47,822 nt of DNA from Alkalihalobacillus bogoriensis ATCC BAA-922. GTDB lineage: Bacteria > Bacillota > Bacilli > Bacillales > Bacillaceae_F. The notes beneath the pieces were generated by a model. That model worked only from the letters and a program-made list of their open reading frames with translations. It ran no database searches and was not told where the DNA came from. Both the position numbers and the translations under genes were made by a program. The DNA is taken from NCBI RefSeq assembly GCF_000621445.1, contig NZ_JHYI01000036.1, forward strand, positions 1 to 47,822. Direction: 5' to 3'. Shown here piece after piece: positions 1 to 47,822 of this stretch. The first letter of the stretch is position 1; the number at the start of each line of letters is the position of its first letter.

Positions 1-1
1 A

Positions 2-223
2 ATGATATTTGATAGGCATGCAAATCTAAAGTATCGATATGGGAACCGAAAATTCTGGTGCACAGGTTTCTATGTGGATACAGTAGGAAGAAATAAAAAG
101 GTGATTGAAGAATATATAAGAAACCAAATACAAGATGATATAGTCGCGGAACAACTAAGCTTGTTAGAGTATGTGGATCCGTTCACAGGGGAAGAAATAA
201 AGCGGAAAAAGAAAGTGAGATAG
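2..223 (+). CDS. tnpA: IS200/IS605-type TnpA transposase, C-terminal part (partial)
   Basis: The 73 visible codons match the C-terminal half of Y1 (HUH) single-strand transposases of the IS200/IS605 family. The stretch KYRYGNRKFWCTGFYVDTVG has the usual spacing of the catalytic tyrosine helix (GFYVDTVG), and VIEEYIRNQ follows as in the family. The N-terminal half with the HUH metal site lies off the left edge, so the first ATG here is not the true start. These enzymes cut and rejoin single-stranded ends marked by subterminal hairpins; a suitable hairpin lies about 100 bases downstream. Activity cannot be judged from a partial copy. Confidence 0.85.
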   Translation: MIFDRHANLKYRYGNRKFWCTGFYVDTVGRNKKVIEEYIRNQIQDDIVAEQLSLLEYVDPFTGEEIKRKKKVR

Positions 224-295
224 GCCTTTAAGGTCTGGCCAGTGAAAGTAGTACAATTGGCGAACCATTCAGTAGCCCTTTAGGGCTTGGTCAGT
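222..295 (+). repeat. Two imperfect 22-nt repeats inside the IS right end
   Basis: AGGCCTTTAAGGTCTGGCCA (222-241) and AGCCCTTTAGGGCTTGGTCA (274-293) are related direct repeats, each followed by GT and each able to fold as a small hairpin (AGGCC/GGTCT, AGCCC/GGGCT). They lie between the transposase stop and the end hairpin. A role in strand recognition is possible but unproven. Confidence 0.5.
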
Positions 296-400
296 AACAA
301 AGGCTTTCAGCCGCAGAACAAACCACCCGTTCACACGGGTGGTTTTGATTTCAGATACCTCCTCCATTATTTGGGTTAAAATTAGTGGCTCATCGTAAAG

Positions 401-421
401 TAACGGAACCAATGTCCGTAA
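401..421 (-). repeat. Solo unit of the four-hairpin repeat family
   Basis: This 21-mer carries ACGGAACCAATGTCCGTAA and matches the fourth unit of the elements at 10387, 17231 and 34658. The other three units are absent; where unit 3 should lie (about 350-370) the IS right end begins instead. The simplest reading is an element truncated or interrupted by the IS. Confidence 0.6.
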
Positions 422-561
422 AGTTCTACCCTTAGTGTTACCATTCTATAGAAGACTTGATCAGCGTGACAGCAGTCTCAGATTCTCGTTAAAATGGCCT
501 GTTTCTTCTCCTCTTTTCTTTCCGTAATTATTAAGTTATCGTAACAAAAATTTGCAGATAC
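422..561. other. Intergenic stretch, nothing recognised
   Basis: There is no convincing ORF, RNA gene or terminator between the solo repeat unit and the ganR promoter. The sequence is mixed in composition with a pyrimidine-rich run near 507-530. Confidence 0.5.
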
Positions 562-607
562 TTGACTTTTTTCGAAAATGAAGTAAAATTTAGTAAAATA
601 TTTTACT
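562..607 (+). promoter_or_regulatory. ganR promoter with overlapping GanR palindrome
   Basis: TTGACT (562-567) and TAAAAT (584-589) are spaced by 16 bp. The perfect 16-bp palindrome AGTAAAATATTTTACT (592-607) begins just after the -10 box, at the expected transcription start. The half-site AGTAAA...TTTACT recurs before ganS. Autorepression by GanR is therefore likely, by inference from position and from the LacI family habit. Confidence 0.7.
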
Positions 608-617
608 TAAAAAGTAG

Positions 618-1635
<1,018 letters not shown>

Positions 1636-1637
<2 letters not shown>

Positions 1638-1662
1638 ACGCCTGTGCGGCGTTTTTTTTTTT
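1636..1662 (+). terminator. Terminator of ganR
   Basis: The stem AAACGCC (1636-1642) and GGCGTTT (1648-1654) has a TGTGC loop and runs into about eleven consecutive T. It overlaps the ganR stop codon. Confidence 0.9.
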
Positions 1663-1714
1663 GTGCGTAAAAATGAATATTAGGCAAAAATATGTCTAGT
1701 AAATTAATTTTGTA

Positions 1715-1744
1715 AACTTTTTTACTTGAATGAGTAAAAAAGTT
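1715..1744 (+). promoter_or_regulatory. GanR operator before ganS
   Basis: A perfect 12-bp inverted repeat, AACTTTTTTACT (1715-1726) and AGTAAAAAAGTT (1733-1744), with a 6-bp spacer. It shares the AGTAAA/TTTACT half-site with the ganR palindrome at 592-607 and ends two bases before the ganS -35 box. A further half-site TTTACT occurs at 1778-1783. Confidence 0.7.
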
Positions 1745-1745
1745 G

Positions 1746-1774
1746 TTTACATGTTTTCTCCTAGGTGCTATATT
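1746..1774 (+). promoter_or_regulatory. Sigma-A promoter of the ganSPQA operon
   Basis: TTTACA (1746-1751), a 17-bp spacer and TATATT (1769-1774), the latter preceded by an extended TGC. The predicted start is near 1781, about 60 bases before the ganS start codon. Confidence 0.75.
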
Positions 1775-1781
1775 AAATTTA

Positions 1782-1795
1782 CTAAAGCGTTTACA
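1782..1795 (+). promoter_or_regulatory. cre-like CcpA site before ganS
   Basis: CTAAAGCGTTTACA matches 12 of 14 positions of the consensus TGWAARCGYTWNCW; the first two bases differ. It lies just downstream of the predicted start, a repressing position. Carbon catabolite repression of the gan genes is expected from Bacillus. Confidence 0.6.
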
Positions 1796-1840
1796 GAAAA
1801 ACGTTTTACTCTACTAACCAATTTGAAGGGGTGTCAAACA

Positions 1841-3127
1841 ATGAAAAAGCATAAAAAATATGTTGGCATTTTAGGTGCAATTGCGTTAAGTTTGTCTCTA
1901 GCCGCTTGCGGACCTCAAGATAGTGGTTCTGAAGGCACTGAGCCGAAAGAAGCGCCAAAAAGCAACAACGAGTATGATTTACTTGTATGGGAAGATATTG
2001 AAAAAGCAGATGGTATTCGTGAGGCTATTGCAAAGTTTGAAGAAGAACATGATGTAACTGTTCGAATCGTGGAAAAACCATATGCACAACAAATTGAAGA
2101 TTTACGTCTTGACGGACCAGCTGGAACAGGCCCAGATGTTTTAACAATGCCTGGTGATCAAATTGGAACAGCGGTAACAGAAGGATTATTAAAAGAGCTT
2201 TCTGTAGGGGAAGATGTTCAATCTATCTTTACAGAAGTCGCGATGGAATCACAAACAGTTAATGGTAGTGTTTACGGATTGCCTAAAGCTGTTGAAACGA
2301 CAATGCTTTTCTATAACAAAGATTTAATTGCTGAGGAAGATGTACCAACTACATTAGAAGGATGGTATGAGCATTCAAAAGAAGTAACAGATGGAAGTCA
2401 GTTTGGATTTTTAGCTTTATTTGACCAAATTTACTATGCCAATAGCGTATTGAGTGGATATGGTGGATATATCTTTGGAAAAGATGCAGAAGGAAACTTT
2501 GACCCGAGCGATGTTGGTTTAAATAACGAAGGAGCAATTGAAGGAGCACAAGAAATTCAAAAGTTTTATAGTGAAAAGCTCTTCCCATCCGGAATTATCG
2601 GGGAGCAAGGAATTAATGTGCTAGAGTCATTGTTTACAGAAGGAAAGGCAACAGCTGTAATTTCTGGTCCATGGAATGTAGAGCCATTTGAAAGAGCAGG
2701 AGTTAATTACGGTGTTGTAAAACTACCTGAATTAGCAAACGGTGAAAACATGAGTTCGTTTGTTGGGGTAAAAAGTTATAATGTAAGTTCATATTCTAAA
2801 AACGCAGAGCTAGCTGAGCAATTAGTGATTTTCCTAACAAATGAAGAAAACTCAAGAACACGCTATGAAGTAACAAAAGAAGTACCAGCTGTACAAGCAT
2901 TAGCAAATGACCCTGTTGTTGCTGAAAGTGAAGCAGCACAAGCAGTTGCAGAACAATCTCAATTTGCTGAATTAACGCCTAACATTCCTGAAATGAATGA
3001 AGTTTGGTCTCCGACTGATGCAGCTCTTCAAACAATTGCAACGGGTAAATCACAACCAGAAGAAGCATTAAACCAGGCTGTAACGATCATAGAAGGACAA
3101 ATTGAAGCGAAGCATGGTGGGCGATAA
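1841..3127 (+). CDS. ganS: GanS, galactan-oligosaccharide ABC transporter binding lipoprotein
   Basis: A 428-residue family 1 solute-binding protein of the MalE type. It starts with a lipoprotein signal, MKKHKKYVGILGAIALSLSL, followed by the lipobox AAC with the lipidated cysteine at residue 23. The acidic linker GSEGTEPKEAPKSNN follows, then the two-lobed binding fold. The start at 1841 is preferred to the upstream in-frame GTG or ATG because it has GAAGGGGTG just before it and gives a proper signal peptide; the longer frame would begin inside the promoter. It captures galacto-oligosaccharides released from galactan outside the cell and delivers them to GanPQ. No ATPase gene is in the operon, so the shared ATPase MsmX or a relative elsewhere probably powers import. 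Confidence 0.93.
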   Translation: MKKHKKYVGILGAIALSLSLAACGPQDSGSEGTEPKEAPKSNNEYDLLVWEDIEKADGIREAIAKFEEEHDVTVRIVEKPYAQQIEDLRLDGPAGTGPDVLTMPGDQIGTAVTEGLLKELSVGEDVQSIFTEVAMESQTVNGSVYGLPKAVETTMLFYNKDLIAEEDVPTTLEGWYEHSKEVTDGSQFGFLALFDQIYYANSVLSGYGGYIFGKDAEGNFDPSDVGLNNEGAIEGAQEIQKFYSEKLFPSGIIGEQGINVLESLFTEGKATAVISGPWNVEPFERAGVNYGVVKLPELANGENMSSFVGVKSYNVSSYSKNAELAEQLVIFLTNEENSRTRYEVTKEVPAVQALANDPVVAESEAAQAVAEQSQFAELTPNIPEMNEVWSPTDAALQTIATGKSQPEEALNQAVTIIEGQIEAKHGGR

Positions 3128-3142
3128 CGAATAAACAGTGGT

Positions 3143-3204
3143 GGTGCCAGCCGGAGTCGGTTTTGGCACCATTCATCTATAACGACACCATTCCATGTCG
3201 TTAT
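3143..3204 (+). promoter_or_regulatory. Tandem stem-loops between ganS and ganP
   Basis: The first stem is GGTGCCA (3143-3149) with TGGCACC (3164-3170). The second is a perfect 9-bp stem, ATAACGACA (3179-3187) with TGTCGTTAT (3196-3204). Neither has a T-run, so they look like mRNA-stabilising or processing hairpins that keep binding-protein message in excess over permease message, as known for other binding-protein operons. That role is inferred. Confidence 0.65.
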
Positions 3205-3222
3205 CTTAAATGAGGTGAAAAG

Positions 3223-4479
3223 ATGCAACATCGTAAATTGGCTTTAATATTATCGATTATTCCTGGAGGCGGCCAGTTTTATAATAAACAATGGGTAAAA
3301 GGGTCAGTGTTTCTTACTCTCGGTATCTCCTTTTTTGTCGTGTTTGGAGACCTTTTAAATATGGGATATTGGGGGCTAATGACTCTTGGAACAGAAGTCC
3401 CACGTGATAACTCTATTTTTCTATTAGCAGAAGGTATTATTGCCGTTATTGTGACAGTTTTTGGTCTTGGTTTCTACTATATAAACTTGCGTGATGCATA
3501 TAAAAACGGAAAGATGCGTGATCAAAACTTAAGATTAAGTTCGTTAAAAGAGCAATACCATCATTTAATTGAACAAGGTTACCCCTATGTTATTAGTGGT
3601 CCTTCTTTATTCATTTTGATTTTTGCTGTTATTTTTCCAATATTATTTAGTTTTGCTCTCGCATTTACAAACTATGATTTATATCACTCACCACCTGCAA
3701 ATTTAGCAGATTGGGTTGGGTTTCAAACATTTACTCAAATCTTTACCGTTGATATTTGGCGTTCAACTTTCTTTGATGTGTTAGGCTGGACCATTATTTG
3801 GACTCTTGTTGCGTCTACGCTCCAAGTTAGTCTTGGGATTTTCTTAGCTGTTTTAGTGAATCAAAAAGATCTTCGTTTTAAAAAGTTTTTTCGCACCGTA
3901 TTAATTTTACCTTGGGCAGTGCCTGGGTTTGTTACGATTCTTGTGTTTGCAGGATTGTTTAATGATAGTTTCGGAGCGATTAATACGGATATTTTAGCGG
4001 CATTTGGCATCGATCCTATACCATGGATGACAGATGCAAACTGGTCAAGAGTGGCGTTAATTTTAATGCAAGGTTGGCTAGGGTTTCCATATATTTTTAT
4101 CGTTACAACAGGTGTTCTTCAATCGATTCCAGATGATTTATATGAAGCAGCGACGATTGACGGAGCTTCTATCTTTTCGAAATTCCGTAATATTACGTTG
4201 CCATTAATTTTAATTGCAATGGCGCCTATTATTATTACTCAATATACGTTTAACTTTAATAACTTCAATATTATTTATCTATTTAATGGTGGTGGCCCTG
4301 CAATGCCAGGTTCAACTGCGGGAGGAACCGATATTCTTGTTTCGTGGATTTATAAATTAACACTGCAATCTAGTCAATATTCATTAGCCGCAGCGTTAAC
4401 TATTTTACTATCAGTGTTTGTAATTACGATTGCATTATGGCAATTTAGACGAACAAATTCATTTAAAGAGGGGGCGTAA
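3223..4479 (+). CDS. ganP: GanP, galactan-oligosaccharide ABC permease (MalF type)
   Basis: A 418-residue inner-membrane permease, the same length as Bacillus GanP. The N-terminal 100 residues form extra membrane segments (SIIPGGGQFYNKQWVKG, then two hydrophobic helices), followed by a cytoplasmic stretch and the MalF-like core. The ATPase-docking EAA loop is visible as YEAATIDGASIFSKF from about residue 307. GAGGTG lies 5 bases before the ATG. It pairs with GanQ to form the channel for oligosaccharides supplied by GanS. GanQ follows after 3 bases. Confidence 0.92.
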   Translation: MQHRKLALILSIIPGGGQFYNKQWVKGSVFLTLGISFFVVFGDLLNMGYWGLMTLGTEVPRDNSIFLLAEGIIAVIVTVFGLGFYYINLRDAYKNGKMRDQNLRLSSLKEQYHHLIEQGYPYVISGPSLFILIFAVIFPILFSFALAFTNYDLYHSPPANLADWVGFQTFTQIFTVDIWRSTFFDVLGWTIIWTLVASTLQVSLGIFLAVLVNQKDLRFKKFFRTVLILPWAVPGFVTILVFAGLFNDSFGAINTDILAAFGIDPIPWMTDANWSRVALILMQGWLGFPYIFIVTTGVLQSIPDDLYEAATIDGASIFSKFRNITLPLILIAMAPIIITQYTFNFNNFNIIYLFNGGGPAMPGSTAGGTDILVSWIYKLTLQSSQYSLAAALTILLSVFVITIALWQFRRTNSFKEGA

Positions 4480-4482
4480 GAA

Positions 4483-5334
4483 ATGCAAGGGAATATGAAA
4501 ACACATAAGTTCTTACGACTGTTCACCTCCTATTCGATTTTGTTCTTTGTCGTTGTTATTATTGTGTATCCACTCCTCTGGACGATTGGAGCTAGTTTTA
4601 ATCCTGGAAATAGCTTAGTGAGTACATCTATGATTCCGCAAAATCCAACGCTCGATCATTACCGAGAGCTGTTCGCGGGCAAAGAAAGTTTGCAGTATGG
4701 ACAGTGGTACTTAAATTCCTTAAAAATAAGTTTGTTTACGATGGTTGGAACATTAATTAGTGTTTCGTTTACTGCTTATGCATTTTCACGTTTCCGATTT
4801 AAAGGAAGAAAAAATGCGTTAATGTTGTTTTTACTATTGCAAATGATTCCACAGTTTTCGGCATTAGTCGCTTTGTTTGTATTAGCGCAAATGCTAGGAA
4901 TGGTAAACAGTCATTGGTTATTAATTTTGCTTTATATTGGTGGGCAAATTCCGATGAATACGTATTTAATGAAAGGATATATGGATTCGATTCCAATGGA
5001 CTTAGATGAAAGTGCGAAAATTGATGGTGCAAGTAATACTCGGATTTTTTGGCAAATTCTTTTACCACTATCAAAACCTATGCTTGCAGTTGTTGCAATG
5101 AATGGATTTACGGGTCCACTTGGAGATTTTGTGCTATCCTCAACAATTTTACGAACTCCTGAGGCATATACGTTACCAATTGGGTTATACAATTTAGTAA
5201 ATGATGTAATGGGAGCTAGCTATACGACATTTGCTGCCGGAGCAATCTTAATTAGTATTCCTATTGCGATTATCTTTTTAATGCTACAAAAATATTTCGT
5301 TTCAGGACTTACTGCGGGTGGAACAAAAGGATAA
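4483..5334 (+). CDS. ganQ: GanQ, galactan-oligosaccharide ABC permease (MalG type)
   Basis: A 283-residue MalG-type permease with six predicted membrane helices. The EAA loop reads LDESAKIDGASNTRIFWQIL around residues 174-193. The ribosome site GAGGGGG sits inside the last codons of ganP, three bases separate the two genes, and the lengths match the GanPQ pair of Bacillus, so translational coupling is likely. The C-terminal end FVSGLTAGGTKG is typical of MalG proteins. Confidence 0.92.
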   Translation: MQGNMKTHKFLRLFTSYSILFFVVVIIVYPLLWTIGASFNPGNSLVSTSMIPQNPTLDHYRELFAGKESLQYGQWYLNSLKISLFTMVGTLISVSFTAYAFSRFRFKGRKNALMLFLLLQMIPQFSALVALFVLAQMLGMVNSHWLLILLYIGGQIPMNTYLMKGYMDSIPMDLDESAKIDGASNTRIFWQILLPLSKPMLAVVAMNGFTGPLGDFVLSSTILRTPEAYTLPIGLYNLVNDVMGASYTTFAAGAILISIPIAIIFLMLQKYFVSGLTAGGTKG

Positions 5335-5369
5335 AAAAATGGGTAGTAAGGAAGGACAAGGAGAGAGCT

Positions 5370-10342
<4,973 letters not shown>

Positions 10343-10349
10343 TAAAGCT

Positions 10350-10386
10350 GCTCCAAAAGGTCTTTACCTTTTGGGGCTTTCTTTTC
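10350..10386 (+). terminator. Terminator of the gan operon
   Basis: The stem GCTCCAAAAGGT and ACCTTTTGGGGC has a CTTT loop and is followed by TTTCTTTTC. It lies directly behind ganB and abuts the four-hairpin repeat. Confidence 0.85.
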
Positions 10387-10571
10387 TAGCGGACATCGTT
10401 CCGCTAATAGGTTAAAAAAGATCGAATGTAAAGTCGTATCGGACATCTGTTCCGTTAATGTCGCAAATTGAGAGAGAAACTCTTTAATAATTGTTAAGTA
10501 GTGGAATAGATGTCCGTTAAAAAAATAAATACAGGCAAAATCTAGTGTCATAACGGAACAGATGTCCGATA
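10387..10571. repeat. Four-hairpin intergenic repeat, copy A
   Basis: Four 20-21-nt units lie at 10387-10406, 10437-10457 (forward), 10499-10519 and 10551-10571 (reverse). The consensus TAACGGACATCTGTTCCGTT plus A is itself an inverted repeat with a 7-nt loop. Unit 1 has perfect 7-bp arms, TAGCGGA/TCCGCTA. Unit starts are 50, 62 and 52 bases apart, almost the same as in the copies at 17231 and 34658. No ORF runs through it. Confidence 0.85.
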
Positions 10572-10681
10572 GCGAAAGCTTCCCTTGACTACACCGATAA
10601 CATAAAAGCACAAAACTTGATATCCCGGACTGAAAAGGGGAAAATAACAAGGAAATGAAGTTTCGGCTTAGGAGGCTCGTT

Positions 10682-11737
10682 ATGGAAATAGGTATTAGTA
10701 CATTTGTAGAGACAACTCCTGATGTGAAAACAGGTGAAGTCAAAAGTCATGCTGAACGAATACGAGAGGTCGTTGAAGAAATTATCCTTGCTGACGAAGT
10801 CGGGTTAGATGTATTTGGTGTTGGTGAGCATCATCGCCAAGATTTTGCTGCGTCAAATCCTGCGGTTATTTTAGCAGCGGCGGCCCCACAAACGAAACAA
10901 ATTCGGTTAACAAGTGCCGTTACCGTACTTTCTTCGGCTGATCCAGTTCGGGTATTTCAAGATTTTGCAACACTTGATGGGATTTCAAATGGACGAGCTG
11001 AGATTATGGCTGGGCGTGGTTCATTTATCGAATCGTTTCCGTTATTTGGGTATGACTTGAAAGATTATGATGAGTTATTTCATGAGAAATTAGAGCTTCT
11101 TTTAAAAATATGTGAATCAGAAAAAGTAACGTGGGAAGGGGAATTTCGCCCTGCGATTGAAAATCTCGGAATTTACCCACGTCCTGTTCAAGAGCCATTA
11201 CCTGTCTGGATTGGGAGTGGTGGAAATACACAATCAGTAATCAGAGCCGGGATGCTAGGTTTACCGCTTGTGCTTGCTATTATTGGAGGAAGTCCAGTTC
11301 AATTTGCGCCACTCGTGAAATTATATGAACGAGCAGCTCTCCAAGCTGGACATGACCCAACGAAGCTTCCTGTCGCTTCACATTCCCATGGTTTTGTGGC
11401 CGAAACGACAGAAGAAGCGGCTGAGAAATATTTTGCACCAACACAGCAAGTGATGAATAAGCTCGGACAAGAGCGAGGATGGGGGTATTATGACCGGGCA
11501 AGTTATGATGCGGCACGAAGCTTTGATGGTGCACTGTATGTTGGAGATGCTCAAACAGTCGCTGACAAAATTATTCATTTACGAAAACAAGTAGGAATTA
11601 CTCGCTTTATGCTCCACGTCCCTGTAGGCTCCATGCCGCATGATGATGTAATGAAATCAATTGAATTATTAGGAACAGAGGTTGCCCCTCGAGTTCGTGA
11701 AGAAGTTTCGAAATGGGAAATAGAAAAGGAAAGCTAA
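10682..11737 (+). CDS. LLM-class (luciferase-like) flavin-dependent oxidoreductase
   Basis: A 351-residue single-domain bacterial-luciferase-like barrel. Typical family stretches are visible: VFGVGEHHRQDFAASNPAVI near the N-terminus, IRLTSAVTVLSSADPVRVF, and IMAGRGSFIESFPLFGY. These proteins use FMN or F420; in Bacillaceae FMN is usual. The substrate cannot be told from sequence. AGGAGG at 10670-10675 sets the start at 10682 rather than the upstream in-frame ATG at 10655. The gene stands alone between repeat copy A and a bidirectional terminator, so context gives no pathway. Confidence 0.88.
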   Translation: MEIGISTFVETTPDVKTGEVKSHAERIREVVEEIILADEVGLDVFGVGEHHRQDFAASNPAVILAAAAPQTKQIRLTSAVTVLSSADPVRVFQDFATLDGISNGRAEIMAGRGSFIESFPLFGYDLKDYDELFHEKLELLLKICESEKVTWEGEFRPAIENLGIYPRPVQEPLPVWIGSGGNTQSVIRAGMLGLPLVLAIIGGSPVQFAPLVKLYERAALQAGHDPTKLPVASHSHGFVAETTEEAAEKYFAPTQQVMNKLGQERGWGYYDRASYDAARSFDGALYVGDAQTVADKIIHLRKQVGITRFMLHVPVGSMPHDDVMKSIELLGTEVAPRVREEVSKWEIEKES

Positions 11738-11743
11738 ATGAAG

Positions 11744-11774
11744 AAGGTATCCGAGAATGCTCGGGTACCTTTTC
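11744..11774. terminator. Terminator between the LLM oxidoreductase and the HD gene
   Basis: The stem AAGGTATCCGAG and CTCGGGTACCTT has an AATG loop and T-rich sequence follows. The genes converge here, and the stem also works on the reverse strand. Confidence 0.8.
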
Positions 11775-11782
11775 GTTATTTT

Positions 11783-12757
11783 TTAAATGATGGTAAAGTA
11801 ATATTGTCGTTGTAACGATCGAATGGATTCCAACAACTGATGTGACTCATGACAAAGGGAAGTGAGTGGAATCCCGTCTACTAACGGTGATTTATCATAC
11901 ACTTTTTTGACATCCACTGTTCTTGTATTTTCACCTGAGACTTGTTGTACTGATATTTTTTCAGGGTAAAACATAATAATAGAAAGGAAATCATGAATCA
12001 GTTGAACATGACTGCTTGCTAACAATTGTATGAGTTCTTGGTTTGTTAGCCCTTTGATGACAGAAAGTTCAACATGATGATGCATAGCATAAACTTTGAT
12101 TGCTTCCGCTAATAAAACGTCTAGCGCTAACAATGTAGGATGAAGAAAGTGCGTATGGTCGAAATGGATCGCTTCCATTATCGTCTTGGCTGTATCGATA
12201 TCTGCTTCAACATAATGGTGATGAAATGTAATTTTTCGTATGATTTCAGCAGGATGTTTCATTCGTTTTCCGAGCATATAAGAATCACGGAGGAAACTGT
12301 CTAAATGGTCAGCGCTTAAATTATATGTTTTATGTGAAAGCGGAGAATCCATATTTAAAATAGCAATAATTCGTAATGGGTCAAACCCATATGTTTGCAA
12401 AATAGAACCAATGGCTTCGTCTTTTATTAAGGACTCGGTTAAACCATGATGATTAAATCCTAATGTGCGTTCAACCGCATGTGAAAAAGGAAGATGTCCG
12501 ATATCATGAAGAAGAGCAGCGAGCCGTAGTTCTTCTTCTTTTTGAAAGAAGGTAGAAATAATTGTCCATACACCAAGTGTATGCTCAAATCGACTATGCT
12601 TAGCTGAAGTCGTGAAAGAACCTGTTCCATAATGGGAAAGGAATTTCAGTCGTCGTACGACAGGGGATTGTAGCAGGTCACTTTCCCACGGATAAATCTC
12701 GAATGTCGTTTGGTAAAATGGGTCAGTAAATTGATTTTTGTTGGCTACGATGTACAT
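11783..12757 (-). CDS. HD-domain phosphohydrolase (dGTPase/SAMHD1-like)
   Basis: A 324-residue HD-superfamily protein. The metal-binding signature is complete: His59 in HSRFEHTLGVW, His84-Asp85 in ALLHDIGHLPFSH, and a later Asp in SADHLDSFLRD. The order H...HD...D and the flanking text resemble YwfO and SAMHD1-like dNTP triphosphohydrolases, but the protein is shorter than YwfO, so the substrate (dNTP or another phospho-compound) is uncertain. The start at 12757 is supported by AAAGGAGG 7 bases upstream; the reading frame continues upstream through a leader hairpin and is not used. Transcription comes from a perfect-consensus promoter with an overlapping palindrome. Confidence 0.87.
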   Translation of the reverse strand: MYIVANKNQFTDPFYQTTFEIYPWESDLLQSPVVRRLKFLSHYGTGSFTTSAKHSRFEHTLGVWTIISTFFQKEEELRLAALLHDIGHLPFSHAVERTLGFNHHGLTESLIKDEAIGSILQTYGFDPLRIIAILNMDSPLSHKTYNLSADHLDSFLRDSYMLGKRMKHPAEIIRKITFHHHYVEADIDTAKTIMEAIHFDHTHFLHPTLLALDVLLAEAIKVYAMHHHVELSVIKGLTNQELIQLLASSHVQLIHDFLSIIMFYPEKISVQQVSGENTRTVDVKKVYDKSPLVDGIPLTSLCHESHQLLESIRSLQRQYYFTII

Positions 12758-12782
12758 AAATTTTCCTCCTTTACAACGGAAA

Positions 12783-12822
12783 GGACCGGCTTCATATCCT
12801 GTTAAAGATACGAAACCGGCCC
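12783..12822 (-). promoter_or_regulatory. Leader stem-loop of the HD gene
   Basis: On the minus strand GGGCCGGTTTCGTATC pairs with GATATGAAGCCGGTCC over 16 bp, allowing three G-U pairs, with an 8-nt loop. It ends about 10 bases before the ribosome site AAAGGAGG. There is no T-run, so it looks like a 5' UTR structure acting on translation or stability rather than a terminator. Confidence 0.65.
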
Positions 12823-12866
12823 ATATTTGAGAGTGGCATGCAACCACGGTTTATCAGCCCGTAAAA

Positions 12867-12904
12867 TATATGTAAAATTATACATATAAATTAGTATCTG
12901 TCAA
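12867..12904 (-). promoter_or_regulatory. Consensus sigma-A promoter of the HD gene with overlapping palindrome
   Basis: On the minus strand TTGACA (12904-12899) and TATAAT (12882-12877) are both perfect, spaced 16 bp. The inverted repeat TATATGTA (12867-12874) and TACATATA (12881-12888), spacer AAATTA, covers the -10 box and start. A repressor site is inferred; the neighbouring ROK regulator is one candidate ligand. Confidence 0.75.
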
Positions 12905-12921
12905 TCAATATAATCGATACT

Positions 12922-12949
12922 TTGCTATTTTAGTGGAAATCGCTATACT
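12922..12949 (+). promoter_or_regulatory. Promoter of the ROK regulator gene
   Basis: TTGCTA (12922-12927) and TATACT (12944-12949) are separated by 16 bp. The start codon is 32 bases downstream of the -10 box. Confidence 0.6.
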
Positions 12950-12981
12950 AGAGCTATTATCGAAGTGTAGTAGGTGATGAA

Positions 12982-14148
12982 ATGTTAAAAGGATTTTTGG
13001 AAGACGATTCTATAAAAAATCAAATGTCAAAAAAAATATATCATCTCATTCATCAGCGGGGACCGATCACTAAAAATGACTTACTTCATTTAACGAAAAC
13101 AAAACAAACAACGTTAAATCGTTTTATGGATGACTTGGTACATTCGAATGTCATTGTAGAATGTGGATATGGGGAATCAAGTGGAGGGCGGCCACCTGTA
13201 TTATATAAAGTGAATGAAAAAGCAGCTTATATTATCGGAATTGATATTTCAAGAATTCAAACAAAGCTCGTATTAGTTAATCTTGCATATCATACAATTG
13301 AACAAACTTCTTTTGCAATGACAGAAAAGGAGACCCCTTCGATTGTTTTTGCAAAAATGAATCAGATTATTACCAAGTGGATTAGTGAGTATAATATAGC
13401 TTGGAACCAATTACTAGGCATAGGTGTTGGAACTGTAGGTCCCGTACAGCGAGAAGAAGGGGTTATCGTAAAGCCTGAAGCGTTTCTAGCTCCAAGATGG
13501 GAAAATGTACATGTCGCTCGACAATTACGTGAGTATTTCCCAGTAAAAATCATCGTCGATAATGGTGCGAACTCTGCTGTTGTCGCGGAGTATAGTCAAT
13601 ATCCATCTTATGAAAATATATTATATGTCATTGGTGGCTATGGGATTCGTTGTGGTGTGATTTGTAATGGTCAACTTCTACATTCAAAACTAGGAGATTC
13701 AAGTGCGTATGGTCATATTATTGTCCATGCTGGAGATACACCAACGACTAAAGGCAAAAAAGGCTCGCTTTCTCACTTTGCAACGTTTGGGGCTATGGTC
13801 AAAGAGTGGAAACAGACAATAAATGAAGAAAGGGACGTTACATTCTCGGATTTACTCTATGAGTTGAAACGGGGTAACCCGTCCGTCATCAAAATTGTCG
13901 AAAAGGCAGCTTATTACTATGGCATTGGGATAGCAAATATGGTGAATGTGCTTCATCCGGAATTAGTTGTATTACATGGTCACCTAATTTCAGAGTCAAA
14001 TTGGTATTATCAAGAGGTTGTGAAACAAGCAAAATCTCATTTGTATATTGAAGATAAAAGTTTAATAACATTTAGTAAGGGGACGTTTGGGGCAGATGCG
14101 ATTGCGATTGGAGCAGCAATCCAAGTGTTTCAGTCTTATTTTGGGTAA
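12982..14148 (+). CDS. ROK-family transcriptional regulator with degenerate sugar-kinase domain
   Basis: A 388-residue NagC/XylR-type protein. An N-terminal winged helix (about residues 15-75: GPITKNDLLHLTKTKQTTLN) precedes a ROK actin-like domain. The family sugar-binding and zinc motifs are altered: the ExGH motif is SAYGH (His245), and the CxCGxxGCLE zinc motif reads TPTTKGKKGSLSH with all three cysteines gone. The catalytic Asp of the NDAN motif is Gly195 (DNGAN). It is therefore a regulator, not a kinase, and its effector site has diverged. TAGGTG precedes the start. It is divergent from the HD gene, and the palindrome at 12867-12888 is a possible target. Confidence 0.85.
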   Translation: MLKGFLEDDSIKNQMSKKIYHLIHQRGPITKNDLLHLTKTKQTTLNRFMDDLVHSNVIVECGYGESSGGRPPVLYKVNEKAAYIIGIDISRIQTKLVLVNLAYHTIEQTSFAMTEKETPSIVFAKMNQIITKWISEYNIAWNQLLGIGVGTVGPVQREEGVIVKPEAFLAPRWENVHVARQLREYFPVKIIVDNGANSAVVAEYSQYPSYENILYVIGGYGIRCGVICNGQLLHSKLGDSSAYGHIIVHAGDTPTTKGKKGSLSHFATFGAMVKEWKQTINEERDVTFSDLLYELKRGNPSVIKIVEKAAYYYGIGIANMVNVLHPELVVLHGHLISESNWYYQEVVKQAKSHLYIEDKSLITFSKGTFGADAIAIGAAIQVFQSYFG

Positions 14149-14195
14149 AATTTCTTTACAGACGATTCATAAAAAAAATAAAGATTTATAGTTTT

Positions 14196-14240
14196 TTTAC
14201 CACTTTAAACCCTTTTGGGTAAAAGTATAAGTGTGGTAAA
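14196..14240 (+). promoter_or_regulatory. Stem-loop upstream of the chromate-transporter pair
   Basis: TTTACCAC (14196-14203) pairs with GTGGTAAA (14233-14240), with an inner ACCC-TTTT-GGGT hairpin at 14209-14220. It is 94 bases before the first chr gene and matches no riboswitch I know. It may be an operator or a leader structure. Confidence 0.4.
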
Positions 14241-14333
14241 CTAATAATAACTACATCTCTTTTTTTTACAAACTTTTTTCCGATTTGGTTAAAAGGTGAG
14301 AGGGAAAGGAAATGAGCAGAAAGAAGGGGTAAT

Positions 14334-14960
14334 ATGAAATCGGCGAAAAGCAGAATATTATGGCAGCTGTTCTGGTCATTTTTTAAAATAGGCCCTATTA
14401 CGTTTGGTGGAGGCTATGCGGTCATTCCTGTGATAGAGCGGGAGCTAGTTGATAAACAAAAATGGGTCAAGAAGTCTGAAATGGATGATGTCATTGCTGT
14501 CGCAAGTTCACTTCCAGGAGCCATTGCGATTAACTCAGCAACCTTTATCGGATATCGACTGGCTGGCATTCGTGGTGCCGTTGCAGCATTACTAGGAATC
14601 TTTTTACCTACTTTTTTAATTGTTATTGGGATAAGTATCGCTTTTTACCATGTTCAAGACCATCCTAAGGTAGAAGCAGCGTTCCAAGCGATTCGGATTA
14701 CGGTCATCGCACTTATCGTTTATGCAGCGTATTCAATCGGGAAAAAAGCGATATTTGATAAAACAACGTTATCAATCGTATCCGCATCGTTATTTTGCTT
14801 GCTTTTCTTACACATACATCCAGCTTTGTTAATTATAATTGGGATTTTCTTAGGCATTTTTATTATTCAGTGGAAAGAAAAATTAGGCTATCTTCAAAAA
14901 ACTGAGGAAACTAACCGAGAAGAAAGAAAATATGAGTGGTTTATGGGAGAAGGGATTTAA
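14334..14960 (+). CDS. Chromate transporter family protein, N-terminal-type half
   Basis: A 208-residue membrane protein of the short-chain CHR family, which occurs as paired half-size genes in Bacillus (ywrB/ywrA). The signature FFKIGPITFGGGYAVIPVIE lies near the N-terminus, followed by SSLPGAIAINSATFIGYRLAG and about five membrane helices. Paired CHR halves insert in antiparallel fashion and jointly export chromate in characterised examples; the natural substrate here is unknown. AAGGGG precedes the ATG. The second half follows after 2 bases. Confidence 0.9.
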   Translation: MKSAKSRILWQLFWSFFKIGPITFGGGYAVIPVIERELVDKQKWVKKSEMDDVIAVASSLPGAIAINSATFIGYRLAGIRGAVAALLGIFLPTFLIVIGISIAFYHVQDHPKVEAAFQAIRITVIALIVYAAYSIGKKAIFDKTTLSIVSASLFCLLFLHIHPALLIIIGIFLGIFIIQWKEKLGYLQKTEETNREERKYEWFMGEGI

Positions 14961-14962
14961 GC

Positions 14963-15502
14963 ATGGTTTTACTTGAATTGTTTTTTGCCTTTTTTGTTAT
15001 TGGCATCGTTTCTTTTGGTGGAGGCTATGCGATGATCCCCATCATTGAGTTAGAAGTTATGAAACAAGGGTGGATGACATCACAGCAATTCACCGATATT
15101 ATTGGATTAGCCGGGATGTCACCGGGGCCTATTGCAACGAATAGTGCCATTTTTGTAGGACACCATGTTGCAGGTATTCCTGGTGCTATTGCAGCAGGGT
15201 TTGGAATGGTGTTGCCGTCGTTTTTATTTGTCATTTTGATTTCAATCTTTTTTTATAAAATGAATGATAATAAGCATGTTAAATCAGCTTTTTATGGTTT
15301 GCGGCCGATAATTACGGCCCTCATTGTGTATGCCGCGATTCGATTTGCGATTGTAAATGATGTTATTTCCCCTCTTTCATGGAATACAGTCTCTGTTTTC
15401 TTTATTTTCTTTTTCTCTTTATTCGCGCTAACAAAGTGGAAGTTGCATCCAGTTTTTGTTATCCTTTTATCAGGTTTAGTTGGTATCGCGATATTTTCAT
15501 AA
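14963..15502 (+). CDS. Chromate transporter family protein, C-terminal-type half
   Basis: A 179-residue partner of the preceding gene, with the parallel motifs FFVIGIVSFGGGYAMIPIIE and GMSPGPIATNSAIFVGHHVAG. The start at 14963 is set by AGAAGGG at 14948-14954, inside the end of the upstream gene. The in-frame ATG at 14936 would overlap the first gene by 25 bases and lacks a good ribosome site. The two are surely co-translated. No chrB-like regulator is nearby. Confidence 0.9.
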   Translation: MVLLELFFAFFVIGIVSFGGGYAMIPIIELEVMKQGWMTSQQFTDIIGLAGMSPGPIATNSAIFVGHHVAGIPGAIAAGFGMVLPSFLFVILISIFFYKMNDNKHVKSAFYGLRPIITALIVYAAIRFAIVNDVISPLSWNTVSVFFIFFFSLFALTKWKLHPVFVILLSGLVGIAIFS

Positions 15503-15628
15503 TTTTTTGGAATGATAATGGTTTTTAATTAGATAAATGAAGGAGATATGTTATATACTATGATGTAGTATTTTACATTCTCTTTTTTTGTTTGTAGGAA
15601 AAGGAATGTATAAAATGAGGGGTTTATG

Positions 15629-17233
15629 ATGGTAGATAGTATTGACAATTATATAAAAGTCTCTCACCAAAGATGCTTGAATGAGTTCAACATGACTCCT
15701 AAAGATAGGTTAATTCCAAAAGTTTGTATTACGAAAAATAAAATTAAGGAAATCAAGGATAATTTAGGTAATGTCATTTCAGTAGCAAGAAAATTTATGA
15801 CAAAGCTTATTTCTGACTTAGAACATACACCTGTGTTAATTGTCATTTCAAATAATGAAGGCATTATTTTAGAATTGTACGGAGATGAATCGATAAAAGG
15901 TCAAATTGAGTCTTTAGGATTATCGATAGGGATTCAGTTTACCGAAGAAGAGCTTGGAACGAACAGTGTATCATTAGCACTTCATTTAGATCAGCCGATT
16001 CAAATGATTGGAAAAGATCACTTTCATGAGAGCTTACATGAAAGTGCGTGTTTCTCTGTTCCTTTTACAAATGGGGGGGAAGTAGAGGGTACAATTTCTG
16101 TCATGATGGCAGCACAAAATGCAAGTTCATTTCATCTAGGATTATTAAAATCAGCTGTTGATTCCATTGAAAGAGAAGTAAAAGTAAATAAGCAAAACAA
16201 AGAACTATTAATTCTCAATCAAGTTATCGTGGAAAATAGTCGAAATGGAATTATCATTACGAATGAAGATGGGTTAGTTATTGAATTAAACCCTTATGCT
16301 GAACAAATATTAGGATGTAATAAATATGATGTGATGCATCAATCGGTCAAAACGATTGACTCTATTGGACATTATATGAAAGATGTAATAGAAGGAAAAA
16401 TGAAGTACGAGGATGTTGAGATTAAAGTTGCTGACAAAATCCTACTTTTCGATTCGTATCCAATTTATGATGACCGCCATGAAATCATTGGTGCATTCGG
16501 ACAGCTTCGTAATATAACGGAACGGCTATTATTAGAAAAACAACTCATGGCGAGTGAAAAATTATCAGATATCGGAAAGATTAGTGCGGGGTTAGCGCAT
16601 GAAATTCGTAATCCATTAACGTCGATTATCGGATTAATGCAGTTGTTTAAAGCCTATCTTAAACCTGAAGATAAAAAGCTTGAAGACTATTTCCGTATTA
16701 TCTTTAGTGAACTAGAACGGATTAAAAGTTTAGTTCAGCAGTTTGTATTAATGGCTAAGCCGAATCAAAGGGAAATAACAAAGTCTTATACCCAGATTCA
16801 AGAACTTATGCAAGATACGATTACCTTAATGGAAAGTCAGCTTTCAAGTAAAAACATTCAGCTTTCCTTTGATTGCACATATAACGACAAGACTTACGTC
16901 GATAAAGATAAACTAAAGCAAGTGTTTATCAATATATTGCAAAACAGTTTAGATGCAACAGGAGAAGATGGAAAGGTCTATATTTCGGTACGTTTAAGTG
17001 AAGATAACCAATTTATTGAAATTAAAATCGAAGACAATGGCATTGGGATGGATGAAGAAACCGTGAAAAAATTGGCGACCCCGTTTTTCTCAACAAAAGA
17101 AAATGGCTTAGGGCTTGGAATGGCAATGAGTTATAATATTATTGAACTGCATAAAGGAAAAGTCTTTGTTCACAGCGAGAAAGGAAAAGGAACGACCTTT
17201 ACAATATGGTTACCAACGAACGGTTCGCACTAA
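15629..17233 (+). CDS. Soluble sensor histidine kinase with AcoR-like GAF and PAS domains
   Basis: A 534-residue cytoplasmic kinase without membrane helices. The N-terminal about 190 residues (RCLNEFNMTPKDRLIPKVCI ... EEELGTNSVSLAL) resemble the GAF sensor region of AcoR/DhaR sigma-54 activators. A PAS domain follows (about 200-310: NGIIITNEDGLVIELNPYAE), then HisKA with the phospho-acceptor His324 in LAHEIRNPLTSI, then HATPase_c with DNGIGMD, STKENGLGLG and GKGTTFTIWLP. The kinase core is of the KinA-KinE type that feeds the Spo0 phosphorelay. No response regulator is adjacent. GAGGGG favours ATG 15629 over 15626. The TAA stop is the first triplet of repeat copy B. Confidence 0.88.
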   Translation: MVDSIDNYIKVSHQRCLNEFNMTPKDRLIPKVCITKNKIKEIKDNLGNVISVARKFMTKLISDLEHTPVLIVISNNEGIILELYGDESIKGQIESLGLSIGIQFTEEELGTNSVSLALHLDQPIQMIGKDHFHESLHESACFSVPFTNGGEVEGTISVMMAAQNASSFHLGLLKSAVDSIEREVKVNKQNKELLILNQVIVENSRNGIIITNEDGLVIELNPYAEQILGCNKYDVMHQSVKTIDSIGHYMKDVIEGKMKYEDVEIKVADKILLFDSYPIYDDRHEIIGAFGQLRNITERLLLEKQLMASEKLSDIGKISAGLAHEIRNPLTSIIGLMQLFKAYLKPEDKKLEDYFRIIFSELERIKSLVQQFVLMAKPNQREITKSYTQIQELMQDTITLMESQLSSKNIQLSFDCTYNDKTYVDKDKLKQVFINILQNSLDATGEDGKVYISVRLSEDNQFIEIKIEDNGIGMDEETVKKLATPFFSTKENGLGLGMAMSYNIIELHKGKVFVHSEKGKGTTFTIWLPTNGSH

Positions 17234-17416
17234 CGGACATTTGTTCCTCTAATATCGTAAACATCTCTGTTTTTCAAACACTATCGGACACTGGTTCCGT
17301 TAAATTAATAGAAATAGTAGAATTTCATAGTTGTTTCTGGTGAGTAGCGGAATAGATGTCCGAAAGAAATGGAAAAAAGCCCATGTAGAGCAAAATAGCG
17401 GAATAAATGTCCGTTT
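17231..17416. repeat. Four-hairpin intergenic repeat, copy B
   Basis: Units lie at 17231-17251, 17282-17302 (forward) and 17345-17365, 17396-17416 (reverse), with start-to-start distances of 51, 63 and 51. Units 3 and 4 both contain TAGCGGAATA and ATGTCCG. The element begins with the stop codon of the upstream kinase gene. Confidence 0.85.
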
Positions 17417-17471
17417 GGAAACAGCAACTACTCCCAAGTTGCTGTTTATTCACTTAAAGTAAAAATCCATT

Positions 17472-17500
17472 TCGACAGATAAGGAAAATTCAGGTATAAT
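17472..17500 (+). promoter_or_regulatory. Promoter of the second kinase gene
   Basis: TCGACA (17472-17477), a 17-bp spacer and a perfect TATAAT (17495-17500). The predicted start near 17507 lies downstream of the in-frame TTG/ATG at 17500/17503, so those codons cannot be the gene start. Confidence 0.75.
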
Positions 17501-17520
17501 TGATGAAAAAGGACAAATTT

Positions 17521-18633
17521 ATGTGTGATAAAAACTTGGGAATTCAAAATGATATACAAAATGAATTAGAAAAAGCCAATCATATTAACCAACTCATTTT
17601 AGACTCTGTAGCTGAAGGAATTTATGGGATTGATCTGCAAGCGAATGTTGTTTTTTGGAATAAAGCGGCTGAAAATTTGACGGGTTACTTGATTACGGAC
17701 TTTGCTTATAGTAATTTACACGACTTAATTCATCATACAAATAAAGATGGTCAACATGTTCCGTTGACTGACTGTCCTGTTTTTCATGCATTAACAAATG
17801 GGGAGAGCATGTTTATTGAAGATGATATTTTTTGGCATAAAAACGGTACGTCCTTTCCCGTTGAATATACAGTAAAACCAATGCTTGAAAAAGGAAAACA
17901 TGTAGGAACGGTCATCACATTTCGAGACGTGACTGAAAGAAAGAAGACCGAGCAGCTGTTGCAAGAGTGGGAACAGTTAGCGTTTCTTGCCCAAATGTCT
18001 GCAGGAATCGCACATGAAATTCGAAATCCTCTTACGTCGTTAAAAGGGTTCATGCAACTAATCAAATCAAACAAGCAATGGAATGAACATTACTTTGATA
18101 TTATGGATATGGAATTTAACCGAATTGAATCGATTATTAAAGAACTGTTAACGTTTTCGAAACCGCAACTTTCTGATTATAAAGAAGTGAATATAAAAGA
18201 ATTACTAGACCAAGTGATTGTTCTCATGCAGCCACAGGCCATTATGAAAAATATTACGATAGAATCTTTATACGAAAGTCCTTTTTATCGGATGGAATGT
18301 ATTGAACATCAAGTAAAACAAGTGTTCATTAATATAGTAAAAAATGCGATAGAAGCGATGCATAAAAGTGGGAAAATTACAATTGGTTTGAGGAAAGACC
18401 AAGAAGAGTATGAAATAACGGTAACGGATGAAGGTCCTGGAATGACTCAAGAAACAATCGATAGGCTAGGCGAACCTTTTTTTACAACGAAAAAAGAAGG
18501 AACAGGACTAGGTTTGATGGTTACGAATAATATTATTAAAAACCAGCATCAAGGTTCACTCCAAATTAAAAGTGAGGTAAACAAAGGTACTCAGTTTATT
18601 ATACGATTTCCCGAAAAGGCTTGTCTTAGATAG
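17521..18633 (+). CDS. Soluble PAS-domain sensor histidine kinase (sporulation-kinase type)
   Basis: A 370-residue kinase: PAS domain (about 20-145, LDSVAEGIYGIDLQANVVFW), HisKA with the phospho-acceptor His165 in GIAHEIRNPLTSL, and HATPase_c with TDEGPGMTQ and KKEGTGLGLMV. The HEIRNPLTSLKGFMQL text is characteristic of Bacillus KinA-KinE kinases that phosphorylate Spo0F. The start at 17521 is chosen because AAAAAGGA lies 7 bases upstream and because the promoter -10 box covers the earlier candidate codons. There is no response regulator nearby, so it is an orphan kinase. Confidence 0.88.
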   Translation: MCDKNLGIQNDIQNELEKANHINQLILDSVAEGIYGIDLQANVVFWNKAAENLTGYLITDFAYSNLHDLIHHTNKDGQHVPLTDCPVFHALTNGESMFIEDDIFWHKNGTSFPVEYTVKPMLEKGKHVGTVITFRDVTERKKTEQLLQEWEQLAFLAQMSAGIAHEIRNPLTSLKGFMQLIKSNKQWNEHYFDIMDMEFNRIESIIKELLTFSKPQLSDYKEVNIKELLDQVIVLMQPQAIMKNITIESLYESPFYRMECIEHQVKQVFINIVKNAIEAMHKSGKITIGLRKDQEEYEITVTDEGPGMTQETIDRLGEPFFTTKKEGTGLGLMVTNNIIKNQHQGSLQIKSEVNKGTQFIIRFPEKACLR

Positions 18634-18645
18634 ACGAGCTTTTTT
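18613..18645 (+). terminator. Terminator of the second kinase gene
   Basis: AAAAGGCTTGTCT pairs imperfectly with AGACGAGCTTTT and runs into six T. The left arm is part of the coding end and the stop codon sits in the loop. Confidence 0.8.
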
Positions 18646-18835
18646 AACGTCAGTCACTCAACGCTCCTCCTATAGAAAAAAGAAATCCATACATTTTCAT
18701 AAAATAACAGAAAAAATGAATATAAAAAAACATGAAAAAATAGTACGATATACTAGTATAGATAGAGGTTGAATCATTAACTATAATATACATATTACAA
18801 AATGTTGGCGAATCGAGATTAGAGAAGGAAGGTAT

Positions 18836-20005
18836 ATGATGTCTGAGGAGAATATTACGCGAATACAGCTCGGAGATAAAGAAATTATTCTTATCGGGAC
18901 TGCTCACGTTTCGAAAAAAAGTGCGGAGCAAGTAAAAGAAGTAATCGAGTTCGAAAAGCCTGATTCTGTTTGTGTAGAATTAGATGAACAACGATTCCAA
19001 TCGATTAAGGATAAAAATAAGTGGAAAGAGATGGATATTTTTAAAGTGGTGAAAGAAAAAAAAGCCACATTGTTGCTTATGAATTTGTTTATCTCTTCTT
19101 TTCAAAAAAGGTTAGCGAAACAGTTTGGCATTAAACCTGGACAAGAAATGATTCAAGGAATTGAATCAGCAAAAGAGATAGGTGCTTCGCTCGTATTAGC
19201 AGATAGAAATATTCAAGTGACCTTTTCAAGAATATGGGGGGGCATGGGGTTTGTAGGAAAGTCAAAATTGTTACTAGGCATATTCTCAGGGATATTTAGC
19301 AACGAGACGATTTCTGAAGAAGAACTAGAAAAAATGAAGTCACAAGACATGCTTAACTCGATGTTAGATGAGTTTACAGAATCATTTCCTCAATTAAAAA
19401 CACCACTTATTGATGAGCGAGATCAATATTTAGCTCAAAAAATTAAAGATGCACCAGGAAAAAAAGTCGTTGCAGTACTAGGTGCTGCGCATGTCCCTGG
19501 AATTAAAGAAGAAATTAAAAAAGACCATGATTTACAAGCGTTAACAAAAATACCACCAAAATCAAAGATTCCCAAAATGATAGGGTGGGCGATACCGATT
19601 CTAATCCTTGCGATTATCGGTTATACCTTTTATGCGAACCCAGCAGCAGGACTGCAACAGACGATTAGCTGGATCTTATGGAATGGTTCGTTTGCAGCAA
19701 TTGGAGCTGCCCTTGCATTTGGACACCCACTTTCGATAGTAACGGCTTTTGTTGCGGCACCTATTAGTTCATTAAATCCACTAATGGCGGCTGGTTGGTT
19801 TGCTGGTATCGTACAAACTTATTTTAAACGGCCAAGTGTGGGAGATTTTGAAAGCCTATCTGAAGATGTATTTACTGTAAAAGGCTTTTGGGGTAATAAA
19901 GTAACTAGAATTTTATTGATTGTTGTTTTAACGAATTTAGGAAGCACATTAGGAACGGTTATTGGTGGCGCCGATGTCATTCGTGTATTTTTAGAAAATA
20001 TATAA
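18836..20005 (+). CDS. TraB/PrgY-family (Tiki-like) membrane protein
   Basis: A 389-residue TraB/PrgY-family protein. The soluble N-terminal domain (about 1-240) has the two hallmark GxxH motifs, IGTAHVSKKS (His24) and VLGAAHVPGI, plus CVELDEQRFQ between them. The C-terminal 140 residues contain about four membrane helices. Relatives in Enterococcus (PrgY, TraB) curb peptide pheromone, and Tiki relatives are metalloproteases, so peptide or protein cleavage at the membrane is plausible; the substrate is unknown. AAGGAAGG precedes ATG 18836, and ATG 18839 is an alternative. A 12-bp palindrome TATACTAGTATA is upstream at 18749-18760. Confidence 0.85.
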   Translation: MMSEENITRIQLGDKEIILIGTAHVSKKSAEQVKEVIEFEKPDSVCVELDEQRFQSIKDKNKWKEMDIFKVVKEKKATLLLMNLFISSFQKRLAKQFGIKPGQEMIQGIESAKEIGASLVLADRNIQVTFSRIWGGMGFVGKSKLLLGIFSGIFSNETISEEELEKMKSQDMLNSMLDEFTESFPQLKTPLIDERDQYLAQKIKDAPGKKVVAVLGAAHVPGIKEEIKKDHDLQALTKIPPKSKIPKMIGWAIPILILAIIGYTFYANPAAGLQQTISWILWNGSFAAIGAALAFGHPLSIVTAFVAAPISSLNPLMAAGWFAGIVQTYFKRPSVGDFESLSEDVFTVKGFWGNKVTRILLIVVLTNLGSTLGTVIGGADVIRVFLENI

Positions 20006-20081
20006 CAAATAATGAATAAAAATGCAGTTGTTATAAAAGAAATGTTCGAAAAATACGATCAGAATATACCAAGTAGATAGA

Positions 20082-20208
20082 CAAGGAAATGAGCGAAATT
20101 TGCATGTATAGTTTATATTTGGCAATGATACATAATAAACCATAGTATGCCTTTGATATCTAGACAAAAACGACCATTTAGTATTGCAAATTTGCTCACT
20201 TCTATGTC
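20082..20208. repeat. 127-bp imperfect inverted repeat before the ATP-grasp gene
   Basis: ATGAGCGAAATTTGCA (ending 20104) faces TGCAAATTTGCTCACT (from 20185) with one bulged base and one G-U. Weaker pairing extends outward to GACA/TGTC. The loop is about 80 bases. It could be a small mobile remnant or a leader or operator structure. The candidate promoter TTGCTC (20192-20197) with TATATA (20215-20220) starts inside the right arm. Confidence 0.5.
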
Positions 20209-20261
20209 AATATGTATATATCGGTGCATACCGAGGGTCAAGTTATATAAGAGGTGAAAGC

Positions 20262-21443
20262 ATGGGTAATAAAGCAGTAATATTAGGAAGTAACTATTAT
20301 ATAGGATTAAGCACAATTCGTTGTTTGGGGGTTCACGGCATTCATACAGTGGCTGTTGATTATTCTGAACAAGAAAGGTATGGTGCGGAATCTAAATACT
20401 GCTCTGAGAAGCTTTTATCTCCTCATTATAAAGAGGACCCGGAAGGCTTTATTCAGTTTTTAAAGGAATATGCAAAAAAACAAAATCTTAAACCTGTTCT
20501 CATTCCATGTCATGACTCATATGTCGAAGTTATTGATGCTCATTTGGAAGAAATGAAAGAATATTATTATATTCCTCAAACAGAACAAGGATTATATACG
20601 AAAGTCATGAATAAAGAAAGATTGCATCAGCTAGCGATGGAAAAAGGACTTGCTGTACCTGAAACAGTTCGGTTACACGAAGATAATTTTATTGAAAAAG
20701 TAGAAACGACATTAAAGTACCCTTGTATTGTGAAACCAACCGATTCGCCTTCTTTTGTAGCTAAATTTAGAAAAAAACTTTTTAAAGTTCATAATCGAGA
20801 AGAGCTAGAAGAAGCCATTCAAAAAGCAAAAGATGCGAATTTGGAAGTCATTGTTCAACGGATCATTCCGGGATTTGACGACCATATGCATACGTTTGAT
20901 GCATATTTAAATCAAGACGGAAAAGTGACACATTGGACAACTTGTCAGAAATATCGCCAGTATCCTATTAATTTCGGTGCTTCAGTGTACACAGGACAAA
21001 AGCATATACCTGAATTATATGAAATCGGGGCTTCTTTTCTAGAAGCGATCGGCTTTAAAGGGTTTGCTGAAATTGAATTTAAGAAAGACGCTGAAACAGG
21101 TCAGTTTTATTTAATCGAAATTAATGCTAGAATTACGAACTTTAATCATTTATTATATAAGATTGGGATGAATGTTCCATATATTACCTATATGGAATTA
21201 ACAGGTTCACCCCTCCCTCCAAAAGCTATCGATTATAATACGAATCGCGTCTTTTGGTATGCGTTTGAAGATTTACTTGCCATAAGAGATTATGTGAAAA
21301 CAGGACAGCTTACAATTGGACAAGTATTCACATCGTTTTTTAAACGGAAGGTTTATGCAATTTGGGATTGGAGAGACCCACAACCAGCCTTCTCTTTTAC
21401 GAAGAATTTAGTCGGGAAAATTATCGGAAGACGAAAAAAATAG
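20262..21443 (+). CDS. ATP-grasp carboxylate-amine ligase, D-aspartate-ligase-like
   Basis: A 393-residue ATP-grasp enzyme. The pre-ATP-grasp part (MGNKAVILGSNYYIGLSTIR) is followed by LIPCHDSYVEVI, the lid region with YPCIVKPTDSP, and the metal/ATP-binding end GFAEIEFKKD...LIEINARI. Enzymes of this kind join a carboxylate (as acyl-phosphate) to an amine. The N-terminal layout resembles the D-aspartate ligase Asl of enterococci and related peptide ligases, but the substrate is not proven. GAGGTG at 20251 sets the start; the longer frame to 20184 lacks support. It leads a co-directional cluster with a MurE-like ligase, AsnO and a racemase. Confidence 0.85.
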   Translation: MGNKAVILGSNYYIGLSTIRCLGVHGIHTVAVDYSEQERYGAESKYCSEKLLSPHYKEDPEGFIQFLKEYAKKQNLKPVLIPCHDSYVEVIDAHLEEMKEYYYIPQTEQGLYTKVMNKERLHQLAMEKGLAVPETVRLHEDNFIEKVETTLKYPCIVKPTDSPSFVAKFRKKLFKVHNREELEEAIQKAKDANLEVIVQRIIPGFDDHMHTFDAYLNQDGKVTHWTTCQKYRQYPINFGASVYTGQKHIPELYEIGASFLEAIGFKGFAEIEFKKDAETGQFYLIEINARITNFNHLLYKIGMNVPYITYMELTGSPLPPKAIDYNTNRVFWYAFEDLLAIRDYVKTGQLTIGQVFTSFFKRKVYAIWDWRDPQPAFSFTKNLVGKIIGRRKK

Positions 21444-21461
21444 TAGAAAGGGGCGTATCTG

Positions 21462-22985
21462 ATGGTTTCATTACAACAATTGTTACATGCAACAGCCGTA
21501 CAAGAGGCAAAACAAGAACAAGACATTGACATTACAGGAATCTCCTATCACTCAAAAAAAGTGGAAAAAGGTCAGCTTTTTGTATGTATACGAGGATATA
21601 AAACAGATGGACATAAATTTTTACCGAATGCAGTAAGCAATGGTGCGGTGGCTGCCATTGTGGAAGAATTTCAAGATGATGTGGAAATTCCACAATTTTT
21701 AGTAAAAAATAGTAGGATTGCGTTAGCTCAATTAGGCGCTGCGTTTTATGGAAATCCATCTGGAAAAATGAAAATGATCGGTATAACCGCAACAAATGGG
21801 AAAACAACAACGACGTATATGACAAATGCCATGTTAGAAAACCATGGTTATAAAACAGGGTTAATTGGTACGGTTTCGATAAAGATTGACGATACATCAA
21901 TTCCTTCAGAATTAACAACACCTGAATCTCTTGATTTACAGTTTTATTTAAAACAAATGCATGACAAAGCTGTTAGCCATGTAAGTATGGAAGTATCTTC
22001 TGCTGCATTAGAAACCTATCGTGTTGAAAAAGTGGACTATGATATAGTCGCCTTCAATAACATTAGCCGCGAACACATTGATTCCCATGGAACATTTGAA
22101 AAATACTTTGAAGCAAAATCAAGTTTAATTACAGAAGCTAATGAAAAAAGTGTAGCTATTTTGAATTTAGATTGTCCATATTCAGCGTCGCTAGCCGATA
22201 AAACAAAGGCATCTGTTATTACATTTGGTCTTGAACAGTCAACAGGCCATATTCATTGTAAAAATTTAGATTTAACGACAGGACGAGCAAAATTTACTTA
22301 TGAGATTAAGAAACCTTTTTCTTATGATCATCAAGAGTTTTCTCCTGGTGAGTTTACCGTTGAACTTTCGGTACCTGGGCTACATTCTGTTTATAATTCA
22401 ATGGTGGCGATTACCGTTGCTCTTCTATCTGGAGTATCCATCCAAACGATTCAAGAAACAATGAAGGCATTTGGTGGAGTAGAAAGACGCTTTGAGTTTG
22501 TGTACGAAAAAGATTTTAAAATTATTGATGACCATTTCGCCAATCCAGGAAATATCAATGTGACATTACAAACGTTAAAATATATGGATTTTGATCAATT
22601 GCATCTCGTATATGCCATTCGTGGAGAACGAGGACCTACAGTGAACAAAGAGAATGCAGAAGCGATTGTCGAATGGGCAAAAAAATTAAACTTAGAAGAA
22701 ATCATTGCTACTAAAAGTGTGTCTCATGTAACGGATAAAGATAAAGTGACAGATGAGGAAGTTAATGTGTTTATGGATGTTATGTTTCAGGCAAACATCA
22801 AAGTAACTTTACTTGAAGAGCTACCAGATGCTACGGCTTATGCCCTTACAAAAGCAGGGCAAGGAGATTTAGTTCTGTTAGCTGGATGTCAAGGTATGGA
22901 TCATGGTGCGGAAATTATGTTGCACCAAATTAATAAACAAAATCCTGAAGATCCGCAATCCACTTCTCTCTCTTTTACAACATAA
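21462..22985 (+). CDS. MurE-like Mur ligase with divergent substrate motifs
   Basis: A 507-residue Mur ligase with three recognisable domains. ATP site: GITATNGKTTTTY (from residue 107). The TTPES motif and the carbamylated-lysine motif YFEAKSSL (Lys219) are kept. Positions that in MurE contact substrate differ: MEVSSHAL is MEVSSAAL (176-183), the PGRME loop is GVERRFEF, DYAHTPD is DDHFANPG, the DNPR motif for diaminopimelate is absent, and GKGHE is CQGMDHGAE. It therefore probably adds a different amino acid or uses a different acceptor than housekeeping MurE. AAAGGGG precedes the ATG, 18 bases after the ATP-grasp gene. Confidence 0.87.
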   Translation: MVSLQQLLHATAVQEAKQEQDIDITGISYHSKKVEKGQLFVCIRGYKTDGHKFLPNAVSNGAVAAIVEEFQDDVEIPQFLVKNSRIALAQLGAAFYGNPSGKMKMIGITATNGKTTTTYMTNAMLENHGYKTGLIGTVSIKIDDTSIPSELTTPESLDLQFYLKQMHDKAVSHVSMEVSSAALETYRVEKVDYDIVAFNNISREHIDSHGTFEKYFEAKSSLITEANEKSVAILNLDCPYSASLADKTKASVITFGLEQSTGHIHCKNLDLTTGRAKFTYEIKKPFSYDHQEFSPGEFTVELSVPGLHSVYNSMVAITVALLSGVSIQTIQETMKAFGGVERRFEFVYEKDFKIIDDHFANPGNINVTLQTLKYMDFDQLHLVYAIRGERGPTVNKENAEAIVEWAKKLNLEEIIATKSVSHVTDKDKVTDEEVNVFMDVMFQANIKVTLLEELPDATAYALTKAGQGDLVLLAGCQGMDHGAEIMLHQINKQNPEDPQSTSLSFTT

Positions 22986-23038
22986 CAAAAAGCGTTAACA
23001 ATAAATGATGATTGATTCATAATGAAAGGTGATAGCAC

Positions 23039-24883
23039 ATGTGTGGGTTTGTAGGGTTTGCTCATAGTTCAGTTGATAACAAAACAGAAACGATCGAGAA
23101 AATGATGAATGCCATCATTCATAGAGGCCCTGATAGTGGTGGGGTTTATTCAGATCAGGATGTGACATTTGGTTTTAGAAGATTAATGATCATTGATTTA
23201 TCAGAAGAGGCAAGTCAGCCGATGTTTAATGAAGATAGGCGGTATGTCCTTGTTTTTAACGGTGAAATTTATAATTATCAAGAATTGCGGGAAGATTTAA
23301 TTGAAAAAGGTCATTCTTTTCAAAGTCATAGTGATAGTGAAGTCATCATCCATGGTTATGAAGAATATGGTGTAGACTTACTGCAAAAAGTCCGTGGAAT
23401 GTTTGCCTTTGCTATTTGGGATACAAAGGAAGAAACATTATTTATGGCGCGAGATTTTGTAGGGATTAAGCCATTATACTATTCACAAAATACGACAGAT
23501 GGCTCTCTTCTTTTTGGTTCAGAAATTAAATCTTTTCTCCATCAACCTGCCTTTAAAAAGGAATTAAACAAAAAGGCGCTCAAACCATATTTAACGTTTC
23601 AATACTCGGTTTTAGATGAAACGTTTTTTAAAGGTGTTTTTAAGCTAAAACCTGGCCATTATATGATTTATAAAAAAGGAAGTATGGAAATTAAACCGTA
23701 CTGGGATATTTCTTTTGATGAAAAAGAAAATAGTTTAGACCATTATATTAAAGAAATTAAAGCAACGTTAAAAGAGTCGGTGGAATACCATAAAATTAGT
23801 GATGTGAAAGTTGGTTCATTTTTATCTGGTGGTGTAGATTCTAGTTATATTACCGCATTGCTCATGCCAAATAAAACTTTTTCTGTCGGATTTAAAGACC
23901 ATGAAGGGATTTTTAATGAAACAAATTTAGCAGAGCGACTGTCTGATATATTAAAAATTGAAAATAATAAAAAAATGGTTGATGCAGATGAATTTTTTGA
24001 AAAAGTACCGACGATTCAATATCATATGGATGAACCTCAATCGAATCTATCATCTGTTCCATTATATTTCTTATCAGAGCTTGCTAGAAAGCATGTAACG
24101 GTTGTATTATCAGGCGAAGGCGCCGATGAAATATTCGGTGGGTATGTATGGTATCAAAATTCACCAAAGATGGAGAAGTATAAAAAGATTCCATTTGGCA
24201 TTCGACGTTCACTTTCTTCAATAAGCAAAAAGCTTCCTGAAAACCGTATTACATCTTTTCTCGTAAAAGGCGGTCTTAAAGTAGAAGAGCAATTTATTGG
24301 ACAAGCGAAAGTGTTCGAGGAACAAGATGCGCTAACCGTATTAAAAGAAGATTATCGAAATGCGCCATCCATTGAAAGTATCACGAAAGAATATTATGAC
24401 AATGTGAAAGATAAAGATGACTTAACAAAAATGCAGTATATTGATATGAAACTATGGTTACCAGGAGATATATTGCTTAAAGCCGATAAAATGAGTATGG
24501 CTCATTCGATTGAACTTCGTGTTCCGTTTTTAGATAAACAAGTCATGGAAATGGCGTCCCATATCCCAGCTCCTTTACGAGTGAATGAAACAAATACAAA
24601 GTTTGCACTAAGGGAAGCTTCCAATGAAGTGTTACCAGAAGAGTGGGCGAATCGGGAAAAAGTAGGGTTTCCAGTGCCGTTTCGTTACTGGATCAGGGAA
24701 GAAAAGTATTATAATCTAGTAAAAGAAGTGTTTCAATCAGAAGAAGCACATGAGTTTTTTAATGTTGAGGAACTCATGCGTTATTTAAATGAGCATTTCG
24801 AAGAAAAACATAATTATGCCAGATATATTTGGACTGTGTATGTATTTTTAGTATGGTATAAAAAATTTTTTAAAGAGTTATAA
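23039..24883 (+). CDS. asnO: AsnO/AsnB-type glutamine-dependent asparagine synthetase or amidotransferase
   Basis: A 614-residue class II amidotransferase, the same length as Bacillus AsnO (YisO). The N-terminal glutaminase begins MCGFVGF, with Cys2 as nucleophile after Met removal and the loop IIHRGPDSGG. The C-terminal synthetase domain has the PPi-loop SFLSGGVDSS and the Asp/Glu-rich ATP site LSGEGADEIFGGY. It should make an amide from glutamine-derived ammonia and an adenylated carboxylate. Next to two peptide-type ligases and a racemase, amidation of a bound aspartyl or glutamyl residue (as AsnH does in lactic bacteria) is as likely as free asparagine synthesis. AAAGGTGAT precedes the start. 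Confidence 0.88.
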   Translation: MCGFVGFAHSSVDNKTETIEKMMNAIIHRGPDSGGVYSDQDVTFGFRRLMIIDLSEEASQPMFNEDRRYVLVFNGEIYNYQELREDLIEKGHSFQSHSDSEVIIHGYEEYGVDLLQKVRGMFAFAIWDTKEETLFMARDFVGIKPLYYSQNTTDGSLLFGSEIKSFLHQPAFKKELNKKALKPYLTFQYSVLDETFFKGVFKLKPGHYMIYKKGSMEIKPYWDISFDEKENSLDHYIKEIKATLKESVEYHKISDVKVGSFLSGGVDSSYITALLMPNKTFSVGFKDHEGIFNETNLAERLSDILKIENNKKMVDADEFFEKVPTIQYHMDEPQSNLSSVPLYFLSELARKHVTVVLSGEGADEIFGGYVWYQNSPKMEKYKKIPFGIRRSLSSISKKLPENRITSFLVKGGLKVEEQFIGQAKVFEEQDALTVLKEDYRNAPSIESITKEYYDNVKDKDDLTKMQYIDMKLWLPGDILLKADKMSMAHSIELRVPFLDKQVMEMASHIPAPLRVNETNTKFALREASNEVLPEEWANREKVGFPVPFRYWIREEKYYNLVKEVFQSEEAHEFFNVEELMRYLNEHFEEKHNYARYIWTVYVFLVWYKKFFKEL

Positions 24884-24951
24884 AGTAAGGATTAATGCTG
24901 GTTTTCCCTTTTATGAGGGTACTTTATATCTAAATAGGAGGGATGTACGAG

Positions 24952-26025
24952 ATGAAAAAAATAGTCACCGTGTTAATGTTGCTACTTCTACTTGTTTTCA
25001 CAGTTGGTATGTTCAATCAAGAAGTCCTAAAAAATAGTAGAGATTATATGAGAGATCATAGTGTGTTCGAGGCTGCTAGTCAATTAATCAAGAAAACAAA
25101 ACAAGGAACAATCACAATTGAAAATGTCGATGTGATGCAGGAACCAGTTCGAGCTGCAGAGTATGTGGTAGTGAACAAAAGTACAGATGAAGAAGTGGCT
25201 GTGATCGTCACAGATGATAATGGGATAGGAACGTCGAAACCGATTCCGTTTGGGAAAACGTATCAAGTGATCCAGCGCTCTGTTGCTCATCCTTATCAAT
25301 TACAAGAAGATGAAGTTGTTATTGAATTAGAAGAAGATTACGAGCTCAAAATTGAGAATGAGCTTTTAGATTATGTAAAGGATATTCAGTATACGGACGG
25401 AAAGATTCAAATTACAGAATCGTATATTCCGGTAGCTACCCTCATGCAAAACCCTGAATTGCCAAATGGTTGTGAAATTGTTTCTTTAACAGCCGTTTTA
25501 AACTATTATGGTTATGATGTTTCAAAAACAACGATGGCTGACGACTTTTTACCGAAACAACCATTTGCTAGGCAAAATAATAAGTTATATGGTGCCAATC
25601 CGTATGAAGCCTATGCGGGTGAACCGAGAGACAGATCAGGTTTTTTCGTTTATGCACCACCGATTTTGCAAGCTGCAGAAGACTTTATGAGTACTGTGGA
25701 TAGCAATCATAAAGCGATTGATGTAAGTGGGAGTACAAGAGAAGAGCTTATTGAATATTTGAAACAGGGCATTCCTGTCGTCACATGGATGACATTAGAG
25801 TTAGATGCTCCAAGAGTGACGTATTCTTGGTATTTTCATGAAACAGAAGAATTTTTTGAAGCACCAGTTAATTTACATGCAACAGTCTTAAATGGCTTTA
25901 TTGGGGAAGATAAGGTACATGTCATGGACCCATTAAAAGGTCAAATGGTGTATAGCGCAGAAAATTACTTTACTAGCTATGATGCATTAGGTAGCCATGC
26001 TATGATCCTAGTCGAAGATGAATAA
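24952..26025 (+). CDS. Membrane-anchored C39-like cysteine peptidase
   Basis: A 357-residue protein with an N-terminal signal anchor (MKKIVTVLMLLLLLVFTVGM), a middle region of no recognised fold (about 40-155), and a C-terminal peptidase_C39_2-type papain-like domain. Catalytic candidates are the Cys in PNGCEIVSLTAVLNYYG, the His in NLHATVLNGF and the Asp in VMDPLKG. It should act outside the membrane. Position in the cluster suggests it trims or crosslinks the product, but this is inference. AGGAGGG touches ATG 24943 and lies 9 bases before ATG 24952, so 24952 is the start. Confidence 0.8.
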   Translation: MKKIVTVLMLLLLLVFTVGMFNQEVLKNSRDYMRDHSVFEAASQLIKKTKQGTITIENVDVMQEPVRAAEYVVVNKSTDEEVAVIVTDDNGIGTSKPIPFGKTYQVIQRSVAHPYQLQEDEVVIELEEDYELKIENELLDYVKDIQYTDGKIQITESYIPVATLMQNPELPNGCEIVSLTAVLNYYGYDVSKTTMADDFLPKQPFARQNNKLYGANPYEAYAGEPRDRSGFFVYAPPILQAAEDFMSTVDSNHKAIDVSGSTREELIEYLKQGIPVVTWMTLELDAPRVTYSWYFHETEEFFEAPVNLHATVLNGFIGEDKVHVMDPLKGQMVYSAENYFTSYDALGSHAMILVEDE

Positions 26026-26055
26026 TCCTTAATTTGAGATAAAGTAGGTTATATA

Positions 26056-26781
26056 ATGAAACAAAAAAGCTTAGGTGTGATAGGTGGGATGGGACCTAAG
26101 GCAACATCAGTTTTCTTTGAAAAAATCGTAGATAATACAGTTGCCAACAATGACCAAGACCATATTGATATGGTAATCCTAAATCATGCTTCATTACCAG
26201 ACCGAACGAATGTCATATTAGAAAACCAATCCACTCAGTTTGTTGAGCTCTTAATGAAAGACATTCATTTACTAGAAAAGGCCGAAGTGTCTCATATTGC
26301 AATACCATGTAATACGGCCCATTATTTTATTGACGAGCTTCAAACAAAAACAACAATCCCAATTATCAATATGGTTGAGGAAACAATTCGAGAAATCCAA
26401 AGGAAATATGGAAAAGGAAGTAAAGTAGGGATTTTAGCAACAAACGGTACGATACGAAGCGGCACATATAAAAAAGCATGTGAAAAATATGGGATGGAGT
26501 TAGTTGTTCCAGATGAAGCGATGCAAAATAATGTCATGAGTATTATTTACACGAATGTAAAAAGTAAGTTAAATGTAGATTCTACTGAAACAGAGGCCAT
26601 TATTCATCATCTTCATCAAAATGAAGGATGTCATTGTGTCATTTTAGCTTGTACGGAATTTTCTTGTATTGAGTTAAGCGAGGAGATTATGAAGGATTGT
26701 GTGGATGCGATGGATATTCTTGTAAACCGTTCGATTCGCTTTTCAGGAAAACAATCGAAAATAAAGCCAATTTCAAAGTGA
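26056..26781 (+). CDS. Aspartate/glutamate racemase family protein
   Basis: A 241-residue PLP-independent racemase of the RacX/YgeA/aspartate-racemase type. Both catalytic cysteines are present: Cys85 in IPCNTAHYF and Cys199 in LACTEFSC. The start GVIGGMGPKAT is characteristic. It should supply a D-amino acid, most simply D-Asp or D-Glu, in the cytoplasm. Its place behind an ATP-grasp ligase and an amidotransferase parallels the racD-asl pair of enterococci. The ribosome site is weak (AGTAGGTT), 30 bases behind the peptidase gene. Confidence 0.87.
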   Translation: MKQKSLGVIGGMGPKATSVFFEKIVDNTVANNDQDHIDMVILNHASLPDRTNVILENQSTQFVELLMKDIHLLEKAEVSHIAIPCNTAHYFIDELQTKTTIPIINMVEETIREIQRKYGKGSKVGILATNGTIRSGTYKKACEKYGMELVVPDEAMQNNVMSIIYTNVKSKLNVDSTETEAIIHHLHQNEGCHCVILACTEFSCIELSEEIMKDCVDAMDILVNRSIRFSGKQSKIKPISK

Positions 26782-26802
26782 AGTCAGCATAGGAGGTATG
26801 AC

Positions 26803-27009
26803 ATGAATTCAATTGAAATAGTGAATCTAAAGGAGTTCATTCATGACTCGTTTTCTGGTGGAGTGATGGTTAGGGAGTTAAGACTAACTCAAGCTGAGGC
26901 ATGTTATGTAAAAGAACATTATGTTGCGATGGATGTTGAAATAATGGATGACTACCGAGGAGAAGAAAAGCAGTGGTATAAGCTTTCAATTGGAATAAAG
27001 GAAAAGTAA
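26803..27009 (+). CDS. Small hypothetical protein (68 aa)
   Basis: I do not recognise this 68-residue protein. A strong AGGAGGT lies 5 bases before the ATG, and it sits 21 bases behind the racemase and directly before a strong terminator, so it is very likely a real last gene of the cluster. It is acidic with mixed alpha/beta character (LRLTQAEACYVKEHYVAMDV), no signal peptide, no membrane helix and a single cysteine. Confidence 0.7.
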   Translation: MNSIEIVNLKEFIHDSFSGGVMVRELRLTQAEACYVKEHYVAMDVEIMDDYRGEEKQWYKLSIGIKEK

Positions 27010-27013
27010 TGAA

Positions 27014-27052
27014 AGGTTGTCCTTTGGTTGAAACCAATGGACAACCTCTTTT
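27014..27052 (+). terminator. Terminator closing the 20.2-27.0 kb cluster
   Basis: AGGTTGTCCTTTGGTT and AACCAATGGACAACCT form a long stem with one mismatch, followed by CTTTT. Confidence 0.88.
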
Positions 27053-27069
27053 AAAAGATAAGAAAAATT

Positions 27070-27188
27070 TTTTGGTCTAGTAGCGAAGCTTTGAAAGCTT
27101 ATTCATGAAGATCACTTATGGTTCACTGTCAAAAGCAGGCAGGGCTCCGCACTTCGCTTGAAAGAAAAGACGCTCCAGCGTTTTTCTT
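27070..27188. repeat. Dispersed repeat, copy 1 (IS-end related)
   Basis: The 35 bases at 27070-27104 (TTTTGGTCTAGTAGCGAAGC and on) match 47591-47625 with two differences; there they lie at the end of a decayed IS4-type transposase frame. The part at 27158-27188 (GAAAAGACGCTCCAGCG then T-run) recurs at 41552-41586. The core AAGCTTTGAAAGCTT is a 15-nt palindrome, and GACGCTCCAGCGT plus T-run resembles a terminator. Confidence 0.65.
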
Positions 27189-27313
27189 ACTTCAAGGAAA
27201 TATTACCGGTATAAATAGTATTAAACAATGAGTAGAAAAAGACGATATAAACAAAAGAAAACAATCTTTTTATGATGAGATAGATGCGTAATGGGACGGA
27301 GAGGAGGATGACA

Positions 27314-28063
27314 ATGAAGCGTAAACAACGACAAGAGGATAAAGGGGCTCCAAAATGGATGGTCACCTTTTCGGACTTAATGACACTCATCCTTGTCTTT
27401 TTTATTTTGCTTTTTTCGATGTCGGTTGTCGATGCAGAGAAGTTCAGAGCCATTGCAGAATCCTTTCAACAACGTCAAGTGTTAGACTTTTTACCATCCG
27501 CAATTGACTTTGAATCACCAAAAGAGGATCGTGGGGAAGAACGTCGTGAGCCATTTGCTGAAGGAGAGTTTGGTGAAACTGAACATGACCAAACGATGGA
27601 TGAGCTATTGCAAGAGGTCCAAGAGTTTCTTGAAACAAATGAGCTGACAGAAGTGATTTCAGCTACTCGGGATGATCGTGGAGTTGTTCTTGTCTTAGAA
27701 GAAAGAACATTATTTAATCCAGCAGAAGCTGATATTTTACCAGAAGGACAAGCATTTTTAAATAAAGTCGGGACATTGTTAGTGGCAATTCCAAATATGA
27801 TTAAAGTTGAAGGTCATACAGATTCAGTACCGATTTCAACCTTTCGTTACCCATCAAACTGGGAATTATCGGGAGCAAGAGCTAGTAGTGTAATCCGTTA
27901 CTTATTAGATAATTATGATTTAGAGCCAAAACGATTTGTTGCCACTGGCTATGGAGAAACAAGACCTGTTGTTCCGAACACAACACCAGAAAACTTACAA
28001 CGTAATCGTCGTGCCGTCATTATCATTTTAGATCCGACTTATAATGATGATAATACATTCTAA
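27314..28063 (+). CDS. motS: MotS-type flagellar stator protein (MotB family, sodium type)
   Basis: A 249-residue stator B subunit: short basic N-terminus, one membrane helix with the ion-binding Asp21 in VTFSDLMTLILVFFILLFSM, a plug/linker region, then an OmpA-like peptidoglycan-binding domain with VEGHTDSVPIS and NWELSGARAS. The TFSDLMTLILVFFILLFSMS text fits MotS (partner of MotP, sodium-driven) better than proton-type MotB. MotP normally precedes motS in one operon; here no motA/motP gene is present and a repeat fragment lies upstream. The start at 27314 is set by AGGAGG 6 bases upstream. Confidence 0.86.
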   Translation: MKRKQRQEDKGAPKWMVTFSDLMTLILVFFILLFSMSVVDAEKFRAIAESFQQRQVLDFLPSAIDFESPKEDRGEERREPFAEGEFGETEHDQTMDELLQEVQEFLETNELTEVISATRDDRGVVLVLEERTLFNPAEADILPEGQAFLNKVGTLLVAIPNMIKVEGHTDSVPISTFRYPSNWELSGARASSVIRYLLDNYDLEPKRFVATGYGETRPVVPNTTPENLQRNRRAVIIILDPTYNDDNTF

Positions 28064-28121
28064 AATAAGCTTTCACAACTTCACTGCTAAATCAAAATTT
28101 TTATGCTTTCTTATCTTTTAA

Positions 28122-28165
28122 AAAAAGCATCCTAACGGTTATTTAAACCGAAAGGATGCTTTTTT
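28122..28165. terminator. Bidirectional terminator between motS and the carboxypeptidase gene
   Basis: AAAAAGCATCCT (28122-28133) and AGGATGCTTTTT (28153-28164) form a perfect 12-bp stem, with an inner CGGTT/AACCG helix. A-run and T-run serve the two convergent genes. Confidence 0.9.
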
Positions 28166-28166
28166 C

Positions 28167-29207
28167 TTAATTCAGATGCTCTTCAATATATTCTTCAAGT
28201 GTAATGTCCAATTCGAATATGTTAGCGGCATGCTCTTTGCCAACAAAGCGAAGATGCCAAGGTTCATACGTGTATCCTGTTATATCCTCTAGGCCTTCTG
28301 GGTAGCGAATAATGAATCCATATTTATGTGCATTTTCTGCAACCCATTTTCCTTCTTCTGTCTTCCCGAAATCTTGAGTGAGTTGGTAACCGACACTTTC
28401 ACTTGTGACATCCATCGCTAATCCGGTTTGATGCTCACTTTCTCCTGGAAAGGCACTAAACTGATTAGCCCATTGGAATCCTTCTCGTAAAACATAGTTC
28501 GGAAAAATATGCTTTTGGGTAGCAAAGCTTCGATAGCCTGAAAGTGCTTTAAGCTTAATTCCATTGTTGTAACTATCTTTAAAAAGCTCTTCTAATGCTT
28601 CGGCTGCTTCTTCTCGTAAATGATTTCTTTCTGCTTTATCTTCATAAACAAATGCAACATCAGGAATGACGAGGTTGCTTGGTGTATAATCTCGAGGAAG
28701 TCGGTATTGCTTGTTTATAAGGACGAGTATGTCATCTGGGTTTTTAACTTCTAGTTTTTTACTTGAGTCATAAGGGATTTCTTGCATCTCAGTATTAGAT
28801 ACCCAGCCCTCTAAATCATTTGCTGATATCTTAAACCAACCTTCTGTTTGCTCAATAACAAATACATGGTCTCCAAAATCAAGTGTGCCAATGACATCTG
28901 ATGTTTTATCTTTTTTTTCATAAACGGATACACCAGAATTTGATAATGCTAATGCTTCAAATAGCATCGATTCTGGAAGCTCAACAGCAGAAGCTAATAA
29001 TTCCTCTTCCCTTTTCTCAACTTCTTCCATTTCTTCGTTTGTTTTGTCTTGAAGTTGGTCGGGTTTTTCTTTTTTCTCAGGCTCTGAATCCTTCGCCTTT
29101 TCTTCAACCATATTTGCCTCTCCTATTGTATTAACGGAAGTTTCTGTATATAGATAACCTAAGATTAATAAAATCGGAATCATCACGGCGACTATCCATT
29201 TAACCAT
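28167..29207 (-). CDS. D-alanyl-D-alanine carboxypeptidase (VanY/LdcB, M15B) with SH3-like domain
   Basis: A 346-residue envelope enzyme. The N-terminal signal anchor (MVKWIVAVMIPILLILGYLY) is followed by a Glu/Lys-rich coiled stretch, a bacterial SH3 domain (about 88-140: GVSVYEKKDKTSDVIGTLDF), and an M15B peptidase domain with zinc ligands in SEHQTGLAMDV and EPWHLRF. It trims the terminal D-Ala of peptidoglycan stem peptides outside the membrane, like Bacillus YodJ. GGAGG lies 7 bases before the ATG. It converges on motS through a shared terminator. Confidence 0.9.
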   Translation of the reverse strand: MVKWIVAVMIPILLILGYLYTETSVNTIGEANMVEEKAKDSEPEKKEKPDQLQDKTNEEMEEVEKREEELLASAVELPESMLFEALALSNSGVSVYEKKDKTSDVIGTLDFGDHVFVIEQTEGWFKISANDLEGWVSNTEMQEIPYDSSKKLEVKNPDDILVLINKQYRLPRDYTPSNLVIPDVAFVYEDKAERNHLREEAAEALEELFKDSYNNGIKLKALSGYRSFATQKHIFPNYVLREGFQWANQFSAFPGESEHQTGLAMDVTSESVGYQLTQDFGKTEEGKWVAENAHKYGFIIRYPEGLEDITGYTYEPWHLRFVGKEHAANIFELDITLEEYIEEHLN

Positions 29208-29384
29208 TTTTTCGCCTCCACTTATTATCTACTAGACTATCATTTTACTTGTATTTGATAGATTTTTAAAGAGGGTGAATATGTGAAATTATTGGGTTCT
29301 AGAAAAAAGGATGTGCTGTTAAAAATTAGCGTGTTTTAATATGAAAAATATGCTATATTTATAGTAAATACGAACTAAAAATAG

Positions 29385-29475
29385 TAGAAAAAGGCAAACT
29401 TTTTGAAAAAAGAGGACGCAAAGCTACGGATCTAAGGTTGCGCAACAACTATGATAGCCGGGTTTCCTAACATTA
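29385..29475 (+). ncRNA. Cyclic-di-GMP-I (GEMM) riboswitch aptamer
   Basis: The GEMM-I core is clear: AGGCAAAC, a GAAA tetraloop helix, then GAGGACGCAAAGCTACGG, TCTAAGG, a TTGCGCAA hairpin and TATGATAGCCGGGTTTCC. GCTA pairs with TAGC in the second helix. A terminator follows within 10 bases and the gene downstream is a GGDEF cyclase, so the sensor watches the product of its own gene. A weak promoter with extended -10 TGCTATATT lies at 29351-29359. Confidence 0.92.
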
Positions 29476-29476
29476 G

Positions 29477-29506
29477 GCGACACTACTAGTGGTCGTTTTT
29501 TTTTAG
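29477..29506 (+). terminator. Riboswitch expression-platform terminator
   Basis: CGACAC pairs with GTGGTCG (one bulged G) around a TACTA loop, followed by eight T. It overlaps the end of the aptamer region. Whether ligand turns expression on or off cannot be read safely. Confidence 0.75.
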
Positions 29507-29604
29507 ATGTTAGTTAACATATACTGTTTAAACGATGGGACTTGGTCAATTTCTTATGTTTAACACTGAAGAAACATAAGGAAAAAGAGAAGGAAGTGGT
29601 TGCA

Positions 29605-30681
29605 ATGAAAAAATTGCTTGTAAAGGCATTACGGTCAAATCATGCGCTAGAGGTGTTATTTTCTTCATTGCGCTGGTTTTTTTTACTAATGTCTGCCATC
29701 GTTTTTTCGACACAAATGAATGATAATACAGAAACATACTTGATTGTCTTATTTGTAGCTTTAGTCACTTTTGGCGTAATATACATGGGATTATCTGATT
29801 ATTGCCTTTATCGAAAACCTGAAAACTCCTCAATATACAAAATAATGACCAAAGGTGGCCCGTTTTTCGATTATATCGCGTTCTTATGTTTAGTGGCTTT
29901 AACGGGAGGTCATGAGAGTCCATTATTTCCAATTAGTTATTTAATAATTTTACATGTATGTGTTTATTGGCGATATAAAGGAGCTATGATTTGTGCTGGA
30001 CTTCTAATCATCGGTTTTACAGTGGTTGTTCTTTTACACGGTTTTCCGACTGAATTATCAAGTCAAATCTCCTTTTACACAAAGCTGATATATTTGTTTT
30101 TAATCGGGTTTCTCGGAGGGATTATTGTTTCTAGGGAACGAATTCATTATGAAGAAAAGTCGGAATATGAAAGTATGGCTAAACAAGATTATTTAACAGG
30201 TTTATTCAACCACCGCTCATTCCAAGAAGATTTAAAAACAGCCCAAATGAACCGAAAGAACAGCTTTCTTGTTTTAGCTGATATTGACCATTTTAAAAAA
30301 GTGAATGATGCATTTGGCCATGTTATGGGTGATAAGGTGTTACGAACGATTGGCCATATCATATCTGATATAGTACCAGAAGATATCGGTAAAGGTTATC
30401 GCTATGGAGGAGAAGAGTTTGCCATATTATTATATATAGATGATATCGAACTCACAGATTTTTATTTAAGAGCAATCAAAAAAAAGATCGAAAAAACAAT
30501 CTTTCATACAGATGAAGGTGAATTTTCAGTAACGATGAGTTTTGGTTGTAACCAAATCAAAACCGAAGGAAGTCGTGATATTGTCGAGTGTGTTGATAAA
30601 TTGCTGTATGACGCCAAACAGCTGGGAAGAAATCGCATTGTTTATGAACCAACAATATGTATAGAAGAAGCAACCCACTAA
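29605..30681 (+). CDS. Membrane diguanylate cyclase (GGDEF)
   Basis: A 358-residue protein with about six membrane helices (residues 15-190) and a C-terminal GGDEF domain (about 200-350): DYLTGLFNHRSF, DIDHFKKVNDAFGH and the active-site RYGGEEFAILL. The usual inhibitory RxxD motif before GGEEF is absent (PEDIGKGY stands there), so product inhibition may be lacking. It makes cyclic-di-GMP from two GTP. The preceding GEMM riboswitch would give feedback at the RNA level instead. AGGAAGTGG sets the start at 29605; the longer frame begins at a TTG at 29542. Confidence 0.9.
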   Translation: MKKLLVKALRSNHALEVLFSSLRWFFLLMSAIVFSTQMNDNTETYLIVLFVALVTFGVIYMGLSDYCLYRKPENSSIYKIMTKGGPFFDYIAFLCLVALTGGHESPLFPISYLIILHVCVYWRYKGAMICAGLLIIGFTVVVLLHGFPTELSSQISFYTKLIYLFLIGFLGGIIVSRERIHYEEKSEYESMAKQDYLTGLFNHRSFQEDLKTAQMNRKNSFLVLADIDHFKKVNDAFGHVMGDKVLRTIGHIISDIVPEDIGKGYRYGGEEFAILLYIDDIELTDFYLRAIKKKIEKTIFHTDEGEFSVTMSFGCNQIKTEGSRDIVECVDKLLYDAKQLGRNRIVYEPTICIEEATH

Positions 30682-30706
30682 GGTTTAATTAGTTGGGTTG
30701 CCTTTT
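30670..30706. terminator. Bidirectional terminator between the cyclase and DUF1287 genes
   Basis: GCAACCCACT and AGTTGGGTTGC form a stem followed by CTTTTT. It overlaps the last codons of the cyclase gene and of the convergent DUF1287 gene. Confidence 0.85.
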
Positions 30707-31404
30707 TCATAAGAGAACCGAAAGTGACCAGCAATTGGCGTGCTAAAAGAAGTAAGTTTTACTTCAGCTGCAAATGGAGGATTGTTATGGATCATATAAG
30801 GTGTGCCATCCTTTGCCCGTTTATCGGATATAATTCCAACATGGTGATATCCTTCTAAGAACACGACAATATCTCCTGGTTGCCACTGTTTTAAATTTTC
30901 AACATCATTTGGAATTAATTCTGTTGTTAATGACTCAGTGTGGCGAGTGAAAAAAACAAACTGGTTAGGGACTCGACGAAAATCAATATTTGGGTCAGGT
31001 TGCCCTTGTACGCGTGGATATTGATCAACTTCATTTGATATATCTTCGTCCATTAGTTCCTTTAAGTTAATGTCAGCTCCTAGTAAGCCGCGCCAAATGA
31101 CATCCGTACATACTCCTTCATTTTCTGGTGGGTAACCGCCAGCATAATAAGCACTTTTGTATTTTGTTCGTTGCTCAACTTCTTTTCTTGCTGCTTGCAC
31201 AATGTCTATGGGGTCTGGAACCCCATTTTGATTTTCGTCAACTAGTGAATATGTGCTTTCTACATTAAGTCGAGTTTGAAAAGGATTTTCAAAATGTAGA
31301 CCGACATAATCAAGGAGAATTGCTTTTTTATAAAAAAAAGAAAAAGAAAATAAAGTGATAAAAAGAACGGCAATAAGTAAAGTGACCCGTCGTTTTTTCG
31401 TCAT
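30685..31404 (-). CDS. DUF1287-family secreted or membrane-anchored protein
   Basis: A 239-residue protein: basic start, one hydrophobic segment (VTLLIAVLFITLFSFSFFY), then a DUF1287 domain with NlpC/P60-like catalytic features, the Cys in NEGVCTDVIWRGL, the His in YHHVGIISD and IHNNPP. Members are thought to be cysteine amidases or peptidases acting in the envelope; the reaction is not established. Two ATGs are adjacent at 31407 and 31404. GAGGTGG is only one base from the first, so 31404 is preferred. Confidence 0.82.
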   Translation of the reverse strand: MTKKRRVTLLIAVLFITLFSFSFFYKKAILLDYVGLHFENPFQTRLNVESTYSLVDENQNGVPDPIDIVQAARKEVEQRTKYKSAYYAGGYPPENEGVCTDVIWRGLLGADINLKELMDEDISNEVDQYPRVQGQPDPNIDFRRVPNQFVFFTRHTESLTTELIPNDVENLKQWQPGDIVVFLEGYHHVGIISDKRAKDGTPYMIHNNPPFAAEVKLTSFSTPIAGHFRFSYEKGNPTN

Positions 31405-31503
31405 CATCCACCTCTGATATTTCTAAATATTTACTTTTCTTATAACCATTTTAGCACTGCTTGAATATAGTGGGAAGGTGAATCTTTTCAAGGAGTGGTT
31501 TCT

Positions 31504-31926
31504 ATGATCGTTAGGCTAGCAACAGAACAAGAGCGGGAACTCATTCAACAGTATGAAAGCGTTGTACAGGTGGAAGCGACGAATGGATACGGTGATGGCT
31601 CGATTTCAAACCATACAAACTGGGATTACCCTTGTTATATTTGTATAAATCAAAACATAATCGTAGGTTGGATTGTTTTGGCGAAAACAAAAGCAGCGTT
31701 TACTGAAGAAATAACGGGTATGATAATAGAGCTATATGTTTTTCCTCAATACCGAAAATCAGGTTGCGGGACATTGTTAATGGAATATGCACTCGCTTAT
31801 TTTAAGCAGTGTGGGATTTCAAAAGTCCAGTTAAACGTATTTTCAGGAAATCCGGCAAAACGGCTCTATGAAAAATTAGGCTTTCAAGATGTATCAACAT
31901 TAATGGAAATTAAATGGGGCGAGTAG
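31504..31926 (+). CDS. GNAT-family N-acetyltransferase
   Basis: A 140-residue GNAT fold protein. The acetyl-CoA-binding motif is YVFPQYRKSGCGTLLMEYAL, followed by VQLNVFSGNPAKRLYEKLGF, the usual C-terminal strand-helix. The acceptor substrate is unknown. AAGGAG lies 8 bases before ATG 31504; the upstream in-frame GTG overlaps that site. The glycosylase gene follows after 13 bases, so the two are probably co-transcribed. Confidence 0.85.
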   Translation: MIVRLATEQERELIQQYESVVQVEATNGYGDGSISNHTNWDYPCYICINQNIIVGWIVLAKTKAAFTEEITGMIIELYVFPQYRKSGCGTLLMEYALAYFKQCGISKVQLNVFSGNPAKRLYEKLGFQDVSTLMEIKWGE

Positions 31927-31939
31927 GAGGGATTTTCGA

Positions 31940-32521
31940 TTGGACATATTACCACAGTCCTATTATGAACAACCAACATTACAGTTAGCAAAGTCGCTTC
32001 TTGGAAAACGATTAGTTAAAGAAACGACAGATGGGTTAGCTTCTGGCTGGATTGTGGAAACAGAAGCTTATATCGGCCCTCATGATCAAGCTGCACATAG
32101 CTTTGGGAACCGTCGGACAAAAAGAACGGAAGTCATGTTTGGACCACCAGGTTATGTTTATACGTATGTGATGCACACCCATTGTTTAGTGAATGTTGTA
32201 AGTGGTAAAATAAATCAACCAGAAGCCATTTTAATTCGAGCGGTGGAACCATACGAAGGCATACACCTAATCGGTAAAAGAAGACCAAATATAAAGAAAG
32301 AAAAAGAAAGAACAAATGGCCCAGGAAAGCTTACAAAAGCATTAGGTATCGATATGTCTGATTACGGGGGAGCCTTTTTTGAACGACCTCTTTATATTAC
32401 AGAAGGAAAAAAGGTTGAAGGAATAAAAGAAGGGGTCAGAATTGGGATTCCGAATAGCGGGGAAGCAAAAATGTATCCATGGAGATTTTTGCTGGACAAG
32501 AACAAGTTTGTTTCCAAATAG
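31940..32521 (+). CDS. DNA-3-methyladenine glycosylase (AAG/MPG type)
   Basis: A 193-residue alkyladenine DNA glycosylase. The active-site stretch VETEAYIGPHDQAAHS contains the catalytic Glu42 and the base-flipping Tyr44, matching Glu125 and Tyr127 of the human enzyme; NGPGKLTKALGI is also typical. It removes 3-methyladenine and hypoxanthine in base-excision repair. It starts with TTG at 31940 behind AGGAGGG. It is the Bacillus YxlJ type. Confidence 0.92.
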   Translation: MDILPQSYYEQPTLQLAKSLLGKRLVKETTDGLASGWIVETEAYIGPHDQAAHSFGNRRTKRTEVMFGPPGYVYTYVMHTHCLVNVVSGKINQPEAILIRAVEPYEGIHLIGKRRPNIKKEKERTNGPGKLTKALGIDMSDYGGAFFERPLYITEGKKVEGIKEGVRIGIPNSGEAKMYPWRFLLDKNKFVSK

Positions 32522-32657
32522 AAACCGCAGTCGCTTGTGATAAAAAAATGTAGATGAAGTAGACTAAAAGGATATTGAGCTACATAAAAAAGTAAGATAT
32601 GATGGATCAGAAATCGGTAGTAACGATAAATTTATTTGATGAAGTGAGTTGGATGAA

Positions 32658-33695
32658 ATGAATGTTCCAAAACAATTACATTATTATATGCCTGCGGAAT
32701 GGACAAGTCATGAACGAACGTTAATATCATGGCCTGTTCAACAGTCAATGTGTTTCCCTGATGATTATCAAACTGTAACAAAAGGCTATGAGCAGCTTAT
32801 ACGGGCAATGGCTGACTTTGAACCTGTCACTGTCCTTGTAAATGAAGAAGATATCGAAAATGTTAAACAGTTGTTCTCAGATGTTGAAGCGGTAGACATT
32901 GTTCATATTGAACATAATGATGCCTGGCTCCGTGACAATGGACCAACGTTTATTGTAAATGATAAAGGTGAAAGGGCAGGAATAAACTGGATTTTTAATG
33001 CATGGGGAGAAAAATATTCTCCATGGGATTTAGATAATAAAGTTGCACCAGCTATATTACAGCATTTTAATATTAAACAATTTGATGCGCCAATCGTAAT
33101 GGAAGGGGGTTCTTTTCATGTCGATGGTGAAGGGACATTATTGACAACAGAAGAATGCTTGTTAAATCCAAATCGGAATTCAGATAAGTCAAAAGAAGAG
33201 ATTGAACAATTGTTGAAAGACTATCTTCATATTGATAAAGTCATTTGGTTAAAACAAGGGTTAAGTGGTGATGAAACAGATGGCCATGTCGATAACGTAG
33301 CATGCTTTGCTACTCCAGGAAAAATATTGATTCAAGTATGTAATGACCCTGAAGATGAAAATTATCAGATTACACAAGAAAATCTGGAAATATTAAAGAA
33401 TGCAACAGATGCAAAAGGAAGAAAAATTGACATTATTGAGATAAAGCAGCCTCCTCAGCAACATCATGATGGAAGCCGATTAACATTAAGCTACTTAAAT
33501 TTTTACTTTGTAAATGGTGGCATTATCCTACCTGTATTTGGAGGAGAAGCAGCAGTCACAGATGAAGAGGCGATAGCGGTGCTAAAACAAACATTTCCAG
33601 ACAAGGAAATTCGCACAATTGATGGAATGGCCGTCATTAAAGAAGGTGGTAATGTACACTGTACAACCCAACAAATGATTGCCGGAAATGAATAA
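32658..33695 (+). CDS. aguA: Agmatine deiminase
   Basis: A 345-residue member of the guanidine-modifying superfamily. Seen: ERTLISWPVQ, DAWLRDNGPTF, MEGGSFHVDGEGTLLTTEEC, DGHVDNVACF and the catalytic Cys335 in GGNVHCTTQQ. It converts agmatine to N-carbamoylputrescine and ammonia in the cytoplasm. The start is taken at ATG 32658, with GAAGTGAG upstream; the TTG at 32649 is less likely. aguB follows after 13 bases. Confidence 0.94.
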   Translation: MNVPKQLHYYMPAEWTSHERTLISWPVQQSMCFPDDYQTVTKGYEQLIRAMADFEPVTVLVNEEDIENVKQLFSDVEAVDIVHIEHNDAWLRDNGPTFIVNDKGERAGINWIFNAWGEKYSPWDLDNKVAPAILQHFNIKQFDAPIVMEGGSFHVDGEGTLLTTEECLLNPNRNSDKSKEEIEQLLKDYLHIDKVIWLKQGLSGDETDGHVDNVACFATPGKILIQVCNDPEDENYQITQENLEILKNATDAKGRKIDIIEIKQPPQQHHDGSRLTLSYLNFYFVNGGIILPVFGGEAAVTDEEAIAVLKQTFPDKEIRTIDGMAVIKEGGNVHCTTQQMIAGNE

Positions 33696-33708
33696 AGGGG
33701 TGAATGAA

Positions 33709-34587
33709 GTGCGTCTAGTTAAAGTAGCAACAACTCAAATGAGTTGTTCATGTGATATCCAAGAAAATATTGAAAAAGCAGAAAAACTTGTTCGTGAAGC
33801 CGCATGTCAAGGAGCTCAAATTATTTTATTACAAGAGCTTTTTGAAACACCTTATTTTTGTCAAAAAGAAAAATCAACCTATTATGATTATGCTACAGAA
33901 TTGGAAAGCAATAGGGCAGTGACCCATTTTAAAGCTATTGCAAAAGAATTAAAAGTGGTATTACCGATTAGCTTTTATGAAAAGAAAAATAACGCAAGAT
34001 ATAATTCTCTTGCTGTCATTGACGCTGATGGTGAAATCCTCGGGAAATACCGGAAAAGTCATATTCCTGATGGTCCTGGTTATGAAGAGAAATTTTACTT
34101 TAATCCAGGAGATACTGGATTTCAAGTGTGGAAAACGAGGTATGGGAAAATTGGTGTAGGGATATGTTGGGACCAATGGTATCCTGAATCAGCAAGGTGT
34201 ATGACGTTAATGGGAGCAGAGCTTCTCTTTTTTCCAACAGCGATAGGATCGGAACCGCAAGATCAATCCATTGATTCTAAAGACCATTGGCAAATGTGCA
34301 TGTTAGGACATGCCGCAGCAAACTTAGTTCCTGTAATTGCTTCTAATCGAATTGGTGTGGAAGAAGATGACGAGTCAAAAATTACGTTTTATGGCTCTTC
34401 CTTTATTGCTGGACCACAAGGAAATAAAATCGAAGAAGCCAATCGAACAGATGAAACTGTATTAGTTACGGAGTTTGATTTAGATGAGTTAGAAAACCAA
34501 CGAATCGAATGGGGCATTTTCAGAGACCGTCGTCCTGACTTATATAAAATTATCACTTCGTATGATGGAGAGTTGATTATAAAGTAA
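33709..34587 (+). CDS. aguB: N-carbamoylputrescine amidase
   Basis: A 292-residue nitrilase-superfamily amidase with the full Glu-Lys-Cys triad: Glu43 in LLQELFET, Lys116 in YRKSHIPD and Cys153 in GICWDQWYPE. It hydrolyses N-carbamoylputrescine to putrescine, ammonia and CO2, completing the path begun by AguA. The GTG at 33709 is chosen because AAAGGGG lies 8 bases upstream; ATG 33688 would overlap aguA. No arginine decarboxylase is in the window. Confidence 0.94.
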   Translation: MRLVKVATTQMSCSCDIQENIEKAEKLVREAACQGAQIILLQELFETPYFCQKEKSTYYDYATELESNRAVTHFKAIAKELKVVLPISFYEKKNNARYNSLAVIDADGEILGKYRKSHIPDGPGYEEKFYFNPGDTGFQVWKTRYGKIGVGICWDQWYPESARCMTLMGAELLFFPTAIGSEPQDQSIDSKDHWQMCMLGHAAANLVPVIASNRIGVEEDDESKITFYGSSFIAGPQGNKIEEANRTDETVLVTEFDLDELENQRIEWGIFRDRRPDLYKIITSYDGELIIK

Positions 34588-34604
34588 ATACTAATGATGT
34601 TTTG

Positions 34605-34643
34605 CCCGTTAACCATAAGCTTGTGATGGTCAACGGGTTTTTT
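34605..34643 (+). terminator. Terminator of aguAB
   Basis: CCCGTTAACCAT and ATGGTCAACGGG form a stem with one mismatch, followed by six T. Confidence 0.9.
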
Positions 34644-34657
34644 GCACTAGCTATTTC

Positions 34658-34844
34658 TAACGGACATCTGAGCCACTATTTTGTAAAAAAATCTTGTTTA
34701 CCCGATGTGCTATTGGACATGAGTTCCGTTACTTAAGAGAAATCGAAGCATTTTGTCAAGATTTACATCAAGTAGCGGAATAGATGTCCGATACAACATG
34801 AAAAGGCTTAGTTTTCTATCATATAACGGAACCGATGTCCGAAC
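34658..34844. repeat. Four-hairpin intergenic repeat, copy C
   Basis: Units lie at 34658-34678, 34711-34731 (forward) and 34773-34793, 34824-34844 (reverse), with start-to-start distances of 53, 62 and 51. Unit 1 is worn on its right side (TGAGCCACTA); unit 3 keeps TAGCGGAATAGATGTCCGAT. It sits right behind the aguAB terminator. Confidence 0.85.
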
Positions 34845-34911
34845 TCCTAAATTGTTTGAATAACAGCCGAGTTTTTTGTTTCATTTGGTAACTAAATATC
34901 ACTATAGAAGT

Positions 34912-34965
34912 ACTATTATAACTATGATATGGGTAATTTTCATAGTATACTAGAACTATAATAGT
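34912..34965 (+). promoter_or_regulatory. AT-rich interrupted inverted repeat with a -10-like box
   Basis: ACTATTATA (34912-34920) pairs with TATAATAGT (34957-34965), and ACTATGA (34921-34927) with TCATAGT (34940-34946). TATAAT at 34957-34962 may be the -10 box of the broken GGDEF-EAL gene 60 bases downstream; no good -35 box is visible. Confidence 0.4.
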
Positions 34966-35023
34966 TTTGCAGATAAACTTTTATGATGACAGTTAGTAAC
35001 AAAAGAAAGGAAACAGGCTTCAT

Positions 35024-36745
35024 ATGTATATTTCATACACAGAGATTAGCTACTATAAAATGTTTGAGGAAGCTTCTGAAAAGCTGTTAGCTACAGTGGG
35101 TACGTTAATTAAAGATGGTACGTTTTTTATTTCTCATGTCGATGAAACCAACTTTTCAATTGTGAAAATGTTAAACCGAACGGGAATTAACTTAACAGAA
35201 GGAAAGCGAATGCCACTAGAGGATGCGTATTGAAGTATTATATATCATGGTGGCCGTGAGCCGCTCATAATTGAGGATTCCAAACATCATAACGTCACAT
35301 GTAACCTGCAAGTGACAGAAGATTTAGAAATTAGGTCTTATTTAGGAGTGCCCATTTTATTACATGATGGAAAAATGTTTGGAACACTTTGTGTATTGCG
35401 GAAAGAAAAATCAAGTTTTACTTCTGATGAAATTAATACCATACAAAATATGGCCATGTTTCTTGGCTATTTAATTGATTTAGAATATGTGACTATTCAC
35501 GATTCATTGACAAGTTCGTATAATTTGAACTTTACGACAAAGTACTTTGATGATTATATTAAAGGGAAAATTTGCAAATGGGCCATGATTTTTATTGACC
35601 TTGATAATTTTCAATATGTCAATGATACACTTGGACATAAAATGGGAGACATTCTTTTACAAAAGGTGTCCGAGCGTATGGTGACAGAATTAGAAGGTGA
35701 TATCGTAAGTGCAAGATTAGGAGGAGACGATTTCGTTTTACTTCTTTCTGGTGAAAACGACAAGACAAAAGTAGAGTCGTTTTTAGAAGCGATTCTTGAG
35801 CTTTTTTCAAAACCCTTTCAAGTTGAAGGCCGTGACGTTTCAATAACGCCGACAATGGGAGTAAGCTTGTATCCGCAGGACGGTCTTGACGCTGAAACAT
35901 TATTAAAGCATGCAGATATGGCTTTACAAGAAGCGAAAAAGAGTGGTCAAAATCATTATAGTTTTTTTAATCAAAAGTTAAATGAACATATATCAAAAAA
36001 GGTTCAACTAACAAATGACTTACCAAAAGCGTTATCAAATAGAGAGTTAGTGTTACATTATCAACCTCAATTCAATATGGAAAAAAAGATGACGGGTATT
36101 GAAGCGCTACTACGTTGGAATCATCCTGAACTCGGAATGATATCTCCACTTGATTTTATTCCGATAGCAGAAGAAACAGGCGCAATTGTTGAGATCGGAA
36201 AATGGGTAATGGAAACCGCATGTCAAAATGTAAAAGAGCTCCATCAGCACGGTCAATCTGATATCAAGGTAGCTGTTAATTTATCAGTGAAACAATTTCA
36301 GCAAAAAAAAATCGCAGATGAAATCCTTACAATACTAGAAAAAGTAAAGCTGCATCCTTGTTATTTAGAATTAGAAATTACGGAAAATATGGCGATCACG
36401 AATATGAAAAGGACGACGTTTTCGTTAGAACAAATAAAAGCACTTGGAGTACGAATTGCAATTGACGATTTTGGAACAGGGTATTCTTCATTAAGTTATT
36501 TAAAACGATTTCCACTAGATGTCTTAAAACTCGACCGCTCTTTTATTCATGATATTACGGTTGATCAAAAGCAATTTGCAATTGTAAAAGCTGTCATTGA
36601 CATGGCGCATGCACTTGAACTAAAAGTGGTTGCTGAAGGAATTGAAGAAGAAAGCCAATTCCACTTGTTAAAACAAATGGGTTGTGATGAAGTGCAAGGG
36701 TATTTATTAGGGAAACCGACTCCTTTTATAAGATTGCTAAAGTAG
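35024..36745 (+). pseudogene. GAF-GGDEF-EAL cyclic-di-GMP protein interrupted by an in-frame TGA
   Basis: One continuous frame of 574 codons is broken only by TGA at 35231-35233. On both sides the sequence is a normal GAF domain (PLEDAY, stop, SIIYHGGREPLIIEDS ... YLGVPILL). In many such GAF domains the interrupted position is Cys (DTYCS), so TGC or TGT to TGA is one change. A GGDEF domain with GGDDF (RLGGDDFVLLL) follows, then an EAL domain with its key motifs intact: EALLRW, LEITEN, DDFGTGYSS, KLDRSF, AEGIEE and QGYLLGKP. The EAL part would hydrolyse cyclic-di-GMP if made. A GTG at 35312 could restart translation but has no ribosome site. AAAGGAAA precedes ATG 35024. Confidence 0.8.
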
Positions 36746-36773
36746 GTTTAAACAAAGAGAATAAGAGGTATAA

Positions 36774-36805
36774 AAAGAAGAGAACGGTAGTCCGTTCTCT
36801 TCTTT
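36774..36805. terminator. Bidirectional terminator between the GGDEF-EAL and DUF4870 genes
   Basis: AAAGAAGAGAACGG (36774-36787) and CCGTTCTCTTCTTT (36792-36805) form a perfect 14-bp stem with a TAGT loop, flanked by A-rich and T-rich runs. Confidence 0.9.
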
Positions 36806-37204
36806 TTATTTGTTCACTTGCTTTTCTGCAATATCCCCAACAAAAGGAAGCTTATATTGTTCCCCATTGTAAGCTTTGTACATGAGAACGACCCATAAAA
36901 CAAAGTAAATAAGGTTAATGAGACTACCAAGTATCCATCCAAAAGGAATCTGACTAACAACAATGTTTAGAACGGTAAGACCGCCAAAAGCAATAATCGA
37001 TTGCAACGCATGGAAGCGAACCGTTTTGTTTTCTTTTTCAAGAAGAAATATAATTAGTCCTGATACAAATGCAGCAAGGTAACATAAAAAGCTTGCTATG
37101 TTTTCTTCTAAGCCAAACACAGATTTTTTCTTTTCAGATGGTGGTGTTTCTGTGTGTACAGGTGTAAGTGATGAGGATGATTGTTTCTCAGTTTCTTGTT
37201 CCAT
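36806..37204 (-). CDS. DUF4870-type small membrane protein
   Basis: A 132-residue protein. A hydrophilic N-terminus rich in Ser, Glu and Lys (about 1-38) is followed by three hydrophobic helices, starting with GLEENIASFLCYLAAFVSGL. RFHALQSI and LMYKAYNGEQYKLPFVGDIA are typical of DUF4870/Tic20-like proteins. The function is unknown. AGGAGGGG lies 5 bases before ATG 37204; the upstream ATG at 37234 is not needed. Confidence 0.82.
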   Translation of the reverse strand: MEQETEKQSSSSLTPVHTETPPSEKKKSVFGLEENIASFLCYLAAFVSGLIIFLLEKENKTVRFHALQSIIAFGGLTVLNIVVSQIPFGWILGSLINLIYFVLWVVLMYKAYNGEQYKLPFVGDIAEKQVNK

Positions 37205-37486
37205 TATTTCCCCTCCTAAAAGTAGTAGTTTCAACTATAATAATAGTAACAAATTATATTATTGAAAAATATTCCACGAAAGTGCCAAAATAATGCTATT
37301 TAGAACTAGCATACTAGATTTTATATGGTACAAAAAGCTCATTTTGCTAATTTGTTCATGTGACAACACGATTACTAATAGTAAAGTAGTACATTCGAAA
37401 AACGACCCATATGGTTACTTTCCTTTTGCGTCTATCTATATTCCTAATTCAACTCCGACAAAATAAGACTTTATTCGCGTTCTAAC
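37205..37486. other. Intergenic stretch, nothing firm recognised
   Basis: An AT-rich region of about 280 bases between divergent genes. Promoters for the DUF4870 gene must lie here, but I see no strong match, no RNA gene and no copy of the dispersed repeats. Confidence 0.5.
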
Positions 37487-37571
37487 TTTCAAATTTGTAC
37501 AAAAAATACTATAATATAGGAAATATATAGAGGACGGTATAGGTCTTAAATAGGGCAACCAACAAAGACCT
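37487..37571 (+). promoter_or_regulatory. Candidate promoter and leader hairpin of the EAL-HDOD gene
   Basis: A weak -35 TTTCAA (37487-37492) lies 17 bp before a perfect TATAAT (37510-37515). In the leader AGGTCTT (37541-37547) pairs with AAGACCT (37565-37571) around a 17-nt loop containing AGGGCAACC. It lacks the GEMM-I core, so it is not called a riboswitch. Confidence 0.45.
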
Positions 37572-37614
37572 TCATAAAAAGTTCAAAAAATCACAAGAAT
37601 TAGGAGTAATTGTT

Positions 37615-38841
37615 ATGGATGTGTATGTAGCAAGGCAACCCATTTTAAATAAAAAACAAGATGTGTTTGGTTATGAATTATTGTACCGTAGCAATAGCGA
37701 ACAAAACTTGGCTCTTATTGATGGAGACCAAGCTACATCTGAAGTGATTATTAATGGTTTTTTTCATATTGGATACGAAGAATTAACAGAAGGAAAACTT
37801 TGCTTTATTAACTTTACAGAAAATTTATTAAAAAATGAAATTCCAACTTTTACAAACCCAGAAAAAGTCGTAATTGAGATATTAGAAACCGTTGTTCTGA
37901 CAAAAGAAATTGTTGAAATCTGTAAAAATTTTAAAAAAATCGGATATAAAATTGCGCTCGATGATTTTATCCTATTAGAAGGAAATCATTTTCTCCATGA
38001 AATTCTTCAAATTATTGATATTGTGAAAGTTGATATTCGAAATACGTCAAGGGCAAAGCAGTTACAAATATTACACTTCTTACAAAAATATAATGTCGTT
38101 TTGCTTGCTGAAAAAGTGGAAACAAGAGAAGAGTATGAACAATGTCTTGAAGATGGGTATGATTATTTTCAAGGGTACTTTTTTAGTAAACCCGTTATAA
38201 TAACGGGACAAGATGTTCCTTTTTACAATCCAGTCGTAATGAATGTTTTACACGAGTTGTCCAAACAAGAACCGGATGTTGATAAAGTAGCTAAATCGAT
38301 TGAACATGACCTTTCTTTATCTTATAAGCTATTAAAACTAATTAATTCTCCTGCTTTTCGAACAAAGTCAAATATAAAATCGATTAAACAAGCGATTGTT
38401 TTATTAGGATTAGAAGAAGTGAAAAAATGGCTTTTCTTCCTTGCGGTTCGTGAATCGAATAAACAACATGTCCCAACGGAAGTGATTAAGATGAGTTTTC
38501 GCCGTGCAAAAGAATGTGAATTAATTGCACAAATGAAAGGAAATCACGCCGAACAATCAAGTTATTTTTTAATCGGGATGTTTTCATTAATTGAAAGTTT
38601 ATTAAATAGTCCAATGGAGAAAATTGTAGCGCAATTGCCATTAGATCAAGAGATGAAGGCGGCAATGCTTGGGGTTCAAAATAAATATAAAGATGTACTA
38701 GATATTGTCGTTTCTATCGAACAAGCGAAATGGAGTGAGGTTGAACGCCTAGCTAGTAAATTAGGGCTATCGCAGAAAATATTATTTGATATCCATTCCA
38801 AGTCCATTGTTTGGACAAAGGATGTATTTTTAGAAATATAG
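37615..38841 (+). CDS. EAL-HDOD signalling protein, YuxH-like
   Basis: A 408-residue two-domain protein, the same size as Bacillus YuxH. The N-terminal EAL domain (about 1-200) is degenerate at the EAL motif itself (YELLYR), but DDF, KVD, AEKVE and QGYFFSKP remain. The C-terminal HDOD domain (about 205-395) has LSYKLLKLINSPAF and IKSIKQAIVLLGLEEVKKW. Degenerate EAL domains usually bind rather than cleave cyclic-di-GMP, so a signal-relay role is likely. TAGGAGTAA precedes the ATG. It is the third cyclic-di-GMP gene within 10 kb. Confidence 0.88.
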   Translation: MDVYVARQPILNKKQDVFGYELLYRSNSEQNLALIDGDQATSEVIINGFFHIGYEELTEGKLCFINFTENLLKNEIPTFTNPEKVVIEILETVVLTKEIVEICKNFKKIGYKIALDDFILLEGNHFLHEILQIIDIVKVDIRNTSRAKQLQILHFLQKYNVVLLAEKVETREEYEQCLEDGYDYFQGYFFSKPVIITGQDVPFYNPVVMNVLHELSKQEPDVDKVAKSIEHDLSLSYKLLKLINSPAFRTKSNIKSIKQAIVLLGLEEVKKWLFFLAVRESNKQHVPTEVIKMSFRRAKECELIAQMKGNHAEQSSYFLIGMFSLIESLLNSPMEKIVAQLPLDQEMKAAMLGVQNKYKDVLDIVVSIEQAKWSEVERLASKLGLSQKILFDIHSKSIVWTKDVFLEI

Positions 38842-38986
38842 TGATTAAAATGGCTTGTTGAACATCATGTTTAATGAGTCTTTTTACTGAAAAAAAATAC
38901 TAGTGAGAAAGAATTCCCTGCTAATGTTTTATTCTTATAGGAGATAGGGTAAAATAATAGTAATTTATGACAATGGAGTGAGAAAC

Positions 38987-39565
38987 GTGAGTGAAAATTT
39001 TCCAAAGTTAGAAGGGATACTTGAAAGAACGAAAGACGCGCTTTTAGGATTTATGGATATCATAACTCCAGTCATTGAAAATGCAAAAGATGACCATGAG
39101 AGATTATACTGGCATCATATTTATGAAGAAGAAGAACACAGATTAGATCGTATTAATGTGTTGCTTCCAAAAGTAAAAGATGTCCAAACAAAAGAGTTAG
39201 ACCCCAGCCAAGGTGAATTTATCCGATTACTACAAGATGTAAGTTTGGAGAAGTTTGGATTACATAATTTTTTAGAGCATCTTGATTTATCCCTTTTTCA
39301 ATTTAAAAATACCGAACATGGCGAACCGATTCAAAAAATGAGAGATATGACAGCGGAAGATTACCAAGAAATAAAAGGAATCATGCAAGATTTAAATGAT
39401 AAGTATGATTTAACAAGCTTAGCTGCATCAACGCCAACGGATGAAAAAGAGGGAAAAGCAGATCATTTAAAAATTGATATGTATACTCAATCAGAAAGCC
39501 AAGCTACATCACACTCAAATGAACTTGGTTATAAAAAGAAATTTACAGTAGGAAGCTTAAAATAA
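38987..39565 (+). CDS. IMEF-type encapsulin cargo protein (iron-mineralising, ferritin-like)
   Basis: A 192-residue helical protein directly before the encapsulin shell gene. Its C-terminus KKKFTVGSLK is a cargo-loading peptide of the TVGSL type. The helical body has clustered Glu/His (HHIYEEEEHRLDR), fitting a ferroxidase-like di-iron site. This arrangement matches the IMEF (iron-mineralising encapsulin-associated Firmicute) system described in Bacillaceae, in which the cargo oxidises Fe(II) inside the shell. GTG 38987 is chosen because GGAG lies 8 bases upstream; the upstream GTG at 38978 overlaps that site. The shell gene follows after 11 bases. Confidence 0.88.
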   Translation: MSENFPKLEGILERTKDALLGFMDIITPVIENAKDDHERLYWHHIYEEEEHRLDRINVLLPKVKDVQTKELDPSQGEFIRLLQDVSLEKFGLHNFLEHLDLSLFQFKNTEHGEPIQKMRDMTAEDYQEIKGIMQDLNDKYDLTSLAASTPTDEKEGKADHLKIDMYTQSESQATSHSNELGYKKKFTVGSLK

Positions 39566-39576
39566 GGAGGAATACG

Positions 39577-40428
39577 ATGAAAACGAAATTGTATGCAGAT
39601 GCACCATTAAACGAAAAACAATGGAATGAATTAGATGCAACAGTGATTGAAAGTGCGCGTCGACAGCTCGTTGGACGACGTTTTATTGACCTGTATGGTC
39701 CGTTAGGGGAAGGGGTTCAAACGGTTACAAATGATATTTATGAAAATCAAGAATTGGGAAATATTAGCTATCACGGTGAGTCAACGGAATTGTCATCACC
39801 AACACGACGTGTAAATTTAAGTGTTCCGCTTTTATATAAGGATTTTATGCTGTATTGGCGTGATTTGCAATATGCTAAAGCATTAGATAATCCAATTGAT
39901 TTTTCTGCAGCTGCACATGCGGCACAGCAATGTGCATTACTAGAAGATGATCTTATTTTTAATGGTTCAAAAGAGTTTGATTTACCGGGTGTACTAAATG
40001 TAAAAGGAAAGTTGACACACCTTCGCTCAGATTGGATGACTTCAGGAAATGCATTTAGTGATGTAGTTGAAGCAAGAAATAAACTTTTGCGAATGGGACA
40101 CACAGGACCATATGCTCTCGTCTTATCTCCTGAACTATATGCTTTGCTACACCGCGTTCATCAAGGAACAAACGTCCTTGAAATTGAACATGTCCGCGAA
40201 CTTATGACAGCAGGTGTTTTCCAGTCACCGATGATTAAAGGGAAACGTGGTGTCATTGTGGATGCAGGAAAACAAAACTTAGATTTAGCGATCGGCCAAG
40301 ATTTTGAAACGGCATTTATTGATGATGAAAACATGAATCACGTTTTTAGAGTGTATGAGTCAGCCGTGTTACGCATCAAACGTCCAAGCGCGATTTGTAC
40401 GTTAGAAGACCCTGAAGGAAACGAATAA
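39577..40428 (+). CDS. Family 1 encapsulin nanocompartment shell protein
   Basis: A 283-residue HK97-fold shell protein of the linocin M18 family. Seen: LYADAPLNEKQWNELDATVI at the start, ARRQLVGRRFIDLYGPLGEG, the E-loop region and the ending VLRIKRPSAICTLEDPE. The length and the IMEF partner point to the large shell type known from Quasibacillus thermotolerans, which stores many thousand iron atoms. AAGGAGG sets the start, overlapping the end of the cargo gene. No promoter is obvious before it, so it is co-transcribed with the cargo. Confidence 0.95.
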   Translation: MKTKLYADAPLNEKQWNELDATVIESARRQLVGRRFIDLYGPLGEGVQTVTNDIYENQELGNISYHGESTELSSPTRRVNLSVPLLYKDFMLYWRDLQYAKALDNPIDFSAAAHAAQQCALLEDDLIFNGSKEFDLPGVLNVKGKLTHLRSDWMTSGNAFSDVVEARNKLLRMGHTGPYALVLSPELYALLHRVHQGTNVLEIEHVRELMTAGVFQSPMIKGKRGVIVDAGKQNLDLAIGQDFETAFIDDENMNHVFRVYESAVLRIKRPSAICTLEDPEGNE

Positions 40429-40433
40429 AAATA

Positions 40434-40464
40434 AGGTGTGTCAAAGTGATTCTTTGACACACCT
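40434..40464. terminator. Terminator between encapsulin and the convergent gene
   Basis: AGGTGTGTCAAAG (40434-40446) and CTTTGACACACCT (40452-40464) form a perfect 13-bp stem with a TGATT loop. The T-run is weak on the plus strand; the stem serves convergent genes. Confidence 0.8.
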
Positions 40465-40472
40465 ATTCTATA

Positions 40473-40937
40473 TTACGCTATGGAATAAACTTTTTTAGGT
40501 GGAGTAATAAAGCTTACATCAACGTGTTCTTTTGCGGCTTCATATCCGATATCGTCAATGATTAACTTAGCTTCTTCTAAGAAAATCGTCGTATAGCTGC
40601 CTTCATTCACTTCATATAATCGTTTTAAGTATTTTAGTTTTTCAGCTGTTTTTGTTTTCTTGTATATTAGATTATGCGCATCAACAATTTTCTTATGAAC
40701 AGGTGCGGAAATCACGCTGATTTCAGAAACATTTATAATCATATGTTGGCCATCGCTTGTTGCAAAACCAAGCGAGTAAAATGTTGAACCTAACATATCT
40801 ACATTTGTAATAACGGCATTTTTATATTCTTCTCCTGAGCGGAGACGAATAAACTGTGTTTCAATTATACCACCAATTTTTCTTTCATTCGACAGTAACG
40901 CATAGATGTCTTTTAACCCATTTACTTGCTTTTGCAT
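40473..40937 (-). CDS. Hypothetical protein beside the encapsulin locus (Fur-controlled)
   Basis: I do not recognise this 154-residue protein. It has no signal peptide or membrane helix. The N-terminal half (about 1-85) looks beta-rich (RLRSGEEYKNAVITNVDMLG, QHMIINVSEISVISAP), and the C-terminal half is helical (TKTAEKLKYLKRLYEV). GAGGAGGG lies 8 bases before ATG 40937. It is convergent with encapsulin and divergent from the tagged ferredoxin, and its promoter is covered by Fur boxes, so a part in iron loading, release or sensing is plausible. It carries no TVGSL targeting peptide. Confidence 0.78.
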   Translation of the reverse strand: MQKQVNGLKDIYALLSNERKIGGIIETQFIRLRSGEEYKNAVITNVDMLGSTFYSLGFATSDGQHMIINVSEISVISAPVHKKIVDAHNLIYKKTKTAEKLKYLKRLYEVNEGSYTTIFLEEAKLIIDDIGYEAAKEHVDVSFITPPKKVYSIA

Positions 40938-40967
40938 GTGGTACCCTCCTCGAATAAAGAAAACATC

Positions 40968-41017
40968 TGATAACAATTCTCATTATCATTGTAAATGATT
41001 CTCATTAGCAACGTCAA
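40968..41017 (-). promoter_or_regulatory. Fur-box cluster over the promoter of the encapsulin-adjacent gene
   Basis: TGATAACAATTCTCA (40968-40982) fits the Fur 7-1-7 box with two mismatches. ATTATCATT and AATGATTCTCATT follow, giving overlapping boxes to about 41007 with ATCATT-GTA-AATGAT at the centre. On the minus strand TTGACG (41017-41012) and TACAAT (40993-40988), 18 bp apart, form a promoter covered by these boxes. Iron-dependent repression of the leftward gene, and perhaps of the ferredoxin, is inferred. Confidence 0.75.
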
Positions 41018-41082
41018 TAGTTTTTTGAAAGTGCTGTTATTTGGAATTTGCTTGAGCTTCAAAAAGAAAGGAGGCATAGACA

Positions 41083-41463
41083 TTGCCAAAAAAACTTACA
41101 GTAGGATCATTAATTGAAGGGAAACAAAACAGAATACAGATTGAAAACGCTATAGTTGAGAAAACGAATGTAAAAAAGGAACAAAAAAAAGAACCGGCAG
41201 AAGCAAAAGAAAGAATAATTCAGATTGAGCAACATGGACGTCGGTATGAAGTTAAATCTGAACAAAACGTGAGTGTGTTAGAACAAGCCTTAAATCAAAA
41301 AGTACCAATTGATTATAAGTGTAGAAAAGGCTCATGTGGGAAGTGTGAAGTTATGATTGTGTCTGGACATGACGTGTTATCAAAGCGAACAGATAAAGAA
41401 ATAGAAAAATTACAAGAGCCTACTCATAGATTAGCATGCCAAGCTATTTTTCAACTTTCTTAA
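41083..41463 (+). CDS. Encapsulin-targeted 2Fe-2S ferredoxin
   Basis: A 126-residue protein that begins MPKKLTVGSLIEG, an N-terminal copy of the same TVGSL cargo signal that ends the IMEF protein. A charged linker (about 14-45) follows, then a plant-type 2Fe-2S domain with Cys80, Cys85, Cys88 and Cys119 (CRKGSCGKC ... LACQA). Such tagged ferredoxins are known in IMEF loci and are thought to supply electrons to reduce and release stored iron. Fur boxes upstream would raise its level under iron shortage, which fits release. It starts with TTG at 41083 behind AAAGGAGG. Confidence 0.92.
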   Translation: MPKKLTVGSLIEGKQNRIQIENAIVEKTNVKKEQKKEPAEAKERIIQIEQHGRRYEVKSEQNVSVLEQALNQKVPIDYKCRKGSCGKCEVMIVSGHDVLSKRTDKEIEKLQEPTHRLACQAIFQLS

Positions 41464-41528
41464 TAGAGGGTATGTATGTGATTCTAGTCCTATTCATGGA
41501 ACAGTTTTCAAGTTTGAGTGCTTATTAA

Positions 41529-41586
41529 CAGTGAAGCTTTGGAAACTTATTCTTGAACGAAAAGACGCTCCCACGTTTTTTTTTCG
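41529..41586. repeat. Dispersed repeat, copy 2 (internally deleted)
   Basis: CAGTGAAGCTTTGGAAACTT matches the 27070 and 47591 copies, and GAAAAGACGCTCCCACG plus T-run matches 27158-27188. Compared with copy 1, about 50 internal bases are missing. Confidence 0.6.
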
Positions 41587-41621
41587 AATGAACAAAACCG
41601 AATTAAAAAATAGAGATAATT

Positions 41622-41651
41622 GCATATAATAAGTAATACGAGGAAATAATA
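41622..41651 (+). promoter_or_regulatory. Sigma-F-like forespore promoter of the catalase gene
   Basis: GCATA (41622-41626), a 15-bp spacer and GGAAATAATA (41642-41651) fit the sigma-F pattern GYATA and GGnnAnAnTR at every fixed position. Bacillus katX is a known sigma-F gene, which supports the call. The predicted start is about 25 bases before the TTG. Confidence 0.7.
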
Positions 41652-41682
41652 CCCATTGTAACTATAGAAAGGTGGGTATGAG

Positions 41683-43308
41683 TTGAAAAACAATAATAAT
41701 GAACATGAAAACACAGGCACATCTGTTAATGGTGCTGGTGGACCTTCAGATTCAAGAGTAACAGAAGGAGAAACACAGGATACATTAACTACACGTCAAG
41801 GTCACCCTGTTGTCGACAATCAAAATGTTAGAACTGTAGGAGACAGAGGACCAACAACACTTGAGAATTATCAATTCCTAGAAAAGATTTCACATTTTGA
41901 TCGTGAGCGTATTCCTGAACGTGTTGTTCATGCCCGTGGAGCAGGTGCTCATGGTTATTTCGAGGCATATGGAACCGCTGGAGATGAGCATGTTTCCAAA
42001 TATACAAGAGCGAAATTATTTCAAGAAAAAGGAAAAAGAACACCTGTTTTTGTTCGTTTTTCATCTGTTGTTCATGGTGGACACTCCCCAGAGACGCTTC
42101 GAGATCCAAGGGGATTTGCTGTTAAGTTTTATACAGAAGATGGAAACTGGGATTTAGTCGGAAACAACTTGAAAATATTTTTTATCCGTGACCCTTTAAA
42201 ATTCCCGGATATGGTCCACGCGTTTAAGCCTGATCCAGTAACAAACATTCAAGATTTAGAAAGAATGTTTGATTTTATTTCAAATTCACCAGAAGCCACA
42301 CATATGGTTACATTTTTATTTTCACCATGGGGAATTCCTGCAAATTATCGGCAAATGCAAGGCTCAGGTGTTAATACATATAAATGGGTGAACAAAGAAG
42401 GAAAAGGTGTGTTAGTAAAGTATCATTGGGAACCAATTAAACAAGGAATTAAAAATTTGACACAAGAAGAAGCTGAAAAAATCCAAGCGAAAAATTTTAA
42501 TCACGCTACCCAAGATCTATATGAAGCGATTGAAAATGGAGATTATCCAGAGTGGGAACTCTGTGTTCAAATTATGAGTGATGATGACCATCCCGAATTA
42601 GACTTTGACCCACTTGATCCAACAAAATTATGGCCACCAGAAAAGTTTCCTTTCTTACCAGTTGGCAAAATGGTGTTAAATAAAAATCCTGAAAATTATT
42701 TTGCAGAAGTAGAACAAGCGGCTTTTGGAACAGGTGTACTTGTTGATGGATTAGATTTTTCTGATGATAAACTATTACAAGGTCGTACATTTTCTTATTC
42801 AGATACACAGCGGTATCGTGTCGGTTCAAATTATTTACAGTTACCAATCAATGCGCCGAAAAAGCATGTCGCGACAAATCAGCGTGATGGACAAATGACC
42901 TATTTTGTAGATAAAGGACCGGGCCAAAATCCACACGTTAATTATGAACCATCAACACTAGATGGATTAAAAGAAGCGACGAAATCGGGTGAACCACATG
43001 AGCCACATGTAGAAGGCAATTTAACACGTAAAAAAATCGAAAGAACAAATGATTTCGGACAAGCGGGTGATACGTACCGTGCCTTTGAAGATTGGGAAAA
43101 AGACGAGTTAATCAATAATTTAGTAGGAGCTTTACATCCCTGTGATCCAAGAATAAAAGAAAAGATGGTTTCCTATTTTACTCAAGCCGATAAAGAATAT
43201 GGTCAACGTGTTGCAGATGGGCTTGCTAAAATGAGTTCGATGAAAGCGAATAATGATATGGGTGTTGAAATGGCAAAAGAAATGGGCCATGACGCCGATC
43301 CGTATTAA
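41683..43308 (+). CDS. katX: KatX-type monofunctional haem catalase
   Basis: A 541-residue catalase with the distal His83 in [12 protein letters not shown], the distal Asn region [15 protein letters not shown] and the haem-ligand Tyr372 in [10 protein letters not shown]. The N-terminal Asn/Gly-rich extension and the C-terminal [15 protein letters not shown] resemble Bacillus KatX, the spore catalase that protects germinating spores from peroxide. The upstream promoter has sigma-F form, in line with forespore expression. It starts with TTG at 41683 behind AAAGGTGGG; no ATG fits. A KatA role cannot be excluded by sequence alone. Confidence 0.9.
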
Positions 43309-43333
43309 AGCTTACTAAAAGAAAAGACCAGGT

Positions 43334-43385
43334 GGGAATGTTATAAAGGAATGAGTGCGACCTTTTATGACATTCCCCTTTTTGG
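43334..43385 (+). terminator. Terminator of katX
   Basis: GGGAATGTTATAAAGG and CCTTTTATGACATTCCC form a long stem with a small imperfection, then CTTTTT. Confidence 0.85.
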
Positions 43386-43391
43386 TTTGCA

Positions 43392-43420
43392 TTGCTTTTC
43401 TTTCCTTAAAGTGGTATGAT
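43392..43420 (+). promoter_or_regulatory. Sigma-A promoter of cshA
   Basis: TTGCTT (43392-43397), 17 bp, then TATGAT (43415-43420) with an extended TGG before it. The predicted start near 43427 gives a leader of about 135 bases. Confidence 0.7.
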
Positions 43421-43474
43421 TAAGTTTGCTTTAAAAGATCGGACTATAAGTGTAAATCAGACAGTACAGCTTAT

Positions 43475-43512
43475 ACCATATTCCGCTCGGTAGGAATAAT
43501 GGTGTTTTTTTT
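43475..43512 (+). terminator. Leader terminator (attenuator) before cshA
   Basis: ACCATATTCC and GGAATAATGGT pair with one bulge around an 8-nt loop, followed by TG and eight T. It lies about 50 bases inside the cshA leader and after its promoter, so transcription must read through it. Control by structure, cold or the helicase itself is inferred. Confidence 0.75.
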
Positions 43513-43561
43513 AGGGCAATTTTAAAAAGAGGATAGCGATATATAAAGGAGATGGCTTACG

Positions 43562-45034
43562 TTGACAACGTTTTACGAATTTGGTCTTAACCATAAGATT
43601 GTTAAGGCTGTAACAGATATGGGGTTTGAAGAAGCTACCCCAGTACAAGAACAAACGATCCCGGTTGCGTTAACGGGTAAAGATGTAATTGGACAAGCAC
43701 AAACAGGAACAGGAAAAACAGCGGCATTTGGAATTCCATTAATTGAGAAAGTCGATATTGAAGAAGCGACGATTCAAGGAGTAGTGTTAGCGCCAACGCG
43801 GGAGTTAGCCGTGCAAGTTGCAGAAGAAATGAATAAATTAGGTCAAGTTAAAGGTGTGCACACACTACCGATTTACGGTGGTCAAGATATACGCAGACAA
43901 ATTAAAGCTCTACAAAAACGACCACATATTATTGTTGGTACACCTGGCCGTTTTATGGACCATATGAGAAGAAAAACTATCCGATTGAACAACATCAAAA
44001 TAGCTGTTTTAGATGAAGCTGATGAAATGTTAACAATGGGATTCATTGAAGATATTGAAACGATATTAAATGAAATACCTGAAGAAAGACAAACATTATT
44101 ATTTTCAGCGACAATGCCAAAGCCAATTGAAAAATTAGCTCAGAAATTTATGAAAAACCCTGAACTAATTGCCGTTAAGGCGAAGGAAATGACAGTTCCA
44201 AATATTGTACAAGAATATATGGAAGTTCCTGAAAAACAAAAATTCGATGTGTTGTGCAGAATGTTAGATATTCATGCGCCAGAATTAGCAATCGTTTTCG
44301 GAAGGACAAAACGACGTGTAGATGAATTAGCAGAAGCGTTATCAAAGCGTGGCTACGACGCAGAGGGGATCCACGGCGATTTAAATCAAGCAAAACGTGA
44401 CAGTGTCTTGCGTAAGTTTAAAGCAGGGACGATTGAAGTCCTTGTCGCAACAGATGTCGCTGCACGTGGATTAGATATTAGTGGTGTCACACATGTGTAT
44501 AACTTTGACATCCCTCAAGACCCAGAAAGCTATGTTCACCGTATTGGTCGAACAGGACGAGCGGGAAAAACAGGTCTTGCTTTAACGTTTGCATCGCCAC
44601 GTGAGATGGATCATTTAAAAACGATCGAGCGTGTGTCGAAGAAAAAAATTCAACGCAAATCGGTTCCAACATTTGCTGAAGCAATTGAAGGTCAACAACG
44701 CTTGACGATTGAACGTTTACTAGAAACTGTAGAACAAGGTGATGCACAAGCGTATAAACGGATGGCAGAACAATTACTCGATGATCATGATTCTGTTAGT
44801 CTTATCTCAGCAGCGTTAAAATTACTGACGAAAGAACCAAGTAATGAACCGGTACAATTAACAGCTGAAGCACCGCTTCGTGTGAAGAAAAATAAATTCA
44901 ATGGTGAAAGAGGCGGGGGTTCAAGAGATAAAAAAGGTGGATACCGTCGTTCATCTTCTAGAAAGCCAGATTCAAGAAAACCAGATAGATCATCAAACGA
45001 CCAAAAACGCAAAAAGAAAAAGTATAGCAAATAA
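43562..45034 (+). CDS. cshA: DEAD-box RNA helicase CshA
   Basis: A 490-residue DEAD-box helicase. RecA domain 1: Q motif [43 protein letters not shown] and SAT. Domain 2: [20 protein letters not shown] and [11 protein letters not shown] dimerisation and C-terminal RNA-binding region follows, ending in a basic Gly/Arg/Ser/Lys tail ([16 protein letters not shown]). CshA unwinds RNA in ribosome assembly, the degradosome and cold adaptation. It starts with TTG at 43562 behind AAAGGAGATGG. Its leader carries an attenuator-like terminator. Confidence 0.94.
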
Positions 45035-45040
45035 TACATG

Positions 45041-45075
45041 CCCATATTTCCTATTTAGGAAATATGGGATTTTTT
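45041..45075 (+). terminator. Terminator of cshA
   Basis: CCCATATTTCC and GGAAATATGGG form a perfect 11-bp stem with a TATTTA loop, then A and six T. Confidence 0.92.
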
Positions 45076-45143
45076 CTAAGGAAATAAAGACATGAATCCT
45101 CCTATTGATGAATAGGATAAAATCAAAAGGGGGGTTGTCTATT

Positions 45144-45896
45144 ATGGTTCATGGTTCAAGACTTCAAGTCTATTGTGTAAGAGAAGGAGATACACTACTT
45201 AGTATTTCGTCGTTCTTCCATATTCCGTACCAAGACCTGCTGCTCGTTAATCCGTATATTTCTTTTGAAGATTTACAAGTAGGACAACTAATCTATTTAC
45301 CGCTATCTTTTTATAATCCATATTGTCAGGAAAATGCGATTCGCTATACGTTACGAGCTGGTGAAAGTTTATCAAGCATCGCGGAGAAATATGATTCTTC
45401 ATATGAAACGATTTTACAAGCTAACCGAAACTTGCATCCATATCGATTATTTGAAGGTCAAGTTTGGTGCATTCCGATGCACTGGGATGTTTATGAAAGC
45501 CAAACAGAAAAAGTAACCTTTATTTACCCTGGATTATGGGAAGAAAAACAAGTGGAGAAAGGAATTCAGCTAGAAGGAGAATATGGATTTGTTAATGTAA
45601 AAACAGTATATAGTAAAACACTATCAGTCCTTGATATTTGTCAACATTATGCATTTAAGTCAAAAGCCCACTTCGGTTCAAAGTCCCTAATCGAACAAAT
45701 TCGTGTCCAAAATGAACTAGGCTATATTATTTTGCCATCAACTGACCAAAAGAAGACCATGGGTAATGAAGCCGCCCTCGTCCTTTCTTATCCGTTTCTA
45801 GAAATTGGAGATCCTTTTACATACCTTATCCTCGTAACAAATCAAGAATTTATTTATTCTATAACAAGAAGTTTACAATTTAACATAATAGCCTAA
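45144..45896 (+). CDS. Double-LysM-domain protein
   Basis: A 250-residue protein with two LysM domains: residues about 8-53 (YCVREGDTLLSISSFFHIPY) and about 65-112 (YTLRAGESLSSIAEKYDSSY). The C-terminal 130 residues belong to no family I know. There is no signal peptide, so it may be a spore-coat or mother-cell protein, like other cytoplasm-made LysM proteins of Bacillus; this is inference. AAAAGGGGGG lies 9 bases before ATG 45144. Longer in-frame starts at 45105/45108 lack a ribosome site. Confidence 0.8.
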   Translation: MVHGSRLQVYCVREGDTLLSISSFFHIPYQDLLLVNPYISFEDLQVGQLIYLPLSFYNPYCQENAIRYTLRAGESLSSIAEKYDSSYETILQANRNLHPYRLFEGQVWCIPMHWDVYESQTEKVTFIYPGLWEEKQVEKGIQLEGEYGFVNVKTVYSKTLSVLDICQHYAFKSKAHFGSKSLIEQIRVQNELGYIILPSTDQKKTMGNEAALVLSYPFLEIGDPFTYLILVTNQEFIYSITRSLQFNIIA

Positions 45897-45929
45897 AAGG
45901 GTTCCGTACCCTTTTGGGCTTATTTCTTT
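45891..45929 (+). terminator. Terminator of the LysM gene
   Basis: GCCTAAAAGGGT and ACCCTTTTGGGC form a 12-bp stem (one T-G) with a TCCGT loop, then TTATTTCTTT. The left arm overlaps the stop codon. Confidence 0.8.
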
Positions 45930-46068
45930 GGTTAAAGGTGGATAAAAAATCTGCCTCACTTCTTTATGAAAGCATCCATTTGTATTTGTATATAGAAACC
46001 TGTACTGTGGCAAAAAAACAAAGCAAACTAAGGGGATGACGCAGAGCAAAAGCAGTAGGGTAAAATAC

Positions 46069-46156
46069 CTTGTTAGATTATCTAACAAGAGTTGTTGAAA
46101 AAGTCTGAATTTCTATTAAAATAAATAACTAACAAGGGATGTTAATTAAATTCACA
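46069..46156 (+). promoter_or_regulatory. Glutamine synthetase promoter flanked by two GlnR/TnrA boxes
   Basis: Box 1 TGTTAGATTATCTAACA (46071-46087) and box 2 TGTTAATTAAATTCACA (46140-46156) both match TGTNA-N7-TNACA exactly. Box 1 is the core of a perfect 21-bp palindrome (46069-46089). Between them TTGAAA (46095-46100) and TAAAAT (46117-46122), 16 bp apart, form a promoter with a start near 46129. Box 1 is then centred near -50, the TnrA activation position, and box 2 near +19, a repressing position. Confidence 0.82.
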
Positions 46157-46177
46157 AGAAAAGGGAAGTGTTATAAC

Positions 46178-47530
46178 ATGAGTACAGCTCTAGGAACTCA
46201 AACTTTGGAAAGCATTAAAGAGACGATCGAAGCGAAAAACGTTGAACTTTTACATTTGCAATTTGTTGATATTGAAGGAACGTTAAAACATGTGACAGTT
46301 ACAGCAAAACAAATTGACGCTGTTGCTGAAGGAAAAATCATGTTTGATGGTTCATCAATCACTGGATTTTCGCCAATTAATAAATCAGACCTTTACTTGC
46401 AACCAGATTTAAACACATTTGCAGTGCTCCCTTGGTCTGTAGAAGAAGGGTACTCAGAAGGTCGTTTTTTGTGTAGTGTTACAAACCCAGACGGAACTGA
46501 CTTTGAAGGAGACCCGCGTAACGTCTTAAAAAAAACGGTGGAAAAAGCAAAAGATGCAGGATACGGAATTAGTGTAGGTCCTGAGTTAGAATTTTTCTTA
46601 TTTGAAACCGATGAAACTGGCCGACCAACATTACAAACACAAGATTTTGGTGGATACTTTGAGCCATCTCCTCATGACTTTGGTGAAAAAGTACGTCTAG
46701 CAATCTATCGTACATTAAAAGAAATGGGCTTCACAATTGAAGCGTCTCACCATGAAGTAGCAAAAGGACAACATGAAATCAATTTTAAATATGCAGATGC
46801 TCTAGGAGCAGCTGATCTTGCTACAACATATAAATGGGTTGTAAAAACGGTAGCAAAACAATTTGGCTTACACGCATCATTTATGCCAAAACCAATTGCA
46901 GGTGAAAACGGAAGTGGAATGCACACAAACGTTTCACTATTCGATTTAGAAAAACAAGAAAATGCATTTTTTGACCCAAGTGATGAGCGTCAACTTTCGG
47001 AAAAAGCGTATCAATTCATTGCTGGTTTAATTGATAATGTAAAAAGCTTTGTTGCGGTAACAAATCCGCTAGTTAACTCATATAAACGTCTAGTTCCAGG
47101 ATATGAAGCACCATGTTATATTGCTTGGTCTGCCTCCAATCGTTCTGCTTTAATTCGTATTCCAGCGACTCGTGGGGCAGGTACTCGAGTAGAAATTCGT
47201 TGTCCAGACCCATCGGCTAACCCTTACTTAGCATTTGCTGTTGTAGCATCAGCTGGATTAGATGGTGTAACACGTGGGTTAACACCTCCTGTCGAAGTGA
47301 TTGATGATATTTTCAGTATGTCAGCAAAAGAGTGTGAAGAGCGTGGAATTGACAACTTACCAGCAAGCTTAGAAGCTGCACTTGCTGAATTAGAAGAGGG
47401 TAGAATTGGTAGAGAGACATTGGGAGACCATGTTTTTGAAGAGTATATTGCACTAAAACGTAGTGAATGGGATAGCTTCCGTACAGCCGTAACAGGTTGG
47501 GAAGTTGAAACATATCAAACGAAATTTTAA
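46178..47530 (+). CDS. glnA: Type I glutamine synthetase
   Basis: A 450-residue class I glutamine synthetase with the beta-grasp N-domain and catalytic domain: FDGSSI, GPELEFFLF, EASHHEVAKGQHEINFKYAD, NGSGMHTNVSLF, NSYKRLVPGYEAP and NRSALIRIP. It makes glutamine from glutamate, ammonia and ATP. In Bacillus GlnA, Arg62 (GFVRIEESD) mediates feedback inhibition; here the aligned residue is Pro66 (GFSPINKSD), so regulation probably differs. There is no glnR upstream, so this may be a second synthetase rather than the glnRA copy. AAGGGAAGTG sets the start at 46178; ATG 46139 lies inside the leader. Confidence 0.92.
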   Translation: MSTALGTQTLESIKETIEAKNVELLHLQFVDIEGTLKHVTVTAKQIDAVAEGKIMFDGSSITGFSPINKSDLYLQPDLNTFAVLPWSVEEGYSEGRFLCSVTNPDGTDFEGDPRNVLKKTVEKAKDAGYGISVGPELEFFLFETDETGRPTLQTQDFGGYFEPSPHDFGEKVRLAIYRTLKEMGFTIEASHHEVAKGQHEINFKYADALGAADLATTYKWVVKTVAKQFGLHASFMPKPIAGENGSGMHTNVSLFDLEKQENAFFDPSDERQLSEKAYQFIAGLIDNVKSFVAVTNPLVNSYKRLVPGYEAPCYIAWSASNRSALIRIPATRGAGTRVEIRCPDPSANPYLAFAVVASAGLDGVTRGLTPPVEVIDDIFSMSAKECEERGIDNLPASLEAALAELEEGRIGRETLGDHVFEEYIALKRSEWDSFRTAVTGWEVETYQTKF

Positions 47531-47534
47531 TATA

Positions 47535-47567
47535 AAAAGCTGTCGAGACGCCCTCGGCAGCTTTTTT
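47535..47567 (+). terminator. Terminator of glnA
   Basis: AAAAGCTGTCGAG and CTCGGCAGCTTT form a stem with one mismatch and an ACGCC loop, then a run of T. Confidence 0.9.
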
Positions 47568-47590
47568 TGACATATAGGAAAGCGTATAAA

Positions 47591-47625
47591 TTTTGGTCTA
47601 GCAGTGAAGCTTTGAAAGCTTATTC
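47591..47625. repeat. Dispersed repeat, copy 3, at the end of an IS4-type transposase remnant
   Basis: These 35 bases (TTTTGGTCTAGCAGTGAAGC onward) match 27070-27104 with two differences. Read on the minus strand they continue the transposase frame (ISFQSFTARP), so the other copies may be solo IS ends. Confidence 0.6.
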
Positions 47626-47821
47626 TAGATAAGCGAAGGAACCGTAAAGTTCTCCAAAGAGTTTTAGATGTATTCTCGCTTTTCTTTATGTACAAAACTA
47701 AACAGTAGGCTGTCATGACAAATAAAATTTGATTCCAAATGCCTTGCGGCTTAGTGCTTTGTAGTTTCACGAGTCTCAAGTGTTGCTTTACCCATTTAAA
47801 GAATATCTCAATTTGCCAACG
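47591..47821 (-). pseudogene. IS4-family transposase, C-terminal fragment running off the window
   Basis: Minus-strand translation from the right edge gives WQIEIFFKWVKQHLRLVKLQ, STKPQGIWNQILFVMTAYCL and ALYIKK-like VLYIKKSEN. This is the end of the IS4-type DDE transposase with the catalytic Glu in the IEIFFKWVK helix (YREK signature). After TLRFLRLS the normal basic C-terminus is missing and the frame runs on through the glnA terminator to 47453, so the end looks decayed or truncated. The DD part lies outside the window, so activity of the whole element cannot be judged. Confidence 0.75.
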
Positions 47822-47822
47822 G

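Follow-up and report, generated by a model that had tools for sequence, protein, structure and literature searches.

The repeat analysed here, four palindromic units within about 185 bp, is with moderate confidence best read from its sequence as a DNA-level platform of several sites for a putative sequence-specific DNA-bending protein, and not as an RNA hairpin. The element has a fixed geometry, spacers phased with the DNA helix, no pairing covariation, positions common to two species and a partial polarity along the leading strand. A role in local chromosome structure at gene ends, as a bend, bridge or boundary, is the most likely one, and we put it forward tentatively.

Copies in the window

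The window, the whole stretch of 47,822 nucleotides from Alkalihalobacillus bogoriensis ATCC BAA-922 (genome G000), holds three copies of the element, as a preliminary description had reported, each with two forward units followed by two reverse ones. G002 below is the genome of a sister species.

10387..10571, forward strand: copy A, with units at 10387-10406, 10437-10457, 10499-10519 and 10551-10571; complete orthologue at the same place in G002
10407..10550, no strand: spacer stretches of copy A, enclosing units 2 and 3; letters free
17231..17416, forward strand: copy B, with unit starts at 17231, 17282, 17345 and 17396; orthologue in G002
34658..34844, forward strand: copy C, with unit starts at 34658, 34711, 34773 and 34824; unit 1 degenerate; orthologue in G002
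401..421, forward strand: relic, a lone outer unit remaining from an element whose G002 counterpart is complete

Unit-start distances are the fixed ones first noticed: 50-62-52 bp in copy A, 51-63-51 in copy B and 53-62-51 in copy C. The unit is a palindrome of the general form TARCGG-N9-CCGYTA, with variants, whose outer letters (TAR/YTA) are conserved on one side and variable on the other; unit 1 of copy A is one base shorter (20 nt), and two bases ahead of unit 2 of copy C align with gaps in the G002 orthologue. All three copies do adjoin gene ends in the list of open reading frames (genes being ORF calls of at least 90 aa): copy A lies 44 bp and copy C 70 bp downstream of a stop codon, and copy B overlaps the stop codon of a histidine kinase gene (15626-17233). 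A relaxed unit pattern has 29 matches in the window on the two strands together, where 6.7 are expected; 0 of 100 shuffles have as many as 29.

Abundance, spacing and distribution

Isolated copies or variable spacing, like missing covariation, had been named in the preliminary description as grounds for abandoning a selected structure; copies proved very many and their spacing fixed. The unit pattern matches the whole genome 828 times (411 and 417 by strand), the reversed pattern 4 times (1 and 3), and a degenerate inner unit pair occurs at 120 places. Among same-strand unit pairs up to 400 bp apart, counted with no preset geometry, 135 of 172 are separated by exactly 51 bp and at least 148 by 50-52 bp. 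This unconstrained count is the proper test of spacing, because the copy finder admitted only spacings of 50-52, 60-64 and 50-52 bp, with a slight preference for 51/62-63/51, and its spacing counts are partly so by construction. Unit clusters are exactly forward-forward-reverse-reverse (++--) in 121 of 161 cases; tandem and extended arrays also occur. The sets of 119 and 114 copies used below omit those with more than 14 total mismatches, copy C included, and the stretches of G000 and G002 were taken mostly around listed matches, so that their copy density is not representative.

The same geometry of about 51/62/51 bp is seen again in Paenibacillus, Cohnella, Rossellomorea and Cytobacillus, and elsewhere with other unit cores, so that cores differ between genomes under a constant spacing; the exceptions are one 45 bp spacing in Paenibacillus humicus L065 and L240, whose inner spacing is longer by about 5 bp. 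The element is found in several orders. Within the order of the host, 29 of 397 genomes match the strict unit, 10 of them with a single match, a level that the reversed-pattern control also reaches in 11 genomes. A sequence profile matches 31 of 199 genomes. Profile counts, both strands included, cover 18 genomes mostly chosen as carriers; G270 has 98 matches, and the highest counts are lower bounds (at least about 147). Searches of plasmids and phages gave no useful match. The single matches in unrelated taxa from a broad contig scan and the 8 from a viral scan look like chance. No paper in the open-access literature matched the unit cores, and the titles and opening lines of abstracts listed there mention no such element, a weak negative.

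Phased spacers and purifying selection

The claim that the spacers are not conserved holds for their letters and fails for their A/T content, which oscillates with a period of about 10.2 bp, both inside a species and from one species to the next, a property of the family-wide profile and not of copy A alone. Over 68 copies, the Fourier power of the A/T profile is 26.0 at 10.2 bp, 15.7 at 10.0 and 8.2 at 10.5, against 1.3 at 9.5 bp and 1.4 at 11 bp. This peak is partly due to the unit spacing, because 10.2 equals 51/5, and the spacer-only profiles are cleaner: those of 45 elements from other species correlate with those of G000/G002 at r = 0.75/0.79/0.82, with shifted controls of at most 0.37 for the outer spacers S1 and S3, and with some shifted profile scoring as high (0.79) for the inner spacer. 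Predicted curvature, from a crude wedge-angle model, exceeds the mean of spacer-shuffled versions in 56 of 68, 33 of 46 and 40 of 45 elements.

Orthologues bear out the view that fixed spacing with free spacer letters reflects selection, as do the unit-pair distances. Across 17 orthologous pairs of G000 and G002, 41 of 1428 unit sites have changed, compared with 133 of 1710 spacer sites (p = 9e-10). Rates were conditioned on one genome, and the reverse run made on that account with 20 pairs gave 61/1679 and 159/2010 (p = 3e-8); units evolve at less than half the spacer rate. Within spacers, changes from A/T to G/C number 7/369 at A/T peaks versus 36/609 elsewhere (p = 0.003), and 7/429 versus 36/742 in the other direction (p = 0.005). 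At 51-150 bp out, flanking DNA is probably coding for the most part, and 130 of its 3392 sites differ, slightly above the rate of the units. Of 50 clusters in G000, 5 found no place in G002; the inter-flank length agreed within 6 bp for 19, and the comparison uses only these (17 of them ++--), which biases indel rates low. Purifying selection acts on the units and on the phasing.

Polarity

Element polarity follows the leading strand in most stretches, not all. Between convergent genes, as called from ORFs, 24 copies follow it versus 7. The polarity comes mainly from some regions: the negative-skew stretches of G000 give 6 versus 23, one region alone 1 versus 11. In the negative-skew stretches of G002, where copies overlap the G000 orthologues and fall outside the count of 24 versus 7, just 1 of the 4 signed copies runs with the leading strand. 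The Chi site of B. subtilis is AGCGG; as a candidate cause of the polarity, Chi fits units 3-4 and not unit 1.

Alternative explanations

The preliminary description proposed that RNA or single-stranded DNA could fold as one long arm or as four hairpins with kissing loops. The loops of units 1-2 are indeed complementary to those of units 3-4, as a mere consequence of unit orientation, and pairing is no better than in shuffles: 84.3% of long-arm cells are paired against 84.3% shuffled (covariation score 0.093 against 0.093) and 80.5% of four-hairpin cells against 80.9%, with no pairing between or within spacers among the family copies. Covariation across copies is essentially absent, and it does not place the element among structured or cis-regulatory RNAs; weak covariation between unit 1 and unit 4 is seen at two single positions (z = 2.7 and 3.6), at one of which the inner pair is negative (z = -3.2), and hairpin position 3:19 pairs below chance (z = -2.8, -1.2, -1.0 and -2.5). 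We therefore regard as improbable a 3'-UTR element whose transcript would fold in either form to stabilise mRNA or end transcription, even though its units are inverted repeats, its copies lie close downstream of stop codons and are over-represented in the gaps of convergent gene pairs (46 of the 108 copies classed, versus 207 of 1197 gaps by ORF calls, p = 6e-9), and those two positions covary. An excess of U.G over C-A at one inner-pair position (26 versus 4 in 49 gene-oriented copies) at first suggested an RNA-specific wobble, which we rejected: it is confined to that position, the balance of G.U and C-A being even at the others (30 versus 32), and it follows the leading strand even between convergent genes, where the element keeps its polarity. 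A terminator-like hairpin already precedes copy A, a T-tailed inverted repeat was seen by eye only upstream of copy C and was not picked up by a scan, and no Rfam family reaches its gathering score over the window copies, copy B alone giving matches, with scores far below. Extrusion as a cruciform, or as single-stranded hairpin DNA at replication targeted by a structure-specific enzyme, would suit the recurrence of the arms TARCGG/CCGYTA among several unit types and the mostly leading-strand polarity; we consider it very improbable, given the below-chance pairing at 3:19 and since hairpins do not require phased A/T in the spacers.

A non-autonomous mobile repeat, MITE- or BIME-like, is a more serious contender, though on present evidence an unlikely one. 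The ++-- units would be subterminal sites of a transposase acting in trans, geometry and bending would serve its synaptic complex, and copies would persist or decay at the ends of genes, where an insertion is nearly harmless. High copy number, the patchy distribution and the tandem and extended arrays agree with this, as does a second family. Beyond their units, copies of family I are seldom alike: with orthologues counted in, 79 of 7021 pairs match at E<0.01; the 20 copies of family II (8 in G000 and 12 in G002, some orthologous) resemble each other there, being 88-94% identical to the query copy, and keep the geometry of family I. This similarity implies spread as well, something a pure array of sites does not account for. 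The search for empty sites, suggested earlier, turned up two losses between G000 and G002 that leave a relic unit and are deletions, and one family II copy present in G002 and absent from the corresponding place in G000; it is nested within another repeat, so that this is no clean empty site. Against mobility, 114 family I and 20 family II copies show no clear target-site duplication (repeats of 2-6, 8 and 9 bp, scanned at 34 x 24 boundary offsets), the plasmid and phage searches yielded none, and the orthologues are under purifying selection on units and phasing. A Y1 transposase or RAYT, which in REP/BIME systems is dedicated to the repeats and flanked by them, is not a likely partner, as its presence does not track the element: PF01797 occurs in 15 of 16 genomes, among them G005 and G010, which show no elements, and was not found in G270, which has them, and the 12 Y1 loci inspected, none of them a RAYT-like gene from G000 or G002, lack units. 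No autonomous version was seen; a transposon with units at both ends was rejected, the cluster list containing no evident ++ ... gene ... -- arrangement.

Comparison with known systems

Wrapped multi-site complexes, such as those at transposon ends, phage att sites and gyrase sites, combine sites on one face of the helix with phased A/T stretches and bending. By its sequence, the element resembles them in these respects, its bending being predicted, and differs in having hundreds of dispersed chromosomal unit sites and no known protein. Membership among classical MITEs, bcr1 or REP/BIME repeats is not supported. MITE, RUP and BOX repeats share with it dispersal without coding capacity and, in family II, modular, nested copies, but it lacks a clear target-site duplication and its internal sites keep fixed helical distances across genera. 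Nor does it fit a CRISPR array, with its purely direct repeats, unique foreign spacers and cas genes: half of the units here are inverted, and the spacers have an A/T pattern in common. The bcr1 repeats of the Bacillus cereus group, whose target duplication is TTTAT, are also dispersed non-coding chromosomal repeats of the 150-190 bp class in Bacillus relatives; the present element, compared with bcr1 by description only, differs in its unconserved family I letters, the lack of a clear target duplication and its presence in several orders. As for bcr1, it is a single sequence family of 147-167 bp (PMC2267715). REPs and BIMEs of enterobacteria and pseudomonads are likewise high-copy extragenic palindromes in regularly spaced groups behind genes; they are bound by several proteins, with BIME palindromes alternating in orientation (PMC2817692), and REPs associated with RAYTs carry a GTAG (or CGTC) tag at one end of the palindrome (PMC3733652). 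The element here is ++-- instead of alternating and carries no such tag, a Y1 transposase does not track it, its spacers are free in letters but helically phased, and its cores vary between genera.

Discussion

On the reading as a protein-bound platform, each palindromic unit would bind the putative protein, probably as a dimer. Four sites about 5, 6 and 5 helical turns apart would all lie on one face of the helix, with the A/T-rich spacer stretches in phase (about 10.2 bp), and the roughly 185 bp would curve or wrap when protein fills the sites and its dimers come into contact. It is possible, although we hold this more tentatively, that these elements represent a class of chromosomal wrap sites in Bacilli that has not been described before, read by a DNA-organising protein, either ancient or spread horizontally, whose specificity may have changed repeatedly between genera (ACATNNGTT, ACTCAGAGG, AAAANTTTT) while the 5-6-5-turn architecture and the phased spacers stayed fixed, and present in genomes such as this one in a hundred or more copies at gene ends, polar to replication.

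Repeat families are usually recognised by their letters; here it is a distance and a rhythm of composition that are conserved across orders of Bacilli, while the letters and even the recognition core vary. Because many genomes have the element and many do not, the gene of any protein partner should be findable through correlation with gene content. If the element is read by a protein, it would constitute a new dispersed chromosome-structuring system, with an abundance like that of BIMEs.

Geometry of the repeat and drift of its units

The three copies reported in the preliminary description were found in place in the window, each with two forward units followed by two reverse units (++--), together with an additional unit:

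10387-10571, copy A
17231-17416, copy B
34658-34844, copy C
401-421, extra unit, the remnant of an element that a sister species has in full

A relaxed unit pattern matches the window 29 times against 6.7 expected, a number reached in 0 of 100 shuffles. The fixed spacing claimed for the units is borne out without preset geometry: among 172 same-strand unit pairs within 400 bp, 135 have a distance of precisely 51 bp, and the range 50-52 bp takes in at least 148. A full-copy finder, run on 1.64 Mb of the window's own genome (G000) and the congeneric G002 and allowing only spacings of 50-52/60-64/50-52, returned 119 full copies, with 51 in 115, 62 or 63 in 109, and 51 in 108, respectively. The exact ++-- order holds in 121 of 161 unit clusters; one Paenibacillus humicus element has a spacing of 45 bp instead of 50-51. 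Compound clusters (-++--+ and -++--++--+) were seen in G000 (stretch L093, 11913-12175) and the orthologous G002 region, the L093 element being flanked at 39 bp by additional single units.

With up to two mismatches, the unit occurs 411+417 times in the 5.0 Mb of G000 (1+3 for the reversed pattern), and 120 places carry a degenerate inner unit pair. At up to one mismatch, G002 has 675 matches, the congeneric G001 has one, and four sister-genus genomes have none. Of 397 genomes in the order, 29 match the strict unit and 19 of these do so repeatedly; single matches are about as frequent as the reversed control, present in 11 genomes. Across 398 genomes of the class, 6 contain the degenerate inner pair and none the control; a sequence-only profile made from 38 copies finds a match in 31 of 199 from the order (E <= 1e-5), and a scan of named genomes matched 34 stretches. 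Full or near-full elements of the same geometry occur in Paenibacillus, Cohnella, Rossellomorea, Cytobacillus, Calidifontibacillus, and others, and Ammoniphilus has three units; some elements of these genera carry additional units outward at 48-51 bp. Arrays of three to five forward or four reverse units, with such outward additions, were seen in P. humicus (L044 7502, L054 4782) and Paenibacillus sp. FSL A5-0031 (L066 5734).

A unit-independent scan, which scores self-similarity at the element distances only (threshold 70), gave no matches at control spacings in its first test; later stretches yielded two, each isolated. It found elements with drifted units in G001; the units of the sister-genus genome G004 read like TAGCGGACTCAGAGGCC-TTA, in five distinct elements at 50-51/62/51 (scan register corrected), and three elements of another carrier genome, G525 (L235, L247, L255), have a third unit type, TAACGGAAAA-TTTTCCGTTA, at 51/62/51. 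Because these elements keep their distances with other units, spacing is mostly retained while the recognition core varies. The third type coexists with another in G525; of the other elements shown there, L240 has a middle part about 5 bp longer, and L243 could not be read.

Constraint and A/T phasing

G000 and G002 share the locations of many elements. Among 50 clusters, 19 agree in inter-flank length to within 6 bp and the remainder differ by more, apart from 5 that had no assignable place. In 17 clean orthologous pairs, 41/1428 sites differ in units, compared with 133/1710 in spacers and 144/1677 in the adjacent 50 bp, with 0, 14, and 36 gaps; farther out, in DNA that is probably largely coding, 130/3392 sites differ. 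Conditioned on the other genome, 20 pairs give 61/1679 for units and 159/2010 for spacers.

The mean A/T content of 68 copies rises and falls rhythmically along units and spacers, with a Fourier power of 26.0 at a period of 10.2 bp and of about 1.3 at 9.5 or 11 bp; beyond the element the profile is more or less level. Since 10.2 is 51/5, the spacer-only profile is the better test of phasing. This profile in 45 elements of other species correlates with that of G000/G002 at r 0.75, 0.79, and 0.82; shifted controls reach 0.36-0.37 in the two outer spacers and, at some shift, 0.79 in the inner one, presumably a whole period. Ten elements at loci above 50% GC still give 0.58-0.73. The earlier view of the spacers as unconserved holds for their letters, copies of the main set (family I) being seldom alike outside the units (79/7021 pairs at E<0.01, true orthologues included), but not for their A/T rhythm, which other species share. 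A/T-to-G/C changes number 7/369 at A/T peaks vs 36/609 elsewhere in spacers, and 7/429 vs 36/742 in the reverse direction; total substitution rates at peaks and troughs (p 0.24 and 0.04) are weaker evidence. Judged from these alignments, units and phasing both look constrained, in keeping with the proposed selection on a fixed architecture. By a simple, crude curvature model, the predicted bend exceeds the mean of spacer-shuffled versions in 56/68, 33/46, and 40/45 elements.

Placement and polarity

With genes from our own ORF calls, copies prefer convergent gene ends: gaps classed by flanking gene directions as RL (convergent), RR, LL, and LR hold 46, 27, 26, and 9 copies, against a background of 207, 383, 396, and 211 gaps. 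Five other copies lie inside an ORF and one at an edge. The element is asymmetric. When copies are turned to the leading strand, as judged from GC skew, 90 of them have T and 22 have C at position 19 of unit 2, compared with 45 T and 69 C at the mirrored position of unit 3 (p 3e-10); the corresponding asymmetry of units 1 and 4 is small (p 0.04). Polarity follows the leading strand in 24 vs 7 cases between convergent genes (p 0.003), in 32 vs 10 when convergent, divergent, and opposed cases are combined, and in 3 vs 2 opposed cases alone. It is uneven in negative-skew stretches, where 11/12 follow in one G000 region, 12/17 in the other G000 stretches, and 1/4 in G002. Replication and dominant transcription direction are not fully separable as its source.

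What the element may be

Folding as RNA or single-stranded DNA, suggested in the preliminary description, is not supported by the alignments. For one long arm, 84.3% of cells pair and covariation scores 0.093, the same as in shuffles (gap-free alignment of 38 copies); for four hairpins 80.5% pair, vs 80.9% in shuffles. Permutations on 119 copies show weak positive covariation between units 1 and 4 at positions 11 and 19 (z 2.7, 3.6) and negative values at position 19 for units 2:3 and 2:4 (z -3.2, -3.5). Spacers pair neither with one another (1302 pairs vs 1336 expected) nor internally, and no Rfam family reaches its gathering score over the window copies, copy B scoring far below it only. We consider an RNA element very improbable.

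A mobile element whose transposase builds a nucleoprotein complex is a possibility that we rate as unlikely. A second set of copies (family II) has the 51/62/51 geometry, other unit cores, and conserved spacers; sampled DNA holds 20 copies that are 200 nt or longer (8 in G000, 12 in G002, some orthologous), of which 19 are 88-94% identical to the query copy. Examples, with 17 more places, are:

L109 10763-10947
L105 3035-3219
L098 922-1106

One family II copy in G002, nested in another repeat, is missing from G000. Neither family shows clear target duplications, and the distribution of Y1 transposases does not track the element. Some neighbours a few kb apart (L099 14922, 17294, 18708; L121 17992, 19387; L113 10132, 13066) have one or two spacers in common and others not, as local duplication or conversion would produce. 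Several family II elements adjoin or sit nested in a separate dispersed repeat, which is among the other features of the window:

2-127, Y1 (IS200-type) transposase, a C-terminal fragment bordering the contig edge
27055-27188, 28059-28128, 41518-41583, 47560-47629, dispersed repeat (TTTTGGTCTAGYAGYGAAGCTTTGAAAGCTTATTC with GAAAAGACGCTCC...CGTTTTT arm), both orientations
29383-29470, riboswitch of the c-di-GMP-I class (87 bits), preceding the gene at 29542
35312 and 37615, EAL/GGDEF genes

The element has a fixed architecture under constraint, and we infer from it a protein, a wrapping, and a role. We lean, by a little, toward a platform that a protein bends or wraps. The features shared by the elements are those of a nucleoprotein site: palindromic sites for recognition, several to an element and facing the same side of the helix; phased flexible DNA joining them; constraint on both; letters free elsewhere; and site specificity drifting between genera. 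Such a platform and a mobile element would differ mainly in who benefits.
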